In this document: one piece after another, positions 1 to 64,000 of the stretch
Layout: each line of letters opens with the position of its first letter
How positions within the stretch are numbered: position 1 is the first letter of the stretch
From: Halorubrum trapanicum
Lineage (GTDB): Archaea > Halobacteriota > Halobacteria > Halobacteriales > Haloferacaceae
DNA: 64,000 bases
Reading direction: 5' to 3'
Assembly (NCBI RefSeq): GCF_002355655.1
Contig: NZ_AP017569.1
Span: 1,426,001 to 1,490,000 of the forward strand
Made by a program: the position numbers and the translations under genes
The notes under the pieces: model-generated
What the model saw: only the letters and a program-made list of their open reading frames with translations
Database searches by the model: none
What the model was told of the DNA's origin: nothing

Positions 1-2
1 TC

Positions 3-1961
3 GAAACCCACGCCGAGAAACGCGAGAAGCTGGAGTCGGTCGAGGACGAGATCGACGAGATCGAAGCGGCGATCCGCGAGGCCGAGCGCGAGCGCGACGA
101 CCACCGCGACGCGATCCGCGAGGCCCGCGAGCGGATCGACGAGATCGAGGCGGCGATCGACGACCGGCTCGACGACGCCGGGCTCGACGCGGCGAGCGAG
201 GCGGCGATCGACGACCGCCGCGAGGAGCTCGACGACCGGGAGGCGGAGATTCGGGACGAGCTCGACGACGAGCGGGTGACGGCCGAGGGGCTCCGTAACC
301 AGGCGACGAACCTCGCCGGGAAGGCGGACGACCGCGCCGAGCGCGCCGATGAGGTCGAGGCCGAGGCCGACGACCTCGCCGACGAGGCGGAGGCGGCGGC
401 CGAGGAGGCCGACGAACGCGAGGCCTCGATCGAGGAACTGCGCGAGGAGGCCGACGGGTACCGAGAGCGGTTCGCGGCCGCCGACGCGGACGTCGACCGC
501 GACGGCGTCGACGACGAGTTAGAGCGGCTCCGAGAGCGGCGCGGCGAGCTCCGCGAGCGGATCGCCGAGCTGTCGGCGGAGCTGAAGAACGCCCGCGAGC
601 GCGTCGAGGAGGCCGAGGAGCTGCTCGCGGCGGGGAAGTGCCCCGAGTGCGGCCAGCCGGTCGAGGACTCCCCGCACGCCAGCGGGATCGAGGCGGACCG
701 CGAGCGCGTCGAAGAGCTCGAAGCGGAGCTGGAGGACGCCCGCGAGCGCGAGGACGACCTCGACGAGCGGATCGCGGAGCTGGACGAGCTGGCGAGCGCC
801 GCGGACCGGCTCGACGAGATCGACGAGCGGGTCGAGACCCTCGAAGCGCGGGTCGAGGAGAAGCGCGACGAGGCGGAACGGAAACGAGAGGCGGCCGAGG
901 CAAAGCGCGAGCGCGCCGCCGAGCTCCGCGAGGAGGTGGAAGAGACCCGCGAGGTCGCCGAGCAGAAGCGCGACGAGGCGGAATCGGCCGCGGAACGCGT
1001 CGAGGAGCTGGAGGCGTCGCTGTCGGCGATCGACGACGCCCGCGAGGCGGTGACGGCGGTCGAGGAGCGGCTGTCCGCGGTCGCGGACGCGGAAGACGAG
1101 ATCGAGCGACGCCGCGAGAAGCGGGAGAACCTCGAAGAGGTGAACGACGAGCGGCGCGACCGGCTCGCGGACAAGCGCGAGCGCCGCGACGAACTGGCGG
1201 CCGCCGTCGACGAGGCCGCTGTCGAGAACGCGAAGGAGCGGAAAGCCGACGCCGAGCGGTACCTCGAACAGGTCGCCGAGGAACTCGACCGACTCGGCGA
1301 GCGGCGGGAAGAGCTTCAGAACGCGATCGGCGGGGTGAAAGGCGAACTCAGCGAGCTGGAGGCGCTCCGCGAGGAGCGCGAGGCGCTCGGCGAGCGCGTC
1401 GAAGCGCTCGAAACCCTCCACGAGGAGACGAGCGAGCTGGAGTCGATGTACGGCGACCTGCGCGCGGAGCTCCGCCAGCGCAACGTCGCCGAGTTGGAAC
1501 GCACCCTCAACGAGACGTTCGAGCTCGTCTACGGCAACGACGCCTACTCGCACATCGAGCTCGACGGCGAGTACGTCCTCACCGTCTACCAGAAGGACGG
1601 CGAGCCGCTCGACCCCGAGCAGCTCTCCGGCGGCGAGCGCGCCCTGTTCAACCTCTCGCTGCGCTGTGCGATCTACCGGCTGCTCTCGGAGGGGATCGAG
1701 GGCGCGGCGCCGACCCCGCCGCTCATCCTCGACGAGCCGACCGTCTTCCTCGACTCCGGCCACGTCTCCCGGCTCGTCCGGCTCGTCGAGGAGATGCGCG
1801 GGTTCGGCGTGCGTCAGATCGTCATCGTGAGCCACGACGACGAGCTGGTCGGCGCGGCCGACGAGCTGGTCACCGTCGAGAAGGACCCGCGCTCGAACCG
1901 CTCGACGGTCCGCCGGGAGGACGCGGCGGACCTCGACGTCGCCTCGCTCGCGGACGACTGA
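3..1961 (+). CDS. rad50: DNA double-strand break repair ATPase Rad50, 3' part
   Basis: Rad50 works with Mre11 to tether and process DNA ends. The gene enters from outside the window and is open from base 3 to a TGA at 1959-1961, leaving about 650 C-terminal residues. Most of this is heptad-like Glu/Arg/Asp-rich coiled coil. A CPECGQPV zinc hook (CxxC) near 639-660 marks the turn between the two coiled-coil arms. The C-terminal ATPase lobe shows the ABC signature LSGGERALF (about 1621-1650) and Walker [12 protein letters not shown] (about 1726-1758), followed by the D-loop and a SHDD switch. The N-terminal Walker A lies upstream of the window. mre11 normally precedes rad50 in haloarchaea but cannot be seen here. 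The coiled coil generates long open frames on other strands, which I treat as shadows. Confidence 0.95.
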
Positions 1962-1979
1962 GCCACCGCTGCGCCGGGT

Positions 1980-2242
1980 CCTTTTATAAACAACAGACGA
2001 CGGCAGGAACCGTAGAAGTCCGCGGCGACACCGCCGCCGAGAGGGACGGCGACGTCAGCCCGCCCCTCCACGTCGGCGCGAGCAGCACCGCGCGAGGGAG
2101 TCGGGCGCGACGAGGGCGACCGGAGGGAGCCCGTAGGAAGCGCCCGACGAGGCTGGGGAGGCGTGAGGCTCACGCTCGACCGATCGAGGATACGGACGCG
2201 AACGACCGCGAACAGCTGCGGCTCGTACTTATAAATAGAGGG
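1980..2242 (+). repeat. Element A: shortened copy of the structured intergenic repeat
   Basis: Gene-free stretch between the convergent rad50 and the minus-strand gene at 2243. It starts with TTTATAA just after rad50 and ends with ACTTATAAAT (2227-2236). Inside are GCGCGAGGGA, a perfect stem GTCGGGCGC / GCGCCCGAC (2100-2108 with 2140-2148), the internal block GACCGGAGGGAGC and the block GAGGCTGGGGAGGCGTGAGG. The same blocks occur near 15.4, 26.0 and 33.1 kb. The second half of the family, with GGGACTCAAAGGGGCAG and stem b, is missing here, so this copy looks truncated. Confidence 0.7.
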
Positions 2243-2734
2243 TCAGTCGCCGTCGTCCTCACCAACCCCGTCGCCCTCGTCCGCCTCGCCCCGTAGCAGT
2301 CCCAACGCCTCGACCGCGACAGGGGTCGCCTCGTAGCCGCGTTGCCCCGCGACCTCGGCCTCGTCGACCAATCCGGCCGCGCGGAACTCTGTGAGCGTCC
2401 CGTGGAGGTCGGACTCGCACATGTCGGCGGCGTCGAGGAGGTCGACCGCGGCGATCGGTCCCTCATCGACGACCACAGCGAGGAGACCGAGCGACCGGTC
2501 GTCCCGAACTGCGCCGAGCGTCCGGCGGACCGGTTCCGGCACGCCGGAGGCGGCGGTCGCGAGCGGCGACTCGCCGTCAACGACGCTGATCTCCTCGTTG
2601 TCGACGTACCGCTCCGCGCCGGTGGCCGGGTCCCGCACGCGGCTGGATTCGGCGGAGCGCTTCACGAGGAGGTACGTCTCGCCGTCGCTGTCGCGGACCG
2701 TCTGCATGGTGGAAAAGGGGCGGCCCGTGGACAT
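2243..2734 (-). CDS. Haloarchaeal winged-helix-like hypothetical protein
   Basis: 163 residues. The N-terminal half (about 10-60) is a small beta-rich segment containing YLLVKRSAESSRVRDP. The C-terminal half (about 85-150) looks like a winged helix: an ADMCESDLHGTLTEFRAAGLVDE helix-turn-helix followed by a short wing. I think it belongs to a haloarchaeal family of unknown function (possibly DUF7346) but cannot verify that. The ATG at 2734 overlaps the stop of the upstream gene by one base (TAATG), which supports this start; Met10 at 2707 is an alternative. It is the last gene of a minus-strand set with the two small proteins at 2734-3401. The tail is acidic (EADEGDGVGEDDGD). Confidence 0.7.
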   Translation of the reverse strand: MSTGRPFSTMQTVRDSDGETYLLVKRSAESSRVRDPATGAERYVDNEEISVVDGESPLATAASGVPEPVRRTLGAVRDDRSLGLLAVVVDEGPIAAVDLLDAADMCESDLHGTLTEFRAAGLVDEAEVAGQRGYEATPVAVEALGLLRGEADEGDGVGEDDGD

Positions 2735-3186
2735 TACGCTTCCGGGCGTGTCGCGTCGGGGTCGAAGTCGTCCTCGTCGGTCTCGGCGTTCTCTTCAGCC
2801 TCGGCGTCTTCGGCGTCTGCCTCGGCCTCGGCGTCTTCGTCCACTTCGTCCCGCGAGCGCTCCCACGCCCGGTACGTCTGGTAGGTTCGAACGCCCGCGA
2901 GGAGTCCGCCGACGAGCAGCGCCGGACCGACCCGCGACCAGCCCTCGAAGAACCACACCATCGGGCCGAGCGCGACGAGGAGGACGGCGGCGTTGGCGTA
3001 GACGACGGCGACGACGAACGCGCGGAGGGTCCCCCGGTCCACGTCGCTCGCGCCCTCGAAGTCGCCGCCGTCGTCGAACGTCTTCACGGAGGGCGCCTTC
3101 GGGACCTCGGGCGTCATCTCCCGCTCGGCGTCGGAGCTCTCGCCGACGGAGATCTCGCCCTCGTCGTCCTCGTCGAGGCTGAACAC
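2734..3186 (-). CDS. Small membrane protein with two transmembrane helices and acidic tail
   Basis: About 150 residues from a GTG at 3184-3186. Longer in-frame extensions exist, but they run through low-complexity Arg/Gly sequence and approach the upstream gene, so I chose the GTG before FSLDEDDEGEIS. An acidic N-terminus is followed by two hydrophobic helices (AFVVAVVYANAAVLLVALGP and VGPALLVGGLLAGV) joined by a short loop. The C-terminal tail is almost only Asp, Glu and Ala. It may be the haloarchaeal family DUF7322; I am not certain. It overlaps the downstream gene by one base, implying co-translation. No function can be assigned. Confidence 0.65.
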   Translation of the reverse strand: MFSLDEDDEGEISVGESSDAEREMTPEVPKAPSVKTFDDGGDFEGASDVDRGTLRAFVVAVVYANAAVLLVALGPMVWFFEGWSRVGPALLVGGLLAGVRTYQTYRAWERSRDEVDEDAEAEADAEDAEAEENAETDEDDFDPDATRPEA

Positions 3187-3227
3187 GCCCGGACGTACGC
3201 CGTGCCGGGGCAAAGGGGTTCCGTCCG

Positions 3228-3401
3228 TCAGACCGCGTCGGCGAGCCGAACCGTTCGGCTCGCCTCGACCCACGCGAGGGGGTTCGTGGCGTCGAAAAGC
3301 ACCACGTTCCCGTCGTCTTCGTACGCCTCCACCTCGGCGTCGACCGCGTCGGAGTCGGCCGGGCGAGCCGCCTGGGGTTCGGAACGTGGGTCCGAAGACA
3401 T
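3228..3401 (-). CDS. Small conserved haloarchaeal protein (DUF7331-like)
   Basis: 57 residues from the ATG at 3399-3401. The core, VEAYEDDGNVVLFDATNPLAW followed by VEASRTVRLADA, matches my memory of a short haloarchaeal family (DUF7331) in which a DNPLAW-type motif is conserved. No metal site, signal or membrane helix is visible. It heads the minus-strand set that continues into the membrane protein 41 bp downstream, and is divergent from polB, whose ATG lies about 100 bp away. The shared region between them is A/T-rich (TTATATG and TTTTTTAG). Confidence 0.65.
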   Translation of the reverse strand: MSSDPRSEPQAARPADSDAVDAEVEAYEDDGNVVLFDATNPLAWVEASRTVRLADAV

Positions 3402-3503
3402 GGACCGTGGTAAGTCGTCACACATTATATGCCTTTCCGTGGCGGGATACCTCGCCGCACCCGAAAGCCGAGTTTTTTAGCCGGGTGACGCCGAAGGACG
3501 GAT

Positions 3504-6302
3504 ATGACTCAGTCGGGGCTGTCGGACTTCTCGTCGACCGGGGACGCGGGCGGCGAGGCCGACGGCGACACGGACACCGAACGGGAGGAGCTGGCCGCCC
3601 AGGAGGCGGCCGCCGTCGCGGGCGGCGGGCGGGGCCACGTCAGCGACGTCGTCGACGTCGACGAGGCGAAGTTCCCGGAGTCGACCGGAACCGTCGAGCT
3701 GATGATCACCCAGATCGACTACGCCGTCGAGGGGTACGGCAGCGACGAGTACCCGGTCGTCCACGTGTTCGGCCGGCGGCCGGCGGAGCACGTCGAGGAC
3801 GCCGACCACGACGTCGTCGAACACCTCCGCGTGCTGGGCGTCGAGCCGTACTTCTACGTCCCCACGGCCGACCTCGACCGCGACCCCGTCGAGGAGTACG
3901 ACGTGGTGATCGGGACCCGGGAGGAGAACCCTGACGGCGAGCCGTACGAGAGCATCCGCGGCGAGCCGCTCACCCGGATCGTCACCCGGACGCCCCGCGA
4001 CGTGGGGAACATCCGCGACGACTTCGCGACCAGCTTCGAGGCGGACATCCTCTTCCCGAACCGATTTCTGATCGACAACGGGCTCAACGGCGGGATCCGC
4101 GTCGAGGAGCGGCGGCTCGACGACGGCGAGGGGACGATCCAGGTCCACGAGGGCCACCTCGAACCGGCCGAGGTCGACGCCGAGATGCGGGTGAACACCT
4201 TCGACATCGAGGTGGACGACCGGCGCGGCTTCCCCGAGGACGGCGAGGAGCCGATCATCTGTCTCACCAGCCACGACTCCTACGACGACGAGTACGTCGT
4301 CTGGCTGTACGACGCGCCCGAGGCCGAGGTCCCGCCGCCCGAGGACCTCCCCGACTACGAGGGGATCGTCGGCGACGGCGAGGAGCTCAACTTCGAGGTC
4401 CGCACCTTCGAGGAGGAGGCCGCGATGCTCGACGCGTTTGTCGAATACATCCGAGAAACCGACGTAGACGTTATGACTGGGTGGAATTTCGAGGATTTCG
4501 ACGCGCCGTACCTCCTCGATCGGATGGAGGTACTCGACGAGGAGAGCGAGTACGACCTCTCCGTCGACCGACTCTCCCGGATCGGCGAGGTGTGGCGCTC
4601 CGGCTGGGGGGGTCCCGACATCAAAGGTCGAGTCGTCTTCGACCTGCTGTACGCCTACAAGCGCACGATGTTCACCGAACTGGAGTCGTACCGCCTTGAC
4701 GCGGTCGGTGAGCGCGAGCTGGGCGTCGGCAAGGAGCGCTACACGGGCGACATCGGCGACCTCTGGGAGCAGGACCCCGAGCGCCTGCTGGAGTACAGCA
4801 TCCGCGACGTGGAGCTTTGCGTCGAGATCGACCGCGCGCAGGACGTGATCGCCTTCTGGGACGACGCCCGCAAGATCGTCGGCTGTAAGCTGGAGGACGC
4901 GACGACGCCCGGCGACGCGGTCGACATGTACGTGCTCCACATGGCGTACGGCAACTTCGCGCTTCCCTCGAAGGGACAGCAGGACGCCGAGGAGTTCGAG
5001 GGCGGCGCGGTGTTCGACCCGATCTCGGGAGTCCGCGAGATGGTGAGCGTGCTCGACTTGAAGAGCCTCTACCCCATGTCGATGGTGACGATCAACGCCT
5101 CACCGGAGACGAAGGTCGATCCCAACGAGTACGACGGTGAGACGTACCAGACCCCGACGGGTGTCCATTTCCGGAAGGAGCCGGACGGGATCATCCGGGA
5201 GATGGTGAACGAACTGCTCGACGAGCGCGAGGAAAAGAAGGCGCTCCGGAACGAACACGATCCGGGCACCGAGGCGTACGAGCAGTACGACCGTCAGCAG
5301 GGAGCTGTCAAGGTTTTGATGAATAGCCTGTACGGCGTTTTTGGATGGGATCGATTCCGTCTATACGACCGTGAGATGAGCGCTGGCGTCACGTCTACCA
5401 ACCGCGAGGTGATCGCATTCACCGCCGACGTGACCAGCGAACTTAACAGAGAAGTAACATATGGAGATACGGACAGCGTCATGCTTTCACTCGGTGATTT
5501 GTCGAAAGAAGATGCCATCGAGACCTCCTTCGAGATAGCGGACCACATCAACGAGCGCTACGACGACTTCGCGCGCGAGGAGCTCAACGCCGACGAACAC
5601 CGCTTCGAGATCGAGTTCGAGAAGCTCTACCGGCGGTTCTTCCAGGCGGGCAAGAAGAAGCGGTACGCGGGCCACATCGTCTGGAAGGAGGGGAAAGACG
5701 TCGACGACATCGACATCACCGGCTTCGAGTACAAGCGGTCGGACATCGCCGGCATCACGAAGGAGGTCCAACAGAACGTCATCGAGACGATCGTGACGGG
5801 CGACGACATCGACGAGGACATGGAGGAGGTGAAAGCGTACCTCGTGGACGTCATCGCGCGCGTGCTCGACGGCGACGTGGACCTCGACGAGATCGGGATC
5901 CCCGGCGGGATCGGCAAGAAGCTGGACGCCTACGACACGCCGACCGCGCAGGTCCGCGGCGCGAAGTACGCCAACATGATGCTCGGCACCAACTTCGGGA
6001 GCGGGTCGAAGCCGAAGCGGCTGTACATCGAGAAGGTCCACCCCGACTTCTGGGCGCGGATGGAAGAGGAAGAGGGGCTCGACCCGCAGCGGGACCGACT
6101 GTACGGGGAGTTCAAGCGCGACCCGGACGTGATCTGCTTCGAGTACGCCGACCAGGTCCCCGACGAGTTCGAGGTCGACTGGGAGAAGATGCTGGACAAG
6201 ACCCTGAAAGGCCCCATCGAGCGCGTCATCGAGGCGCTCGGCATGTCGTGGGAGGAAGTCAAGACGGGCCAAGAGCAGACCGGGCTCGGCTCGTTCATGT
6301 GA
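3504..6302 (+). CDS. polB: Family-B DNA polymerase (PolB), no intein
   Basis: 932 residues, a replicative or repair polymerase with 3'-5' proofreading. Exonuclease motifs: I TFDIEVDD (about 231-238), II TGWNFEDFDAPYL (about 326), III YSIRDVEL. Polymerase motifs: A DLKSLYPMSM (about 519), B KVLMNSLYG (about 603), C YGDTDSV (codons at 5460-5480). The ATG at 3504 sits 24-31 bp after TTTTTTAG, fitting a leaderless transcript. Two stretches (about 4438-4500 and 5290-5525) are clearly richer in A/T and use non-preferred codons. The second covers motifs B and C, which are classic intein insertion sites. Length is as expected for haloarchaeal PolB once inteins are excluded. Confidence 0.97.
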   Translation: MTQSGLSDFSSTGDAGGEADGDTDTEREELAAQEAAAVAGGGRGHVSDVVDVDEAKFPESTGTVELMITQIDYAVEGYGSDEYPVVHVFGRRPAEHVEDADHDVVEHLRVLGVEPYFYVPTADLDRDPVEEYDVVIGTREENPDGEPYESIRGEPLTRIVTRTPRDVGNIRDDFATSFEADILFPNRFLIDNGLNGGIRVEERRLDDGEGTIQVHEGHLEPAEVDAEMRVNTFDIEVDDRRGFPEDGEEPIICLTSHDSYDDEYVVWLYDAPEAEVPPPEDLPDYEGIVGDGEELNFEVRTFEEEAAMLDAFVEYIRETDVDVMTGWNFEDFDAPYLLDRMEVLDEESEYDLSVDRLSRIGEVWRSGWGGPDIKGRVVFDLLYAYKRTMFTELESYRLDAVGERELGVGKERYTGDIGDLWEQDPERLLEYSIRDVELCVEIDRAQDVIAFWDDARKIVGCKLEDATTPGDAVDMYVLHMAYGNFALPSKGQQDAEEFEGGAVFDPISGVREMVSVLDLKSLYPMSMVTINASPETKVDPNEYDGETYQTPTGVHFRKEPDGIIREMVNELLDEREEKKALRNEHDPGTEAYEQYDRQQGAVKVLMNSLYGVFGWDRFRLYDREMSAGVTSTNREVIAFTADVTSELNREVTYGDTDSVMLSLGDLSKEDAIETSFEIADHINERYDDFAREELNADEHRFEIEFEKLYRRFFQAGKKKRYAGHIVWKEGKDVDDIDITGFEYKRSDIAGITKEVQQNVIETIVTGDDIDEDMEEVKAYLVDVIARVLDGDVDLDEIGIPGGIGKKLDAYDTPTAQVRGAKYANMMLGTNFGSGSKPKRLYIEKVHPDFWARMEEEEGLDPQRDRLYGEFKRDPDVICFEYADQVPDEFEVDWEKMLDKTLKGPIERVIEALGMSWEEVKTGQEQTGLGSFM

Positions 6303-6328
6303 CCGACGGCGAGGCGAAACGCGCCCCG

Positions 6329-6345
6329 TCGAAAGCAGTTTTCGA
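6329..6345 (+). terminator. Short hairpin after polB
   Basis: Perfect inverted repeat TCGAAA-GCAGT-TTTCGA 26 bp after the polB stop, followed by an A/T-rich run with TTTCTT. It could end the polB transcript before the suf promoter. Archaeal termination usually relies on T-tracts more than hairpins, so confidence is modest. Confidence 0.35.
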
Positions 6346-6448
6346 TTGAGAGAAAATTTCTTGGTCGATCTGCGACTTTTGACGGGTAGATGCGTAACCA
6401 TTAACCCCCTCAACCCCCACCGTCAAGGTACGAGGCACGAGAATACAC

Positions 6449-7372
6449 ATGGCTACTCTCGAAATCAACGATCTTCACGCACGAGTGGCGGAAGAGGGCG
6501 GCGAACGCATCCTTCTCGGCGTCGACCTGACCGTCGAGTCCGGGGACATCCACGCGCTGATGGGCCCCAACGGCTCCGGCAAGTCGACGCTGGCGAAGGT
6601 GATCGCCGGCCACCCGGCCTACGAGGTCACCGACGGGTCGATCTCCCTCCACCTCAGCGAGGCGGACGTCGCGGACGTCGACGCCGAGCTCGACGACGAG
6701 GACTACCACTGGGAGCTGCTCGAGTTAGAGCCGAACGAGCGCGCCGCGCTCGGCATCTTCCTCGGCTTCCAGTACCCCGCTGAGATCGAGGGCGTCACCA
6801 TGACGAACTTCCTCCGCCAGGCCCTCAACGCGAAGGCCGACGAGCGCGAGGAGCTGTTCGAAGAGGAGGACGAAGACGAGGAGGAAGCCGAGGCGGACGA
6901 CGACGAAGGCTACGAGACCTCCCCGATGGAGGGCCCCGCGGACGACGGCGAGATCGGCGTCGCCGAGTTCCAGGAGATCCTCTCGGAGAAGATGGAGCTG
7001 CTCGACATGGACGAGAAGTTCATGCAGCGGTACCTCAACGCCGGCTTCTCCGGCGGCGAGAAGAAGCAGAACGAGGTCCTCCAGGCCGCGATGTTGGAGC
7101 CGAGCGTCGCCGTGCTCGACGAGATCGACTCCGGGCTCGACATCGACCGCCTGAAGGACGTCTCGAAGGGGATCAACGCGCTCCGCGACGAGCAGGGCAC
7201 GGGCATCCTCCAGATCACTCACTACCAGCGCATCCTCGACTACGTCGAGCCCGACCACGTCCACGTCATGCTCGACGGCGAAGTCGTCAAGAGCGGCGGC
7301 GCGGAGCTCGCCGAGAAGCTCGAGGACGAGGGGTACGACTGGGTCCGCGAGGACGCCTTCGAGGCGGCGTAA
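6449..7372 (+). CDS. sufC: Fe-S cluster assembly ATPase SufC
   Basis: ABC-type ATPase that drives the SufB-SufD scaffold in Fe-S cluster assembly in the cytoplasm. Walker [10 protein letters not shown] is at residues 39-47, the signature [13 protein letters not shown] is in the C-terminal half, and Walker [13 protein letters not shown] precedes ITHYQRIL with the switch histidine. 307 residues is long for the family because of a Glu/Asp-rich insertion (about residues 133-165), a typical halophilic loop. First gene of sufC-sufB-sufD, with 52 bp to sufB. The ATG at 6449 is followed directly by the conserved ATLEINDL start of the fold. Confidence 0.96.
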
Positions 7373-7424
7373 CCGAATGCGGGCACGCGACACACGTAAA
7401 CACGGGAATCCGTAACAATACACT

Positions 7425-8855
7425 ATGAGTTCACAACAGGACGACCTCAAGGAGACAGACACCGAGGCGCGCTTCGAGTTCAAGAAGGAGGAGAACTCCG
7501 CCTTCAAGAGCGAAAAGGGCCTCACCGAGGAGACGGTCCGCGTCATCTCGGAGGACAAGGACGAACCGGAGTGGATGCTGGAGCGGCGCCTGCGCGCGCT
7601 CGAGCAGTTCCAAGAGATGCCGATGCCGACCGACTGGCCCGGCCAGCCGGACCTCTCGGAGGTCGACATCAACGAGATCGTGCCGTACATCCGGCCGGAC
7701 ATCGACAAGCGCGGCGGCGCGGACAGCTGGGAGGACCTCCCGGAGGAGATCCAAGACACCTTCGACAAGCTGGGAATTCCGGAGGCCGAGAAGAACGCGC
7801 TCTCGGGCGTCGGCGCGCAGTACGAGTCCGAGATCGTCTACCAGAACATGCAGGAGCGCTGGGAGGAGAAGGGCGTCATCTTCTGTGACATGGACAAGGC
7901 CGTCCAGGAGCACGAGGAGATCGTCCGCGAGCACTTCATGACGAAGTGCGTCCCCCCGAGCGACAACAAGTTCGCGGCGCTTCACGGCGCCATCTGGTCC
8001 GGCGGCTCGTTCGTCTACGTCCCGGAGAACACCACCGTGGAGATGCCGATTCAGGCGTACTTCCGGATGAACTCCGAGGGGATGGGCCAGTTCGAGCACA
8101 CGCTCATCATCGCCGAGGAGGGCTCCGAGGTCCACTACATCGAGGGCTGTTCCGCCCCGAAGTACTCGGCCTTTAACCTCCACTCCGGCGGCGTGGAAGT
8201 GTTCGTCGGCGAGGACGCCCACGTCCAGTACTCGACCGTCCAGAACTGGTCGAAGAACACGTACAACCTCAACACGAAGCGCGCCATCGCCGAGAAGGGC
8301 GGGCGCATGGAGTGGATCTCCGGCTCGATGGGGTCGAAGGCGACGATGCTGTACCCGTCGACGATCCTGAAGGGCCGCGGCGCCTCCGACAACCACATCA
8401 CCATCGCCTTCGCGGGTGAGGGCCAGGACATCGACACCGGCGCGAAGGTGTACCACAACGCGCCGGACACGAAGTCCACCGTCGAGTCGAAGTCGATCGC
8501 GAAGGACGGCGGCCGCACCAACTACCGCGGCCTCGTCCACATCGCGGACGGCGCGGAGAACTCCTCGACCGCCGTGGAGTGCGACGCGCTGATGTTCGAC
8601 AACGAGTCGACGTCGGACACGATGCCGTACATGGAGATCAACGAGTCGAAGGTCGACGTCGCCCACGAGGCGACCGTCGGGAAGATCGGCGACGAGGACA
8701 TCTTCTACCTCCAGTCGCGCGGCCTCGACGACGACGACGCGAAACAGATGATCGTCTCGGGGTTCATCGAGCCGATCACGGAGGAGCTGCCGATCGAGTA
8801 CGCCGTCGAGCTGAACCGGCTCGTCGAGCTGGAGATGGAGGGTTCGCTCGGATAA
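7425..8855 (+). CDS. sufB: Fe-S cluster assembly scaffold SufB
   Basis: 476 residues, SufBD-family beta-helix protein forming the SufBC2D complex on which Fe-S clusters are built. Conserved segments include CVPPSDNKFAALHGAIWSGG, FEHTLIIAEEGSEVHYIEGCSAP, the core helix with SSTAVECDALMFDNES, and the C-terminal HEATVGKIGDEDIFYLQSRG. The Cys in VECDAL corresponds to the region used for cluster or persulfide handling in the family. The ATG at 7425 gives an acidic N-terminus. The stop TAA is separated from the sufD ATG by one base. Confidence 0.97.
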   Translation: MSSQQDDLKETDTEARFEFKKEENSAFKSEKGLTEETVRVISEDKDEPEWMLERRLRALEQFQEMPMPTDWPGQPDLSEVDINEIVPYIRPDIDKRGGADSWEDLPEEIQDTFDKLGIPEAEKNALSGVGAQYESEIVYQNMQERWEEKGVIFCDMDKAVQEHEEIVREHFMTKCVPPSDNKFAALHGAIWSGGSFVYVPENTTVEMPIQAYFRMNSEGMGQFEHTLIIAEEGSEVHYIEGCSAPKYSAFNLHSGGVEVFVGEDAHVQYSTVQNWSKNTYNLNTKRAIAEKGGRMEWISGSMGSKATMLYPSTILKGRGASDNHITIAFAGEGQDIDTGAKVYHNAPDTKSTVESKSIAKDGGRTNYRGLVHIADGAENSSTAVECDALMFDNESTSDTMPYMEINESKVDVAHEATVGKIGDEDIFYLQSRGLDDDDAKQMIVSGFIEPITEELPIEYAVELNRLVELEMEGSLG

Positions 8856-8856
8856 C

Positions 8857-10071
8857 ATGAGCACGAAGCAAATCGAGAGCCTCTCGGAGGACACGGTACG
8901 ACGCATCGCCGACGAACGCGACGAGCCCGAGTGGCTCTTGGAGACACGTCTGGACGCGCTGGCAGCGCTGGAGACCGCGGAGCTGCCCGACGTCATCCAG
9001 ACCCCCGGCCGCCGCTGGACCGACCTGGAGGCGCTGGACTTCGAGGCGCTCGTCGACCCGCTGAACCAGGCCGACGAGACCGAGCGGACCGCGGGAGACG
9101 ACGAGGTCGTCGTCCTCCCGTTCACCGAGGCGCTCGGCGAGTACGGCGACGTCATCGAGGCGAACTTCGGCTCCGTCCTCGACCCGGAACACAACTACCT
9201 CACGGCGCTTTCGGTCGCGCTGTTCACCACCGGCACGTTCGTCTACGTCCCCGAGGGCGTCGACGTGGAGGACGTGACGGTGCGCGCGGAGATGAACTCC
9301 CGCTCGCTGTTCAGCCAGACGCTCGTCGTCGCCGAGGAGTCGTCGTCGGTGACGATCCTCGAGTCGATCGAGACAGGTGACGCCGAGATCGGCGACGACC
9401 GGTACTTCTCGAACCTCGTCGAGGTCGTCGCGGGCGAGAACGCGAACGTCCAGTTCGGCTCGCTCCAGAACCTCGACGACGACGCGTACACCTACTCGCT
9501 GAAGCGCGGCGTGACGGACACGTACGCGACGGTCGACTGGATCGAGAGCAACTTCGGCTCGAAGCTCACGCGCTCGGACATCGAGACCGAGCTCAACGGC
9601 GACGGCTCCGAGAGCCAGATCGTCGGGACGTTCTTCGGTACGGACGACCAGCACTTCGACATCAACGCCCGCGTGTGGCACCAGGCGGAGCAGACGACCG
9701 CCGACCTGGTCACCCGCGGCGTGCTCGACGACGTCGCCCGCTCCGTCTACGAGGGGGTTCAGGACGTCGGCGAGGACGCGTGGAACACCTCCAGCTACCA
9801 GCGCGAGAACACGCTGATGCTGTCGGACGACGCCGAGGCCGACGCGTCGCCGAAGCTGATCATCCACAACCACGACACCGAGGCGTCCCACTCCGCGACG
9901 GTCGGGCAGGTCGACGCCGAGGACCTGTTCTACTTGGAGAGCCGCTCGATCGACTCCCGGACCGCGCGGAACATGCTCGTCGAGGGCTTCTTCGTGCCCG
10001 TCCTCGAAGAGATCGCGGTCGACGAGTTCCGCGACGACGTCGAGGAGCTCGTCCTCGAGCGTCTCCAGTAG
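8857..10071 (+). CDS. sufD: Fe-S cluster assembly protein SufD
   Basis: 404 residues, the SufB paralogue completing SufBCD. It shares the N-terminal SEDTVRRIADERDEPEWLLETRL motif with SufB (ISEDKDEPEWMLERRL) and the C-terminal SHSATVGQVDAEDLFYLESRSI segment. The SufB-type core Cys is not present in the equivalent strand, as expected for SufD. It starts one base after sufB, so translation is probably coupled. A T-rich stretch (GTTTTCTT, 10089-10096) after the stop may terminate the operon. Confidence 0.95.
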   Translation: MSTKQIESLSEDTVRRIADERDEPEWLLETRLDALAALETAELPDVIQTPGRRWTDLEALDFEALVDPLNQADETERTAGDDEVVVLPFTEALGEYGDVIEANFGSVLDPEHNYLTALSVALFTTGTFVYVPEGVDVEDVTVRAEMNSRSLFSQTLVVAEESSSVTILESIETGDAEIGDDRYFSNLVEVVAGENANVQFGSLQNLDDDAYTYSLKRGVTDTYATVDWIESNFGSKLTRSDIETELNGDGSESQIVGTFFGTDDQHFDINARVWHQAEQTTADLVTRGVLDDVARSVYEGVQDVGEDAWNTSSYQRENTLMLSDDAEADASPKLIIHNHDTEASHSATVGQVDAEDLFYLESRSIDSRTARNMLVEGFFVPVLEEIAVDEFRDDVEELVLERLQ

Positions 10072-10168
10072 GTCGTCTTCGCGGACCGTTTTCTTATCGC
10101 CGACCGCCCGCGAAGCGACGGGCGCGCGAGGGGAATCTCTTAAGACCGACGACGCCCGAGTCGGAGGT

Positions 10169-10210
10169 ATGCGAACCCGCGTGTCGCGCCGTCTCGGGTG
10201 GTCGCGGTGA
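10169..10210 (+). other. Possible 13-codon leader ORF
   Basis: ATG at 10169 reads 13 codons (MRTRVSRRLGWSR) to a TGA at 10208-10210, which overlaps the GTG start of the next gene (GTGA at 10207). A TATA-like TCTTAAGA lies at about 10138-10145, the right distance for a leaderless transcript beginning at this ATG. If real, it would couple translation of the ferritin-like gene. It could be chance. Confidence 0.3.
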
Positions 10211-10692
10211 GCGTGAGCCAGCGGGTCGCCTCCGACGACCAGCTCGCGCGGCTGCTCCAGATCGGAATCGTGCTCGAGGAGGTCGTCGAAGCGCGAACGC
10301 ACCGCCACTACCAGCAGCTGGACGCCGAGCTCGACGAGGAGGTGGAGACGCTGCTCGCGGACGCCGCCGAGGAGTCCGCCGACCACCGCGAGCGGCTGGA
10401 ATCGCTGATCGAGGGGCTCGGCGTCGACAGCGTCCCGTTCGGCGAGATCGAGTCGCTGGTCGACGCCCGCTACGGGCGGACGCGGCCGGAGGACTTCGAC
10501 GACGTGCTGTACGACCAGCTGTGCAACGAGGAGACGGCGTACAAGTTCTACGACGACCTCATCGAGGCGATCGAGGACTCCGACGCCGCGTTCTCGATCG
10601 ACCGCGAGGAGCTGCTCGCCACCCTGACGGCGATCCGCGACGAGGAGGCCGAGGGAGTACGCGAGGTCACGGAGGTCATGGAGCGCCGATGA
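10207..10692 (+). CDS. Ferritin-like (rubrerythrin-type) four-helix protein
   Basis: About 161 residues, mostly helical, with Glu/His pairs spaced as in ferritin-like di-iron proteins: an ...LEEVVEARTHRHY... helix, an EESADHRERLESL helix, a CNEETAYKFYDDLIEAIE helix and a C-terminal EEAEGVREVTEVM helix. These give repeated ExxH-like and E-x(n)-E patterns. Start chosen at GTG 10207 (GTGAGC), overlapping a possible leader ORF; GTG 10198 is an alternative. It lies between sufBCD and a DtxR-family metal regulator 43 bp downstream, which fits iron storage or redox protection. Iron binding is inference from helix pattern and context. Confidence 0.65.
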   Translation: MSVSQRVASDDQLARLLQIGIVLEEVVEARTHRHYQQLDAELDEEVETLLADAAEESADHRERLESLIEGLGVDSVPFGEIESLVDARYGRTRPEDFDDVLYDQLCNEETAYKFYDDLIEAIEDSDAAFSIDREELLATLTAIRDEEAEGVREVTEVMERR

Positions 10693-10735
10693 ACCGGAGA
10701 GACGAGTCGCCGACGAGCGCCGACGGAGGACAGCC

Positions 10736-11179
10736 GTGAACACCGCAGATCAGTACCTCAAGACGATATACGTCGTACAGGACCAGGAGGACGGCCCCGC
10801 CTCGACGGGGTCGATAGCCGACTCGCTCGGCGTCAGCCCGGCCAGCGCCAACGAGATGATCGGCAAGCTCGAGGAGCGCGGGCTCGCCGAACACGAGAAG
10901 TACAAGGGCGTCCGGCTGACCGACGACGGCATCGTCCGCGCCAGAGACGCCCTCCAGACGTACTGTATCATCGAGCGGTTCCTCGCGAACGTCCTCGCGG
11001 TCGAGGACTTCCAGGCCGAGGCCCGCGAGCTGGAGGCCGTCATCGACGACACGGTCGCCGAGCGGCTCGACACGATCATCGACCGCCAGCCGGAGTGCCC
11101 GGACTGCTTCGACCCCGAGACGGACGCCTGCGCGTGTCTCGAAGTCGCGGCGGCCCCGGTCGAGCCGGAACAGCAGTAG
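10736..11179 (+). CDS. DtxR/SirR-family metal-dependent transcription regulator
   Basis: 147 residues. The N-terminal winged helix (about 1-65) has the DtxR pattern: QYLKTIYVVQDQEDG, then STGSIADSLGVSPASANEMIGKLEERGL and a wing. The dimerisation and metal domain follows (IIERFLANVLAVEDFQAEARELEAVI). Family members bind Fe(II) or Mn(II) and repress iron-uptake genes at palindromes such as TTAGG...CCTAA. The C-terminus adds CPDC...CACL cysteines in place of an SH3-like domain. GTG start at 10736 with GGAGGA five bases upstream. It follows the ferritin-like gene, so the pair looks iron-related. It is a candidate to read the five iron boxes at 29.7-39.4 kb; that link is inference. Confidence 0.85.
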   Translation: MNTADQYLKTIYVVQDQEDGPASTGSIADSLGVSPASANEMIGKLEERGLAEHEKYKGVRLTDDGIVRARDALQTYCIIERFLANVLAVEDFQAEARELEAVIDDTVAERLDTIIDRQPECPDCFDPETDACACLEVAAAPVEPEQQ

Positions 11180-11209
11180 GAACGGTCGCAGAAGATCCGT
11201 CAGCGATCC

Positions 11210-12460
11210 TTAGACGCCGGTCGAGTACCGCAGAATGCCGGCGATGCCGCCGAACGCGTCGAGCAGCTGCTCGCCCTTCTCGAAGTCGGTGGAGATGAAC
11301 TTCGTGTCCGTCCCGCGCTGTTCCGCGATGGCCATCAGGTGTTCGATGACGTCCTCTCGCTCCTCGACGTCGGCCGCCTCGCCGCACTCGCTACACTCGT
11401 GGTCGGGCGTCGAATGGCGGGCGTCGAGCACCTCGTACTCCTCGTGGCCGTTGGGGCACTCGTAGACGACGACGTCGGAGCGGAGGTCCTCGGAGATGAG
11501 CAGCCGGTCGACGGATCCCATGATCAGGTTCCGGCGGGTCTGCTCGAACCCGTAGGTCGCCTCCTCGCCGGTGTTGAGCTTCTCGAAGAACTCCTCCATG
11601 TTGCGTTTGTCCTCGACGATCTCCTGGTCGGCGAGCACCTCGCTGGCGTTGTCAACGAGATCCTTCAGGCCGGACTCGTCGGTGTAGGCCACGTCGAACT
11701 TGCCGAGCACCTTGTCCTGCAGCTCGTGGTGGAGGTAGTCGCCGTCGAGGAACTCGTCTTTCGTCGGCGAGGGGCCGCCGACGAGGATGCCGTCGAGCTC
11801 GTGGCGCTTGTCGACGAACAGGTCGTCGGCCATCCCCGCGACCTCCTGATAGAAGTTGTCGATCGCTTCGAGGCGCAGACGGGCGAACCGCTGTGCGGAC
11901 TGCCCCCCCTTCCGCTGTTTGCCGGGGACGAGCGAGGAGGCGGACTTGACGGGCTCGACGCGTTTCCCCTTCAGCCAGCCGACGTTCGCCTCGCGGCGGT
12001 CTAAGACGATGAGCCCGAAGAGTCCGGAGTCCTCGAGCATGTGTTCGAGCGGCTCGGTGAGGAACTCCGAGTCGCAGTGGTAGCGGAACGACTCGACGGG
12101 CTGCGGGGGCGATTCCAGGGTCCGCGTGACCATGTCGGTCTGGCCGCCGCCCGCGTCGATGGCGCCCGAGAAGATCACGATCCCGTTGTCGGGCGGGAAG
12201 GTGTCGTAATAGCGCAGTCGGTCCTTGATCGACGTCAGCGCGTCTTGGACGTTCGTCCGGGTCTGCTTGGACTTGATGTTCGACGCCTCGCTGTGCTCTT
12301 GGGTGACGTGGGCCACCACGTCGGAGATCTGCTTGTCCTCGGGGATGTAGATGGTGACGAGCTGGGTGCCGGAGCCCTCGTAGTCTTTGAGCTCCTCGAT
12401 GACCTTGCGGAACTCGTACTTCCGGCGGTCCTCGTTCGCCTCCTGTGCGTCGCTACTCAT
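11210..12460 (-). CDS. prf1: Peptide chain release factor aRF1
   Basis: 416 residues, archaeal/eukaryal class-1 release factor recognising all three stop codons. Domain 1 has NIKS at residues 61-64, which contacts the stop codon. Domain 2 has KGGQSAQRF with the catalytic GGQ at 185-187. Domain 3 carries the aRF1 mini-domain with CPNGHEEYEV and CSECGEAADV, a zinc-ribbon-like pair. Length is typical. It converges with the DtxR gene; its promoter region has TTACTTACAC on the minus strand before the ATG at 12460. Confidence 0.97.
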   Translation of the reverse strand: MSSDAQEANEDRRKYEFRKVIEELKDYEGSGTQLVTIYIPEDKQISDVVAHVTQEHSEASNIKSKQTRTNVQDALTSIKDRLRYYDTFPPDNGIVIFSGAIDAGGGQTDMVTRTLESPPQPVESFRYHCDSEFLTEPLEHMLEDSGLFGLIVLDRREANVGWLKGKRVEPVKSASSLVPGKQRKGGQSAQRFARLRLEAIDNFYQEVAGMADDLFVDKRHELDGILVGGPSPTKDEFLDGDYLHHELQDKVLGKFDVAYTDESGLKDLVDNASEVLADQEIVEDKRNMEEFFEKLNTGEEATYGFEQTRRNLIMGSVDRLLISEDLRSDVVVYECPNGHEEYEVLDARHSTPDHECSECGEAADVEEREDVIEHLMAIAEQRGTDTKFISTDFEKGEQLLDAFGGIAGILRYSTGV

Positions 12461-12567
12461 TGCCTGAAATACGGTCGCGTGCGTGTAAGTAAGCTTTGAC
12501 CTGCCGGCTCACCGGGAGAGCGGTCACCCCCCGGCCGCGATCGGGCGCGACGAGGCGGGAGCCGTCC

Positions 12568-12828
12568 TCAGGCGTAGTGTTCCTCGAGGTAGTCGACGAT
12601 GTCGTCGCTCTCGTACATGGTAACGCCGCGGTCGGTGTCGACGAGGTACGGGATCTGGTCGTCGCCGCCCGCGGTGAGCTCGTCGTGGGTGACCTCGTTG
12701 GTCACGTCGCCGCCGACATCGCCGGGAAGCCGCGGGTTGTGCGCGACGTAGGAGACGCCGAGCTCGGAGAGCGTCTCGCGGACCTTCGCGCAGTGCGGAC
12801 AGCCTTCCGACTGGTAGAGTTCGAGCAT
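12568..12828 (-). CDS. Glutaredoxin/GST-N-type thiol protein
   Basis: 86 residues with a thioredoxin fold: LELYQSEGCPHCAKVRETL has the CPHC redox pair at about residues 10-13, IPYLVD supplies the cis-Pro, and a YESDDIVDYLEEHY ending is typical of glutaredoxin-like GST N-terminal domains. It probably acts in disulfide reduction, perhaps with gamma-glutamylcysteine, the main haloarchaeal thiol (family knowledge). It lies between aRF1 and ArgRS on the same strand, with gaps of about 110 bp on each side. Confidence 0.85.
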   Translation of the reverse strand: MLELYQSEGCPHCAKVRETLSELGVSYVAHNPRLPGDVGGDVTNEVTHDELTAGGDDQIPYLVDTDRGVTMYESDDIVDYLEEHYA

Positions 12829-12940
12829 CGGACGACGGTACGGCCGCGGGGAGGAAACCGTTTGCGGGGGTCGCGGTTCGGGGCGGGCGGAGCGGTGCGC
12901 GAGGCAGGCGGAGCGGTGTGTGTGGCGGGCGCCGACGGAG

Positions 12941-14749
12941 CTACATCGACTCGGGCGCCTCGACGCCCAGCACGTCGAGTGCGTTCGCCATCGTGTGCTT
13001 CGCGGCCGCGACGACCGCGACGCGGGCGTCGCGCAGCTCGTCGGTCTCGGCGGTCACGACCGGGCACTCGCGGTAGAAGGCGTTGTACGCGTCGGCGAAC
13101 TCGCGGGTGAACGTCGCGATCGTGTGCGGTTCGAGGTCGTCCGCGGCGGCCTCAATCGCCGCGGGGAAGCGCGCGACCTCGCGGAGCAGGTCGCGGGCCG
13201 CGTCGGTTTCGAGGGCGCCCGCGTCCACGTCGAGCGCGTCGGGATCGACGCGCCCGTCGGCGTCGGCCGTCACGCCCGGAACATCGACGCCTTCGGCCGC
13301 GGCCTCGTCAAGGATGCCGGCGCAGCGCGCGTGGACGTACTGGACGAACGGGGCCGACTGCGCCTCGAAGTCGAGCGCGTCCTCCCACTCGAAGGTGATC
13401 GCCTTCGCGGGCTGCTTCGAGACGATGTCGTACCGCACGGCGCCGATCCCGACCTGATGGGCGATGCGCTCGACGTCCGCGTCGGTGAGGTCGTCGTCGC
13501 GGATGCGGTCGTCCATCCGGGACTCGACCGCCTCGCGGGCGCGGTCGATCGCCTCGTCGAGCAGGTCGTCGAGCATCACGCCCGTCCCCTTCCGGGTGGA
13601 CATCTTCCCGTCGGGGAGGTTGACGTACGAGTAGATGACGTGGCCGAGCCGGTCGGTGTCGTTGCCGAGCAGCTCCAAGGTCGCGTCGAGCTGGTCGGCC
13701 TGGAGCTTGTGGTCCTCGCCGAGCACCGTGACGGCGCGGTCGTAGTTGTCGAACTTCCACTCGTGGTGCGCGAGATCCCGGGTGGTGTAGAGGCTGGTGT
13801 CGTCCGAGCGGAGGAAGACGAGGTTCTTCTCGATCCCCCACTCGTCGAGTTCCAGCTGCCAGGCGTCCTCCTCGTAGACCGCGTGGTCGGTCTCCTTGAG
13901 CCGCGCCGCGATGTCGTCGGTGGAACCGTCGCGCATGAACCGGGTCTCCTTGACGAACTCGTCGAACTCCGCGGGGAGCCGCGCGAGGCACTCCTTCATC
14001 CCGCCCAGCACCGTGTCGACGACCTCGCCGACGCGCTCGTACGTCGCCTCGTCGCCGGCTTCGAGCCCCTGGAGAATCTCCTGAATCTCCGCCTCCGCGG
14101 CCTCGACCGCGTCGGCGTCGGCCTCCTCCAGGAAGGCGTTCCCCTTGCGGTAGTAGCGCACGAGGTTGTACTCCGCGCGGTCGCGCGCGGGGTCGGCGTC
14201 GAGGTCGGACTCGTCGAACCGCTCGTACGCCCAGGTGAACACGGCCATCTGCCGGCCGGCGTCGTTGACGTAGTAATGGCGGTCGACGTCGTACCCCGCG
14301 TACTCCATGAGGTTCGCGACGGCGTCGCCGACGATCGGGTTGCGCGCGCGGCCGACGTGGACCGGGCCGGTCGGGTTCGCGCTGGTGTGCTCGACGACGA
14401 CCGAGGTGTCCCGGTCGGGGAGCGCACCGTAGTCGGCGTCGACGGCGGCCGCGTCGAGGGTGTCCGCGAGGTAGCGCTCGTTCGCGTGGAAGTTGACGTA
14501 CGGCCCCGCGGTGTCGACGCTCGCGACGTAGTCGGTGCCCTCGACCGACACCGCCTCGGCGACCGTCGCCGCGACGTTCGGCGGCGCGTCGCCGACCTCG
14601 CCCGCGAGTCGGAACGCGACGCTGGAGGCGAGCGTCGCGTCCATGTCGTCGGGCGGGCGTTCGATGCCGAGGTCGTCGGTCGGGAGGTCGAGCGAGCCGA
14701 GCGCGTCCGCGAGCGCCGCCTCGACCTCCGACCGGAACTGCCTGAACAT
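12941..14749 (-). CDS. argS: Arginyl-tRNA synthetase
   Basis: 602 residues, class-I synthetase that charges tRNA-Arg. The HIGH-type motif is in [17 protein letters not shown], the KMSK-type motif is KMSTRKG, and the C-terminal DALR anticodon-binding domain ends ...[20 protein letters not shown]. The N-terminal additional domain starts [17 protein letters not shown]. Length and motif order are normal for archaeal ArgRS. Many alternative open frames over this gene come from base composition. Confidence 0.96.
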
Positions 14750-14841
14750 ACCGTCCGTTCGACGGGCGGGTTAAAAGGCCCTTCCGAAGCGGCTCGAAAC
14801 GGAAGACGGGAAATCGGTGGGGCGAAACGTGAAACCCTACG

Positions 14842-15030
14842 AACCGCAGTGGCGCGTGCCTGTGAGGCCGCATCGCGGCCGAACAGCACCGCGCGAGGGA
14901 CGCCGCGAGCGACCGGAGGGAGCGAGCGGCAGCGAGGCGCGACGCGCCTCTGGCAGCCGGCGGCGGAGCTGCCGGCGACGAGGCTGGGGAGGTGTTCGCC
15001 GTCGATCTGAGCGAGATATCTTTTAAACAG
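14842..15030 (+). repeat. Element B1: structured intergenic repeat, compact copy
   Basis: Upstream of argS. It contains GGCGCGTGCC, GCGCGAGGGA, GACCGGAGGGAGC and GAGGCTGGGGAGGTGTTCGCC followed by a GATCTGA...TTTTAAAC end. The middle block GAGGCGTGAGG...GGGGCAG and stem b are absent, so the 5' and 3' conserved parts are fused. Short hairpins with 3-nt loops occur: GAGGCGC-GAC-GCGCCTC, and a nine-pair GCCGGCGGC/GCTGCCGGC hairpin with one G-T pair and a GGA loop. Confidence 0.65.
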
Positions 15031-15157
15031 CTACCAGCAACACCACAATCCAATTTATAAGCAACCGATCAAGCATACTCATTCAACCACCCTCGCTATC
15101 GATCAACAAGCACTTTTCAGCGACCAGACGTTTCAGGTGAAACTCTGTCTGAAGACT

Positions 15158-15590
15158 AGGATTTCAACAGCGCCAAATAATCGCCGGTAGACCTGCGGTG
15201 AACACCTCCAAGACCCAGCCGCTCACTTATAAACAGCTCATAACGGATCGGCGGTGAACACTTCCAAAGCCCCAGCCGCGAGGACTCGCGCGGCTCGCTG
15301 CGCTCCTCGGTCGCTCACTGCGTTCGCTCCCTGCGGTGCTTGCGTCGCCGTGCTTCGTCCTCGCGGCTGCCCCTTTGAGTCCCGCCCCGCACAGCCCCGC
15401 ACCTCACGCCTCCCCAGCCTCGTCGACCGGCCTCCGCTTCGCTCCGGCCGGTCGACTCCCTCGCGGGCGGTTCGCGGTCGCCTGTGGCGACCGCTCACCG
15501 GCGCGCCACCGCGATAACTGATCGTTCATTGATTCGGCTGTATTGACCGCTGCTGGGGCGGAATACATCACTTGTTGAGGATTTCAACAG
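15158..15590. repeat. 13-bp direct repeats AGGATTTCAACAG flanking element B2
   Basis: AGGATTTCAACAG occurs at 15158-15170 and again at 15578-15590, each followed by a GCC-containing A/T-rich stretch. They bracket element B2 and sit in DNA poorer in G/C than the surroundings. They may be the ends of an insertion sequence or MITE, or short flanking duplications. I see no transposase frame between them. Confidence 0.5.
15188..15520 (-). repeat. Element B2: full structured intergenic repeat, reverse orientation
   Basis: Read on the minus strand it has all family blocks in order: a hairpin GCGGTCGCC-TGT-GGCGACCGC (plus-strand positions 15474-15494), GCGAGGGA, stem a GTCGACCGGCC / GGCCGGTCGAC (11 bp; 15446-15456 with 15422-15432), GAGGCTGGGGAGGCGTGAGG, GGGACTCAAAGGGGCAG, stem b GCCGCGAGGAC / GTCCTCGCGGC (15357-15367 with 15275-15285), then two tail units of about 56 bp each with GGCTGGG-CTTGGAGGTGTTC and TTTATAAGT. 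No coding frame has haloarchaeal codon use here. Confidence 0.75.
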
Positions 15591-15666
15591 AGCCGATTAT
15601 TTATAAGCGAGCGGCCGAGAGTTCGGAAGCACCTCCCGCAGAACAGCCGATCCCGGAGTCGTATTC

Positions 15667-16602
15667 TTACGAGACGATCTCGTCGATCAGTTCACGCGCG
15701 CTGCGCCGGACCGCCGCGTCGCTCTCGATCGACGGCTCCCACCCGAGGTCGGCCAGCTTCTCGATCGACAGGCGCATCTTCGGCACGTCACCGGTCCAGC
15801 CGCGGTCGCCGCCGGTGTAGCTGTACTCGGGGTCGACACCGAGTTCCTCGCTCACGATGTCGGCGATGTCGGTGACGGAGGTGGTCGTCCGCGTGCCGAG
15901 GTTGTACACGTTGTACGCGTCGTCCGCGCCCTCGACGACGTGCTGGATCGCGTCGACGCACTCGGTGACGTGCATGTACGACTTCTCCTGCCGGCCGTCG
16001 CCGAGGATCTCCAGCTCCGTCGGGTCCTCGTCCAGCTTCTCGATGAAGTCGGGGATCACGTTGCCGCGCTGGCGCGGGCCGACGATGTTCGCGAAGCGGA
16101 ACACCCACGACTGGATCCCGTACGAGTGGGCGTGCGTGGAGATGAGCCCCTCGTCGGCGAGCTTCGAGGAGCCGTAGATCGAGATGGGCTCCATCGGCGC
16201 GTAGTCCTCGGCCGTCGGGCGCGGCGCCTCGCCGTAGACGGTCGACGAGGAGGTGAACGCGAAGCGGTCGACGCCGACCTCGCGCATGCGATCTAAGACG
16301 TTGTACGTCATCGCGGTGTTCTCCTCGAAGAGGACGCGGTCGTCGTCGTAGTTCGTGTCCGTGTACGCCGCGAAGTGGAAGACGACGTCGAGGTCGCCGG
16401 TGACCGCGCGGGCGACGTCGTCGGGGTCGGTCACGTCGGCCGCGACGAACTCGGCGCCGGCGGGCACCCGGTCGCGGGTCCCCTTCGAGAGGTCGTCGGC
16501 GACGCGGACGGCCGCGCCGCGGTCGAGCAGGTCGGCCGCGAGGTGGCTCCCGACGAGGCCGGCGCCCCCGGTGACGAGGACGCGCGAATCGGCGAGGTTC
16601 AT
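15667..16602 (-). CDS. NAD-dependent sugar-nucleotide epimerase/dehydratase
   Basis: 311 residues, extended short-chain dehydrogenase family (UDP-glucose 4-epimerase-like). Rossmann motif GGAGLVGSHL is at about residues 11-20, the catalytic Ser/Thr region is TSSSTVYGEA, and YGSSKLADE carries the YxxxK pair. The C-terminal half has FRFANIVGPRQRGNVIPDFI and SYMHVTECVDAI, typical of archaeal epimerases supplying sugars for S-layer glycosylation. Start chosen at the ATG at 16600-16602, because the Rossmann strand begins there; longer frames run into Arg/Ser-rich upstream sequence. No sugar cluster is adjacent, so substrate is unknown. Confidence 0.9.
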   Translation of the reverse strand: MNLADSRVLVTGGAGLVGSHLAADLLDRGAAVRVADDLSKGTRDRVPAGAEFVAADVTDPDDVARAVTGDLDVVFHFAAYTDTNYDDDRVLFEENTAMTYNVLDRMREVGVDRFAFTSSSTVYGEAPRPTAEDYAPMEPISIYGSSKLADEGLISTHAHSYGIQSWVFRFANIVGPRQRGNVIPDFIEKLDEDPTELEILGDGRQEKSYMHVTECVDAIQHVVEGADDAYNVYNLGTRTTTSVTDIADIVSEELGVDPEYSYTGGDRGWTGDVPKMRLSIEKLADLGWEPSIESDAAVRRSARELIDEIVS

Positions 16603-16669
16603 ACCGGTCGGTCGGCGCTCGCGGATAAGTAGGTGTGGAATCGGGACGGGGTCGGCGGTCGAGGCGCCG

Positions 16670-17110
16670 CTATAAGTTCTCGAACGCCTCGTCGACGATT
16701 TCACCGGTGTCGGCGACGATATTCTCCATCTCGTCGTCGTCCGGCGCCATCCCGACGAGCCGGGCGATACGCATGATCGAGACGTGGTAGACGCGCTGGA
16801 CGCCGGGCTCCTCCTCCCAGATAACGACGTTACACGCCATCAGCGCGCCGAGCTTGTTGTCGGTCGCGTCGAGCGCTCGGTCGGCGACCTCGGGGTTACA
16901 CGCGCCCAAGACGTAGTAGGGGTCGCGGCCCGCGTCCACCTTCTCGTTGAGCATCTCCGACGGCGAGAACTCGACGGGGACGCCGAATCCGGCGTCGGTG
17001 AACACCTCGCGGACGTGTTCGATCGCCGCCTCGTGATCCATCTCGAGGGTGGCCTGCTGTTCGCCGATGTCGTCCGGGTCGATCTGCGTCGGGTCGATGG
17101 GAAGCGTCAT
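16670..17110 (-). CDS. DUF302-family protein
   Basis: 146 residues. DUF302 features: a DHEAAIEHVREVFTDAGFGVPVEF N-terminal half and KLGALMACNVVIWEE in the middle, with the YYVLGACNPEVADRAL segment typical of the family. The fold is a small alpha/beta domain; function is unknown, though DUF302 genes are often near sulfur and redox genes. It is divergent from the HTH regulator whose ATG lies 163 bp away, and shares the upstream region that holds operator S1. Confidence 0.85.
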   Translation of the reverse strand: MTLPIDPTQIDPDDIGEQQATLEMDHEAAIEHVREVFTDAGFGVPVEFSPSEMLNEKVDAGRDPYYVLGACNPEVADRALDATDNKLGALMACNVVIWEEEPGVQRVYHVSIMRIARLVGMAPDDDEMENIVADTGEIVDEAFENL

Positions 17111-17215
17111 TCGTGTATCGTCTTGGACCTACGTAACAAAGTCTCTTCGGATGGCTCGGCGAGAGAGCGACCCATCACCCGATCGAACGGCGTTGCGGCC
17201 GACGCGACCGGGGGT

Positions 17216-17240
17216 AGTATTGTACTGTTTGGGAACAACT
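17216..17240 (+). promoter_or_regulatory. Sulfur-regulon operator S1
   Basis: AGTATTG at 17216-17222, N11, then AACAACT (17234-17240; a slightly better partner CAACTTT sits two bases further). It lies about 50 bp before the ATG of the HTH regulator at 17274 and just upstream of a TTTAA box. One arm matches the six-site consensus exactly and the other is degenerate. Suggests autoregulation. Confidence 0.55.
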
Positions 17241-17273
17241 TTAACCCGCTCTGCCGCCGTATCGTCCGATACG

Positions 17274-17690
17274 ATGACCGCGTCAGTGCGCGAGGACCTC
17301 GAACGCGACATGGAGTGTCTGGACCTCCTGGAGTGTATCCACGGGCTCAACGAGCGGGATCGGGCGGTGTTTCGGGCGCTCCAGCAAGCGGACGAGGCGC
17401 TCACCGTCGACGACGTGGCGGAGCGGCTGGGCTGCGAGCGCTCGACGGCGCACCGGTCGATCTCGCGACTGGTCGAGGCCGAGGTGGTCGCCCAGCGGCA
17501 GGTGAACTACGACCACGGCGGATACTACTACGTGTACCGGCCGCGGACGCGCGAGGAGGTCGCCCGCGAGATGCGGCGGCTGCTCAACAGCTGGTACGCG
17601 ACCGTCGGGCGGCTCATCCAGGAGTTCGAAGATCGGTGTGACGGGGGGGCGAGCGACGGCGGGGACCGCTCGGCTCCCTCCGGTTCCTAG
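17274..17690 (+). CDS. HTH transcription regulator of the sulfur gene region
   Basis: 138 residues. The central winged helix is TrmB/MarR-like: RDRAVFRALQQADEALTVDDVAERLGCERSTAHRSISRLVEAEVV, then a YDHGGYYYVY wing and a C-terminal helix REEVAREMRRLLNSWYATVGRLIQEFEDRC likely for dimerisation. Cysteines at 15, 21 and 54 plus one near the C-terminus could sense persulfide or redox state; that is inference. The ATG at 17274 was preferred over a longer upstream frame that crosses the promoter. It opens the sulfur region, and its own promoter holds the shared inverted repeat, so it is the obvious candidate for the protein that binds the six sites. Confidence 0.8.
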   Translation: MTASVREDLERDMECLDLLECIHGLNERDRAVFRALQQADEALTVDDVAERLGCERSTAHRSISRLVEAEVVAQRQVNYDHGGYYYVYRPRTREEVAREMRRLLNSWYATVGRLIQEFEDRCDGGASDGGDRSAPSGS

Positions 17691-17717
17691 CGGGCGGTCG
17701 GTCGCGTCGCTCACCGC

Positions 17718-17742
17718 AGTATTGTGTGAAACATACAAAATA
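17718..17742 (+). promoter_or_regulatory. Sulfur-regulon operator S2
   Basis: AGTATTG at 17718-17724, N11, CAAAATA at 17736-17742. It overlaps an A/T-rich TATA region (AAATAAATAAATC) ahead of the peptidase ATG at 17773. First arm exact; second arm weak. Confidence 0.5.
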
Positions 17743-17772
17743 AATAAATCGCTGGGGACCGAAGGGAGACGC

Positions 17773-19059
17773 ATGGCCGAAGACACGGGTGCGGCCGGAT
17801 CGGCGACGACCGGCGACGACGCGCCCGCCGAGTACGTGCGGGCCAACCGCGAGGCGCTGGTCTCGCTGGCCCTCGATCTGCTCGCGGTCGACACGTCGAA
17901 TCCCCCCGGCGACACGCGCGAGGTCGTCGCGGAGATCGAGCGGTTCCTCGACCCCCTCCCGGTCGCGGTCGAGCGGTTCGCCGTCGACCCGGCGAAGCCG
18001 AACCTACTCGTGCGGGTCCCCGGCGACGCCGACCGCACGCTGCTGTACAACGGGCACCTCGACACGGTGCCGTTCGACGAGACGGAGTGGACGCGCGATC
18101 CGCTCGGCGAGCGCGACGACGACCGCGTCTACGGGCGGGGCGCGACCGACATGAAGGGCGCCGTGGCGTCGTTGCTGTTCGCGATCCGAGCCTTCGCGGC
18201 CACCGAAACCGACCCGGCCGTCGACCTCCTGTTCGCCTTCGTGAGCGACGAGGAGGTGGGCGGCGACGCCGGGCTCCCGGCGCTGCTCGACGCGGGGGCG
18301 CTCGACGCGGACGCCTGCGTGATCGGCGAGCCGACCTGCGAGGAGGGCCGCCGCTCCGTCACGGTCGCGGACCGGGGAAGCATCTGGCTGACGCTCGAGG
18401 CGTCGGGCGAGGCGGCGCACGGCTCCCGGCCGACGCTCGGCGTCAACGCCGTCGACCGACTGTACGACGCCGTCGAGACGATGCGCGATCGATTCGGCAC
18501 CGAGCGGCTGGCGATCGGCGCCGAGATGGAGCCGATCGTCGAGGAGTCGGTCGCGTACTACGCCCCGTCGATGGGCGAGGCGGCCGCGCGGGACCTCTTC
18601 CGGTACCCGTCGATCAACCTCGGCGTCTTCGAGGGCGGCGACGCGGTGAACGCCGTCCCGGGGGCCGCGCGCGCCGAGATCGACGTGCGGCTGACGGCGG
18701 GCGTCCACACGCCCGACGTGCTCGCGGGGATCCGCGAGTGCGTCGCCGACTGCGAGGGGGTCACGGTCGCCGACGTCTCGTGGAGCGTCGGCACGGCCGA
18801 AGACCCCGACGGTCCGCTCGTCGAGGCCGTCGCGTCGACGGCGGCGGCCGTCACGGGGGACCGCGTCTTCAGGCGGAGCGCCACGGGCGGCGGCGACGCC
18901 AAGAAGCTCCGGAACGCCGGGATCTCGACCGTCGAGTTCGCGCTCGGGACCGACACGCTCCACGCGCCCGACGAGTACGTCCCGGTGGACGCGCTCGTCG
19001 ACAACGCGGTCGTCTACGCCCGGCTGCCGGCGGCGTGGCGGACCGAGACGGACCGATAG
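17773..19059 (+). CDS. M20-family zinc peptidase/deacylase (ArgE/DapE-like)
   Basis: 428 residues. Metal-ligand motifs in order: NGHLDTVPF (His, Asp), GRGATDMKG (Asp), SDEEVGG (Glu-Glu), CVIGEPT, and the C-terminal TGGGDAKK...DTLHAPDEYV with the last His ligand. An internal dimerisation domain follows EASGEAAHGSRP. It probably hydrolyses an amide bond in an N-acyl amino acid or related compound; substrate is not evident. The ATG at 17773 follows the TATA-like run at 17737-17748; the longer frame reads through the operator. It is included in the putative sulfur regulon only because of operator S2. Confidence 0.85.
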   Translation: MAEDTGAAGSATTGDDAPAEYVRANREALVSLALDLLAVDTSNPPGDTREVVAEIERFLDPLPVAVERFAVDPAKPNLLVRVPGDADRTLLYNGHLDTVPFDETEWTRDPLGERDDDRVYGRGATDMKGAVASLLFAIRAFAATETDPAVDLLFAFVSDEEVGGDAGLPALLDAGALDADACVIGEPTCEEGRRSVTVADRGSIWLTLEASGEAAHGSRPTLGVNAVDRLYDAVETMRDRFGTERLAIGAEMEPIVEESVAYYAPSMGEAAARDLFRYPSINLGVFEGGDAVNAVPGAARAEIDVRLTAGVHTPDVLAGIRECVADCEGVTVADVSWSVGTAEDPDGPLVEAVASTAAAVTGDRVFRRSATGGGDAKKLRNAGISTVEFALGTDTLHAPDEYVPVDALVDNAVVYARLPAAWRTETDR

Positions 19060-19142
19060 TCGACGCCCCGCACCCGCCCGGTACACGTCGGTGGGACGGT
19101 CGGGATACCGCGATCGCGACCCCCCTGTCCGAGTGTTTTTAG

Positions 19143-19167
19143 AATATTGGAATTTACTCACAATATT
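19143..19167 (+). promoter_or_regulatory. Sulfur-regulon operator S3
   Basis: Perfect inverted repeat AATATTG-N11-CAATATT (arms 19143-19149 and 19161-19167), 39 bp upstream of the TusA-like ATG at 19206. Arms differ from the consensus only at the G/C next to the first A. Confidence 0.65.
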
Positions 19168-19205
19168 AATACCACACGCCGGCAACTACCGCGTGTGAGA
19201 CAGCC

Positions 19206-19442
19206 ATGACCGACATCGAACCCGACGAGACCGTCGACGCGAGGGGCGCGGCGTGCCCCGGCCCCCTGATGGACCTCATCGGCGCGATTCGGGGCGCGGA
19301 GTCGGGAGACGTCGTCCGACTGTTGAGCGACAGCGAGGGATCGCTCACCGACGTCCCCGAGTGGGCCGAGGAGGCCGGTAACGAGCTGCTCGCCGTCGAG
19401 GAGCTCGACGACCACAACGCGTTTTACGTGGAGAAAGCATGA
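19206..19442 (+). CDS. TusA-like sulfur carrier protein
   Basis: 78 residues, TusA/SirA fold. The conserved CPGP motif (VDARGAACPGPLMDLIGAI) is near residues 18-21; its Cys carries persulfide sulfur in the family. First gene of the operon TusA / sulfide:quinone-type oxidoreductase / DUF1641, and its stop overlaps the next ATG (ATGA). Operator S3 is directly upstream. Likely role: accepting sulfane sulfur produced by the oxidoreductase (inference from context). Confidence 0.88.
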   Translation: MTDIEPDETVDARGAACPGPLMDLIGAIRGAESGDVVRLLSDSEGSLTDVPEWAEEAGNELLAVEELDDHNAFYVEKA

Positions 19443-20584
19443 CCGAGCGCGTCGTCATCGTCGGGGGCGGGACCGGCGGCACCGTCCTCGCCAACGACCT
19501 CGCCGATCGGCTCGAACCCGAGCTCGACGCCGGCGACGTCGAGGTCACTCTGATCAACGACGACCCCGACCACGTCTACAAGCCGGTCTGGCTGTACGTG
19601 CCGTTCGGACAGCGCGAACCGGCGGACGGTCGCCGCGCGCTCGACGAACTCGTCGACGAGGCGGTCGACCTCCGGATCGATCGGGTGACCGAGATCGACA
19701 CCGACGCCCGGCGGCTCCGGTTCGACGGCGGCGAGCCGTCGATGGAGTACGATCACCTCGTCTTGGCGACCGGATCGACGCTGGAGCCCGACCGGGTTCC
19801 CGGCCTCGCGGAGGGCGGCCACGACTACTACAGCGAGTCGGGCGCGACCGCCCTCCGCGACGAGTTGCTGGAATTCACCGAGGGCGAGCTCGTGTTGAGC
19901 GTCGTCGGCACCCCCCACATGTGTCCGGCGGCGCCGCTGGAGTTCGTCTTCATGGCCGACGACTGGTTCCGCGAGCGCGGCCTGCGCGAGGACGTCGACA
20001 TCACCTACACGTACCCGATCCAGCGCGTCCACGGCAATCCCCACATCGCCGAGTGGGCCCGCCCCATCATGGAGGAACGGGACATCGAGGTGGAGACGTT
20101 CTTCAACGCCGAGTCGGTCGACTCCGACGCGGAGACGGTCACGTCGATGGAGGGGACCGAGCTCGACTACGACCTCCTCGTGACGATCCCGCCCCACGGC
20201 GGCGTCGACCTGATCGAGGCGGCCGGGCTCGGCGACGACGGCTGGGTCGACGTCGACAAGCACACGCTGGAGGCCGAGGCCGCGGAGGACGTCTACGCGC
20301 TCGGCGACACCGCCGACACCGGCGTCCCGAACGCGGGCAGCGTGGCGCACTACCAGGCCGGCGTCGTCGGCCGGCGCCTCGCCAGCGAGGTCCGCGGTCG
20401 CCCGGCGACGGCGACGTACGACGGCAAGACGCTGTGCTTCGTCGAGACCGGGATGGATTCGGCCTCGTTCGTCGAGTTCGACTACGAGACCCCGCCGTCG
20501 CCCGCGCCGCCCTCGGAGAAGCTCCACTGGTCGAAGCTGGCGTACAACGAGTCCTACTGGCTCACCGCGCGGGGGCTGCTCTGA
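19439..20584 (+). CDS. Sulfide:quinone oxidoreductase-type flavoprotein
   Basis: 381 residues. An N-terminal FAD-binding motif, VIVGGGTGGTVLANDLADRL, is followed by DHLVLATGSTL and the second nucleotide-binding half with VYALGDTADTG. PHMCPAAPLEFVFM holds a conserved Cys used by SQR-type enzymes, and KTLCFVETGMD carries another. The C-terminal segment KLHWSKLAYNESYWLTARG resembles the membrane-associating tail of SQR enzymes. It oxidises sulfide and passes electrons to menaquinone in the family. Co-transcribed with the TusA-like gene (4-bp overlap) and DUF1641 (2-bp gap), the usual SQR arrangement. Confidence 0.85.
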   Translation: MTERVVIVGGGTGGTVLANDLADRLEPELDAGDVEVTLINDDPDHVYKPVWLYVPFGQREPADGRRALDELVDEAVDLRIDRVTEIDTDARRLRFDGGEPSMEYDHLVLATGSTLEPDRVPGLAEGGHDYYSESGATALRDELLEFTEGELVLSVVGTPHMCPAAPLEFVFMADDWFRERGLREDVDITYTYPIQRVHGNPHIAEWARPIMEERDIEVETFFNAESVDSDAETVTSMEGTELDYDLLVTIPPHGGVDLIEAAGLGDDGWVDVDKHTLEAEAAEDVYALGDTADTGVPNAGSVAHYQAGVVGRRLASEVRGRPATATYDGKTLCFVETGMDSASFVEFDYETPPSPAPPSEKLHWSKLAYNESYWLTARGLL

Positions 20585-20586
20585 CC

Positions 20587-21207
20587 ATGTCCGAGACGGA
20601 ACCCTCCGAATCGGCCGATCTCGAGACGGCGATCCAAGAAAATCCCGAGGCCGTCGCCGCGTTCGTGGAGCGGCTCGACGCGGTCAACGAGCTGCTGGAC
20701 GTGCTCTCCTTAGGCGAGAGCGCGCTCGACGACGAGATGGTCCGCGAGCTCTCGGCAACGGGGTCGACGCTCGCGGAGTCCGCCGACGGGCTGGCGACCG
20801 ACGAGACCGTCGCGCTGGCCGAGGCGGTCGGCGAGAACGGCGACGAGCTGCGGGCGGCGCTCGACACGCTGCTCGAACTCCAGCGGAGCGGGACGCTCGA
20901 CGAGCTGGCCGAGATCGCCGAGGTCGGGTCGCTGGCGACCGCGGCCCTTGACGACGAGATGGTGAGGTCGCTGGCCGGCACCGGCGCCGCGCTCGGCGAA
21001 GTGGCGCAGACCGCGGCCGACGACGACGCCCGCGACGGCGTCGAGACGCTGCTGAAGGGCGTCGGCGAGGCGGAAAGCGAGTCGCCCGAGCGGGTCGGCG
21101 CCGTCGGGCTGCTCCGCGGCGTGCGCGACCCGGAGGTCCAGTACGGGCTGGGCTACCTGCTGGCGGTGGCGGGCGCGATCGGCCGCGAGCGATCCGGTCG
21201 CGAGTGA
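20587..21207 (+). CDS. DUF1641-family protein
   Basis: 206 residues, helical, with two repeats of a similar unit (SALDDEMVRELSATGSTL and AALDDEMVRSLAGTGAAL) as usual in DUF1641. The C-terminal LLRGVRDPEVQYGLGYLLAVA segment is the conserved family core. DUF1641 genes commonly follow sulfide:quinone-type or formate-dehydrogenase-type oxidoreductases and may link them to the membrane; exact function unknown. Oddly, the last codons and the TGA stop (21205-21207) lie inside the first unit of a 15-bp tandem array. Confidence 0.85.
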   Translation: MSETEPSESADLETAIQENPEAVAAFVERLDAVNELLDVLSLGESALDDEMVRELSATGSTLAESADGLATDETVALAEAVGENGDELRAALDTLLELQRSGTLDELAEIAEVGSLATAALDDEMVRSLAGTGAALGEVAQTAADDDARDGVETLLKGVGEAESESPERVGAVGLLRGVRDPEVQYGLGYLLAVAGAIGRERSGRE

Positions 21208-21300
21208 GCCGATCGCGAGTGAGCCGATCGCGAGTGAGCCGATCGCGAGTGAGCCGATCGCGAGTGAGCCGATCGCGAGTGAGCCGATCGCGAGCGCACC
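21196..21300. repeat. 15-bp tandem array over the DUF1641 stop codon
   Basis: Seven units of GATCGCGAGTGAGCC: one imperfect (21196), five perfect (21211, 21226, 21241, 21256, 21271) and one imperfect (21286). The DUF1641 stop TGA is in the first unit, so every later unit repeats an in-frame stop. There are no spacers, so this is a minisatellite and not a CRISPR array. Confidence 0.95.
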
Positions 21301-21364
21301 GCTGGGGAGTCGTAGCGGGAGAACGGGAGTTCGGGGATCGGAACAGCGGTTCGTTTTTCGGCGG

Positions 21365-21955
21365 TCAGACCAGCAGCTGGATGTCCGCCTCGGCCATGTC
21401 CTGAAGCGCGGTGGCGGCGCCGACGCCCGTGGTGACGCCGTCGTAGAAGTCGTCCTCGTCGTAGTCCATCAGGTCGATAGTCATCTGACAGGCCTGGAAC
21501 TCCACGCCCATGTCGAGGCTCGTCTCGAGGAGCTCCTCGACCGTGGCGGTGTCGTTGTCCGCGATCCGCTTTTCCATCATCCGCGTCGTGACGCGGTCCA
21601 TGCCGGGGAGCGCGGCGACGGCGTTGGGAACGGGCATGTTGGGGTTGCCGACGGAGCTGAGCTTGAGGTTCTTCGAGCGCTCCTCGTGGAGGATGTCGAG
21701 CCCCCAGAACGTGTGGAAGACGGTCACCTCGTAGCCGAACGCGGCCGCGGTGCTGGCGAGGATGAGCGGCGGGTACGCCATGTCGAGCGTCCCCTTCGTG
21801 GCGATGATGCTCATCTTCTTGCCGCCGTCGGTGGCCTCGGCGAGCGCGTCCTCGAGCTCGTCGACGCGCGCGGCCAGCTCCGCGCGGGAGGGGACGTCGC
21901 CGTCGGTCGCCTCGGAGGAGTCGTCGGCCGACGCGTCGGGTGTGTCCGTGCCCAT
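21365..21955 (-). CDS. DsrE/DsrF/DrsH-like family protein
   Basis: 196 residues. After an acidic N-terminus with a short coiled segment, the DsrE-like fold starts at KKMSIIATKGTLDMAYPPLILASTAAAFG, with VTVFHTFWGLDIL, and the conserved Cys in MGVEFQACQMTIDLM. Family members carry or transfer persulfide sulfur. The ATG at 21953-21955 is two bases after the TusA stop, so both genes form a minus-strand operon under operator S4. A longer frame upstream overlaps TusA and is not credible. It converges with the DUF1641 gene across a T-rich stretch. Confidence 0.88.
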   Translation of the reverse strand: MGTDTPDASADDSSEATDGDVPSRAELAARVDELEDALAEATDGGKKMSIIATKGTLDMAYPPLILASTAAAFGYEVTVFHTFWGLDILHEERSKNLKLSSVGNPNMPVPNAVAALPGMDRVTTRMMEKRIADNDTATVEELLETSLDMGVEFQACQMTIDLMDYDEDDFYDGVTTGVGAATALQDMAEADIQLLV

Positions 21956-21957
21956 CG

Positions 21958-22203
21958 TTACTCGGTCTTGCGGACGTAGTGTTTGTACACGTCGTCGCCC
22001 TCCGTCTGGTCGACGAGCTCGACGCCCGCGGTGCCGTCGGCCCAGCCGTCGATGTCGCTCATGCTGCCGGGGTCGGTCGCCAGCACTTCGAGGACCTCGC
22101 CCGCGGCGAGACCGTCGATGGCGGACTTCGTCTTCACCACTGGCATGGGGCACGATGCGCCTTTCACGTCGAGCGTCTCCGCGATGTCGAATTCGGAACT
22201 CAT
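21958..22203 (-). CDS. TusA-family sulfurtransferase/sulfur carrier
   Basis: 81 residues with KGASCPMPVVKTKSAI carrying the CPxP persulfide site near residue 18. First gene of a two-gene operon with the DsrE-like gene. This is the second TusA-like protein in the region; the CPMP motif is the more classical form. The ATG at 22201-22203 lies 21 bp downstream of the nearer arm of operator S4. A TusA-DsrE-rhodanese set usually moves sulfur between carriers during thiosulfate or sulfane-sulfur metabolism. Confidence 0.92.
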   Translation of the reverse strand: MSSEFDIAETLDVKGASCPMPVVKTKSAIDGLAAGEVLEVLATDPGSMSDIDGWADGTAGVELVDQTEGDDVYKHYVRKTE

Positions 22204-22224
22204 TGTGTATCTGCTCCGGTCGTG

Positions 22225-22249
22225 TGTATTGGAGCTATCGCACAATACC
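22225..22249 (-). promoter_or_regulatory. Sulfur-regulon operator S4
   Basis: TGTATTG-N11-CAATACC (arms 22225-22231 and 22243-22249); the inner six bases GTATTG/CAATAC pair perfectly. It lies 22-46 bp upstream of the TusA start and reads as the consensus on both strands. Confidence 0.65.
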
Positions 22250-22379
22250 CTCCAGCAAGGTAAAAGATTGTTGGTTCTTGTGAACAGCGCCAACTACCAT
22301 ATAACGCGAAACGTATTCAGGCACCCCATAACCCGTATTAGATACTTTAGAGGAATATCTGACGCCCACGTCCGGCAGT

Positions 22380-22404
22380 AGTATTGTTCAAAAAAGGAAA
22401 TACT
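22380..22404 (+). promoter_or_regulatory. Sulfur-regulon operator S5
   Basis: AGTATTG-N11-AAATACT (22380-22386 and 22398-22404), one mismatch from a perfect palindrome. It lies about 47 bp before the rhodanese/MBL ATG at 22451, on the other side of a shared 247-bp divergent promoter region from S4. Confidence 0.65.
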
Positions 22405-22450
22405 ATGAAAATGCTTTTGTGCGTCGACCCGGTAGAACCGACTGCGAAAT

Positions 22451-23644
22451 ATGAATGCCGACGACTTTCCGACTCCGGACGTCGACGTCGACTCCGTCGA
22501 CCCGGACTCGCTCAAACATCGAATCGACGCCGGCGAGGACGTGACGATCCTCGACGCGCGTATGGGGTCTGACTACGAGGAGTGGCGCATCGACGGCGAG
22601 AACGTCACGTCGATCAACGTCCCGTACTTCGAGTTCCTCGACGACGAGATCGACGACGACGTCCTCGATCGGATCCCCGACGACCGCGAGGTGACCGTGC
22701 TGTGCGCGAAGGGCGGCGCCAGCGAGTACGTCGCGGGCGCGCTCGCGGAGCGCGGCTACGACGTCGACCACCTCGAAGACGGGATGAACGGCTGGGCGAG
22801 CATCTACGAGGCCGTCGAGGTCGAGCGCTACGACGGCGCCGGCACGCTGCTCCAGTACCAGCGCCCCTCCTCGGGCTGCCTCGGCTACCTCCTCTACGAC
22901 GGCGGCGAGGCCGCGATCATCGACCCGCTGCGGGCGTTCACCGACCGCTACCTCGACGACGCCGACGACCTCGGCGTCGACCTGACGTACGCCATCGACA
23001 CGCACGTCCACGCCGACCACATCTCGGGCGTGCGCGACCTCGACGCCGAGGGCGTGGAGGGCGTCATCCCGGCGGCCGCCGTCGACCGCGGCGTCACGTA
23101 CGCCGACGAGCTGACCACGGCTGAAGACGGCGACACCTTCGAAGTCGGCGACGCGACGATCGAGGCCGTCTACACCCCCGGCCACACGACCGGGATGACC
23201 TCCTACCTCGTCGACGAGAGCCTGCTCGCGACCGGCGACGGGCTGTTCGTCGAGAGCGTCGCTCGCCCCGATCTCGAAGAGGGCGACGAGGGCGCCCCCG
23301 ACGCGGCGCGCACCCTGTACGAGTCGCTACAGGAGCGCGTCCTCTCGCTGCCCGACGACACCCTGATCGGCGGCGCGCACTTCAGCGACGCCGCGGTCCC
23401 GGCCGACGACGGCACCTACACGGCGCCCATCGGCGAGCTCGTCGCGGAGATGGACGCGCTCACGATGGACGAAGGGGAGTTCGTCGACCTGATCCTCTCG
23501 GACATGCCGCCGCGGCCGGCCAACTACGAGGACATCATCGCGACGAACCTCGGGCAGAACGCCGTCGACGACGAGGAGGCGTTCACCTTAGAGCTCGGGC
23601 CGAACAACTGCGCCGCCAGCCAGGACTCGCTCGCGGGTGACTGA
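22451..23644 (+). CDS. Rhodanese/metallo-beta-lactamase fusion (persulfide dioxygenase-like)
   Basis: 397 residues. An N-terminal rhodanese domain (about 12-125) has VTVLCAKGGASEYVAGAL with the active-site Cys near residue 83. The C-terminal metallo-beta-lactamase domain has DTHVHADHISG (HxHxDH), YTPGHTTGM, LLATGDGLF and IGGAHFS, supplying the metal ligands. This domain order differs from many ETHE1-rhodanese fusions, where rhodanese is C-terminal. ETHE1-like enzymes oxidise persulfides to sulfite; that activity is inferred. It starts the operon leading into the two YeeE-type transporters and the PiT permease, under operator S5. Confidence 0.88.
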   Translation: MNADDFPTPDVDVDSVDPDSLKHRIDAGEDVTILDARMGSDYEEWRIDGENVTSINVPYFEFLDDEIDDDVLDRIPDDREVTVLCAKGGASEYVAGALAERGYDVDHLEDGMNGWASIYEAVEVERYDGAGTLLQYQRPSSGCLGYLLYDGGEAAIIDPLRAFTDRYLDDADDLGVDLTYAIDTHVHADHISGVRDLDAEGVEGVIPAAAVDRGVTYADELTTAEDGDTFEVGDATIEAVYTPGHTTGMTSYLVDESLLATGDGLFVESVARPDLEEGDEGAPDAARTLYESLQERVLSLPDDTLIGGAHFSDAAVPADDGTYTAPIGELVAEMDALTMDEGEFVDLILSDMPPRPANYEDIIATNLGQNAVDDEEAFTLELGPNNCAASQDSLAGD

Positions 23645-23652
23645 CGACGCAC

Positions 23653-24210
23653 ATGGTCGCTGACCCAGTACTGCTGCAGGCTGTCGCCGAGCTGTTCCCC
23701 AACGGGATCAGCCGGTACGCCGTCGGCGGACTGCTCGTCGGCCTCGGGACCGTCCTGATCTACGTCGGGACGGGGATCCCCGCCGGGGCGAGCACGTTCC
23801 TGGAGTCGACGCTGTCGTACGTCTCCGACCAGTCGCGGTTCCAGCGGTACGTCGGCTCGCGAGACTGGCGGGTCGTGTTCACGGCCGGCATCGTCCTGGG
23901 CGGGCTGGCGTTCGCGGCGACGTTCCAGTCCGGACTGGTCACGAGCCCGCTGTACGAGCCCGGAACGACCGGCCAGCTGTACGAGGTCGCCGGCGTGACG
24001 CTGTGGACGACGGAGATCCAGCCGTGGCGGCTGTTCCTCGGCGGGATCTTAGTCGGTGTCGGGACCCGCGTCGGGAAGGGGTGTACGTCCGGCCACGGCG
24101 TCTGCGGCGTCGGCTCGGCGTCGAAGACGTCGCTGGTCGGCGTCGCGACGTTCCTGACCGTGGCGATCGGGACCGCGCAGGTCGTCGCCGCGCTGGGGGT
24201 GAGTCCGTAA
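23653..24210 (+). CDS. YeeE/YedE-type sulfur transporter, first half-protein
   Basis: 185 residues, about four to five membrane helices. The conserved GTRVGKGCTSGHGVCG motif with two Cys is the hallmark of the YeeE/YedE (TsuA-like) family, which imports thiosulfate in bacteria by relay through cysteines. It starts 8 bp after the rhodanese/MBL gene. Haloarchaea often encode the transporter as two proteins; the partner follows after 58 bp. Confidence 0.88.
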   Translation: MVADPVLLQAVAELFPNGISRYAVGGLLVGLGTVLIYVGTGIPAGASTFLESTLSYVSDQSRFQRYVGSRDWRVVFTAGIVLGGLAFAATFQSGLVTSPLYEPGTTGQLYEVAGVTLWTTEIQPWRLFLGGILVGVGTRVGKGCTSGHGVCGVGSASKTSLVGVATFLTVAIGTAQVVAALGVSP

Positions 24211-24268
24211 TGCGCGAGACGCGAGCGTCTCGAACTGCGCGAACGGGAGCGACCGGAGGGAGCGACAC
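24211..24268. repeat. Hairpin insert between the two YeeE-type genes
   Basis: 58 bp with a perfect inverted repeat CGAGACGC-GA-GCGTCTCG (24215-24232) followed by GGGAGCGACCGGAGGGAGC, a block also present in the large intergenic elements. The neighbouring genes of this operon are 8-12 bp apart, so this small segment looks inserted. Confidence 0.5.
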
Positions 24269-24730
24269 GTGAGCGCGGACCGCCATCCCCTGTTCAAGCC
24301 GCTGGTGTTCGTCGGCGGTATCACCTTCGGGTTCGGCCTCGGGTTCAGCCACATGGCGCGGCCGGAGGTCGTGGTGAACTTCCTCCTGTTCGACGATCTC
24401 GGGCTCCCGTTCGTGATGTTCGGGGCCGCGATCGTCTCCGGGATCGCGTTCGCGCTGCTGCCCCGGGTCCGGGACGCCGCGCCCCTCACGGGCGACCCCT
24501 ACGAGCGCCGGCTGAAACCGTTCGACCGGAACGTCCTCGTCGGCGGCGCCGTCTTCGGCGTCGGCTGGGGGCTCTCCGGGATCTGCCCGGGCGCCGCGTA
24601 CGCCAGCCTCGGGGTCGGCAACGTCACGATCCTCTGGGCGCTCGGCGGGATGTTCGTCGGGGCGTACGCGCAGGGCTACTGGCGGAGCCGGACCGGGGCC
24701 CGCGACGCCGCCGCGGCGGGCGCGGACTGA
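24269..24730 (+). CDS. YeeE/YedE-type sulfur transporter, second half-protein
   Basis: 153 residues with four membrane helices. GFGLGFSHMARPEVVVNFL and GVGWGLSGICPGAAYASL are typical of the DUF6691/YeeE C-terminal half; the Cys in SGICPG is the expected relay residue. Starts at GTG 24269. Together with the preceding protein it should form one thiosulfate-type transporter. Confidence 0.85.
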   Translation: MSADRHPLFKPLVFVGGITFGFGLGFSHMARPEVVVNFLLFDDLGLPFVMFGAAIVSGIAFALLPRVRDAAPLTGDPYERRLKPFDRNVLVGGAVFGVGWGLSGICPGAAYASLGVGNVTILWALGGMFVGAYAQGYWRSRTGARDAAAAGAD

Positions 24731-24742
24731 CCGACCGGCACT

Positions 24743-25918
24743 ATGGACCCCGCTCTCGTCGCCCTCTTCGTCGGCGCGGCGCTCGCCAGCCTCTTCATGG
24801 CGTGGGTGATCGGCGCCGGGTCGAGCGGCGCGACGCCGTTCGCCCCCGCCGTCGGCGCGAACGCGATCGGCACGATGCGCGCGGCCCTTCTGGTCGGCGT
24901 CTTCGGCTTCGCCGGCGCCGTCACGCAGGGCGGAAACGTCTCCGAAGCCGTCGGTAGCGGCCTCGTCGGCGGCATCAGTCTGCCCGTCACCGGCGTCATC
25001 CTCGTGCTCGTCCTCGGCGCGGGACTGATGGCGGTCGGCATCACCACCGGGATCCCGATCGCGACCGCGTTCACCGTGACCGGCGCCGTCATCGGCGTCG
25101 GCCTCGCGCTCGGCGGGACGCCGGTCTGGTCGAAGTACCAACAGATCGGCGCCGTCTGGGTCCTCACGCCGTTCGTCGGCGGCGGCATCGCGTTCGGTAT
25201 CGCCTCCGTCCTCCCGCGGCCCGGCGTTCCCGAGCGGTACAGCGTCCCGGCCCTCGCCGGGCTCGTCGGGAGCGTCCTCGCGAACGTCCGATTCAGCTTC
25301 CTGGGTGACGGGCCCGAATCGGGCACGCTCCGCGGCGTCGCCCAGCACGCGCTGGGGGTCGACGGGCTCGCGTCGGCGGTCGCGATCACGGGCCTGGCGG
25401 CGCTGGCCGTCGCGGCCGTCGTCCGGTGGGACGTGAGCCGCGACGAGGAGGACGGACTGCGGCGCGTCCTGCTCGCGCTCGGCTCGCTCGTCGCGTTCTC
25501 CGCGGGCGGGAGTCAGGTCGGGCTGGCGGTCGGACCGCTGCTCCCGCTGCTCGACGAGGTGGGGATGATCTCGACGACCGCCGCGCTCGTCGGCGGCGGG
25601 TTCGGGATGCTGGTCGGCTCGTGGACCGGCGCGCCGCGGATGATCAAGTCGCTCGCGCAGGACTACTCCTCGCTCGGGCCGCGCCGCTCCATCTCGGCGC
25701 TCGTCCCGTCGTTCCTCATCGCGCAGCTGGCGGTGCTGCTCGGCGTTCCCGTCTCGTTCAACGAGATCGTCGTCAGCGCGATCATCGGGAGCGGCGCGGC
25801 CGTCGGGGGCCGCGACGCGGTGGACGCGCGGAAGATCCTCGTGACGGTTGGGGCGTGGGCGGGCTCGTTCGCCCTCTCGTTCGCGCTCGCGTACGCCGCG
25901 GCGGCGCTCTTTTTATAA
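24743..25918 (+). CDS. PiT-family permease, possibly for sulfate or thiosulfate
   Basis: 391 residues, about ten membrane helices. Two inverted repeats carry the PiT signature in altered form: GAGSSGATPFAPAVGANAIGTMRA with GAVTQGGNVSEA near the N-terminus, and the second copy near SAGGSQVGLAVGPLLPLL. PiT proteins usually carry phosphate, but the family includes the sulfate permease CysP of Bacillus. Placement 12 bp behind two sulfur transporters and under the sulfur operator argues for a sulfur oxyanion here (inference). Its TAA stop (25916-25918) lies inside a TTTATAA box at the edge of element C. Confidence 0.8.
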   Translation: MDPALVALFVGAALASLFMAWVIGAGSSGATPFAPAVGANAIGTMRAALLVGVFGFAGAVTQGGNVSEAVGSGLVGGISLPVTGVILVLVLGAGLMAVGITTGIPIATAFTVTGAVIGVGLALGGTPVWSKYQQIGAVWVLTPFVGGGIAFGIASVLPRPGVPERYSVPALAGLVGSVLANVRFSFLGDGPESGTLRGVAQHALGVDGLASAVAITGLAALAVAAVVRWDVSRDEEDGLRRVLLALGSLVAFSAGGSQVGLAVGPLLPLLDEVGMISTTAALVGGGFGMLVGSWTGAPRMIKSLAQDYSSLGPRRSISALVPSFLIAQLAVLLGVPVSFNEIVVSAIIGSGAAVGGRDAVDARKILVTVGAWAGSFALSFALAYAAAALFL

Positions 25919-25940
25919 ACGGACGCGCCGCGGCGTCAGT

Positions 25941-26480
25941 TCTTTATAAGTGTTCAATCTGACGCGGTGGCGCGTGCCGACGAGCGCCGCAACGCGGCGC
26001 GAGTCGCACGCGCGAGGGAGTCGGGCGCGACGAGGGCGACCGAAGGGAGCCCGAAGACGCGCCCGACGAGGCTGGGGAGGCGTGAGGTGCTGTGCGGGGC
26101 GGTGCGGGGCGGGACTCAAAGGGGCAGTCACCGGCGGCTCCGCCGCCGGTTTCCCGTGGCGCGTAGCGCCACGCTGCCGTGAGGCGGGCGCAGGCGTTCA
26201 CGAGAGCGCAGCTCTCGTGAGCCAATCAGAACGCGAAGCGTTCTGATGACGACGCAAGCACCGTAGGAACGAGCGAAGCGAGTGACGAGGAGCGTGGTTC
26301 GAAACGGCGGAGCCGTTTCGTCATCACGAGACGCCGGAGGCGTCTCGAACGACAGCGAGCGTGTGCCCGCCTCACGGCTGGGGCTTTGGAGGTGTTCGCC
26401 GCCGATCCACGGTCAGTTGTTTATAAGCGAACGACTCGGAAGTTAGAGGCGCTTTCCACCGATCCACAGCCAGTCATTTA
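25941..26480 (+). repeat. Element C: longest structured intergenic repeat
   Basis: Fills most of the gene-free stretch 25919-26713. Conserved blocks: GCGGTGGCGCGTGCC (25964), CGCGAGGGA, stem a GTCGGGCGCG / CGCGCCCGAC (26020-26029 with 26058-26067), GAGGCTGGGGAGGCGTGAGG (26068), GGGACTCAAAGGGGCAG (26111-26127), stem b CCGTGAGGCGGGC / GCCCGCCTCACGG (26177-26189 with 26365-26377), GCAAGCACCG, then GGCTGGGGCTTTGGAGGTG and two tail units 57 bp apart with TTTATAA. Six perfect hairpins, all with 3-nt loops, fill the variable parts (26130-26150, 26156-26172, 26198-26220, 26225-26247, 26301-26319, 26327-26347). No coding frame fits. Confidence 0.75.
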
Positions 26481-26603
26481 TAAACGATCGACAGGAGCTT
26501 CCAGAGTCCGACGAGGGCAACGCCCACCGACGGTCCGCGAGGCTCCTCGCAGGCAAAACCTCTCCGTAAGTTATCGGTACTCCGGCCGAGGTTACCCGAA
26601 TAT

Positions 26604-26628
26604 AGTATTGTACAGTAAGCCCAAAACC
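26604..26628 (+). promoter_or_regulatory. Sulfur-regulon operator S6
   Basis: AGTATTG-N11-CAAAACC (26604-26610 and 26622-26628). First arm exact, second arm five of seven. A TATA-like TTATAGGT follows at 26630. It precedes the small membrane protein and TauE/SafE exporter genes. Confidence 0.55.
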
Positions 26629-26713
26629 GTTATAGGTACGAAGCGGGTAGGGGAGAGTGAGCAGAAATGTGCCAGAAGCGAAATTCCGCGTTCGGAAGTC
26701 GGAGGGAGAGTCG

Positions 26714-26878
26714 ATGGCAGGATTAGAGATTCCCACGTGGGACCCGGAGACGGCCCTGCTTATCGGCGCGATCCTCCTGGAAGCGTTCGTGTTGTACGTG
26801 GGGTACGGCGGCCTCGAACGGCTCGTCGGTCCCTATCTGATGGAACTCGTCGTGGGAGGTGACGCGAGTGCTCGGTAG
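26714..26878 (+). CDS. Small single-helix membrane protein before TauE (DUF7512-like)
   Basis: 54 residues from the ATG at 26714. One strong membrane helix, ALLIGAILLEAFVLYVGYGG, with a Gly/Tyr-rich end and a short C-terminal amphipathic part (LERLVGPYLMELVVGG). I believe it is the haloarchaeal DUF7512 type, found next to TauE-like exporters. It overlaps the next gene, so the two are probably made together; it may be a small partner of the exporter (inference). Confidence 0.75.
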   Translation: MAGLEIPTWDPETALLIGAILLEAFVLYVGYGGLERLVGPYLMELVVGGDASAR

Positions 26879-27926
26879 CCTTCTCAGCGGGCCCGGCTTC
26901 CTGGGGACGAGCCCCGAGATGCTCGCCCTGTTCGTCGGATTCGGCCTCGTCGTCGGCGTCCTGTTCGGGTTCTTCGGCATGGGCGGGTCGTTCCTCGTCA
27001 CCCCCGCCCTGCTCATGCTAGACTACTCCGCCCCCGTCGCGGTCGGCAGCGGGATGGCGTTCGTCTTCGGGACGGCCGTGATCGCGACGCTGAAACACCA
27101 CGACCTCGGGCAGGTGGACTACAAGCTCGGCGCGATCATGATCACGGGGACGACGATCGGAATCGAGGCCGGGCGCGCCAGCGTCTACTACCTCGAATCG
27201 ATGGGGCTCGCCGGCGGCGTCATCAGCGTCGCCTACGTCGTCCTGCTCGGCGGCGTCGGGGCGATGGTCACCCGCGACGCCCTCAAGGGCGACGGCGGGG
27301 GCGGAATCGACCACGAGGCGACCGACAGGGACCTCGACGAGTACGAGATCCCCGAGATCGCCAAGAAAATCCAGCGGACCGTTCGCATTCCGCCGATGGT
27401 GACGCTCCGCGGCGACGTCCGCGTCTCCGCGTGGGTGATCACGGCCGTCGCCTTCGCGACCGGCGTCCTGTCCGGCTTCCTCGGCGTCGGCGGCGGCTTC
27501 ATCCGGATGCCAGCGATGATCTACGCGATCGGCGTCCCGGTGCCCGTCGCGGTCGGCACGGACCTCTTCGAGATCGTCTTCTCCGGCGGGCTCGGGAGCT
27601 ACCTCTACGGGCAGGGCGGCGGCGTGAACCTCGGTATCGTCGCCCCGCTGCTGTTCGGGAGCGCGCTGGGCGCGCGCATCGGCTCCGCCGCGACCGCGGT
27701 CGTCGATTCCGACGAGATCAAGGTGTACTTCGGCGGGATGCTGCTGGTCGGCTCCATCGCCGTGGGTATCGGCGAAATAGGGTCCTACCTCGGCAACTCG
27801 ACGCTTGAGCTGCTCGGACTGGTACTCGTCATCGGCGCGGCGGTCGTCGTCGCGGCCGCGGTCCTCTACACGACGGTCACTTCGCTCCGCGTGACGCGGC
27901 AACAGCAGACGTCGACCGCCGACTGA
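26868..27926 (+). CDS. TauE/SafE-family sulfite/organosulfonate exporter
   Basis: About 352 residues, eight or more membrane helices in two repeats: GFFGMGGSFLVTPALLMLDYSAPVAVGSGM in the first and GFLGVGGGFIRMPAMIYAIGVPVPVAVGTDL in the second, both diagnostic for TauE/SafE. A cytoplasmic loop of about 50 residues separates the halves. Start: GTG 26868 has GGAGGTGA six bases upstream, better than GTG 26859 which overlaps that site. It likely exports sulfite or a related anion produced by persulfide oxidation, matching the neighbouring dioxygenase-like gene. Confidence 0.88.
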   Translation: MLGSLLSGPGFLGTSPEMLALFVGFGLVVGVLFGFFGMGGSFLVTPALLMLDYSAPVAVGSGMAFVFGTAVIATLKHHDLGQVDYKLGAIMITGTTIGIEAGRASVYYLESMGLAGGVISVAYVVLLGGVGAMVTRDALKGDGGGGIDHEATDRDLDEYEIPEIAKKIQRTVRIPPMVTLRGDVRVSAWVITAVAFATGVLSGFLGVGGGFIRMPAMIYAIGVPVPVAVGTDLFEIVFSGGLGSYLYGQGGGVNLGIVAPLLFGSALGARIGSAATAVVDSDEIKVYFGGMLLVGSIAVGIGEIGSYLGNSTLELLGLVLVIGAAVVVAAAVLYTTVTSLRVTRQQQTSTAD

Positions 27927-28049
27927 TCCGCGTTTCGCCGTCGGATCCGCAGCTCCGATCTTGTACACTTGATTCAGAACAGCTGCCGAGCGGAAGCGAT
28001 CGGTCCGCCGTGCGCCGACGCGGTCGACGCGCCGAGCCGCTCTCGCCCC

Positions 28050-29660
28050 TCACAGTCCCTCTTCGCCGCCCTCCTGCGTGAGGAGGACGACCATCGAGAG
28101 CCCGGAGATGAGGAGCAGAATGAGCGTGGGGACGACCGCGTACTGGTAGAACGCGTTCTGCTGCGCGCGCCAGATCTGCGTGACGATCGTGTCGAACCCG
28201 GTCGGGCGGAGCACGAGCGTGACGGGCAGTTCCTTCATCGTCGTGAGGAACACGAGCGCGGCGCCGGCGACGATGCCGGAGCGCGTGAGCGGGAACGTGA
28301 CGCGCCTGAACGCGCCGGTCGACGACTCACCGAGGGTGCGCGCGGCCTCGACGAGCCGCCGGTCGATCTGGAGGATGGAGGTCCGCGTCGACCCGACCGC
28401 CTGGGGGAGGAAGCGGACGACGTACGCGAACACGAGGAGCGGGAGCGTCTGGTAGAGCCACGGCGCGTAGCCGGAGCCGAAGTACACCAACGCGAGCGCC
28501 AACACGATGCCGGGCACCGCGAAGCCGACGTACGTCGCCCGCTCGAAGATCACCGCGAACGGCGAGTCGTGGTTCGCGGCGAAGTACGCGACCGGGATCG
28601 CGGCGAGCGCGGCGGCGACGGCCGCCGCCGCGGAGACCGACACGGAGTTGAGCACCATGATCGGCTCGAACGCCAGCGAGGGGCGGCGCCCGGATTCGGC
28701 CCGGAGCAGCCACAGCCCGAGGATCCACAGGGGGACGAGCAGCGCGGTGCCGGACACCGCGGCCGGCAGCAGCGTCGCGGGCCAGCGCAGGCGGCCGAGC
28801 GACACCCGGTCGTCCGTCCGCCCCGCGTCGTCGCCGCTCGTGTTCCGGTCCGAGCGGACGGCCCACTCCAGGGCGAGCACGAGGATGACCACGACGAGCA
28901 GCTGGAGGGAAAGCAGCGCGGCGTAGTCGCTGCCGAAGGAGTTGTACTCCACGTAGATCTGTCGGGTGAACACCGGGAGCTGCATGATCGAGGGCGTCCC
29001 GAAGTCGGAGACGGCGTACAGCGCCGAGAGCAGCGCCCCGGCGGCGATCGCGGGCCGGATCGTCGGGAGCGTCACCCGGCGGAACGCCGCGAGCCGGCCG
29101 TGGTTGAGCGTCCGGGCGGCCTCCAGCATCGTCGTGTCGAACGACAGCAGCGCGGCCCGGGTGGTGAGGTAGACGTAGGGGTAGGTGTACAGCGTGATCA
29201 CGAAAATCGTTCCGGAGAGGCCGTAGATGTTGGGCACCCGCTCGACACCCAGCGGCGCGAGGACGTTGTGGAACGCCCCCTGCGGGCCGAACGCGGAGAC
29301 GAACGAGAAGGCGCCGACGTAGCTCGGCACGACGAGCGGGAGCGCGGCCGCGACGGACCAGAAGCGGGGGAACGGGAGGTCGGTCCGGGCGGTGAGGTAC
29401 GCGAGCGGCACGCCGATGAGGATCGAGGCGGCGGTGACGCCCGCCATCAGCACGAGGCTGTTGACGAGCACCTCGGCGGTGCCGGCGCTGAACACGAGGT
29501 CCATCGCCCGCTGCCGGTCGACGGCCGCCGCCCTGATCACGAGCCACGTCAGGGGGAACACGAGCGTGCCGGCGATCGCCGCGCACAGCAGCGTGAGCCC
29601 GATCGGGAGCTTGTCGTCGCCGTCGGTCAGCCGGTCGCGGATCCGGGTTCGCAGGGTCAT
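28050..29660 (-). CDS. Fe(III)-type ABC transporter permease
   Basis: 536 residues, two fused permease halves with about 12 membrane helices. Each half has an EAA-like loop: DTTMLEAARTLNHGRLAAFRRVTLPTIRPAI and DRRLVEAARTLGESSTGAFRRVTFPLTRSGI. This two-domain layout is typical of FbpB/ThiP-type transporters for ferric iron or thiamine. A matching iron-type binding protein is at 35863-37014; no ATPase gene is seen in the window. It is divergent from the oxidoreductase operon; iron box 1 lies 95 bp upstream and could serve both. Confidence 0.85.
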   Translation of the reverse strand: MTLRTRIRDRLTDGDDKLPIGLTLLCAAIAGTLVFPLTWLVIRAAAVDRQRAMDLVFSAGTAEVLVNSLVLMAGVTAASILIGVPLAYLTARTDLPFPRFWSVAAALPLVVPSYVGAFSFVSAFGPQGAFHNVLAPLGVERVPNIYGLSGTIFVITLYTYPYVYLTTRAALLSFDTTMLEAARTLNHGRLAAFRRVTLPTIRPAIAAGALLSALYAVSDFGTPSIMQLPVFTRQIYVEYNSFGSDYAALLSLQLLVVVILVLALEWAVRSDRNTSGDDAGRTDDRVSLGRLRWPATLLPAAVSGTALLVPLWILGLWLLRAESGRRPSLAFEPIMVLNSVSVSAAAAVAAALAAIPVAYFAANHDSPFAVIFERATYVGFAVPGIVLALALVYFGSGYAPWLYQTLPLLVFAYVVRFLPQAVGSTRTSILQIDRRLVEAARTLGESSTGAFRRVTFPLTRSGIVAGAALVFLTTMKELPVTLVLRPTGFDTIVTQIWRAQQNAFYQYAVVPTLILLLISGLSMVVLLTQEGGEEGL

Positions 29661-29754
29661 TGTACGGAGGAGGGAGTCGCTCTGTCCGAGCGAGGGGCCG
29701 CCCCGCGTTAGGGGTTCCGATCGCCCGGCGAGCGCACTCCGACGGATATATGAA

Positions 29755-29770
29755 TTTAGGGCTGCCTAAA
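29755..29770. promoter_or_regulatory. Iron box 1
   Basis: Perfect palindrome TTTAGG-GCTG-CCTAAA between a GATATAT TATA box (about 29745) and the ATG at 29778. Matches the DtxR/IdeR-type operator shape TTAGG-N4-CCTAA known for archaeal and bacterial iron repressors. Placement would block transcription start. Confidence 0.8.
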
Positions 29771-29777
29771 AAGTTCC

Positions 29778-30344
29778 ATGGAACTGACGCGACGCGACGC
29801 GGCGGCCGCGCTGGCCGCGATCGGCGCGACCGGCGGGGTCGCGCTCGGCGTCCGTCGGGCGACCGACGATCGGGGCCGACCGGGAGACGGCGAGGCCGAC
29901 GCGGCGTGGGACGGCGAGGGCGCCCCGGACGACGAGGCGGTCCGTGAGGCGATGACCGCGGCCGCGCGGGTCCTCTACCCGGAGGAGGTCTCCGGGATCG
30001 ACGCGTTCGTCGACCGCTTCCTCGACGGGCGCCTCGACGGGTCGGCGCACGCCGAGGGCGTCCGCGCCGCCGTCGCCGAGGTCGAGTCGGCGGCCCGGTC
30101 GTGGTACGACGCGCCAGTCGCCGAACTCTCGGCGGCCGAGCGCGACGACCTGCTCCGCGAGCTCGGCGCGGACACGGCCGAGGAGGACCCCGGAGGGACG
30201 GCCGCGGAGCGCGTCCGCTTCTTCGTCGTCAACGAGCTGCTGCTCGCGCTGTACTCGTCGCCGACGGGCGGCGAGCTCGTCGGCATCGAGAACCCGCAGG
30301 GGTATGCCGGCGGCGCGGAGAGCTACCAGGAGGGGCCGCGATGA
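29778..30344 (+). CDS. Gluconate 2-dehydrogenase subunit 3-like protein
   Basis: 188 residues. The N-terminus, ELTRRDAAAALAAIGATGGVAL, looks like a twin-arginine signal (RR followed by a hydrophobic stretch). The rest matches the small subunit of membrane-bound sugar and gluconate dehydrogenases: AARVLYPEEVSGIDAFVDRFLDGRL, FFVVNELLLALYSSPTGGELVG, and an NPQGYAGGAESYQEGPR ending. The small subunit usually escorts the flavin subunit through the Tat system. It overlaps the GMC gene by 4 bp (ATGA). Iron box 1 is 7 bp before the ATG. Confidence 0.82.
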   Translation: MELTRRDAAAALAAIGATGGVALGVRRATDDRGRPGDGEADAAWDGEGAPDDEAVREAMTAAARVLYPEEVSGIDAFVDRFLDGRLDGSAHAEGVRAAVAEVESAARSWYDAPVAELSAAERDDLLRELGADTAEEDPGGTAAERVRFFVVNELLLALYSSPTGGELVGIENPQGYAGGAESYQEGPR

Positions 30345-31999
30345 GCGGCGCCGAGAGCGTCGGCGACGGGCGGTCGGGGGCTGAGGGAGGCGCCGGCGAG
30401 GAGGTCGACCGCACTCCGGTCCCCGACGCCGACGTCTGCGTTGTGGGCGCCGGTCCCGCGGGCGCGCTCGTCGCCGACCGGCTCGCGGGCGACCGCGACG
30501 TGGTGGTCCTCGACGCCGGGCCGCGGTTCGACCCCGCCGACCGCCTCGCCAGACAGGAGCGGGCGATTCGGCCGTTCTACGGCCGGCCGGACGTGTGGGG
30601 CGTCGGCGGCGCGCGCGACGCCCACGAGAACGCCGGCGACTGGTTCTACCCGCTCAACCACGCCCGCGTGAAGGGGGTCGGCGGGTCGACGCTCCACTGG
30701 CAGGGGATGGTGATGCGGCTCCACGAGGACGACTTCAACTCCGGCACGGAGCGCGGCGTCGGCCCGGACTGGCCCATCGACTACGCCGACCTCCGGCCGT
30801 ACTACGCCGAGGCGGAGAAGGAGCTGGGCGTCGCGGGCGCCTCCGACAACCCCTACGCGCCGCCGCGCGAGGAGCCGCACCCGATGCCGGCGTTCGAGCC
30901 CTCCTACAGCGACTCGCTGTTCGCCGAGGCCTGCGAGGAGCTGGGGATCGACATGCACTCGGTGCCGAACGCGCGCAACTCCGAGCCGTACGACGACCGG
31001 TCGCCCTGCGTCGGCTACGGCACCTGCCAGCCGGTCTGCCCGAGCGGCGCGAAGTACGACGCGACGGTCCACGTCGAGCGCGCGGAGGAGAAGGGCGCGA
31101 CCGTGGTCGACCGCGCGCCGGTCGAGCGGCTGGAACACGACGGCGACGACCGGGTGACGGCCGCCGTCTACGCGACGCCGGACGGGGAGCGCCACCGACA
31201 GGAGGCGGACGCGTTCGTCGTCGCCGCCGGGGGCGTGGAGACGCCGCGGCTCCTCCTTTTGTCCGCCTCCGACCGCTACCCCGACGGGCTCGCGAACGGG
31301 AGCGGCCACGTCGGCGAGTTCTTCATGGACCACCTGTTCGCGGGCGCGGGCGGCACGCTCGACGAGGAGACGAGACAGAACCACGTCGGCTTCTACACCA
31401 GCGCCTGCGACCAGTTCTACGACGAGGCCGACGCCGAGCAGGCGCCGTTCAAGCTGGAGTTCTTCAACTACGCCGGCCCCTCGCCGGTGGAGATGGCGCT
31501 CACGGGCGACGACTGGGGCGACCCGCTCCTAGAGCGGCTCCGCGACGGGTACGGGAACCACATTGCGATGGGCGGGCTCGTCGAGCAGGCGCCGCGGGCC
31601 GACAGCCGGATCACCCTCGCCGACGACCGCACCGACGACCGCGGCAACCCCGTGCCGCAGATGGAGTGGACCGTCGGCGACCGCGCACTCGACACGATCG
31701 AGCGGGCGAACGAGATCCAGGTCGAGATCTTAGAGGAGCTCGGCGCCGACGTCGAGTGGGTCGCCGGCCCGGACGCGACGGGGCCCGCCTACCACCATAT
31801 GGGGACGACGCGCATGAGCGACGACCCCGATTCGGGCGTCGTCGACGCCGACTGTCGGACCCACGACCTCGACAACTGCTGGATCGCCTCCAGCTCCGTC
31901 TTCCCCACGAGCGGCGCGATGAACCCGACGCTCACCATCGCCGCGCTCGCGCTCCGCGTCGCCGACGACGTGGACGCCCGCCTCTCGGAGGGGACCTGA
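30341..31999 (+). CDS. GMC-family FAD oxidoreductase with Fe-S-type cysteine motif
   Basis: 552 residues. FAD site DVCVVGAGPAGALVADRL is at about 31-48, and GGSTLHWQGMVMRL is the GMC signature region. The C-terminal half has YHHMGTTRMSDDP and NPTLTIAALALRVAD with the catalytic His/Asn area. The segment CVGYGTCQPVCPSGAKYDA gives a C-x5-C-x3-C pattern like the [3Fe-4S] hinge of bacterial glucose/fructose dehydrogenases. It probably oxidises a sugar or alcohol outside the cytoplasmic membrane, carried by the Tat-signalled small subunit. Substrate unknown; control by an iron box suggests a role in iron supply or an iron-saving switch (inference). Confidence 0.85.
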   Translation: MSGAESVGDGRSGAEGGAGEEVDRTPVPDADVCVVGAGPAGALVADRLAGDRDVVVLDAGPRFDPADRLARQERAIRPFYGRPDVWGVGGARDAHENAGDWFYPLNHARVKGVGGSTLHWQGMVMRLHEDDFNSGTERGVGPDWPIDYADLRPYYAEAEKELGVAGASDNPYAPPREEPHPMPAFEPSYSDSLFAEACEELGIDMHSVPNARNSEPYDDRSPCVGYGTCQPVCPSGAKYDATVHVERAEEKGATVVDRAPVERLEHDGDDRVTAAVYATPDGERHRQEADAFVVAAGGVETPRLLLLSASDRYPDGLANGSGHVGEFFMDHLFAGAGGTLDEETRQNHVGFYTSACDQFYDEADAEQAPFKLEFFNYAGPSPVEMALTGDDWGDPLLERLRDGYGNHIAMGGLVEQAPRADSRITLADDRTDDRGNPVPQMEWTVGDRALDTIERANEIQVEILEELGADVEWVAGPDATGPAYHHMGTTRMSDDPDSGVVDADCRTHDLDNCWIASSSVFPTSGAMNPTLTIAALALRVADDVDARLSEGT

Positions 32000-32016
32000 C
32001 GGCGGCCTTTCACTAT

Positions 32017-32032
32017 TTTAGGCAAACCTAAA
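32017..32032. promoter_or_regulatory. Iron box 2
   Basis: TTTAGG-CAAA-CCTAAA, arms perfect, 18 bp after the oxidoreductase stop and 23 bp before the GT2 ATG at 32056. Confidence 0.8.
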
Positions 32033-32055
32033 AATTCAAGTGGGTACGGGCAGAG

Positions 32056-32925
32056 ATGCGGGTAATGAGCGACTCAGCGCACGCGACGAACGGGTCCGCG
32101 GCCGCGGTCGGGAACGGCAGCGAGGCGGCCGCAACGGACGATACCGACGCGACGAACGAGGCGGACTCCTTGGACGATACCGACGCGACGAACGAGGCGG
32201 ACTCCTCGGACGACACGGACGCGACCGCCGACGGCGGAGAGGCGTACACCTTCGACGACCTCAGCGTCGTGATGGGGACGTACAACGAGGAGGAGGCCAT
32301 CGCGACGGTGCTGGAGGACATCGAAGAGGTCACGAACGGGAAGGCGGAGGTCGTCTGCGTCGACGGCTCCTCCGACCGAACGCCGGAGATCGCCCGCGAG
32401 CACGGTGCGACCGTCGTCGAGCAGGAGCCGCAGGGGTACGGCGTCGCCGTGCGCGAGGCGATCTTGACGCCCGACCGCCCGGTGGTCGTCACGACCGACT
32501 GCGACGACACCTACCCGATGGAGGCGCTGCCGGAGTTCCTCGCGGAGATCAACGACGGCGCCGACGTGGTGAGCGGCGACCGGCTCTACCACGGCGCGGA
32601 TGCGATGCCGGCGTTCAACCGCTTCGGCAACCACGCGTTCGCGGCGCTCGCGAGCCTGCTGATGGGCGAGCGCGTCCACGACACCACCACGGGGATGCGC
32701 GCGTACCGCCGCGACGTGGTCGAGGAGATCGGCTGGACGGAGAACACCGGCCTCTCCGCCGAACTGCTCATCCGCCCGCTGATGCGGGGCTACGACGTGC
32801 GCGAGCGGCCGATCCGCTACGCCGAGCGCCTCGGCGAGACGAAGCTCGACCCGATCGGCGGCGGCGCGGCCATCGCGAAGTCGATCGTCACCGTCTGTCT
32901 CGAAGAGCAGCTCCGACGGTTCTGA
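32056..32925 (+). CDS. GT2 polyprenyl-phosphate glycosyltransferase (DPM1/DPG-like)
   Basis: 289 residues. After an acidic, Thr-rich N-terminal tail (about 70 residues) the GT-A fold starts at DLSVVMGTYNEEEAIATVLEDI. VVCVDGSSDRTPEIAREHGA and TTDCDDTYPMEALPEFL carry the DxD-type metal site, and HDTTTGMRAYRRDV matches dolichyl-phosphate mannose/glucose synthases. The C-terminus is hydrophilic, without membrane helices. It should load a sugar onto a polyprenyl phosphate on the cytoplasmic face. The tail contains two exact-length 36-bp repeats (32137-32172, 32173-32208) plus a partial third. ATG 32056 or Met4 at 32065 are both possible. Confidence 0.88.
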   Translation: MRVMSDSAHATNGSAAAVGNGSEAAATDDTDATNEADSLDDTDATNEADSSDDTDATADGGEAYTFDDLSVVMGTYNEEEAIATVLEDIEEVTNGKAEVVCVDGSSDRTPEIAREHGATVVEQEPQGYGVAVREAILTPDRPVVVTTDCDDTYPMEALPEFLAEINDGADVVSGDRLYHGADAMPAFNRFGNHAFAALASLLMGERVHDTTTGMRAYRRDVVEEIGWTENTGLSAELLIRPLMRGYDVRERPIRYAERLGETKLDPIGGGAAIAKSIVTVCLEEQLRRF

Positions 32926-33035
32926 GGGCACCTCGTCCCTCGACGCCGTCGTCGGACGGCGGTCCGGAGGTACACTGTGGGCACAGTGGACCGCCGCCGG
33001 CGACGTTTCTACACTCGTGAGCGGCGGCGCCGACT

Positions 33036-33418
33036 ACTTATAAATGAACGCGCGGATGCGGTCGGCGCGCGCCTGCGAGCGGCCGCCCTCGGCGGCCGCG
33101 AGCCAGCACGCGCGAGGGACGCGGTGAGTGAGGGGCGACCGGAGGGAGCCCGAGCGAATCGCGAGGCTGAGGAGGCGTGAGGTGCCGTGCGGGGCTGTGC
33201 GGGGTGGGACTCAAAGGGGCAGTCGCGAGGCCGCAGTAGGCGATGTAAGCACCGCAGGGAGCAGCGCGACCGAGGAGCGCAGCGAGCGTACTGCGGCCTC
33301 GCGGCTGGGGCTTTGGAGGTGGCCGCCGCCGATCTGCTGACAACTATTTATAAGCGAGCGGCTGGGGCTTTGGAGGTGTTCGCCGCCGATCTGCTGACAA
33401 CTATTTATAAGAAATCGA
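33036..33418 (+). repeat. Element D: structured intergenic repeat with 57-bp tail units
   Basis: Occupies the gene-free stretch before the ArnT-like gene. Order: ACTTATAAAT (33036-33045), a hairpin GCGGCCGCC-CTC-GGCGGCCGC (33079-33099), CGCGAGGGA, GACCGGAGGGAGC, GAGGAGGCGTGAGG-type block, GGGACTCAAAGGGGCAG, stem b CGCGAGGCCGCAGTA / TACTGCGGCCTCGCG (15 bp; 33224-33238 with 33289-33303), a loop with AAGCACCGCAGGGAGC, then two 57-bp tail units (33301-33357, 33358-33414), each GCGGCTGGGGCTTTGGAGGTG...TTTATAAG. Stem a is degenerate. It ends four bases before the ArnT-like stop codon. Confidence 0.75.
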
Positions 33419-33422
33419 TGTA

Positions 33423-35816
33423 TTAGTCGCTCGCTTCGGCGTCCGTCTCGAAGACGACCCACTCGGGGTGGGTCTGGGGCTCGTCGGGGAGGTACGTCCC
33501 CTCGTTGCCGCACTCCGTCACGAGCCGACAGGTCGAGCGCTCGGGCGGCCAGACGACTTCGACGCGCTCGCCGTCGGCTCCCGCCTCGTCACCCTCCGTC
33601 ACCCGCACCGTGACCTCCTGCCGGTAGGTGTACGTCGCGCCCGCGGGGTCGACGAGCGTCACGGTCACGGCGATCACGTCGCCGTCGGGGTCGAACGGGA
33701 CCGGCTCGGTCGCGTTTCCGGCAGCGCCGTCGCCCGCGGCCGCCGCGCCCGCGCCCGACAGCCGGGCGCCCTCGGGCGTCAGCGCCCAGTCGACCGCGAG
33801 CGACTCGCCGAGGTCGCTCACGGTGTAGGAGACGTGGTCCGGGCCGCCCGGGGCGCCCCGACGCGGGTCGACGCGGACCTGCGCGCGGGCGACGCGGTCG
33901 GGGACGCCGACGGTCGTCTCCGCGTCGATGCGGGCCCCCGACCGCCGGTCCAGCGCCTCAAGCTTGGGAACGACGCGCGCGTCCGGGCTCACGCCCCAGA
34001 CGCCGTGGTAGCCGTAGCGGTACAGCGTGCGGTCGGGGTAGGCGTCCAACACGGCGAAGTTCTCCACCGGGTCGCGTTCGAGCGCGTACACGACGTCGCC
34101 GTCGAGCCCCGGCCCGTTCCGGAGGTACTGGAACGGGTGGTTCTGCCACTCGCCGTACGGCGTGGGGAGGAACACGAGCCCGTCCTCGAACGTCGTCTCG
34201 TCGATCGGCGCGTACGCGGCCTCGAGCTTCTCGCCGACCGCGGCGTTCCGGTCGATCGGCTCGGAGGCGGCGTCGACGGCCGCGACGCCCGCCACGGCGA
34301 CCGCGCTGGCGACGACGACGGCGAGCGCGACGCGGGTGACCGCGGGCGAGACGCCCCGGGCCGCGAGCCGCTCGCGGGCCGCGACGAGCCCCCGCCACCC
34401 GACGGCGACGCCGAGTCCACCGAACACCGCCAGCGGGACGAGCAGGTCGAAGTGGTAGAACGGGCCGAACAGCGACGCGAGCCCGTCGGTCGGGTCCGAG
34501 AGGTCCGCGAGCGCGTTGTGGGTCCCCCAGAAGTACAGGTTCCCGACGACGACGGAGCCCGCGACGCCGGCGAGCAGCGCGGCCGCGGTCCGGCGGAACG
34601 CGGGGGAGTCGGACGGGGCGGGCGCTCCCGGCGAGTCATCGACGTCGCCGCCGTCGGCGACCCGCGCGGCGCCGGCGGACGCTCCGCCGAGGAGGCCGCG
34701 GGGGTCGCCGCCCGCGAGCCACCCCCAGAGCGCGGCCGCGACGCCCCCGACCGCCAGCGCGGTGCCGAGCGGGCCGGCGACGAACCACCGGGTCGCGATC
34801 TCGGCGAGCGCGTACCCGTTCGACTCAAGCGCCAGTTCGAGCGTGTAGTCGACCGAGTGGCCGAGGATGCGCCGCTCGCCGAAGCCCGGGCCGTCCATCG
34901 GCGCGAACTCCTGGTACGGGAACACGAGCGGCGACCCCGTCATCCGGGCGTTGTACGCGAACGTGACGCCGACGAACAGGACGCCGAACAGCGCCGTCAA
35001 CCCCTGGCGACGGATCGGGCCGGGGAGCTCGCCGGACCGACCGACCGCGACCGCGCGGCGGCCGAGGGCCGCGAACGCGCGCGGCGTCGACCGCCCCGTC
35101 TCGGCGCCAAAGCGGCGGACCGCCGCCCCCACCCGCCACAGCGCGTGGGCGATGAACGGCGCGGCGAACAGCACCGCGGTGTACGGCCGCGAGAAGAACG
35201 CGATCCCGATCGCGACGCCCGCGACGCCGGCGGCCGCGAGCGACCGGTCGCGGACCCCGCGGAGGTACGCGACCGCGAAGACCAGGTTGAAGAACGTCGT
35301 GGGCGCGTACGGGAGGAACGCCGACGACGTCGCGATCGCCATCGGCGACGCCGCGAACAGGAGGCTCGCGGCGAGCCCCGCCCGCCGGCCGAACGTCTGC
35401 GAGCCGAGCAGGTACACCAGGGCGGCGTTGCCCGCGGCGATCGCCGCGAGCGTGACGCGCGGCTCGTCGAACAGCCACATCGAGACCGCGAACGTCGCCG
35501 CGGGAACGGGGTTGTACTTCGGGTAGAGCCGGCCGTCGTCCTCGATGAAGAACCACGGGTGGACGGCGTCGGCGAGCGGGCCGGCGTGGAACTCCAACTG
35601 GCCGCCTAAGAGGAGCGCGGCCTGCGTGAGGTAGACGCCCTCGTCGTGGTTCGCGGAGTGGTGCGAGAAGACGGTGGCGGCGATCGCGAACGTCAGGGCG
35701 CCGGCCGCGACGGCGACCAGCGCGGCCGCGAGCGTCACGCGGTCGGCGCGGGCGAGCCGCTGGCGGAGTCGGACGGCGAGTCGGTGGGGCCGCACGGACG
35801 GTGGAAGGAGTGACAC
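33423..35816 (-). CDS. ArnT/GT39-like membrane glycosyltransferase
   Basis: 797 residues. About 10-12 membrane helices in the N-terminal two thirds. The first outside loop has NHDEGVYLTQAALLL, the acidic DE motif of GT-C transferases that use a polyprenyl-phosphate sugar. A Gly/Ala-rich helix set and a soluble C-terminal domain of about 250 residues follow. It is predicted to transfer a lipid-carried sugar to a protein or lipid on the outer face. It starts 46 bp after the binding-protein gene and has no box of its own, so it should be read from iron box 3. Confidence 0.82.
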   Translation of the reverse strand: MSLLPPSVRPHRLAVRLRQRLARADRVTLAAALVAVAAGALTFAIAATVFSHHSANHDEGVYLTQAALLLGGQLEFHAGPLADAVHPWFFIEDDGRLYPKYNPVPAATFAVSMWLFDEPRVTLAAIAAGNAALVYLLGSQTFGRRAGLAASLLFAASPMAIATSSAFLPYAPTTFFNLVFAVAYLRGVRDRSLAAAGVAGVAIGIAFFSRPYTAVLFAAPFIAHALWRVGAAVRRFGAETGRSTPRAFAALGRRAVAVGRSGELPGPIRRQGLTALFGVLFVGVTFAYNARMTGSPLVFPYQEFAPMDGPGFGERRILGHSVDYTLELALESNGYALAEIATRWFVAGPLGTALAVGGVAAALWGWLAGGDPRGLLGGASAGAARVADGGDVDDSPGAPAPSDSPAFRRTAAALLAGVAGSVVVGNLYFWGTHNALADLSDPTDGLASLFGPFYHFDLLVPLAVFGGLGVAVGWRGLVAARERLAARGVSPAVTRVALAVVVASAVAVAGVAAVDAASEPIDRNAAVGEKLEAAYAPIDETTFEDGLVFLPTPYGEWQNHPFQYLRNGPGLDGDVVYALERDPVENFAVLDAYPDRTLYRYGYHGVWGVSPDARVVPKLEALDRRSGARIDAETTVGVPDRVARAQVRVDPRRGAPGGPDHVSYTVSDLGESLAVDWALTPEGARLSGAGAAAAGDGAAGNATEPVPFDPDGDVIAVTVTLVDPAGATYTYRQEVTVRVTEGDEAGADGERVEVVWPPERSTCRLVTECGNEGTYLPDEPQTHPEWVVFETDAEASD

Positions 35817-35862
35817 GAACGGTGAGCGGGGGTGATATGGGCGTGGTGTGGGTGAGGCGACC

Positions 35863-37014
35863 TCAGATCTGGACGCCGGCGTCGCGCATGAGGTCGATCG
35901 TCGGTTCGAGGTTCGACAGCTGCGTCAGGTCGAGGTCCGGGACGTCGAGCTCGTCGATCGGCGGGAGGTTGCCGATCGGCTCGACCTCCGGGATCAGCGG
36001 GTACTCGAAGGTGGAGCGCGCGAAGTAGTCCTGCGCCTCGGCCGACAGCAGGTGCCGGACGAAGTTGGCCGCGAGGTCGTCGTCGTCGGCGGTGTCGACG
36101 ACCGCGGCGCCGGCGACGTTGAACACCGCGCCCGCGTCGCCCTCGGTGAACGAGGTGGCGATCGGCGCCTCCGGGTTCCCGTCGATCACGCGCTGGATGT
36201 AGTAGTGGTTCGTGAACGCGGCGTCGATCTCGCCGTCGGCGATCGCCTGACAGGTGACGAACTCGTCGGGGTACGTCGAGGCGCCGCGCTCGACCATCGC
36301 CTCGAGCCAGTCGCGGGTGGCCTCCTCGCCCTCGAGGATGCGCATCGCGGTGATGAACGCCTGCGCGGAGCCGTACGACGGCGCCCAGCCCAGGTCGCCC
36401 TCGAACTCCTCGGGGTACGCCATGATGTCGTCGAGCATCTCGCTTTCCGAGTACTCGTCGGTGTTGTACGGGACCGTCCGGGCGCGCCCGGAGGTGCCGA
36501 TCCACTGCTCGGTCCGGAACTCCTCGCGCACCTTGTCGGTCACCTCGGACGGGAGCTCCTGCGTGCGCCCCTGGTCCGCGAGCGCGCCGAGCGCGCCGGA
36601 GTTGACAGAGTAGAACACGTCCGCGGGCGACCCCTCGCCCTCGTTGATGATCTGGTTCACGAGGTCGGTCGAGCCGCCGTACCGGACGGTGAGGTCGAGG
36701 TCGTCGTACAGGTCGTCGATGTAGCCGACGAGCTCGCCGACGAGGAACTCGCCGCGGCCGGAGTAGACGGTGAGCTCGCCCTCCAGCGCCGGCATCTCGG
36801 CCATCGGCGTGCCGCCCGGGAGCCCGCGGCCCGCGCGGCCGGACCCGATCTGGCCGACCGCGGACCCGCCGTCGCTCCCGTCGCCGCCGTCGCCCTCGTC
36901 GCCGGTCCCGTTACAGCCGGCGATCCCCGCCACGCCGACCGCGCCGGCGGCCGCGATGAACTTTCGTCGTCGAACGTCGCGTCCGTCGTGTCCGTCGGAT
37001 TCGTGGTTCGTCAT
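35863..37014 (-). CDS. Iron(III) ABC transporter substrate-binding lipoprotein
   Basis: 383 residues. The signal RRRKFIAAAGAVGVAGIAGCNG has twin arginines and a lipobox Cys, as usual for haloarchaeal Tat lipoproteins. The mature part is FbpA-like: LTVYSGRGEFLVGELVGYID, TVRYGGSTDLVNQI, SVNSGALGALADQGR, VPYNTDEY and TNHYYIQRV. Tyrosines in NHYYIQ are the usual Fe(III) ligands. It should work with the permease at 28050-29660. Iron box 3 is four bases before the ATG. Confidence 0.92.
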   Translation of the reverse strand: MTNHESDGHDGRDVRRRKFIAAAGAVGVAGIAGCNGTGDEGDGGDGSDGGSAVGQIGSGRAGRGLPGGTPMAEMPALEGELTVYSGRGEFLVGELVGYIDDLYDDLDLTVRYGGSTDLVNQIINEGEGSPADVFYSVNSGALGALADQGRTQELPSEVTDKVREEFRTEQWIGTSGRARTVPYNTDEYSESEMLDDIMAYPEEFEGDLGWAPSYGSAQAFITAMRILEGEEATRDWLEAMVERGASTYPDEFVTCQAIADGEIDAAFTNHYYIQRVIDGNPEAPIATSFTEGDAGAVFNVAGAAVVDTADDDDLAANFVRHLLSAEAQDYFARSTFEYPLIPEVEPIGNLPPIDELDVPDLDLTQLSNLEPTIDLMRDAGVQI

Positions 37015-37018
37015 GTGT

Positions 37019-37034
37019 TTTAGGCTTACCTAAA
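37019..37034. promoter_or_regulatory. Iron box 3
   Basis: TTTAGG-CTTA-CCTAAA, arms perfect, 4 bp before the binding-protein start (37014) and next to an AGTATTTA TATA-like stretch on the minus strand. Confidence 0.82.
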
Positions 37035-37053
37035 TACTTTTAGTCGTGTCGAT

Positions 37054-38235
37054 TCAGTCGTCCGCGGGCGCCGGCGTCCGCCGGATCCCGTCGAGGCAGT
37101 CGAGCCAGTCGCGCATGTACTCGCCGCAGTGGTTGAGGAACGCGCCGTTGTTCCACTCGGAGAAGTCGCCCTCCGCGAGCGCGTCGGCCATCTCGTCGAA
37201 GACCGCCTCGTACGAGTCGGCGTCCGCGCCCGCGCCGTCGATGACCTCCCAGACGTGCTCGTTCAGCTCCAGCCCGGCGACCTCGTTCGCGAGGTCGTCG
37301 AACGTCGACCGCGGGGCCTTGTTGTGTTCGCACAGCGGGTCGCCGTTGTAGATCCGCTTGCCGAGCACGTCGCAGGCGCGTTTTAAGAAGAGGCCCGACC
37401 AGATGTCGTCGAACCGGCCCACGTCCCACTCGTTGTCGTCCATCGGGAGCTGGTAGAACGCCGGGATCACCTCGCGGCGGAACGCGAGGTTCATCGAGCA
37501 GACGGTGAGGTAGTTGCCGCGCGCGGCGACGAAGTCCTCGCCGAAGTCGTCGGCGGTCGTGCGGGTCTGCGCCTGCCCCTCCAGGTCACCGTCCATCAGG
37601 ATCCGCACCGCGTCGAGGTCGGGGACGTTCGTCCACAGCCCCTGCGAGGCGACGACCTCGCCGCCCTCGACGTCGACCGCGTCCGTCTCGACCGTCTCGT
37701 CCATCGCCGAGTACGGGTAGCCGCGGGGGTAGAGCCCGTGCTCGTCGGCGTCGTCGTAGAGGACGTTCACCCAGTCCTCGTCGGAGCGCACGCGCTCGAT
37801 CTCGCCGTCGAACGCGAGGTTCTCCATGTGGCGCCCGAAGTAGTCGACGTCGTCGTGCGGGAGCGTGTCGTCGTCGATGAACACGCCGTACTCGAAGGAG
37901 TCGTCGGCCCACATGTACAGCAGGCCGAAGCTCGTCTCGGCGTGGCTCGCGGCCGGGACGACGTGGTCGTACTCCGCGACGCCGTTGGCCTCGTACCACT
38001 CCTCGCGGCGGGTGCCGTCGAACACCTCGCCGGAGACGTCGAGGTCGTCGAGCATGGCGCGCATCTCGTCGGTCTCGCAGAAGTCCTCGGTGACTAAGAG
38101 GAAGTGGAGCCGCGAGACGTCGAACCCGTGTTCGCGGGCGTTCGCGACGTACACGCGGAGACACTCGTACTCCCGTATCGTCGGGACGATCACGCAGATG
38201 TCCGAGTCGTCGGGACGCTGGGCGGTGGTCGGCAT
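37054..38235 (-). CDS. RGP/UDP-arabinopyranose mutase-like protein (GT75 family)
   Basis: 393 residues. It matches the plant reversibly glycosylated polypeptide family in order: CVIVPTIREYECLRVYV at the start, VFIDDDTLPHDDVDYF with the DDD motif, RGYPYSAMDE, ASQGLWTNVPDLDAVRIL, CSMNLAFRREVIPAFYQL, GRFDDIWSGLFLKRACD and a HNKAPRSTFDDLANEV segment. Plant members interconvert UDP-arabinopyranose and UDP-arabinofuranose; archaeal members are little studied. No membrane helix. It is followed by the binding-protein gene 39 bp on, but each has its own iron box. Likely role: supplying a furanose-type nucleotide sugar or priming a glycan (inference). Confidence 0.85.
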   Translation of the reverse strand: MPTTAQRPDDSDICVIVPTIREYECLRVYVANAREHGFDVSRLHFLLVTEDFCETDEMRAMLDDLDVSGEVFDGTRREEWYEANGVAEYDHVVPAASHAETSFGLLYMWADDSFEYGVFIDDDTLPHDDVDYFGRHMENLAFDGEIERVRSDEDWVNVLYDDADEHGLYPRGYPYSAMDETVETDAVDVEGGEVVASQGLWTNVPDLDAVRILMDGDLEGQAQTRTTADDFGEDFVAARGNYLTVCSMNLAFRREVIPAFYQLPMDDNEWDVGRFDDIWSGLFLKRACDVLGKRIYNGDPLCEHNKAPRSTFDDLANEVAGLELNEHVWEVIDGAGADADSYEAVFDEMADALAEGDFSEWNNGAFLNHCGEYMRDWLDCLDGIRRTPAPADD

Positions 38236-38246
38236 GTGCGATAGTT

Positions 38247-38262
38247 TTTAGGCCGACCTAAA
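38247..38262. promoter_or_regulatory. Iron box 4
   Basis: TTTAGG-CCGA-CCTAAA, arms perfect, 11 bp before the RGP-like start (38235), squeezed between this gene and the stop of the flippase-like gene at 38266. Confidence 0.82.
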
Positions 38263-38265
38263 AAT

Positions 38266-39399
38266 CTAGCGGTCCGTCGCCGTCGGCGCCGCGGTCGATT
38301 CCGTCTCCGGCGCGGACTCGTCCGGACGGCCCGTCAGCGAGAGGTCGAACGCGGCCGCCGCGACCGCGCCGCCGACGAGGGTGACGCCGTTCTTCAGCGC
38401 GTGGTCGAGCACCGCCGCGGCGAGCGCGACCTCGGGAGCGATCGGCGTCGTGGCGACGACGATCCCGGTGAAGGCGGCCTCGTACAGCCCGATCCCGCCC
38501 TGCGAGAGCGGCAGTACCTTCGCGAGGTTCCCGGCCGAGACCGCGAGGGTACCGACGACGAGCAGCGTGACGGGGGCGGCGCCGCCGCCGAAGCCGCCGA
38601 CGAGCGCCGCGAGCACGAGGACCGCGGTGGCCACGTCCAGTCCCCAGACGACGGCGCTGGCGAGGAACACCCGGACCAGCGCGGCCCCGTCCGCCGCCAC
38701 GACGCGCACGGCGGCGCCGAACCGGACCGCGGCGTCGGCGACCGAAGCGAGCCGGGAGCCGTCGGCGCGCTCGCGGAGCGTCGGACCGAACCGGCGGTCG
38801 CTCCGGGCGACCGCGACGGTGACCGCCGAGCCGAGCGCGGCCGCGACCGCGATCCCCCCGGCGGCCGCGACCGCTCGCCCCGACCCGTCCGGCGCCGCGG
38901 CCCGCCCGTCGACGAGCAGGACCGCGAGCGCGGCGCCGCCGAGGACGCCGAGCGCGACCAGGTCGAAGGCGCGCTCGACCGCCAGCGACGCGACGCCGGT
39001 CGGGTACGACACCTCGCGCCGGTCGTTCAGCAGGTACGCGCGCACGCCGTCGCCGGCCCGGGCGGGGACGATCAGATTCGCGGTCTGGCTCGCGAACACC
39101 GCCGCCGTGAGGAACGCGGTTCGGCAGCGGCGGCCCATCGGGGCGAGGACATCTCCGTACCGCCGGCCGCGGACGGGCCACGACAGCAGGTACGCGCCGA
39201 GCGCCGCGGCGAGCAGCGCCGGGTCCGCGGTCGCGGCCGCGTCGACGACCGTCCCGACGTCGAGGGTCCGCGCCAACACCGCGCCGCCGACCGCGAGGAC
39301 GAGGAGCGTGCCCGCGACCGCGAGCGAGCCCCGGGGCAGACGCTCCCAAAGTCGAACGAGGCGCTCGCGGAGCCGAGCGGCGGCGACGCGCGGGTTCAT
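38266..39399 (-). CDS. Flippase-like membrane protein (LPG synthase TM/AglD-type)
   Basis: 377 residues with about eight membrane helices. ANLIVPARAGDGVRAYLLN and VERAFDLVALGVLGG match the UPF0104/lysylphosphatidylglycerol-synthase transmembrane family, and QGGIGLYEAAFTGIVVAT is the second conserved segment. Related domains form the membrane half of haloarchaeal AglD, a dolichol-phosphate glycosyltransferase, and are discussed as flippases. Next to a GT2 and an ArnT-like enzyme it is a good candidate to move the lipid-linked sugar. Iron box 5 lies 7 bp before the ATG. Confidence 0.82.
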   Translation of the reverse strand: MNPRVAAARLRERLVRLWERLPRGSLAVAGTLLVLAVGGAVLARTLDVGTVVDAAATADPALLAAALGAYLLSWPVRGRRYGDVLAPMGRRCRTAFLTAAVFASQTANLIVPARAGDGVRAYLLNDRREVSYPTGVASLAVERAFDLVALGVLGGAALAVLLVDGRAAAPDGSGRAVAAAGGIAVAAALGSAVTVAVARSDRRFGPTLRERADGSRLASVADAAVRFGAAVRVVAADGAALVRVFLASAVVWGLDVATAVLVLAALVGGFGGGAAPVTLLVVGTLAVSAGNLAKVLPLSQGGIGLYEAAFTGIVVATTPIAPEVALAAAVLDHALKNGVTLVGGAVAAAAFDLSLTGRPDESAPETESTAAPTATDR

Positions 39400-39406
39400 C
39401 CATTCG

Positions 39407-39422
39407 TTTAGGTCGCCCTAAA
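39407..39422. promoter_or_regulatory. Iron box 5
   Basis: TTTAGG-TCGC-CCTAAA, arms perfect, 7 bp before the flippase-like start (39399) with an A/T-rich AAGAATAAAA beside it. Confidence 0.82.
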
Positions 39423-39520
39423 GAATAAAACGCTGGCGGTTCGCGGAGGCGAGCGGCGGCGGCGCGATCCCGCTCCGGGTCGACGCAACGCGTTTGTTCG
39501 TGGAAATCGAAATACCACGC

Positions 39521-39823
39521 ATGAACGCGAACGAGGCCGTCCCCGGCTCCGCGACCGACGCCGTGCGGATGTGGCTCGTCGAGCGCACCTACTCCGACGA
39601 CGAGCAAAATATGGTGATCCTCACGTACGCGACGCCGGACGGCGAGCGCTACTTCCGCAAGGAGCGCGCGCTCACCTCCTTCTCCGACGTGCGCGACACC
39701 ACGGCCGCCGTCGACGCGGCGCCGTCGAACGTCGGGACCGTCGACGACCCCGACGACCGCGAGCGGTACGCCGCCGAGGCGATCCGGATGGCGAACGCGC
39801 ACGACCCCGACGACGTGATCTGA
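39521..39823 (+). CDS. Conserved hypothetical protein
   Basis: 100 residues from the ATG at 39521. One compact alpha/beta domain: AVRMWLVERTYSDDEQNMVILTYATPDGERYFRKERALTSF, then a loop and the helix RERYAAEAIRMANAH. I do not recognise it. Met at 39494 would add nine residues, including the A/T-rich promoter part; 39521 fits the start of conserved sequence better. Plus-strand, followed by the rhomboid gene after 68 bp. Confidence 0.65.
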   Translation: MNANEAVPGSATDAVRMWLVERTYSDDEQNMVILTYATPDGERYFRKERALTSFSDVRDTTAAVDAAPSNVGTVDDPDDRERYAAEAIRMANAHDPDDVI

Positions 39824-39891
39824 GTCGCGAGCCGGTCGGGAGACGAACCCCCCGCACACCCTTTTCACCGCGCGGTTCCAACCCTCACCCC

Positions 39892-40452
39892 ATGCGCGCC
39901 ACCCTCGAAACGCTCGCGCTCGTCCTCCTCGTCGGCGCCGCGCAGGCCCTCCTGAGCCTCGTCGGCCTCTTCGGACTCCTCGCGCTGTCTACCCCCCTCT
40001 CCGTCGCGCCGTGGACCCTCGTCACGAGCGTGTACGCGCACGGCTCCGTCGGCCACCTCGTGGCGAACGCCCTCGCGCTGCTGCTCGTCGGCCCCCTCGT
40101 CGAGCGCCGGACGACCCGCCCGCGGTTCCACGCGTTCGTGGTCGCCACCGGCGCGCTGGCGGGCGTCGCACAGGTGACGCTCGGGAGCCTGCTCGGTCCC
40201 CCGGCGGCCGTCTTGGGAATCAGCGGCGCCGTCTTCGCGCTCGGCGGCTATCTGCTCGCCGGCAACGTCGTGAGCGCGACGCTGTTCGACCGGCTGCGGC
40301 TCTCCTCGCGGGCCCAGCTGCTCCTGTTCGGCCTCGTCGCCGTCGTCCTCACCGCGACGACGGCCGCGCCGGGCGTCGCGCTGATCGCACACGCGACGGG
40401 CGCGTTCTGCGGGCTCGTCGCCGGACGGATGGGCCTGCTCGACGCGAGCTGA
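39892..40452 (+). CDS. Rhomboid-family intramembrane serine protease
   Basis: 186 residues with six predicted membrane helices. GISGAVFALGGYLL holds the catalytic Ser in GxSG, and ALIAHATGAFCGLVAG holds the catalytic His. YAHGSVGHLVANALAL gives the H-x3-HLxxN segment of rhomboids. It cleaves membrane proteins within the bilayer. The ATG at 39892 starts directly with the first helix; earlier Met codons belong to another frame. The small size fits the minimal six-helix type. Confidence 0.88.
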   Translation: MRATLETLALVLLVGAAQALLSLVGLFGLLALSTPLSVAPWTLVTSVYAHGSVGHLVANALALLLVGPLVERRTTRPRFHAFVVATGALAGVAQVTLGSLLGPPAAVLGISGAVFALGGYLLAGNVVSATLFDRLRLSSRAQLLLFGLVAVVLTATTAAPGVALIAHATGAFCGLVAGRMGLLDAS

Positions 40453-40543
40453 GCGGGGCGGGACCCCGGGCGAGACGCGATCGGCGGCGCCGCCGCTGGA
40501 CGGGACGAAAAAACGAGAGGGGGAAAGAGAAACGCCCTAGCGC

Positions 40544-40852
40544 TCAGTCTTCGAGAACGATCTCGATGCTGACGTCGTTCGGCACTTGGACGCGCATCAG
40601 CTGGCGGAGCGCGCGCTCGTCGGCGTCGATGTCGATAAGCCGCTTGTGGACGCGCATCTCCCAGTGCTCCCACGTCGCCGTCCCCTCACCGTCCGGGGAC
40701 TTGCGCGACGGGATCTCGAGCGTCTTCGTCGGCAGCGGGATCGGGCCCGACAGGGCGACTCCCGTCGAGTCCGCGATCTCGCGGACGTCGTCGCAGATGT
40801 CGTCGAGGTCCTCGGGGCTCGTGCCGGCGAGGCGGACGCGTGCCTGCTGCAT
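40544..40852 (-). CDS. rps10: 30S ribosomal protein S10
   Basis: 102 residues: [56 protein letters not shown] is the S10 pattern, with the loop that contacts the head of the 30S subunit, then [14 protein letters not shown] in the form [11 protein letters not shown]. Encoded 3 bp downstream of EF-1alpha, the conserved archaeal order. Confidence 0.97.
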
Positions 40853-40855
40853 CGG

Positions 40856-42121
40856 TTATCGCTCGTTGACTTCGAGCACCTTGCCGGCCGCGATGGTCTG
40901 ACCCATGTCGCGGATGGCGAAGCTGCCGAGCTCCGGAATCTCGCCGGAGGGCTCGATGCTGAGCGGCTTCTGGGGGCGCACGGTGACGACCGCGGCGTCG
41001 CCGGACTTGATGAAGTCCGGGTTCTCCTCGGCGACCTCGCCCGAGGACGGGTCGATCTTCTGATCGATGGACTCGATCGTACAGGCGACCTGCGCCGTGT
41101 GGGCGTGGAAGACCGGGGTGTAGCCGGCCGTGATGACCGACGGGTGCTGCATGACGACGACCTGCGCCTTGAACGTCTCGGCGACGCTCGGCGGGTCATC
41201 GGCGGGGCCGCAGACGTCGCCGCGGCGGATGTCGTCCTTGCCGATGCCGCGGACGTTGAACCCGACGTTGTCACCGGGCTCGGCCTTGGGCACCTCCTCG
41301 TGGTGCATCTCGACCGTCTTCACCTCGCCGCCCACGTCGGACGGCTGGAAGGAGACGTTGTCGCCGGTGTTTAAGATTCCGGTCTCGACGCGTCCCACGG
41401 GGACGGTCCCGATGCCGGAGATGGTGTAGACGTCCTGAATCGGCAGGCGGAGCGGCGCGTCCGTCGGCGGCTCGGCCTCCGGCAGGTTGTTGAGCGACTC
41501 CAGCAGGGTCGGCCCGTCGTACCAGTCGGTGTTCTCGGACGGCTCGGCGACGTTGTCGCCCTCGAACGCCGAGATCGGCACGAACGTGGTGTCGTCGGTC
41601 GCGAAGCGGACCTGGTTGAGCAGGTCCTCGACCTCGCCGATGACCTCCTTGTAGGAGGACTCCTGGTAGTCGACCAGGTCCATCTTGTTGACGCCGATGA
41701 TGAGCTCGTTGATCCCGAGCGTGCGGGCCAGGAACACGTGCTCGCGGGTCTGAGGCGCGACGCCGTCGTCTGCCGCGACGACGAGCACCGCGTTGTCGGC
41801 CTGCGAGGCGCCCGTGATCATGTTCTTCACGAAGTCACGGTGGCCCGGACAGTCGACGATGGTGAAGTAGTACTCGTCGGTGTCGAACTCCTGGTGGGCG
41901 ATGTCGATCGTGACGCCGCGCTCGCGCTCCTCGGCGAGGTTGTCCATCACGTAGGCGAACTCGAAGCCGCCCTTGCCCTTCTCTTCGGCTTCCTCGCGGT
42001 GCTGCTCGATTACGTGCTCGGGGACGCTCCCCGTCTCGAAGAGGAGGCGACCCACGAGCGTGCTCTTGCCGTGGTCGACGTGGCCGATAATGGCCAGGTT
42101 CTGGTGCGGTTTGTCACTCAT
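40856..42121 (-). CDS. tuf: Translation elongation factor EF-1alpha
   Basis: 421 residues, GTPase that brings aminoacyl-tRNA to the ribosome. G1 [10 protein letters not shown]3 DCPGHRDF and G4 NKMD are all present; the switch I region is in the [10 protein letters not shown] area. The ATG at 42119-42121 ([10 protein letters not shown]) is the universal archaeal start; a longer frame crosses the promoter. The upstream region has a TTTTAG box about 50 bp away. Operon with S10. Confidence 0.98.
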
Positions 42122-42319
42122 GGGGTAATCACGCGCTAAGGCGCTCTGTGAGTAAGTTTCGGTTGATTCCACTAAAACGGTTTCGATACGGGCCACAGAG
42201 TATCGCGCCGCCGTCCGGCGATTCTCGACAACGCGGGACACGACAGAGCGACACACGCCCCCGGTCCGCGGCGGCGGACTCGGCGGGCGGAGTCGCATAC
42301 TCCGGCCGAACGAGCCGGG

Positions 42320-43327
42320 CTACTCCAGCCGTCCCACGTCTCCGAGGACCGCGCTCGCGGTCTCGGGGCCGCCCGCGCCGCGACCGGAGATGTTGAGCCG
42401 GCCGGCGTGGGTCGTCTCGATCTGGACAATGTTCTGCGTGCCGGAGACTGCCAGCGTCCCGTTCTCGGGGACGAGCCGCGGGGCAACGCGGACCGTCTCG
42501 CCGGTCGCCTCGCCGATCAGCCGCACCGTCCGCCCGTCCTCGGCCGCGAGCCGGAGCGCGGAGCCGGGCACGTCGCGGATCCCCGAGACGTCGGCGTCGT
42601 CGAGCGCGAACTCCCGGGCGTCGCCGGGGTCGTCGGCCGCGCCGAAGGAGAGCACGTTCGCGAGGATGACGCACTTGAGCGCGGCGTCGGTCCCGTCCAC
42701 GTCGAAGGAGGGGTCGGCCTCGGCGACGCCGAGGTCCTGCGCCTCCGCGAGCACGTGGTCGTAGTCGAGCCCCTCCGCGGCCATCCGCGTCAGGATGAAG
42801 TTCGCCGTCCCGTTGAGCACGCCCCGGACCGCGGTGACGTGGCCGGGCTCGATATCCTCGACGGTCGACACCGCGGGGATCGCGCCGCCGACGGTCGCCT
42901 CGAACCGGATCTCGCCGTCGCTGTCGTCGACCGCGGCCCGCAGGTCGCCGAATCGCTCCGCGACCGGGCCCTTGTTCGCGAGGACCGCGTGGCGGTCGCG
43001 TTCCAGCGCGCGAGTCACGTGCGAGAAGCCGGGCTCGGCGTCGCCCAGCGTCGTCGGCGTCGCCTCCACGAGGACGTCGTAGTCCGCCGCCAGCGCGTCC
43101 GCCGGGTCCGCGTCGCCGACGATTCCCCGCTCCGCCTTCCGCGCGACGACCGCGTCGGGGTCGACGCCGTCGGTGCTGCCGGCACCGCCGGTCCCGCTCG
43201 CACCGCCCCCGTCCGCGACGACCGCCGTCGAGGAGTCCGCGACCGCGACGACCTCGTGGCCGTACTCGCCCGCCAGCTCGACGACGGAGCGCCCGACGGC
43301 GCCCGCGCCGATCACGGCGAGCCTCAC
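42320..43327 (-). CDS. hom: Homoserine dehydrogenase
   Basis: 336 residues. NAD(P)-binding LAVIGAGAVGRSVVEL is at the N-terminus; the middle has EATPTTLGDAEPG, FEATVGGAIPAVSTVED and GTANFILTRMAAEGLDYDHVLAEAQDLGVAEADPSFDVDGTDAALK, the standard homoserine dehydrogenase core. It reduces aspartate semialdehyde in threonine and methionine synthesis. Starts at GTG 43325-43327, overlapping the stop of the ACT gene by 4 bp. A Gly/Ser/Ala insertion follows the first strand, unusual in length but probably a loop. Confidence 0.94.
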   Translation of the reverse strand: MRLAVIGAGAVGRSVVELAGEYGHEVVAVADSSTAVVADGGGASGTGGAGSTDGVDPDAVVARKAERGIVGDADPADALAADYDVLVEATPTTLGDAEPGFSHVTRALERDRHAVLANKGPVAERFGDLRAAVDDSDGEIRFEATVGGAIPAVSTVEDIEPGHVTAVRGVLNGTANFILTRMAAEGLDYDHVLAEAQDLGVAEADPSFDVDGTDAALKCVILANVLSFGAADDPGDAREFALDDADVSGIRDVPGSALRLAAEDGRTVRLIGEATGETVRVAPRLVPENGTLAVSGTQNIVQIETTHAGRLNISGRGAGGPETASAVLGDVGRLE

Positions 43328-43953
43328 GCGTCCACCCCCGTGAGCGGCTCGACGACGCGGAGCTCCTTCTCGTCGGCGAGCTCGCGGACCGCCGCCAGCG
43401 CCGCGTCCGTCTCGCCGGCGCGAGCCTCTAAGCGGAGCCGCGCGCTCGACGCCTCCTCGGTGCCCTGCGGGGCCGCGAGCGACACGTCGGCGACCGACGC
43501 CGACTCGCAGGCCTCGATCCGCGAGAGCGTGTCGGAGAGGTCGGTGTCGATGAGGTGGCCGAACAGGAGGATCGTCACCTCCTCCGCGTACCGCTCCGTG
43601 CCCGCCTGCATCACGTTCACGCCCTCGCTGCGGAGCGCGTCGACGATCTCCTCGAACCGCTCGGCGGTCGCCTCGAAGTCGACCTCGACCGGGATCCGCC
43701 CGCGGGGCGTCTTGTTCCCGCGCTCGTGGTAGATCGACAGGAGGTTGCCGCCGTTGTCCGCGATCGGGTGGAGCGCGGCGAGCAGCTGGCCGGGCTCGTC
43801 GACGAGCTCCAGCCGGACCGTGTGCGTCGAGGGGGTCGCGGCCGCGTGGCCGCCGTCCGGGGAGGCCGCGTCCGCGCTCTCGGCGCCGGTCGAATCGGCC
43901 GCGTCTTCCGCGTCGAGCGCGGCCTCCGGCGTCCCGTCGCGACGGTCGCTCAC
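43324..43953 (-). CDS. ACT-domain amino-acid-binding protein
   Basis: 209 residues from GTG 43951-43953. An acidic, Ala-rich N-terminus (about 45 residues) is followed by an ACT domain starting HTVRLELVDEPGQLLAALHPIADNGGNLLSIYHERG, then a second ACT-like half, EEVTILLFGHLIDTDLSDTLSRIEACESASVADVSL. Partner gene of homoserine dehydrogenase (4-bp overlap), and likely its regulatory part sensing an amino acid such as threonine. This pairing is common in haloarchaea. Confidence 0.88.
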   Translation of the reverse strand: MSDRRDGTPEAALDAEDAADSTGAESADAASPDGGHAAATPSTHTVRLELVDEPGQLLAALHPIADNGGNLLSIYHERGNKTPRGRIPVEVDFEATAERFEEIVDALRSEGVNVMQAGTERYAEEVTILLFGHLIDTDLSDTLSRIEACESASVADVSLAAPQGTEEASSARLRLEARAGETDAALAAVRELADEKELRVVEPLTGVDA

Positions 43954-44321
43954 GCCGCCACCTCCGGCGCCTCGCCGCGACCGGCCGGGGCGAGGGCGCG
44001 CGCTCGCAGGCACGTTCCTGTCCCCGGGGTGGAGCGGTCGCTGGGTGGCTCCGTCGCGGTGCGCCGGGGGGGAGTCGTACCCGTCTGCATACCCGAACGG
44101 AGTCGGACGATCGGGTATAAGCCTTCGGCGATGGCAGGCGTTGCCTCGCCCTCGCGCCTGTCAACGCGGCGCACGGATTCGGCGGGCGGGAGCATCCCCA
44201 CAGTTATGGGCGGCGGGGTCCGAGGCTCCGGCGTGCGACACCCTCCACGCAGTTCGCCGAGCGTCGTGACGCAGTTACCCGCGCCGAGCCGCCGTTCACC
44301 GAGCCGAGGTGAGCCGGGGGA
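43954..44321. other. Gene-free stretch between the ACT and DUF3592 genes
   Basis: 368 bp without a supported gene. It holds a GGGTATAAG box at 44113-44121 that could act on either strand. No repeat block, tRNA-like arm or operator listed elsewhere is present. Confidence 0.5.
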
Positions 44322-44816
44322 ATGAGCGACGGCGGGCTCTCGATCGACGGCCCGAAGACGCTCAAGGGGGCGGTCCTCCTGTTGCTGATCGGGCTCGCGG
44401 TCACCGGCTACGGCGCGTACGATTACACGCAGCAGTCGGACGCGGTCGACGACGCCGTCGCGGTCGACGCCACGGTCACCGACGTCGGCGTCGAGTCGGC
44501 GTCGAGCGGGAGCAGTCCGGGCGTGGACTACCGGCCGACGGTCCGGTTCACCTACGAGTACGAGGGGACCGAGTACGCGAGCACCAGCGTCTTCCCGTCG
44601 GCGATCACGTCGAACTACGACACCGAGTCGGCGGCCCGCGAGGTCGTCTCGGAGTACGCCGCCGGCGAGTCGACCACCGCCTACGTCGACCCCGCCGATC
44701 CGGACGGGGGATTCCTGAAGACGGAGACGTCGAACGCCCCGCTCTTCGCGGCCGTACTCGGCCTGTTCCTCGCCCTCGGCGGCGGGGTATCGACCGTCAA
44801 GCGGATCCGCGGCTGA
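44322..44816 (+). CDS. DUF3592-type membrane protein
   Basis: 164 residues. An N-terminal helix (GAVLLLLIGLAVTGYGAY) and a C-terminal helix (PLFAAVLGLFLALGGGVSTV) bracket a beta-rich outside domain with VDATVTDVGV, RPTVRFTYEYEGTEY and TTAYVDPADPDGGFLK, the DUF3592 pattern. Function unknown. Monocistronic on the plus strand between two minus-strand blocks. Confidence 0.8.
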   Translation: MSDGGLSIDGPKTLKGAVLLLLIGLAVTGYGAYDYTQQSDAVDDAVAVDATVTDVGVESASSGSSPGVDYRPTVRFTYEYEGTEYASTSVFPSAITSNYDTESAAREVVSEYAAGESTTAYVDPADPDGGFLKTETSNAPLFAAVLGLFLALGGGVSTVKRIRG

Positions 44817-44894
44817 CGGCCGCGCCGCTGCGGGAAATGGAGTTCAAAGAGAGAGGAAAAACGGGGACCGGCTACCGCGAACCGCGCCGTCGAC

Positions 44895-47084
44895 TCAGAA
44901 GTAGTCGATCGACTGCGGCAGTTCCAGCTTCATCCCCTTGCGCTCGCGGATCTCCATGATCTTCTCGCGCTGGAGGTTGTCGACGAGCACGCGGAAGCCC
45001 GCGTTCTCGGTGTTCCACGAGGCGCGGCCCTCGGTTGCCGAGCGGATGTCGGAGGAGAACCCGATCATCTCCTCGACGGGCGCGATGCCCTCGACGACCA
45101 TGAGGTCGCCCTCCTGGTACATGTCGTCGACGCGGCCGCGACGGCCCTGGATCTCGCCGGACGCCGCGCCCATGTGTTCGCTGGGCACGTCGATCCGGAC
45201 GTCCTGGATGGGTTCGAGCAGGCGGACCTCGCCGTCGATCAGCGCGCGGTGGACCGCGTCGCGGACCGCCGGGATGACCTGTGCCGGGCCGCGGTGGATG
45301 GTGTCCTCGTGGAGCTTCGCGTCGTGCAGGCGGAACAGCGACCCCTGGACCGGCTCGGCGGCCAGCGGGCCGTCGTCGAGCGCTTCCTGAAGCCCCTCCA
45401 AGACGAGCTCCATCGTCTCGTTGAGGTGCTGGATCCCCTTCGTGTCGTCGATGAGGATGTTGGTCCGGTGGATGTCCTCGACGTTCTGCGAGGTGTCCTT
45501 GTCCATGCCGGCCTCCTGCAGCGCCTCGCGGCGCTCCAGTTCGGGCATGTCCATCGAGACCTCGCCGAGCTGGATGGCGTCGACGATCTCCTGAGCCATC
45601 GGCTCGACGGTGATGTAGAACTTGTTGTGTCGGTTCGGCGACTGCCCCTCGACCTCGCGGGAGGCCTCCTGGGGCTGCTCGCGGAACACGACGATCGGCT
45701 CCCCGGTGATGACCGGGATGCCCTGGTTGTCGCGGATCCGCTGGGTGATCACTTCGAGGTGGAGCTCGCCCTGCCCGCTGATGAGGTGCTCGCCGGTGTC
45801 CTCGTTGATCTCGATCTGGATCGTCGGGTCCTCCTTGGCGACCTGCTGGAGCGTCTCGATGAGCTTCGGCAGGTCGTCCATGTTCTGGGCCTCGACGGAC
45901 TTCGTGATGACCGGCTCGGAGATGTGCTCGATCGACTCGAACGGCGTCATCTCCACGGAGGAGACGGTGGAGCCGGCGATGGCGTCGCGCAGCCCGGTGA
46001 CGGACGCGATGTTCCCCGCCGGGACGCGGTCCACCTCCTCGCGCTCAGACCCCATGAAGAGGCCGACGCTCTGGATTCGGTTCTTGCCCGCGGTGCCGGA
46101 GACGTACAGCTCCTGGCCCTTCTCCAGCGTGCCGGAGAAGACGCGGCCCGTCGCGATCTCGCCCGCGTGCGGGTCCATCGAGATGTCGGTGACCATGAAG
46201 ACGACCTCGCCGTCCTCGTCGACCAGCCGCATTGTGTCGGCCAGCTCGGACTCGGGATCACCGCGCCAGATGCGCGGGACGCGGCGGGGCTGGGCGTCGA
46301 CCGGGTTCGGGAAGTGCTCGCAGACCATGTCGAGCACGACGTCCGACAGCGGCGTCCGCTCGTGGAGCTCCTGGCGCTTGTCGTTCTGTTCCAGCTCCAT
46401 GATGTCGGCGAAGTCCATGCCGGTCCGCTGCATCGAGGGCATCGAGACGCCCCACTTGTACAGCGCGGAGCCGAAGCCGACCGTGCCGTCCTCGACGGAG
46501 ACGGTCCAGTCCTCGGGGATGTCGTCCATGTTCTCGGCCATCCCGCGGATGAGCTCGTTGACGTCGGCGATGACGGACATCAGCCGCTCCTGCATCTCCT
46601 GGGGCCCCTCCTGGAGCTCCGAGATGAGGCGGTCGACCTTGTTGATGAACAGCGTCGGCTTCACGCCCTCGCGGAGCGCCTGCCGGAGCACCGTCTCCGT
46701 CTGGGGCATCGCGCCCTCGACGGCGTCGACGACCACTAAGGCGCCGTCGACCGCGCGCATCGCGCGGGTGACGTCGCCCCCGAAGTCCACGTGACCGGGG
46801 GTGTCGATGAGGTTGACGAGGTGGTTGGTGTCCTCGTACTCGTGGGTCATCGAGACGTTCGCCGCGTCGATGGTGATCCCGCGCTCCTGCTCGTCCTCCT
46901 TCGTGTCCATCGCGAGCTGCTCGCCCGCGGTGTCCTCGGAGATCATGCCGGCGCCCGCCAGCAGGTTGTCGGAGAGCGTCGTCTTCCCGTGGTCGACGTG
47001 GGCGGCGATGGCGATGTTCCGGATGTTCTCCGGGGTGTCCATCAGCCGCTCACATTCCTGAACGATCTTCTTGCGTCGGCCCAT
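44895..47084 (-). CDS. fusA: Translation elongation factor EF-2
   Basis: 729 residues, the translocation GTPase. G1 [10 protein letters not shown], switch [10 protein letters not shown] and G4 NKVD are present. [16 protein letters not shown] contains the His that carries diphthamide in archaea. The domain V ending is [16 protein letters not shown]. The ATG at 47082-47084 ([11 protein letters not shown]) is the conserved start; a longer frame crosses the promoter. Upstream sequence has an A/T-rich run at about 47082-47110. Confidence 0.98.
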
Positions 47085-47303
47085 TATACCGAGTGTTACC
47101 GAAAGGAGGGTCAAAAGGGTAGTGTTTCGTCGCGGCCGTTTCGCGGGCGAGTACCCCCGATCGCCGCCGATTTCGTGTCGACCGGTGTCACGGGACAGGC
47201 GGGAGACCGACGCCCGTTCGCGGTCGTCGGCGCCGGCGACGCTCGTCACCGCGGCCCGCGAGCATCGGGTCGGTTTTAAGGGCCGACTCGGGAAACGTGG
47301 GGT

Positions 47304-47948
47304 ATGAACGAGACGCTCTCACGGCTCGACGACAGCGGCGTCGTCGCGGTGTTGCGCGGAGTCGAGGCCGACCAGCTGATCGAGATCACGGAGGCGCTGC
47401 GCGAGGGCGGCGTCACCGCCGTCGAGATCACCGCCGACACGCCCGACGTGGCCGAGAAGCTCGGCGAGGTCGCCGGCTCCTTCGGCGACGAGGTCGTCGT
47501 CGGCACGGGGACCGTCCTCGACAGCGAGACCGCCCGGACGACGCTGATGGCGGGCGCGGAGTTCGTCGTCTCCCCGAGCCTCCACGAGGACGTCATCGAG
47601 ACGTGCAACCGCTACGGCGCGGTCACGGCGCCCGGCGTGATGACCCCCACCGAAGCGATCCGCGGCTACGAGGCGGGCGCCGACTTCGTGAAGGTGTTCC
47701 CCGCGAAGACGGTCGGTCCGGACCACCTCGGCGCGATGAAGGGTCCGCTCGGCCAGATCCCGATGATGCCGACCGGCGGCGTGAGTCCCGACAACGCCGC
47801 CGACTACGTCGACGCGGGCGCGTTCGCGGTCGGCGCCGGCGGCGCGCTCGTCGACTACGACGCCGCCGAGCGCGGCGACTACGAGAGTATCACCCAGACT
47901 GCCCGCGAGTTCACGCGGGTGGTCGAGGAGGCGCGAGACGACGGGTAG
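47304..47948 (+). CDS. 2-Keto-3-deoxy-(6-phospho)gluconate aldolase
   Basis: 214 residues, class-I aldolase of the bacterial KDPG type. [31 protein letters not shown] supplies the substrate-binding start, VGTGTVLD and FVVSPSL the central strands, and [13 protein letters not shown] the Schiff-base Lys. [23 protein letters not shown] binds phosphate. It acts in the semi-phosphorylative Entner-Doudoroff pathway of haloarchaea. TATA-like TTTTAAG lies about 30 bp before the ATG. Confidence 0.92.
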
Positions 47949-48073
47949 AGACGACCGGACCGGCTCGGCCGGACCGCGTCGGTGGCCCCGACTCGGACTG
48001 GTAAACGTGACAGCGAAACGTGAGTAGTAGGTTATCTCGTCGGCGAGCGTATGGTAGTCATGAGCGCAATCCC

Positions 48074-48223
48074 ATGAGCGGCGGGAACGACGTCTGCGTC
48101 CGCTGCGGCGAATCGACTCGACCGAGCCGGCTCGTCGTCGCCAACTCGGTCGACGACCCGTTACAGGTGTTCGAGTGCCCCGGCTGCGGCGCCGTCGTCC
48201 GGATAGGCGGGCACGGGTGGTGA
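48074..48223 (+). CDS. Small zinc-ribbon protein
   Basis: 49 residues with two CxxC pairs: VCVRCGESTRPS near the N-terminus and FECPGCGAVVRIG near the C-terminus, as in zinc-ribbon micro-proteins common in haloarchaea. Its ATG (48074) follows a short spacer after a TTATCTCG stretch. Function unknown; members of this size affect biofilm, swarming or gene regulation in Haloferax. Confidence 0.65.
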   Translation: MSGGNDVCVRCGESTRPSRLVVANSVDDPLQVFECPGCGAVVRIGGHGW

Positions 48224-48276
48224 GGTCACGGGTGGTGAGGCCCCGACCCGGGTTGGGCGCACGCAGTCCCGGACCG

Positions 48277-51200
48277 CTACATGAAGTCCGCGATGCCCGA
48301 CTGCTTGTTCGTGTCGTCCTCGAAGATCGACTCCAGCGACTGGTCTAACACCTTCAGCCGCTGTTTCGTGTAGGGCCGGCAGCCGAACCGCTCCGCGACC
48401 TCGATGGCGGTGTCGACGTACTTGCTCACCGACCCCTCGTGGACCGTGAGGTTCACGCGGCCGCCGCACTCGCGGCACTCGCCCGTCAGCGGCATCCGCC
48501 GGTACTTCTCGCCGCAGTCGAGACACCGCGTCTCCTGCCGAGAGAACGCCCGCAGGTTGCCGATGATGTCCGGCAGGAAGTGGTACTCGATGACGCGTTC
48601 GGCCACGTCGGTCTCGTCGACCGCGCGCAGCTTCCGCGCCAGCTCCAGCTGCGCGTCCATCTTCTCCATCATGTCGCCGAGCGTCTTGTACGCCGAGAGG
48701 TCCGGCCCCATCGCGATGTCCGTCGTGTCGTGGGTGTGGTCGAACCCGTGATACTCGTCGTCGGTGCCGAGCGTGTCCTCGCCGATTTGGATCAGCTCCT
48801 CGACCGCCTCCGGATCGGCCAGCTCCCGCGACGCCTCGTACAGCTCCAGCGGGTACTCCCGCACGATGTCGACGTTGTGCGCCTCGTCGTCGATCTCCGA
48901 GGGGTCGATCCGTGAGGACATCACCAGCGGGGCGTCCATCCGCCCGCCGCGCTGGTCCGGCAGAAATTCTTTCGAGAAGTTGAGAAGTCCGTCCATGAGC
49001 AGCATCACGCAATCCTCGTCACCATCGCACTGATCGACCGACAGGTCGTTCGCAACGAGAGAGTGCGTGTCTTCGACGGTGAGGCAGTACACGTGCTCAA
49101 CGTCGCTCTCGACGACTTCCACTTCGTCGACATTCTCGACGAGGTACTCTCCGGATCCGCCGTCCGACACCTTCGGTGCGTACGGCTCGACGGACGAGAC
49201 GTTCTCCATCAGCCGGTCGCGCTTCCGAGAGAGGTGGAAGCCGGCAATTTCGGAGAACCGAACGGCGTCGTGTGACGAGACACTGAGGACGTACGTCTGC
49301 GCGGTCATCCGCGGATTGCTCTCGTCGTAGAACTCGGGGAACTTATCGTGGAGTTGGACCCTCTTCGGTCGGTCGACGGTCGCGTGGATATCGAGCCGCC
49401 GCAGGAGACCGATCAAGTCCTCTCGAAGCTCCTCGCTCACCGTCGTCGCGGTGATTCGGAGCGACCCGTCGTCCACGCTGCCGTCGCCGCTGAAGTAGCC
49501 ACTCAGATACGCTCCGACGATCTCATCGGGTGCACCGAAGATCCGATCAGGGACTCGCTTCGTGTGTGCGTACACACCGGAGTCGAGCACCGAGTCGAAG
49601 AACGCACGCAACAGGCGACCGGAGACGGTCACTTTGGCGTGATTCTCTTCGTACGGGTCGACCCCGAACTCCTCTCGCAAAACGTTGAGGAAGAACTCCC
49701 TCGCCTCCGTTTCCGTCCCGCAGATCGTCGTCTGGTGGATCGTCCCCTTCGGCGTCTCCTGTTCGCGGGCGAACCCTTCCGCCGCGTAGTAGCCGAGTAG
49801 CGTCGCAACGCGCTCGTTGAGATCGACGAACCGATCGATCTCCGTGCGATCGCGTTTCATTCCGAGGGTGACGTCGTCCGGAACGAACGCGAGCATCTCG
49901 TCGAGCGAGGAGAAACACTGCTGAAGATACGAGACAGGGAAGCTCTCCCGGTATAGGTAGTTACTCAGCGTCTTTTTGTTCGTCTCGAACACTTCGGTCA
50001 TGCTCTGGAGGGGATAGAACCGCCCGTCCCAGTCATCCGCGAAAGCGTCCTCGAAGAGATCGTACAGCCGGTCTTTGTCCAGCCCCTTGATCATAAGGCG
50101 GTCGGTCGGAACCGCGTCAGACCGGACAAACTCGGCGAGTAGGTCGAACCGCTGCGGGTCCCGACTGATGTCGTCGGACCCGATCGAGTCGGGGATCACC
50201 AGCCTGTCGTTCGCGTCGAGTTCTCGCGCCTCTCTGCTGGCGACCTCGTCCCGGTCGTCGTCGTACACGTGAACCCCGTGGTCTGGAGTGACGGTTATCG
50301 ATCGACCTGACTCGGTACGAACCCGCACGAGGTGGTTCGGTGCGTCGTGCTTGCTAACTGCTTCTACCGGACGAGAGACACGATCGCCGTCCGCGGTCAG
50401 CGACGGAATGCGCAGGTTTCCGTCGACACCCTCCAGTTCGCCGACAGCCGTTCCGAAGTCGTCGAACTCGACGTCGGATCGATCGAGGTACGTCTCGACG
50501 AACGCCTCGATTTCGTCGTATCGTAGCTGACCGGTCTCGTCCTCGTACCAGATTTTCGTCTCCGGATGGAAGCAGTTCCGACGTTTCGCGGCGTGAAAGT
50601 ACGGATGAGCGTATCCGACCGCGGCCGAGGTGAAACCTACCACTCTCCCGACAGTCGCGGCGCTCGTGTGGGGCGCCATCCCGAAGACGAGCTCGCCGAC
50701 GAGGTCGTCGCGCTCGTTCACCTCGTAGAAGCGGTCGAGCCCGTAGAACTGTTCGAGGAGGTCGTCGACGAAGTCCGCGGTCTTCAGCATGTGCTCGGCC
50801 GCGCCGTCCGAGAGGACGATATCCTGGACCCGGAGCTCGACCACCTGGTCGTCGTGGCGGAGCGGCTCGCCGTCGACGTCGGTCTCGTACCCCAGTTCTC
50901 GGAAGTGGTCGGCGGTGACGTCGAGCTCCGCGGGCTTGACCGCGGTGACCGGGAGGTCGGTCATGTCGTAGCGGACCGTGCCGTCCTTGAACGAGGTGAC
51001 GCCGTTTTTCGCGCGCAGGACGCCCTTCTCGATCGGCTCGGGCGTCTTGTTCCGCGAGGTGAGCCCCTGGACCCCCTTCAGGATCTCGAAGGCGGACTCA
51101 CGCTCGCCGACGGTCTCCAGCGCGGAGCGGTACGCGTCGTTGACGTCGACCTCCTGGCGGGTCGCGGCCGTCACCTCCCACTCGCAGTTCGGGCACTCGA

Positions 51201-53382
51201 CGCGGCCGGCCTCGTCCGGCTCGCAGACGGTGCCGCAGTCGTTACACTCGTAGTGCGGCTCCGTGTGCGTCTCGCAGTCGGGGCACAGCGCGGCGTAGGT
51301 GTGCTCGCCGCAGTCGGGGCAGACGCGGTCGGAGACCTCTAGTTCGTGTCGTCCGCGGTGGCCGGTGTCGTCCATCACGTTCGCCGCCTCGGCCACGTCG
51401 CGCTGGGGGCCGCCCGCCTCGTTGATCGGGAACAGGGTGTGGACGGCCGGCGAGAGGTCGCGGCTCTCGGACTTCTCGGGGCGACCCATCCGGTTGCCGA
51501 TCCGGGTCGGCGCGCGTTCGCGCACCTCGAACGGCGCCACCTCGTTGACCGCGCGGATCGCGTTCTCGCCGTCGGCGTACTCGCGGGCCGCGGCCGAGAG
51601 GTCGGCCGCGTCCCACTCCCGGCGAAGCCCGTCGTCGATCCCGAGCGACCGCGCGAGCGGGCGCCACGTCGGGATCCGGAGCGCGTCCGGGGTCGCCGCG
51701 TGCTCGACCAGCAGCGACTCCAGCGCGTCCTGAACCGTGTCGGTGCGCTCGATCGCGAGGACGCTCTCGACGACCTCGCCCGCGGCGACCGCCTCGGCGA
51801 GCGCCTCGAACGCGTCGACCGACACGTCGTGCCAGAGGTAGGTGTATTCGGGGTGGAGCGGGCAGTCGTACTCGCGCGCCCACGCGAGCGCCTGATCGAC
51901 CTCCGGGTGTTCGAGGTCGACGTGCGGGTCGTCGCCCATGGCCTGAACGTCGGCGCCGGCCGCCTCGAACTCTTGGACCCACCACTCGGGCGCGTACGAC
52001 GCGGGCGCGAGCGGGTGGTTGTTCTCGACGAACTCCCCGTAGTTGACGAGGTACTCCCCTAAGTCGAGCACCTTCTCGATCCCGTTGCGGACCGCCTTCG
52101 CCTCCTCGGGGTCGTCGATCCGCCGGACCTCGCCGTTCGCCAGCCGGACCGTCGGCCCCTCGATGGAGTCGACCGGGACGACGCCGTGCGCCTTCCCGGG
52201 CCGCTCCGTCTTGATCTGCGTCCCGGCCGCGAGGAAGTCGTCGACGATGTGCATCGTCGCGGGGTGGACGCCGCCGGTCGCGAACCCGTGGTTGCGCGCG
52301 CGGCCGTACCGGAGGCGGAACCCGCCCGCCTCGCTCGGGTGGGTGAAGACGGGCCGGCCCGCGATCAGGTCCCGGAGGAACTTCTGGGAGGGCTCGGCGC
52401 GGGGCGGGCCATCCGCGTCAGCCTCGGGGGAGTCGGCGGCGGCTTCGTCGCCCGCCTCTTCCGATTCGCCGTCACCGTCCTCCGCGTCGTCCCCATCGGC
52501 CGCGTCGGACGCCGCGGCGTCCCCGTCGCCGGCCCCGTCCTTCCCGATCGTCCCGTCGATCAGGTCTTGGAGCCACGGCCAGTCGACCTCGTCGAGGTCG
52601 CGCGTGTACCGCTGGATCTTCGGCGCCTTCAGGGCGATCCCCTCGGCTGCGACGAGGCACATCCCGCCGCGCGCGGAGTTGGTGTCGACGCGCTCGAGGT
52701 CGCGGAACCCCGAGACCTCCTCGTCGCTCGTCGCCTCCCCGTCGAGCATGACGGGGATATGCTTCGCGATGAACTTCGACTCCTTGTCCTTCGGCGTGTA
52801 CTGGAGCCCCGTGTCCTTGTCGTACAAGGCGATCTCCTCGGCGTAGCGCTCGACCTCCACGTCGCGCGGCTTGTACTCGTCGATGCCCAGCAGCGAGCGA
52901 GCGTAGTCGGCGACGAGCACCGACAGCGCCTGCGCGGTCCCGCCCGCCGACCGGATCGGACCGGCGTAGTAGACGTTGACGAACTCGGTGCCGTCGTCGT
53001 TCTCCAGCAGCTCCACGCGGTCGATCCCCTCGATCGGCGCGGCGACGACGCCCTCGGTGAGCAGCGCGACGGCGGTGCGGACGGCTCCCTCGATCTTCCC
53101 CTCGCGGGAGTCGTAGTCGCCGACGTTGCCGTCGACGAAGTCGGTGACCAGCTCCAGCGCCGCCTCCTCGCGGGACATCTCGCCCTCCAGGTCGCGGACG
53201 CGCTCCGCGACGCCGTCGATGCCGAGGATGTTCTCGACGCGGTCCGCCATGTCGCGGGCGACCGGGATCTCGATCTCGGGCTCCGGGTCCCGACCCTGCT
53301 CTTTGGCCGTCTCCGCGACGTCCCACGCCTCGTCGAGCCGCTCCTCGATCCGCGCGAAGTAGCGCTCGTCGTCCGGTCTCAT
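48277..53382 (-). CDS. polD2: DNA polymerase D large subunit DP2, with intein
   Basis: 1701 residues as encoded; 1186 after removal of a 515-residue intein (residues 937-1451). DP2 is the catalytic subunit of the archaeal D-family polymerase. N-terminal part: [42 protein letters not shown] and [18 protein letters not shown]. Zinc-finger cysteines occur in [16 protein letters not shown] and [8 protein letters not shown]-type clusters, and the catalytic core [37 protein letters not shown] is interrupted by the intein. The C-terminus has [22 protein letters not shown] and ends in a PCNA-binding-like QSGIADFM. An Ala/Asp-rich insert (about residues 280-330) is halophile-specific. Confidence 0.96.
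   Translation of the reverse strand: [1701 protein letters not shown]
49030..50574 (-). mobile_element. Intein with LAGLIDADG homing endonuclease in DP2
   Basis: 515 residues inserted after ...AAKRRN. It begins with Cys1 (codon 50572-50574; [10 protein letters not shown]). Splicing block B is [13 protein letters not shown]. The endonuclease has two dodecapeptide motifs, [10 protein letters not shown] and [10 protein letters not shown], both with their acidic residue, so it may be active. Block F is [16 protein letters not shown]. The last residue is Gln (codon 49030-49032), before extein Cys, and the residue before it is Asp instead of the usual His. C-terminal Gln is known for DP2 inteins of this site. 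The intein and both flanks are poorer in G/C than the rest of the gene. Confidence 0.95.
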
Positions 53383-53422
53383 CGGGCCTCGGTCGAGGGA
53401 ACCGCGCGGCGCGTTCGTCGGG

Positions 53423-53842
53423 TCACAGCCACAGGTCGAGGTCGGTCGCCTCGTCGTGCGAGCGCTCCAGCGGTTCGGCGAACGCGCGCAGGTGACACTC
53501 GCCGGCCCAGACCGTCGCCGAGTCGAGATGCCCCGCGAGCGCCTGCCCGCTCGGCCGCGAGAGTACGGCGTGGGTGTGCGCGAACACGTCCCCCTCCAAA
53601 AGCGAGACGTTGCCCACGCAGGCGGCCACCTCCAGCGGCTCGTCGAAGGTGACCGAGCGGTACTCGGTCTCCTCCTGGTCGTAGAACCAGACGTCCGCGT
53701 CCTGGACCGCGCCGAGGGCCGTGAACCAGCCGGCCTCGACGTCCTCCTCGCGGGCGAGGCTCTCTATCTCCTCGCGCCAGTCGGCGCCCGTCTCGAACCG
53801 CGCGACGTACTCCGCCGTGGGTTCGACCTCGCGATGGTACAT
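53423..53842 (-). CDS. PPC/DUF296-domain protein
   Basis: 139 residues spanning one PPC domain (plants and prokaryotes conserved): EYVARFETGADWREEIESLAREEDVEAGWFTALGAV, then VFAHTHAVLSRPSGQALAGHL with His residues of the metal site, and GECHLRAFAEPLE. Trimeric in known structures; some family members bind DNA. 40 bp downstream comes the DP2 start, same strand. Confidence 0.9.
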   Translation of the reverse strand: MYHREVEPTAEYVARFETGADWREEIESLAREEDVEAGWFTALGAVQDADVWFYDQEETEYRSVTFDEPLEVAACVGNVSLLEGDVFAHTHAVLSRPSGQALAGHLDSATVWAGECHLRAFAEPLERSHDEATDLDLWL

Positions 53843-54073
53843 AGCAACTCCCCACGGCGGCCGGGGAGAAAAAGGCTTCAGTCGGACCGAGCGGGACCGG
53901 CGGAGTGAATTTGATATAGCGATATAAAATTTAGCTAGCGTCGATAGAGAGACACGGAAGAAACGACGGAAGACCCGTTACGATGCCGCAAACCTGCGAG
54001 AACGGTCGACTATCGGCGGCGATGCGACTGGCGAAGCGGGAAGAGAGAGGAGAGGCTCGGAGGTCGAACCGGC

Positions 54074-54463
54074 TCAGAACGGGGCCTGGGGGCCTTCGTC
54101 GTCGCCGCCGTCGTCGTCGGTCGTCTCGCCGGGGAAGGAGGGAGACATCCCGCCGCCGCTGCTGGTACCGCCGAGGTCGCCGTCGGCGCCGGCGGACGCG
54201 CCGGTGTCCGCGTGGACCGTCTCGATCTCGGGGATCTCCTTGACCATCCGGGACTTGATCGCCTGGATCGTCATCGGGGAGATACCGCAGCCGGAGCAGG
54301 CGCCGCCGAGCTGGACCGTCACCTCTCCCTTCTCGCGGTCGAGGTGGGCGATGGCGGCGCTCCCGCCGTGCATCTGGATCTGCGGGAAGTTGCGCCGCAG
54401 GAAGTTCGTGATCCGCTCGCGGAGTTCGTTTTCCGCGTCAGCCGCGTCGGTGTCCGTGCTCAT
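54074..54463 (-). CDS. NifU C-terminal-domain Fe-S protein
   Basis: 129 residues. NifU-type core: LRERITNFLRRNFPQIQMHGGSAAIAHLDREKGEVTVQLGGACSGCGISPMTIQAIKSRM, with CSGCG as the two cluster-binding Cys (CxxC). Acts as Fe-S scaffold or carrier, linking to sufBCD in the window. The C-terminus is a Gly/Asp-rich tail. Confidence 0.92.
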   Translation of the reverse strand: MSTDTDAADAENELRERITNFLRRNFPQIQMHGGSAAIAHLDREKGEVTVQLGGACSGCGISPMTIQAIKSRMVKEIPEIETVHADTGASAGADGDLGGTSSGGGMSPSFPGETTDDDGGDDEGPQAPF

Positions 54464-54542
54464 GCCCGCGAGTTGGCGGGCGGCGGGCTTATGCCTTTGG
54501 TTCGGGCGGATACGGGCCGCGACACCGCCCCGTCGTGCCCCG

Positions 54543-54872
54543 TCACTCCGGGCGATCGACGCCGAGGGTGCGGTACAGCTCGGACTCGATCCGCTCGGCG
54601 TACTCCTCGAGCGTCTCCTCGAACGTCTCGTCGTCGACCGCGACGGCGCCGCGGATGCGCTCGCGGGGGTTCTCCGGGAGTTCGACGCGGAACTCGCCGT
54701 CCTCGTAGAACGGCTCCGACTCGTTGAGCACGGTCTGGTCGATCCCGTGGATCAGCTCCGAGTCGTACCGGTCGTTCATCTGCTCGAAGGCGTTCTTGTA
54801 CGCCCGCTGGAGCTCGTTGAAGTAGTGCGCGTACTTGTCCTCGAACTTCTCCGGGTCGAACTCGTCGGCCAT
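54543..54872 (-). CDS. DUF5783-family haloarchaeal protein
   Basis: 109 residues from the ATG at 54870-54872: FDPEKFEDKYAHYFNELQRAYKNAFEQMNDRYDSELIHGIDQTVLNESEPFYEDGEFRVELPENP. Helical N-terminal half and acidic C-terminal helices. I recall this as DUF5783, conserved in haloarchaea without known function. A longer frame adds basic, promoter-like sequence. Confidence 0.75.
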   Translation of the reverse strand: MADEFDPEKFEDKYAHYFNELQRAYKNAFEQMNDRYDSELIHGIDQTVLNESEPFYEDGEFRVELPENPRERIRGAVAVDDETFEETLEEYAERIESELYRTLGVDRPE

Positions 54873-55170
54873 GTCGCGAGCGAGGGTCCGGCGGGAAAAA
54901 AGGCGGTCGATCGCCGTCGAGACGCCGAAACGGACCGAAAACCGAGCGTACGGTCGGACGAGAGATTCGACCGTGGACGGTGAAATAAATCGCATGCCGC
55001 GATATAGAATTTCTCAGGCGCGGCGACCGGTACGCCACGCCTCGTCGTGAGCCGCGGACTCAGTCGGACGAGGACAGGGAGTCGGACCGACGTCGCCGAG
55101 CGACGGACCGGGAACTACCGGGACCGGTCCGAGCGGACTCGAAAAGAAAACCGACGGCGACCGGGGGACC

Positions 55171-57655
<2,485 letters not shown>

Positions 57656-59083
57656 TCAGCGGTTCAGCGTGTGAATCGCCTGCCCGCGGGCGTTCTCTGC
57701 CGCTTCCATCACCGCCTCCGCGAGCGTCGGGTGGGTGTGGACGGTGGCGGCCACGTCCTCCAGCGTCGCCCCCATCTCGATCGCGAGCGCGACCTCGGCG
57801 ATCAGCTCCGACGCCTCCGGCCCGACGATCTGCCCGCCGAGGACGAACCCGGTCTCCTCGTCGGCGACGATCCGGACGAACCCCTCGGTGTGGCCGGTCG
57901 TCATCGCCCGCCCGGAGGCGTTGAACGGCATCTCGCCGACCGCGGGCTCGAAGCCGGCGTCTTCGGCCTCCGCCTCGGTCATTCCCACCGTGCCGATCTC
58001 GGGATCGGTGAAGACGGCCGCGGGGATCGCCTGCTGGTCCATCGCGGCGGGTTCGCCCGCGATCACCTCGGCGGCGACGATCCCCTCGTTCGAGGCCGCG
58101 TGCGCGAGCATCGGGTCGCCGGCGACGTCGCCGACGGCGTGGATATGCTCAACCGCGGTGCGGGTGCGGTCGTCGGTGTCGATGAACCCGCGCTCGTCGG
58201 TCTCGATCCCGGCGCTCTCCAGGTCGAGCCCGTCCGTGACGGGCTGGCGGCCGACCGCGACGAGGATTTTATCGACGCCGTACGTCGACTCCTCGCCCTC
58301 CTCCGTCTCCGTGTGAAGGAGGTAGCCGCCGTCGGGCGCCTCGGACCACTCGCTCGCGCCCTCGCCGAAGTGGAACTCGACGCCCAGCTCCTTCGCGCGC
58401 TCGCGGACGATCCGCTTCACGTCGTCCTCGTAGGGGTCGAGGATATCGTCGAGCATCTCGACGACCGTCACGTTGGCGCCGAGCTTCGCGTACGTCGTCG
58501 CCAGCTCCATCCCGATGTAGCCGCCGCCGACGACCCCGAGTCGGTCCGGGACCGTGTCGGCGTCGAGCGCCTCGGCGGAACTCCAGACGTGGTCCTCCGC
58601 GAACTCGAAGCCGGGGATCTGGACCGGCCGCGATCCGGTCGCGATAACCGCGTGTTCGAACGAGAGCGTCTCGGAGCCCTGCCCGTCGCCGCCGTGCGCG
58701 ACGCGAACGGTGTCCTCGCCGACGAACGAGGCGGTCCCCTCGATCAGGTTCACGCCGTTCGCCTTACAGAGCTTCTCGACGCCGCCCGTCAGCCGGTCGA
58801 CGACGCCGTTCTTCCACTCGACCATCTTCCCCATGTCGACGGCGGGGTCCGCGTGGACGCCCATGAACTCCGCGTTGCCGGCCTCGTGGGCGAGGCCGCT
58901 CCCCGTGATCAGCGCCTTCGAGGGGATACAGCCGCGGTTGAGACAGGCGCCGCCGTAGGCGTCCTTCTCGACCAAGGTCGTGTCGAGCCCCTCCTGTGCG
59001 GCGCGGATGGCGGCGACGTAGCCGCCCGGCCCCGCGCCGATGACCAGTACCTCCGTTCCCGTGGTGACGTCTCCGACGACCAT
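57656..59083 (-). CDS. lpdA: Dihydrolipoyl dehydrogenase (E3)
   Basis: 475 residues, FAD disulfide oxidoreductase that reoxidises lipoamide in 2-oxoacid dehydrogenase complexes. FAD site VLVIGAGPGGYVAAIRAA; redox pair Cys47/Cys52 in GGACLNRGCIPSKAL; NAD site VVGGGYIGMELATTYAKLGANVTVVE; and HTHPTLAEAVMEAA with the His-Glu dyad. It overlaps the E2 stop by one base (TAATG). Last gene of the operon. Confidence 0.95.
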   Translation of the reverse strand: MVVGDVTTGTEVLVIGAGPGGYVAAIRAAQEGLDTTLVEKDAYGGACLNRGCIPSKALITGSGLAHEAGNAEFMGVHADPAVDMGKMVEWKNGVVDRLTGGVEKLCKANGVNLIEGTASFVGEDTVRVAHGGDGQGSETLSFEHAVIATGSRPVQIPGFEFAEDHVWSSAEALDADTVPDRLGVVGGGYIGMELATTYAKLGANVTVVEMLDDILDPYEDDVKRIVRERAKELGVEFHFGEGASEWSEAPDGGYLLHTETEEGEESTYGVDKILVAVGRQPVTDGLDLESAGIETDERGFIDTDDRTRTAVEHIHAVGDVAGDPMLAHAASNEGIVAAEVIAGEPAAMDQQAIPAAVFTDPEIGTVGMTEAEAEDAGFEPAVGEMPFNASGRAMTTGHTEGFVRIVADEETGFVLGGQIVGPEASELIAEVALAIEMGATLEDVAATVHTHPTLAEAVMEAAENARGQAIHTLNR

Positions 59084-60765
59084 TATTCGTTGAGTAGCAG
59101 CAGGGGGTTTTCTAAGTGTTCCATGACGGTGTTCGCGAACTCGGCCGCGATCGCCCCGTCGACGACTCGGTGGTCGATCGATAAGGACAGCGGCAGCGTC
59201 GGCGCCGGGACGACCTCGCTTTCCCCGTCGCGCTCGCGCACGACCGGGCGCTCCTCGATGGCGCCGAGCCCCAAGATCGCGGTCTCGGGGTAGTTGATGA
59301 TCGGCGTGGCGTACTCGCCGCCGATGGCGCCGAAGTTGGTGATGGTGAACGTGCCGCCCTTCATCTCGTCGGGCTTCAGCTTCCGCTCGCGGGCGCGGGA
59401 AGCGAGGTCGTTCACCTCGTCGGCCAGTTCGAAGAGCCCCTTCTCGTCCACGTCGTCGACGACGGGGACCATGAGGCCCGCGTCGGTCGCGACCGCGATC
59501 CCGAGGTTGTACTCCTTCTTCAAGACGATCTCCTCGTCGTCCTCGCGGAGCTCGCTGTTGAGGTACGGGCGCTCCTTCAGGCCGGCGACGATGGCCTTCA
59601 TCACGAACGGCATGTAGGTGAGCTTCACGTCGCGCTCGGCCGCCTTCGGCTTCAGGTCCGCGCGCGCCTCAACCAAGGCGTCGACCTCGGCGGTGTCGTG
59701 GTGGGTGACGTGCGGGGCGGTGAACTTCGATCGCTCCATCTGCTTCCCGATGGTCCGCCTGACGCCGCGGTAAGGGACCGTCTCGTCGCCGTCGCGCTCG
59801 GTCGGCGCGGTCCCCGAGGCGGCGGCCGCGTCCGTCGCGGCGGGCTCCGGTGTCGCGTCCGCGTCGGCCGGCTCCGCGTCGACCGGTTCCGGCTCCGCCG
59901 TCGGCTCTGCCGGCGACTCCAACGCGTCCGCGTACGCGTTCACGGCGTCGGCCGTGACGAACGCCTCGCCGTCGCGGGTCTCGTCGGTCGGCACGTCGTC
60001 GATGTCCACGTCGCGCTCGCGCGCGACCTTCCGCGTCGCGGGCGTCGCGAGCGTCGTCTCACGGCCCGCCGGCTCGGGGGCATCGCCGCCAGCGCCGGCC
60101 GCGGAGGAATCCGCGGAGTCGGCGGGGCCCCGCTTGCTGACCGCGGACTTCCGCTCGCCCGATCCGGTGTCGGTCGGCGCGGGCCGCGGCGTCGGCGCGT
60201 CGCCGTCGGAGCCCCCGCCGCTCGCGGCGGCCCCGCCCTCGGCGTGCGCCCGCACGTCGGCCTCGCTCACGCGGCCGCCGGGACCGCTCCCGTCGACCGC
60301 GGCGACGTCGACGCCCAGCTCGCGGGCGAGCCGGCGGGCCGACGGCGGCGCGAAGGTTCGTCCGGAGGGCGTGTCGGGTTCGGTTTCGGGCTCGGCGGCG
60401 GTCGCGCCGGCCTCATCGGCGGCCGCGCCGGGTTCCGGCTCGGGCTCGTCGCCCGCGGCCGAATCGGACTCGGATTCGGCGTCAGTTCCCGCGTCGTCGG
60501 CGGCCGCCTCGGCATCGCCCTCCTCGTCCACGCGGAACGAGATGATCACGTCGCCGACGGGGACCATCTCCCCCTCCTCGACGAACAGCTCCTCGACGGT
60601 CCCGTCGTAGCTCGACGGCACCTCGACGAGCGCCTTGTCGGTCTCGACCTCGGCGACGGGCTGGTCCTCCTCGACGCGGTCGCCGGGCGCGACCAGCCAG
60701 CTGACGAGTTCGCCCTCCGCGACACCCTCGCCGACGTCGGGCAGCTTGAACTCCTTGACGGTCAT
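59083..60765 (-). CDS. pdhC: Dihydrolipoamide acyltransferase (E2)
   Basis: 560 residues. A lipoyl domain at about 1-75 has the lipoyl Lys in VETDKALVEVPS. Acidic linkers follow, then a peripheral-subunit-binding domain (FAPPSARRLARELGVDVAAVDGSGPGGRVSEADV) and a second, more degenerate one (LATPATRKVARERDVDIDDVPTDETRDGEAFVTADAV). The catalytic domain ends with SIDHRVVDGAIAAEF (HxxxDG). It builds the core of a pyruvate or branched-chain oxoacid complex. Haloarchaea mainly use ferredoxin-dependent oxidoreductases, so the substrate of such complexes is uncertain. Confidence 0.93.
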   Translation of the reverse strand: MTVKEFKLPDVGEGVAEGELVSWLVAPGDRVEEDQPVAEVETDKALVEVPSSYDGTVEELFVEEGEMVPVGDVIISFRVDEEGDAEAAADDAGTDAESESDSAAGDEPEPEPGAAADEAGATAAEPETEPDTPSGRTFAPPSARRLARELGVDVAAVDGSGPGGRVSEADVRAHAEGGAAASGGGSDGDAPTPRPAPTDTGSGERKSAVSKRGPADSADSSAAGAGGDAPEPAGRETTLATPATRKVARERDVDIDDVPTDETRDGEAFVTADAVNAYADALESPAEPTAEPEPVDAEPADADATPEPAATDAAAASGTAPTERDGDETVPYRGVRRTIGKQMERSKFTAPHVTHHDTAEVDALVEARADLKPKAAERDVKLTYMPFVMKAIVAGLKERPYLNSELREDDEEIVLKKEYNLGIAVATDAGLMVPVVDDVDEKGLFELADEVNDLASRARERKLKPDEMKGGTFTITNFGAIGGEYATPIINYPETAILGLGAIEERPVVRERDGESEVVPAPTLPLSLSIDHRVVDGAIAAEFANTVMEHLENPLLLLNE

Positions 60766-60830
60766 CGATCGACCACCTCGGCGGTCGCGCGTCGGCGCTC
60801 GACGGTCGTGCGCCGGTCCTCGGTGTTCAT
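60762..60830 (-). other. Possible 22-codon leader ORF before E2
   Basis: An ATG at 60828-60830 reads 22 Arg/Thr/Glu-rich codons to a TGA at 60762-60764 that overlaps the E2 start (ATGA). It fills most of the unusual 87-bp gap between E1-beta and E2 in an operon whose other genes touch or overlap. It may keep ribosomes on the transcript so that E2 is translated by coupling. Confidence 0.45.
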
Positions 60831-60852
60831 GGGTGTATCTCCGGCGGCCATC

Positions 60853-61839
60853 TTAAAACTCGACCGCCTCCAGGATTCCCTCCTCGATACGGGCCGCGGA
60901 CGGGAGGTAGTAGTCCTCTAAGGCGTACAGCGGGTACGGCACGTCGAACCCAGTGACGCGGCCGATCGGCGCCTCCTGGTACAGCAGTGCCTCCTCCTGG
61001 AGGATCGCCGTGATCTCGCCCGCGAGCCCGCCCGTCTTCGGCGCCTCGTGGACGACGACCGCGCGGCCGGTCTTCTCGAACGCCTCGACGATCGCTTCGC
61101 GGTCCAGCGGAGATATCGTCCGGAGGTCGACGACCTCGCACTCGATCCCCTCCTCGCCGAGCGTCTCTGCGGCCTCCAGCGTGGGGCGAGTCATCGCGCC
61201 GTAGGTGAACACGGCGACGTCGTCGCCCTCGCGGCGCGTGGCCGCCTCGCCGATGGGGACCGTGTACGGCTCCTCGGGCACCTCCTCGCGGAACGCCCGG
61301 TAGATCAGCTTCGGTTCGAGGAAGATCACCGGGTCGGGGTCGCGGATCGACGCCGCGAGTAACCCCTTCGCTTCGTACGGCGTCGAGGGGATCACCACCT
61401 TCAGCCCCGCCTCGTGGGCGTAGAACGCCTCCTTCGACTCGGAGTGGTGCTCCGGCGCGCGGATGCCGCCGCCGTAGGGGGCCCGCAGCGTCATCGGGAG
61501 CGTGAACCGCCCGCGGCTGCGGGTTCGGAACCGCGCCATGTGCGAGACGATCTGGTCGAAGCCGGGGTACATGAACCCGGAGAACTGGATCTCCGGGACC
61601 GGTCGCATCCCCATCGCGGCCATCCCGACCGCGGTCCCGACGATGCCCGACTCGGCGAGCGGCGTGTCGATCACTCGATCGCCGCCGAACTCGTCGAAGA
61701 GGCCCTCGGTGGCGCGGAAGACGCCGCCGTTCTTCCCGACGTCCTGGCCCATCACGACGACGTCGTCGTCCTCGCGAAGTTCGGTGTGTAATCCGTCTCG
61801 GACCGCCTGTACCAGCGTGAGGTTCTGTGTCTCGGTCAT
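60853..61839 (-). CDS. pdhB: 2-Oxoacid dehydrogenase E1 beta subunit
   Basis: 328 residues. LTLVQAVRDGLHTELREDDDVVVMGQDVGKNGGVFRATEGL, IDTPLAESGIVGTAVGMAAMGMRPVPEIQF and RAPYGGGIRAPEHHSESKEAF are the standard E1-beta sequence, ending with the transketolase C-domain (VDLRTISPLDREAIVEAFEKTGR). The ATG follows the E1-alpha stop directly (TGAATG). Confidence 0.95.
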   Translation of the reverse strand: MTETQNLTLVQAVRDGLHTELREDDDVVVMGQDVGKNGGVFRATEGLFDEFGGDRVIDTPLAESGIVGTAVGMAAMGMRPVPEIQFSGFMYPGFDQIVSHMARFRTRSRGRFTLPMTLRAPYGGGIRAPEHHSESKEAFYAHEAGLKVVIPSTPYEAKGLLAASIRDPDPVIFLEPKLIYRAFREEVPEEPYTVPIGEAATRREGDDVAVFTYGAMTRPTLEAAETLGEEGIECEVVDLRTISPLDREAIVEAFEKTGRAVVVHEAPKTGGLAGEITAILQEEALLYQEAPIGRVTGFDVPYPLYALEDYYLPSAARIEEGILEAVEF

Positions 61840-62955
61840 TCAGTCCTCCAGGAACGCCGCGTCGCCGCGCTCGTCGCGCAGCGCGGCGAACTCCTCGTAC
61901 TGCCGCTCCAGTTCCGGCGGAAGCTCCGCGTAGGCGTGCTCGAACAGCTCTCTGGGGTCGGGCCGCGCCATCGACTCCGCCGCGTCGATCGCGTCCGCGA
62001 CCTGCGTCTCGACCGACGACTCGATCTCCGCGACGCGCTCCTCGTCGAGGACGCCCTCGCCGCGGAGGTACGACTCCAGCCGGTCGATCGGGTCCTTGCG
62101 CTTCCAGCGCTCGACCTCGTCGTCGTCGCGGTAGACGGTCGGGTCGTCGGCGGTCGTGTGCGCGCCGAAGCGGTACTGGACCGCCTCGATGAGCGTCGGC
62201 CGCGGCCGGTCCGCCTCGGGGTCCCGCGCCTTCTCCAAGGCCGCTTCCGTGACGCTGTACACCGCGAGCGGGTCCATCCCGTCGACTTGGACGCCGTCGA
62301 TGCCGTACGCCTCCGCCTTCTGCGCCAGCGTCGCGCTCCGGGTCTGCCGCTCGCGGGGGACGGAGATCGCCCACTGGTTGTTGTTACAGAAGAAGACGGT
62401 CGGCGTGTCGAACACGCCGGCGAAGTTGACCCCCTCGTGGAAGTCGCCCTCGCTCGTCGCGCCGTCCCCGAAGTAGCAGATGAACGCGTCGTCCTCGCCG
62501 CGGAGCTTCGAGGCCCACGCAGCGCCCGTCGCGTGGGGCACCTGCGACGCGATCGGGACGGCGACCGGAAAGACGTTGACGTCCGGCGGCGCGTTGTTGC
62601 CGTCCTCGTGGCCCATCCAGTAGAGCAGCGTCTGTTTGAGCGGCAGCCCGTGGACGAGGGCGGCGCCGTGCTCGCGGTACGACGGGACCATCCAGTCGTC
62701 CGCGGCGAGCGCGTACGCCGACCCGATCTGGGCGCCCTCCTGCCCGGAGAGCGGGGGGTACGTCCCCATCCGGCCCTGCCGCTGGAGGCTCACCGCGCGG
62801 CCGTCGAAGTGGCGCGCCAGCCGCATGTGCCTGTACATCTCGACGAGCGAGTCGTCGTCGAGGTCGGGAACGTCGCCGACGACCTCGCCGTCCTCGTCGA
62901 GGACGCGAACCGTATCGTCGTACGCCCTGTCGAACACGGTCACGGTCGAACCCAC
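61840..62955 (-). CDS. pdhA: 2-Oxoacid dehydrogenase E1 alpha subunit
   Basis: 371 residues. EMYRHMRLARHFDGRAVSLQRQGRMGTYPPLSGQEGAQIGSAYAL begins the fold; the TPP motif is GDGATSEGDFHEGVNFAGVFDTPTVFFCNNNQ, and RFGAHTTADDPTVYR is the phosphorylation-loop region. Start chosen at GTG 62953-62955, placing a GATATTAC box 31-38 bp upstream; GTG at 62941-62943 is possible. The longer frame to 63117 covers A/T-rich promoter DNA. First gene of E1-alpha, E1-beta, E2, E3. Confidence 0.93.
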   Translation of the reverse strand: MGSTVTVFDRAYDDTVRVLDEDGEVVGDVPDLDDDSLVEMYRHMRLARHFDGRAVSLQRQGRMGTYPPLSGQEGAQIGSAYALAADDWMVPSYREHGAALVHGLPLKQTLLYWMGHEDGNNAPPDVNVFPVAVPIASQVPHATGAAWASKLRGEDDAFICYFGDGATSEGDFHEGVNFAGVFDTPTVFFCNNNQWAISVPRERQTRSATLAQKAEAYGIDGVQVDGMDPLAVYSVTEAALEKARDPEADRPRPTLIEAVQYRFGAHTTADDPTVYRDDDEVERWKRKDPIDRLESYLRGEGVLDEERVAEIESSVETQVADAIDAAESMARPDPRELFEHAYAELPPELERQYEEFAALRDERGDAAFLED

Positions 62956-63313
62956 CTTCGCATGTCCGATACGTCCACCGCCCGGGTAATATCGTTTTCG
63001 TAAATAATTTAGTATAATCAGAAATAGCGGCTTCGCGCTGAGAGACCGTCCATCAGATTCGGAGAGAATCGGACGTTTCTGAACAAACTCCGAGTCGTTC
63101 GGCAATATTTTCGCCAAGATGGGCGTTTCGTCGGTCAGTAACGGACGAACAGGAAGGTTTTCGCGCGCAGTAGGTCGGCCGACGCGGGAGCCGGACGTCG
63201 GGGGAGCCGGACGTCGCGGCGCCGCGGCTCGCCGATCGTGCGTGTCACGGTTCGGCGGTCGCGAGTGGCGCGAGAAGATCGGCCGCGATGGGTGTCTGAA
63301 GCTGACCGGACCG
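62956..63313. promoter_or_regulatory. Promoter region of the 2-oxoacid dehydrogenase operon
   Basis: 358 bp without a gene. The part next to E1-alpha is A/T-rich: GATATTAC (minus strand, 62986-62993) and a second run around 63000-63020. Further away lies a short direct repeat GGAGCCGGACGTCG (63187-63200 and 63203-63216). Confidence 0.5.
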
Positions 63314-63718
63314 CTACCCGAGGCGGAACGAGGGCTCGTCGGGCTCGCCGTCGAGGTCCTCCAGCTGGATCACTTCCTCGTCGCCGTCCTCCAGCTGCTC
63401 GCGGAGGTAGTTGACGTAGCGCTTGTGCTCTTCGAGCTGCTCGCGGAGGTGTTCGGCCTCGAGCTCTAACCGCTCGTGCTCGCGGACGAAGCTCTTCGGG
63501 ACCTCGATCTTCGGGGGGAACGACTCCCCGCTGTCGCCCATGCTGTCCAGTTCGGCCTCCGGGATGACCCGGACCTGACCGTCGTGGGCAACGAGCGTAT
63601 CCACGTAGTCCCGGAAGACCGCCGACAGGGAGATGTCTCGCTCCTCGGCGATGTCGCGGAGGGTCTCGAACGCGTCCTCGTTGACGCGGAACGAGATCGT
63701 CTTGTTCTTGTTGCCCAT
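63314..63718 (-). CDS. Ribbon-helix-helix protein with coiled-coil tail
   Basis: 134 residues from the ATG at 63716-63718. The N-terminal RHH fold is KTISFRVNEDAFETLRDIAEERDISLSAVFRDYVD; a middle part has RVIPEAELDSMG, and the C-terminus is a heptad-rich coiled coil (HERLELEAEHLREQLEEHKRYVNYLREQLE). Probably a DNA-binding dimer; target unknown. It lies upstream of the dehydrogenase operon on the same strand. Confidence 0.8.
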   Translation of the reverse strand: MGNKNKTISFRVNEDAFETLRDIAEERDISLSAVFRDYVDTLVAHDGQVRVIPEAELDSMGDSGESFPPKIEVPKSFVREHERLELEAEHLREQLEEHKRYVNYLREQLEDGDEEVIQLEDLDGEPDEPSFRLG

Positions 63719-63882
63719 TATCGGACCGTTCGTTCCGCGGATCACTTAAGCGTTTGTCAGACGATCGCAAGAACGAGAACCGCGTTCGGCGGCAGAACCG
63801 CGCCGAACGTCGCGAAAACCGGGATCGGCGCGTCGGCGCTCCGGCACGTCGACCGCGTCAGAACGCCGAGCCGCCGGCCGCG

Positions 63883-63999
63883 TCAGGGCTCGGGCGCGCC
63901 GGCCGGGTCGGTCCCGTCCGACGCGTCGTCGAGCGCGGCGTCGTCGCTCCCGGACTCGTCGCCCGCGAGCTCGTCGTCGCTCTCGTCGAGGTCCTCCAG
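63883..63999 (-). CDS. Acidic C-terminus of a gene entering from the right
   Basis: Open frame from the window edge to a TGA at 63883-63885, about 38 codons. The peptide is dominated by Asp, Glu, Ser and Ala (EDLDESDDELAGDESGSDDAAL) and ends PAGAPEP, a common haloarchaeal tail. The gene body is outside the window, so no function can be given. Confidence 0.55.
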   Translation of the reverse strand: MEDLDESDDELAGDESGSDDAALDDASDGTDPAGAPEP

Positions 64000-64000
64000 C

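Follow-up and report, generated by a model that had tools for sequence, protein, structure and literature searches.

A dispersed haloarchaeal repeat family with conserved pairing and free stem sequence: a candidate multi-copy structured-RNA gene family

Introduction

Intergenic regions of a 64-kb stretch of a Halorubrum-type genome (the window) contain related elements in which fixed blocks alternate with stems that differ between copies, yet stay paired. An earlier note took this joint change of both arms as a sign of selection for structure, and proposed either a repeated non-coding RNA or a mobile element moving as folded DNA. Here, we ask which of these the family is. On sequence evidence we favor, at a probability of roughly 55%, a family of structured-RNA genes that haloarchaea carry in many dispersed copies and inherit vertically.

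Copies of the Element in the Window

In a complete Halorubrum copy, the 5' hairpin domain is followed by stem a, a block rich in purines, a long core hairpin and a tail of 1–6 units (150 copies examined); the copies in the window are given in Table 1. The shared block GGGACTCAAAGGGGCAG occurs there exactly three times, at 15367 (minus strand, B2), 26111 (plus strand, C) and 33206 (plus strand, D), against 0.11 expected from shuffles, and GGCTGGGGCTTTGGAGGTG four times with at most three mismatches against 0.02 expected, as the earlier note had proposed for both. GACCGGAGGGAGC, put forward as a further family block, does not behave as one (13 matches with at most two mismatches vs. 8.2 expected) and is one form of the variable loop of stem a, where B2 has a different sequence. 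The stretch of copy D quoted as GCAAGCACCG actually reads GTAAGCACCG. Stems a and b, as quoted, do occur and pair in all three of C, B2 and D. The elements are real but longer than described, because a 57-bp tail with a TATA-like box belongs to them, which is tandem in D (Tandem Repeats Finder: 1.9 copies, 96%). Of the two copies considered partial, A keeps only the 5' half and has lost an internal part, so that GAGGCTGGGGAGG runs directly into tail sequence; it also holds an inserted double hairpin that pairs with the insert of copy C (85%, inverted-repeat pair I4). B1 turned out to be one tail unit of B2. Within the window, the model finds only B2 (152.8 bits, E 3.9e-29 against model R1) and D (core 161.4 bits, E 7e-31) at E<=1e-12; copy C, with a core of 323 nt, is outside the 150 listed own copies. 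The RNA fold of the copy D core has a z-score of -2.73, with 2 of 200 shuffles equally good.

Table 1. Position of element copies and their parts in the 64-kb window.
Feature	Position	Strand	Basis
TATA-like box (TTATAA) upstream of copy D	33038..33043	+	read in sequence
Copy D 5' domain: GCGGT(C)GGCGCG...hairpin 1...CGCGCGAGGGA	33058..33119	+	paired columns covary
Copy D stem a, variable exchangeable hairpin	33120..33163	+	
Copy D core: GAGGCTGAGGAGG block, G-tracts, GGGACTCAAAGGGGCAG, long hairpin P1/P2/apical, CTGGGGCTTTGG	33163..33316	+	
Copy D tail: two 57-bp units, each containing TTTATAAG	33301..33411	+	Tandem Repeats Finder
TATA-like box upstream of copy C	25944..25949	+	read in sequence
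Copy C: complete element, extra hairpins in variable loops, and first tail unit	25964..26429	+	
Copy B2: complete element; 5' end 15512, core 15264-15421	15259..15512	-	
B2 tail, including B1 (tail unit near 15175-15216)	15175..15258	-	inverted-repeat pairs I1, I5, I24
Copy A: decayed; 5' domain, inserted double hairpin (14927-14979), then GAGGCTGGGGAGG	14847..15007	+	

Structure and Covariation

Four parts make up the core: P1 (CUnAAAG/CUUUn'gAG), an internal GGG/GGG loop, P2, which has 13 bp and no fixed sequence, and an apical stem in which GA/GA-type loops separate 2-bp helices. A reading frame through the core was rejected by eye because the spacer length shifts in steps of about 5 nt. 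Throughout the class, pairing is kept while the sequence of the stems is free. In 106 copies of the own genome 95.4% of cells are paired (slid controls 29–40%) and 26 of 36 pairs change on both sides. For 39 copies outside the genus (16 genomes, 14 genera) the corresponding values are 93.6% (30–42%) and 30 of 36. Outside the genus, P2 is 98% paired, with both-side changes at 13 of 13 pairs. Paired columns of the 5' domain change together across 122 distinct sequences, the helix of hairpin 1 also shows correlated changes, and stem a has 91 distinct forms in 140 parsed own copies.

The hairpins reassort, module sharing being near linkage equilibrium for distant modules (unparsed copies: 31 for hairpin 1, 10 for stem a, 69 for P2). 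Since they are swapped whole, joint change of both arms within one genome is no proof of selection on its own, and it is the comparison between genera that provides it. Within the genus, the joint change of arms is in part a product of whole-hairpin exchange.

In minimum-energy folds (A3; A4) the apical pairs are recovered at 0.85; 0.79 for sense RNA, 0.50; 0.54 for antisense RNA and 0.44; 0.39 for sense DNA, a comparison that is tilted toward sense RNA by a consensus structure built with RNA energies. G-U pairs exceed A-C pairs (96:28 and 26:12). P2 is near-perfect Watson-Crick, its G-U content of about 2% being low for an RNA helix.

Distribution of the Family

The 3.08-Mb genome holds at least 150 copies among the matches listed (150 of 153 matches; 6772 candidates, 150 scored) and 179 block matches. 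The family is found in 52 of 52 Halorubrum genomes searched, and 308 of the 391 Halobacteria genomes searched carry weaker relatives. It is dispensable, since two near-complete Halorubrum genomes (G042 and G049) have weak matches only and 83 of the 391 class genomes have no match. Copy number varies from a handful to about 150 per genome across haloarchaea. In a phylum sample, 55 of 55 matches fall within the same order; another family search scored 40 of 354 candidates. All 150 listed own copies sit on the main contig, and confinement to the chromosome is stated for these copies and the places listed in one further search. Their spacing along the chromosome has a coefficient of variation of 0.91, which is inside the random range, so a periodic arrangement was rejected.

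A family match is present in 4 of 72,556 plasmid records and in none of the phages and viral contigs searched, and transport as virus or plasmid cargo was dismissed on these counts. In the four named plasmid records, which were inspected, the element lies in stretches without annotated genes. Mobilisation by a Y1/RAYT transposase was also set aside: PF01797 is sporadic, with one copy in the own genome and none in G045, G009 and G019. The same applies to an IS605/PATE origin, as neither core nor tail motif occurs in any of 42 IS200/605-family loci (best R1 match E 0.02). Rfam 15 gives no match for the window at the gathering score, none for copy D down to E 10 and none for 16 outside-genus loci. 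A description of the family was not found in the open-access literature covered.

Genomic Sites and Inheritance

Element sites (n=147) lie between convergent genes in 51 cases, divergent genes in 17 and co-directional genes in 79, compared to 12, 36, and 60 for other intergenic regions (n=108); convergent sites are enriched (p 1.5e-5), with a gene caller trained on 28 acidic reading frames from the window. Between co-directional genes there is no sense bias (33 sense:46 antisense, p 0.18). At syntenic sites between species the orientation is the same in 73 of 87 cases, a figure that overstates retention because target loci were picked for holding an element. Twenty locus D sites, picked to span filled and empty ones, comprise 8 with a full element, 2 with remnants and 10 without a model match, and no clean target duplication was seen by eye at the empty ones. 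Three syntenic sites, with flanks aligned for all three, carry the element in opposite orientation. In-place inversion by a site-specific recombinase was set aside, since replacement is equally likely: the element itself also differs at the two sites inspected at the sequence level.

Sequence has diverged between copies (about 77% likeness on average), and no near-identical young burst was seen. Sharing a syntenic site does not make two copies more similar than a random pair, core identities being 0.769 for orthologs, 0.751 for non-orthologs and 0.767 within the genome (ten copies unparsed).

TATA-Like Boxes

A TATA-like box stands upstream of 101 of 148 own copies, two further copies having been dropped because their anchor had 3 mismatches. 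It lies mostly 13–15 nt before GCGGT with a second mode at 18–21, against a TTATAA background of 0.03 per kb. CGA lies about 5–7 nt further upstream (57–67% at each base). The box is absent from 47 of the 148 copies, and was not spotted by eye in the outside-genus loci inspected. Reading of box-less copies from an upstream co-oriented gene is unsupported, the orientation of upstream genes being 28:21 without a box and 57:43 with one. In archaea, transcription starts about 27 nt from the centre of the TATA box. The start predicted from the box would fall near +13 to +17 of the element, so that the RNA would lack some of hairpin 1's outer arm; as that helix shows correlated changes too, the folded RNA may have a promoter other than this box. 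A calibration of the TATA-to-start distance on neighbouring genes yielded too few cases. Many copies have TATA-like boxes at both ends that point inward. A TTATAA target duplication was rejected, because of 49 copies lacking a left box 37 still have the right one.

Interpretation

In the explanation we propose, each Halorubrum copy would have its own TATA box as promoter and yield a transcript of about 300 nt, whose invariant unpaired blocks and loops may form a recognition surface for a shared partner, probably a protein, with the variable stems acting as struts. The element has four conserved G-tracts (GGG-Y-GGG, AAGGGG, GGGG), which could come together in a G-quadruplex closed around P2, for which the K+-rich cytoplasm would be the setting; 25 of the 150 own copies and 12 of the 39 from outside do not fit a strict four-G-tract pattern. 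Copies would stay at fixed, often convergent intergenic sites and exchange hairpins by gene conversion via the invariant blocks. Given the missing sense bias between co-directional genes, we favor a stand-alone RNA over an element acting in cis on a single adjacent mRNA. Of the two options in the earlier note, the RNA is the better supported, through covariation within and outside the genus, RNA-sense thermodynamics, the excess of G-U over A-C and the fixed-distance TATA box. Mobility as folded DNA remains unsupported in view of sites often shared between species, the main-contig position of all listed copies, the lack of matches in the phages and viral contigs searched, rarity on plasmids, the 42 IS200/605-family loci without the element and three element-bearing genomes without a Y1 transposase.

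The most serious rival is a REP/BIME-like DNA repeat, in which one strand, as single-stranded DNA, takes up the fold and serves, or once served, as a binding site for a recombinase, transposase or architectural protein, the copies being old insertions homogenised by conversion and their transcription incidental. We consider this unlikely, but worth keeping in view. Head-to-head inverted pairs (8 of 30 outside-genus loci, and Halobaculum L381), the preference for convergent and avoidance of divergent sites, empty and remnant orthologous sites at locus D, near-loss in some genomes and the Watson-Crick character of P2 would all fit; against it, the conserved apical pairs agree poorly with DNA energies, G-U pairs exceed A-C pairs on one strand, genomes without a PF01797 match carry strong copies, no IS200/605-family locus has the core, plasmid copies are rare and phage copies were not found, and two-thirds of own copies have TATA boxes at fixed distance. 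A cis-acting 3'-end element that marks, terminates or stabilises mRNAs of convergent genes would explain the 51 convergent sites as well as outside loci L258, L264 and L277, where by eye the core starts shortly after the upstream reading frame, but is improbable given the 33:46 ratio between co-directional genes, the boxes that most own copies carry and a structure with nothing gene-specific.

Current activity as a non-autonomous mobile element (PATE, MITE or IS605 derivative) is very improbable: the copies are numerous and dispersed, vary in presence at locus D among species and are reversed at three syntenic sites, but most sites in our biased sample are shared between species, the divergence shows no recent burst, no IS605 terminus contains the element and the listed copies all lie on the main contig. 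We give hardly any credence to the absence of functional structure, under which hairpins would merely accompany GC-rich repeats and conversion alone would hand on their pairing; copies do have hairpin modules in common, but pairing is kept in other genera with independent stem sequences.

A bolder form of the structured-RNA reading, which we hold tentatively and with some doubt, is that this genome has more than 100 genes for one unnamed RNA class: a scaffold with a K+-stabilised G-quadruplex around a stem of free sequence, whose positions are inherited and whose hairpins are perpetually reassorted by gene conversion, so that the shape is kept and the sequence is not. We know of no bacterial counterpart to such a multi-locus RNA machine. 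If transcribed, the family would be among the most numerous archaeal non-coding RNA gene families known to us; most of the genera sampled in this well-studied class have it, and Rfam does not include it. It offers a natural experiment in which a fold is kept while sequence shuffles between dispersed copies, and a test case for the use of G-quadruplex RNA in a cytoplasm with molar potassium. Even as a DNA repeat it would be an inherited, often site-stable and chromosome-biased one, and it will confound haloarchaeal synteny, assembly and covariation analyses.

Comparison With Known Systems

ERIC-type intergenic repeats of enterobacteria, in the Gammaproteobacteria, are dispersed imperfect palindromes of about 127 bp, often at sites common to related species; going by this description, our family is similarly dispersed, hairpin-bearing and often site-stable. 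REP sequences are linked with RAYT transposases, whereas the element described here needs no resident Y1 transposase. REP/BIME sequences are described as intergenic, many-copy and hairpin-forming, mostly located beside gene 3' ends and sometimes in inverted pairs (PMC12306157), and REPs as short palindromes of 20–40 bp (PMC3733652); as far as these descriptions go, the intergenic, multi-copy, hairpin-forming character and the location mostly beside gene 3' ends are shared, and head-to-head pairs occur at some outside-genus loci, but our element is about 300 nt long, with three domains of hairpins and extended unpaired blocks that are invariant. The omega-RNAs associated with IS200/IS605 in archaea are structured haloarchaeal RNAs tied to repeats in the account available (PMC12558985), a character that we propose for our family too; unlike these, our family has no tnpB/tnpA association, and model R1 finds nothing significant at the 42 IS200/605-family loci.

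Recurrent potential G-quadruplex repeats of Methanomicrobiaceae are described as intergenic and tail-to-tail enriched, with a hairpin, short G-tracts with loops of 1–5 nt and a C-rich arm, and in the available part of that study no such repeat family is reported in Halobacteria (PMC8044849). Both families, on this description, are archaeal, intergenic and enriched at tail-to-tail sites, with G-tracts and a hairpin, but here the G-tracts flank a long hairpin, and the pattern used in that study would miss such a quadruplex. PATEs of Haloquadratum walsbyi are transposase-free, short, palindrome-bearing elements with about 177–194 copies per genome, whose near-terminal palindromes are related to IS605-type transposons and which are invaded by the smaller repeat SMR-A (PMC3119063). 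Going by this account, the present family resembles them as a high-copy, sequence-diverged haloarchaeal repeat invaded by a smaller unit, here the double hairpin, and differs from them in being without an IS200/605 tie (0/42 loci), in its mostly conserved internal structure and in its TATA box at fixed distance.

Window copies and anatomy of the element

The three complete copies described in the earlier note (B2, C, and D) are real, and the invariant blocks that they have in common lie far above chance; one of the blocks quoted there, GACCGGAGGGAGC, is no more frequent within the window than chance would give. In an oriented alignment of 30 copies the element starts at its 5′ end with an optional TATA-like box, followed by a 5′ domain of GCGGT(C)GGCGCG, hairpin 1, and CGCGCGAGGGA, by the variable stem a, and by GAGGCTGGGGAGG with a G-rich spacer. 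The core is a long hairpin between GGGYGGGACTCAAAGGGGCAG (5′) and CTGGGGCTTTGG (3′), which runs from P1 (CUCAAAG with CUUUGGAG) through a GGG/GGG loop and P2 (about 13 bp) to an apical stem, whose 2-bp helices alternate with small loops, mostly of the GA/GA type. The tail consists of 57-bp units with TTTATAAG, of which the 150 copies listed for this genome carry 1 to 6 each by motif count. About 10 copies besides C have extra hairpins within variable loops, and cores of 207–220 nt in about 10 copies of this genome (e.g., at 2623004, 2788475, 608702, and 2547123 of the main contig) are due to extra hairpins in the core.

Other repeats were noticed as well. The double hairpin around TCTGGCAGCCGGC lies inside its variable loops, also at three loci outside the window (L018, L021, and L030), as if a smaller repeat were targeting a larger one. 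The direct repeats that lie about 420 bp apart on either side of B2 may represent a further repeat or the footprint of an insertion. The inverted repeat upstream of D recurs at loci L236–L249 and is conserved 3′ of a glycosyltransferase gene in many species, element present or not; it is likely a terminator or another structured element.

Element copies and other repeats (window positions, or loci outside the window)
Feature	Position	Strand	Remark
Copy B2	15259-15512	minus	complete
Copy C	25964-26429		complete; extra hairpins in variable loops
Copy D	33058-33411		complete
Double hairpin	14927-14979, 26127-26179		around TCTGGCAGCCGGC
Direct repeats	near 15158 and 15577		AGGATTTCAACAG
Tandem repeat	21184-21294		7.4 copies of 15-bp CGCGAGTGAGCCGAT
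Inverted repeat	32960-33015		GGACGGCGGTCC...CACTGTGGGCACAGTG...GGACCGCCGCCGGCGACGTTTT
Head-to-head inverted core pairs	L250, L255, L261, L265-L267, L271, L278, L381 (Halobaculum)		outside genus

Copy number and distribution

A model of the core, R1, built from 31 core sequences, lists 150 copies (E ≤ 4e-11) in the 3.08-Mb genome of three contigs, and copy C, absent from that list, is one more. All 150 lie on the 2.84-Mb contig, although the two smaller ones would be expected to carry 8% (p 4e-6 for random placement), and their spacing along the chromosome cannot be distinguished from random. The block GGGRCTCRAAGGGGCAG, with up to two mismatches, gives 84+95 matches vs. 4+2 for the reversed pattern.

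Among the matches listed, related records with the block are titled Halorubrum, except for one uncultured archaeon record, and by BLAST every one of the 52 genomes of the genus carries the element. Two of these (93–98% complete) have weak matches only, which shows that near-loss of the family is possible. R1 matches 308 of 391 genomes and 74 of 86 genera of the class (E ≤ 0.01), scoring far lower outside the genus than within it, and 55 of 392 genomes in a phylum sample (E ≤ 1e-5), all of the same order. Thirty loci from 16 genomes outside the genus, picked for strong matches, nearly all contain GGG-Y-GGGACTGAAAGGGGC and GGGGCTTTC and have G:C for a P1 pair that is C:G in Halorubrum; some have the core without the 5′ domain. 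Carriers include Halobaculum sp. XH14, Halobaculum halophilum, and Halorussus vallis, where the element lies in stretches without annotated genes. It was not found in the phages searched, exact patterns had no matches in IMG/VR, and 4 of 72,556 plasmid records match.

Gene context and the TATA-like box

At 147 sites with called genes on both sides, flanking genes are convergent in 51, divergent in 17, and co-directional in 79, compared to 12, 36, and 60 for other intergenics of at least 60 nt in the same stretches (convergent enriched, p 1.5e-5; divergent depleted, p 4e-5). At co-directional sites the element is sense in 33 and antisense in 46 (p 0.18), and 4 of the 150 listed copies share more than 60 nt with a called gene. 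The window copies have ordinary neighbouring genes (phosphate transporter, glycosyltransferase, epimerase, arginyl-tRNA synthetase).

In 101 of 148 copies of this genome a TATA-like box stands at a fixed distance 5′ of the element, with CGA a few bases upstream; both resemble the haloarchaeal BRE/TATA motifs, CGAAA and TTWT, in an excerpt of PMC4983044. The start expected from this box would fall within the outer arm of hairpin 1, a problem for the simplest model, and no such box was seen by eye at the 30 loci outside the genus.

Site inheritance and exchange between copies

The surroundings of D align in 48 of 51 genomes of the genus, and 20 sites examined there comprise eight full elements, two remnants, and ten without an element by the model, some of which retain 5′ remnants by eye. 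Comparison of the flanks of this genome's copies with 168 loci from other Halorubrum genomes identified, for 59 copies, 87 syntenic sites, of which 73 hold the element in the same orientation, 3 in the opposite one, and 11 not at all; since the 168 loci were chosen for holding it, 73 of 87 overstates retention. Core identity is 0.769 at matching vs. 0.751 at non-matching sites, and copies within the genome are at 0.767; over 58 pairs, the true partner has a median rank of 57 of 140. Hairpin modules recur, with one stem a in 17 copies and 43 of 81 P2 arms of this genome also present in other species. Distant modules are nearly independent (copies with a stem a in common also have P2 in common in 3 of 70 pairs; base rate 1.8%) and adjacent ones are linked (11 of 31 vs. 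2.4%). From these patterns we infer that dispersed copies swap short tracts, which qualifies, within one genome, the earlier argument that stems changing on both arms reflect selection for structure; the cross-genus test is unaffected.

Conserved pairing and the folding molecule

Of the cells in 106 distinct sequences from this genome, 95.4% pair, and both sides change in 26 of 36 pairs; in 39 sequences from 16 genomes outside the genus the values are 93.6% and 30 of 36. Fitting to the model biases these alignments towards it, the guard being shuffles and controls with partners slid by 1–3 columns, in which pairing falls to 29–40% and 30–42%, respectively. P2 outside the genus is 98% paired, with both-side changes at 13 of 13 pairs. 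The fold of copy D beats 198 of 200 shuffles as RNA and 189 of 200 as DNA.

The element is more likely a dispersed family of structured RNAs than a DNA repeat of the REP/BIME kind. The outer helices form in RNA and DNA, sense and antisense. Minimum-energy folds, scored against a reference structure first drawn with RNA energies, recover 85% of the conserved apical pairs of this genome as sense RNA, 50% as antisense RNA, 44% as sense DNA, and 36% as antisense DNA (79, 54, 39, and 36% outside the genus). G-U is commoner than A-C (96:28 and 26:12), the pattern expected of a single folding strand that tolerates G-U. Taken together, predicted pair recovery and the G-U excess point to sense RNA. However, the reference structure used for the former leans towards RNA, and DNA too tolerates G-T better than A-C. 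The head-to-head pairs, seen at 8 of 30 loci outside the genus, are not explained by a structured RNA. As for movement by folded DNA, which had been proposed as well, Y1 transposases are sporadic and absent in three carriers, and a search of 42 IS200/605-family loci from the genus and its relatives found no core, where 7.2 would be expected from density. Four tracts of at least three G in a strict pattern (GGG-N-GGG, AAGGG, GGGG), present in 125 of the 150 listed copies and in 27 of 39 outside sequences, might form a quadruplex.

Comparison with known repeats

No Rfam 15 family matches, and a search of open-access literature found no paper describing the element, which we file as a dispersed structured repeat or ncRNA family. 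Among described repeats, PATEs, REPs, and the G-tract repeats of methanogens come closest, each failing in one or more features, tested or stated.

Follow-up and report, generated by a model that had tools for sequence, protein, structure and literature searches.

A probable iron-box regulon joining ferric-iron import to a dolichyl-phosphate sugar pathway in Halobacteria

Introduction

Why should one palindromic operator stand ahead of both a ferric-iron importer and enzymes that handle lipid-carried sugars? The question is raised by a locus of Halorubrum trapanicum in a window of 64,000 nucleotides, the whole stretch analysed here (NZ_AP017569.1, positions 1,426,001 to 1,490,000; coordinates below are those of the window). 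The response of archaea to iron starvation has so far been discussed in terms of siderophores, importers, and their regulators. The locus probably adds an undescribed link between iron and the cell surface, in which a three-enzyme pathway produces a sugar carried on a lipid and transfers it to the exterior. The best explanation, to which a probability of about 0.62 is given, is an iron-repressed regulon that couples Fe(III) import (FbpA, FbpB, and a separately encoded FbpC) to a surface-acting dolichyl-phosphate (Dol-P) sugar pathway. It is built on box conservation, gene linkage, co-inheritance of three genes, and enzyme families, all read from the sequence; from these we infer the direction of regulation, the sugar, its acceptor, the flipping step, and the benefit.

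Iron boxes and their conservation

The window contains five exact copies of TTTAGG-N4-CCTAAA, where none is expected (100 shuffles). The first, TTTAGGGCTGCCTAAA (29755..29770), lies immediately 3′ of a TATA-like element, GATATATGA, and 7 bp ahead of a Gluconate_2-dh3 gene (GDH3; start codon at 29778). The second, TTTAGGCAAACCTAAA (32017..32032), is located 5′ of a TATA-like element and 23 bp ahead of a GT2 gene (32056), and the third, TTTAGGCTTACCTAAA (37019..37034), 4 bp ahead of an FbpA-class gene (37014), with a co-directional PMT gene also downstream. The remaining two, TTTAGGCCGACCTAAA (38247..38262) and TTTAGGTCGCCCTAAA (39407..39422), precede an RGP-like gene by 11 bp (38235) and a UPF0104 gene by 7 bp (39399). 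A sequence-only reading of this DNA had reported five perfect palindromes 4–23 bp from start codons and is borne out to the exact coordinate, as are its gene identities (GDH3 and GMC, GT2, an FbpA-like SBP followed by PMT_2/DUF7846, a PF03214 RGP, and a PF03706 UPF0104 protein). It had also named the palindrome as the DtxR/IdeR operator. The classical operator is a 19-bp site for two dimers, TTAGG-N9-CCTAA; the boxes, spaced by N4 and not N9, agree with its first 14 bp and no further, so that the DtxR type can be kept but not the classical site.

Nine perfect boxes occur in the 3.08-Mb genome, in which the reversed pattern is absent. The four outside the cluster lie 3–40 bp ahead of their genes; their targets include a Peripla_BP_2 siderophore-binding protein followed by an ATPase and a FecCD permease, a Tat lipoprotein, and an FbpC-like ATPase with a TOBE domain, that is, siderophore uptake and the ATPase of the same Fe(III) transporter. 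There are two clear regulator candidates of the DtxR family, one at 10736..11179 (+ strand), with Fe_dep_repress N and C domains, and one at genome position 2193069; no box lies near either gene. The best models for the former are those of MntR, which might suggest that the regulator of the boxed genes responds to manganese or another metal and not to iron, but the scores fall far under the MntR cut-offs and the boxed genes of the genome serve Fe(III) and siderophore transport, which makes such a response very improbable. The boxed genes would be induced by low iron, and one of the two candidates may be their regulator.

In 1.56 Mb of related loci, TTAGG-N4-CCTAA is present in 295 copies and the reversed pattern in none. 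A box with at most one mismatch precedes the RGP-like gene at 95 of 96 haloarchaeal loci, the ferric-binding-protein gene at 84 of 96, and GT2 at 65 of 72, the last retaining its box even when encoded far from the cluster. The presence of boxes ahead of orthologues in related genomes had been set beforehand as a check, which was passed. Iron-uptake promoters thus carry a conserved palindromic operator, as in a DtxR/IdeR regulon, and the most conserved boxes here are those of the glycan genes. These counts support the earlier proposal that a DtxR-type box regulon couples the uptake of Fe(III) to genes for sugars carried on lipids.

The ferric-iron importer

The gene behind the third box encodes a Tat lipoprotein of the FbpA class (SBP; 35863..37014, − strand; phmmer 7w3w, E 6e-59), which combines class similarity with adjacent tyrosine iron ligands, its TNHYY region aligning with that of the Thermus protein 4elo. 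Its partner is an FbpB-like ABC permease with two BPD_transp_1 halves (28050..29660, − strand; Pfam E 7e-28), the gene for which lies immediately 3′ of the SBP gene in many relatives. In the window, the permease gene, which the sequence-only reading had omitted, is divergent from the first box. A 316-aa ORF (27018–27968) was considered as the ATPase and rejected: it has no domain and lies on the strand opposite a TauE gene, and the FbpC-like TOBE ATPase is encoded elsewhere behind its own box. This iron half of the regulon is not new, since box and importer are of kinds known from the FerR regulon and from HVO_1705 of Haloferax volcanii, an Fe(III)-binding-protein prediction from work on the DtxR regulon (PMC10869688, PMC8155600).

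A strict unit of three genes

The GT2 protein (32056..32925, + strand) is a dolichyl-phosphate hexose transferase of NCBIfam NF041391, scoring 407 bits against a curated cut-off of 375, and its PDB matches include ArnC. The GT-C (ArnT/PMT-like) transferase (33423..35816, − strand) is assigned by Pfam to PMT_2 and to DUF7846, a C-terminal beta-rich domain (E 2e-43); no STT3/AglB oligosaccharyltransferase is present in the cluster. A sequence search of solved relatives with the PMT profile gave nothing significant, and matches came by fold search: the AlphaFold model (pLDDT 87) matched AglB, ArnT, and AftA in Foldseek, with EmbB also among the fold matches. The GT-C fold is accompanied by an acidic first-loop motif, D58/E59, which is invariant. 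The roles that had been proposed for these two enzymes are supported. The third protein (37054..38235, − strand) had been called RGP-like; Pfam PF03214 agrees, and the label can be sharpened to a GT75 enzyme of the NDP-pyranose mutase/autoglycosylating type by its similarity to MtdL (7yua, E 4e-23) and its fold (Foldseek TM 0.75–0.77, E 1e-20). Residues D121–D123, R171, D206, S247, R274, and D277 never vary and match catalytic residues of MtdL in the alignment; among them, the DDD motif and the autoglycosylated arginine (D121–D123 and R171, in 37 sequences) correspond to MtdL D109–D111 and R159. Two sugar-pocket residues differ from MtdL (D87 to H98 and Q229 to M248).

A comparison of 40 genomes, 20 with and 20 without RGP, showed concordant presence or absence of RGP, GT2, and PMT in all 40: a GT2 above the NF041391 cut-off and a DUF7846 GT-C gene were each found in 20/20 RGP-positive and 0/20 RGP-negative genomes. 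DUF7846 is concordant with RGP in 53 of 53 Halobacteria, and GT2 is co-inherited with RGP and PMT even where it is unlinked. The strict unit consists of the genes for GT75 “RGP,” GT2, and the DUF7846 GT-C enzyme; this core, which is kept by roughly 80% of the Halobacteria sampled, H. volcanii among them, replaces the five-gene, five-box layout proposed earlier, because UPF0104 and GDH3/GMC vary between lineages. The enzyme families suggest a likely chemistry in which an NDP-furanose gives rise to a Dol-P-sugar, the donor that the GT-C enzyme would use for transfer on the outer side. To call the pathway “complete,” as the sequence-only reading did, is too strong, since the sequence names neither sugar nor acceptor and the flippase is a candidate.

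Which acceptor might be served? PMT enzymes in some bacteria glycosylate the linkers of lipoproteins. The GT-C enzyme could be dedicated to the flexible N-terminal linker of FbpA itself, or to other iron-uptake lipoproteins, a rather unlikely but arguable reading: the SBP and PMT genes adjoin in the same direction, often in one run of SBP-permease-ATPase-PMT, and the FbpA linkers of genomes with the module are richer in Ser/Thr (6.9 vs 2.9, a comparison that mixes subfamilies and includes few sequences from genomes lacking the module) and share a conserved GSG...GGTS/TP segment. That segment, however, tracks the SBP subfamily; of two genomes lacking the module, one (L111) keeps it and the other (L108) has GDG. 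The linker was rejected as proof of an FbpA target for this reason, and GT75 together with GT2 would be a large outlay for a single acceptor.

Envelope remodelling with no role in uptake, in which the pathway supplies a general surface or exopolysaccharide sugar, its induction by iron starvation is incidental, and the transporter is a neighbour through shared regulation, is equally a minority reading. A precedent is HVO_1613 of H. volcanii, a Dol-P glycosyltransferase that does not act in N-glycosylation and is cited as resembling AepG, which serves exopolysaccharide (PMC9943897). An FbpA-class protein is also retained in 17/20 genomes lacking the three-gene unit; therefore, the glycan is not a requirement for Fe(III) import itself. 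Against this reading stands the close linkage of the module to the FbpABC genes, with synteny across all sampled families.

Lineage-variable genes

GDH3 (29778..30344, + strand; Pfam E 3.5e-10), the gamma subunit of an FAD sugar dehydrogenase, bears a Tat signal, TRRDAAAALAAIG, and its orthologues have RR within the first 45 residues in 65 of 65 cases. Its stop codon overlaps the start of the gene for a GMC flavoprotein subunit of the FAD-glucose/fructose-dehydrogenase type (30341..31999, + strand; phmmer 6a2u, E 4e-86), in which a C-x5-C-x3-C Fe-S motif is found in 31/31 orthologues. The pair has the Fe-S-cysteine flavoprotein and Tat gamma subunit of an alpha-gamma-cytochrome c enzyme, and no cytochrome c subunit is found among the annotated cluster genes. 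Halocyanin, a copper protein, is a one-electron carrier in haloarchaea (PMC8305020); with it as electron carrier, iron would be spared. These features, and the box that the two subunits share, would fit a chelator route in which the exported enzyme oxidises a displayed or free sugar to an Fe(III)-binding acid that is passed to FbpA. Such a route is improbable: GDH3/GMC is not beside the module in many lineages, the substrate of the dehydrogenase is putative, and the Fe-S motif is itself an iron cost.

The UPF0104/LPG_synthase_TM membrane protein (38266..39399, − strand; Pfam E 6.5e-37; TIGR00374 above cut-off) is a flippase candidate. The family member HVO_1859 is 11.6-fold up in iron-starved H. 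volcanii as reported in PMC11349517; among the proteins altered 10-fold or more in the main text of that paper, no product of the cluster genes is recognisable. This induction was rejected as direct evidence, because orthology and placement at the locus are unsupported: the cluster protein has its best match in other genera in an AglD-like protein of two-domain size, whereas HVO_1859 is named as a typical stand-alone member of the family (PMC5898192) and is not placed here.

A proposed mechanism

In the preferred reading, that of an iron-repressed regulon, a DtxR-family repressor in iron-replete cells would occupy the box between the TATA box and the start codon and block transcription (at GT2 it would sit 5′ of the TATA element), and would leave the box upon iron starvation. 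The GT75 enzyme may then supply an NDP-furanose, or a sugar held on its arginine, and GT2 would transfer the sugar to dolichyl phosphate. After flipping, by UPF0104 where it is encoded, the DUF7846 enzyme would hand the sugar over outside the cell, where the acceptor is most likely a protein or lipid of the surface that serves in iron uptake; in some lineages, the exported FAD sugar dehydrogenase may oxidise a sugar outside. It is tempting to speculate, although the odds are long, that a furanose-type glycan made in starvation on the surface or on the ferric-binding lipoprotein, and oxidised to a sugar acid in some lineages, collects Fe(III) for FbpABC and, fixed to the wall, stands in for a siderophore. 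Operator, position, and co-inheritance alike tie Dol-P glycosylation to an Fe(III) importer, and probable roles are suggested for the unannotated domain DUF7846, archaeal RGP-like proteins, and the Dol-P transferase HVO_1613. Whether iron hunger alters the surface glycan, and whether this aids iron capture, becomes testable in the tractable H. volcanii.

Comparison with known systems

In the bacterial ArnC-ArnEF-ArnT pathway, a GT2 enzyme loads polyprenyl phosphate with sugar, a flippase turns the lipid-sugar, and a GT-C enzyme transfers the sugar outside. The haloarchaeal GT2, candidate flippase, and GT-C proteins would act in the same succession, and PDB or fold matches include ArnC and ArnT; by contrast, the haloarchaeal module adds a GT75 mutase-like enzyme and the DUF7846 domain. 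Bacterial arn genes respond to high Fe(III) via PmrAB, whereas low iron is expected to induce the module. In mycobacteria, decaprenyl-phosphoryl-arabinose is the lipid-phosphate furanose donor for the external GT-C enzymes AftA and Emb, which resemble the haloarchaeal enzyme in fold; their furanose is made by other enzymes, and we know of no iron control of this transfer. The haloarchaeal RGP shares its fold and most catalytic residues with the GT75 NDP-pyranose mutases MtdL and plant UAM/RGP (PMC9937993), from which it differs in the two pocket residues and in its context of Dol-P chemistry. The haloarchaeal iron regulon of the DtxR-family protein FerR, as cited in PMC11349517 (Leyn and Rodionov, 2015), has a DtxR-type signal ahead of iron-transport genes, as is found here. 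The SBP, double permease, and TOBE ATPase are those of an FbpABC importer, as with HVO_1705 in H. volcanii, and what sets the haloarchaeal importer apart is its linkage to a glycan module.

Iron boxes in H. trapanicum and related genomes

The five TTTAGG-N4-CCTAAA palindromes reported by the sequence-only reading (29755, 32017, 37019, 38247 and 39407) are exact and lie where claimed, with none expected in shuffled sequence. The 3.08-Mb genome contains nine perfect boxes, all followed by a start codon (9/9), and no copy of the reversed control pattern. Four lie outside the window: two are 4 and 40 bp upstream of the start of a siderophore-binding protein gene, followed by ATPase and FecCD permease genes; one is 5 bp upstream of a Tat lipoprotein weakly similar to a periplasmic binding protein; and one is 3 bp upstream of an FbpC-like ATPase that carries a TOBE domain. 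Thus, the box regulon comprises the cluster genes of the window together with genes for Fe(III) and siderophore transport. The FbpC-like ATPase is the component missing from the local importer, namely the FbpA-class ferric-binding protein (SBP; 35863-37014, minus strand) and its permease (28050-29660).

In locus L006, box pairs 36 bp apart (6187-6238 and 10710-10761) lie upstream of siderophore-uptake genes. Relatives also have such pairs, upstream of their SBP and RGP genes, which hints that binding is cooperative. The Tat lipoprotein of this locus (9449-10705, minus strand), preceded by one perfect and one one-mismatch box, has no Pfam or NCBIfam match and only weakly resembles a periplasmic binding protein in the PDB; it is possibly a divergent siderophore-binding protein.

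Boxes and gene order repeat across the sampled haloarchaeal loci (80 named loci, with the RGP-like protein as query, and 16 regions of other genera). Halorubrum loci share the layout of the window; Natrinema, Haloarcula and others have a single box ahead of one run of SBP, permease, (ATPase) and PMT. Counting boxes with at most one mismatch and at most 80 bp from the start codon, RGP is preceded by one in 95 of 96 orthologues, SBP in 84/96, GT2 in 65/72, GDH3 in 46/65, UPF0104 in 37/46, and PMT, which sits within the run, in none of 93. TTAGG-N4-CCTAA occurs 295 times in 1.56 Mb of these loci, versus 0 for the reversed pattern. Eight genomes were taken for their GT2 gene, which is at least tens of kb from the cluster in six; two carry a perfect box there and the remaining ones a TTTTGG-N4-CCTAAA-type site in the same place. 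Boxes thus recur upstream of orthologues across related loci, so that the proposed iron-box-controlled surface-sugar pathway survives the refutation test that the sequence-only reading based on their absence there.

Promoter layout and regulator

The classical DtxR/IdeR site spans 19 bp, with N9 between half-sites. The box, previously assigned to this operator class, agrees in its half-site but not in its N4 spacing. Two clear DtxR-family genes are present, at 10736 in the window and at 2,193,069; both are candidate regulators, and neither has a box close by. An A+T-rich TATA-like element lies directly upstream of the box at SBP, GDH3 and UPF0104, and the start codon at most about 10 bp downstream, so that a bound regulator would block transcription; the RGP box is mostly 10-20 bp upstream of the start. 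GT2 has its TATA-like element downstream of the box, and repression or activation is possible. The direction of regulation is read from sequence throughout.

Co-inheritance of a three-gene core

An RGP-like gene is carried by 234 of the 294 sampled Halobacteria. PMT, and likewise a GT2 above the NF041391 cut-off, occurs in 20/20 genomes with RGP versus 0/20 without, and DUF7846 and RGP agree in 53/53 Halobacteria, counts that are non-independent through shared ancestry; DUF7846 is absent from the remaining sampled members of the phylum. Block deletion alone is insufficient to explain this agreement, since unit-less genomes belong to several families and some genomes have an unlinked GT2. The FbpA-class protein is kept in 17/20 genomes lacking the unit, with a box close to its start in 8 of 12 unit-less genomes examined. 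Among 14 control genomes, the RGP and DUF7846 families occur only in H. volcanii, an identification drawn from locus numbers.

Five genomes (G208, G219, G021, G221 and G266) have two RGP-like copies, and another (G012) has a TAA within the RGP match, yet retains PMT and GT2. Three genomes without the unit (L113, L114 and L119) differ in importer layout: FbpA and its ATPase diverge from a shared intergenic region that contains two boxes.

Proposed pathway and comparison with known systems

The nearest solved protein to RGP (37054-38235, minus strand) is the GT75 mutase MtdL (E 4e-23), which its AlphaFold model (pLDDT 82) resembles with TM 0.75-0.77 (E 1e-20). Invariant in 37 RGP sequences are the metal motif D121-D123, R171 (counterpart of the autoglycosylated R159), D206, S247, R274 and D277. 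D87 and Q229 of MtdL are replaced by H98 and M248, which suggests a sugar other than that of MtdL. GT2 (32056-32925, plus strand) scores above the cut-off as a dolichyl-phosphate hexose transferase, with Dol-P-mannose synthase and ArnC as solved relatives. PMT (33423-35816, minus strand; model pLDDT 87) has a GT-C fold resembling AglB, ArnT and AftA, a beta-rich DUF7846 domain and two invariant cysteines.

The simplest reading, the chemistry of which we infer, is that the GT75 enzyme would make or hold a sugar, GT2 would put it onto dolichyl phosphate, the lipid-sugar would be turned across the membrane, by UPF0104 where present (a predicted flippase; PMC5898192), and the GT-C enzyme would transfer it to an acceptor outside the cell, the whole being derepressed under iron shortage. 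FbpA is an attractive acceptor in view of gene order, although the linker evidence is confounded by SBP subfamily. The sugar nucleotide may be supplied by a GalE-like epimerase (15667-16704, minus strand), because its relatives adjoin UPF0104-RGP in Natrinema and related genera. HVO_0655, a GalE-family protein of H. volcanii and a possible counterpart, is 12.7-fold up under iron starvation. The GMC/GDH3 pair, which has Fe-S cysteines, is of the FAD-glucose/fructose dehydrogenase type, and the small subunit bears a Tat signal through which the enzyme is probably exported; the cluster lacks the third subunit, a cytochrome. It seems paradoxical that an Fe-S flavoenzyme (GMC, 30341-31999) should be expected in iron-starved cells.

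Some of these genes may already have been listed in Leyn and Rodionov 2015 or in iron-starvation proteome supplements; the papers examined contain no account of them as a glycan system tied to iron. All components, from the box and the importer to every enzyme family, are of kinds already known.
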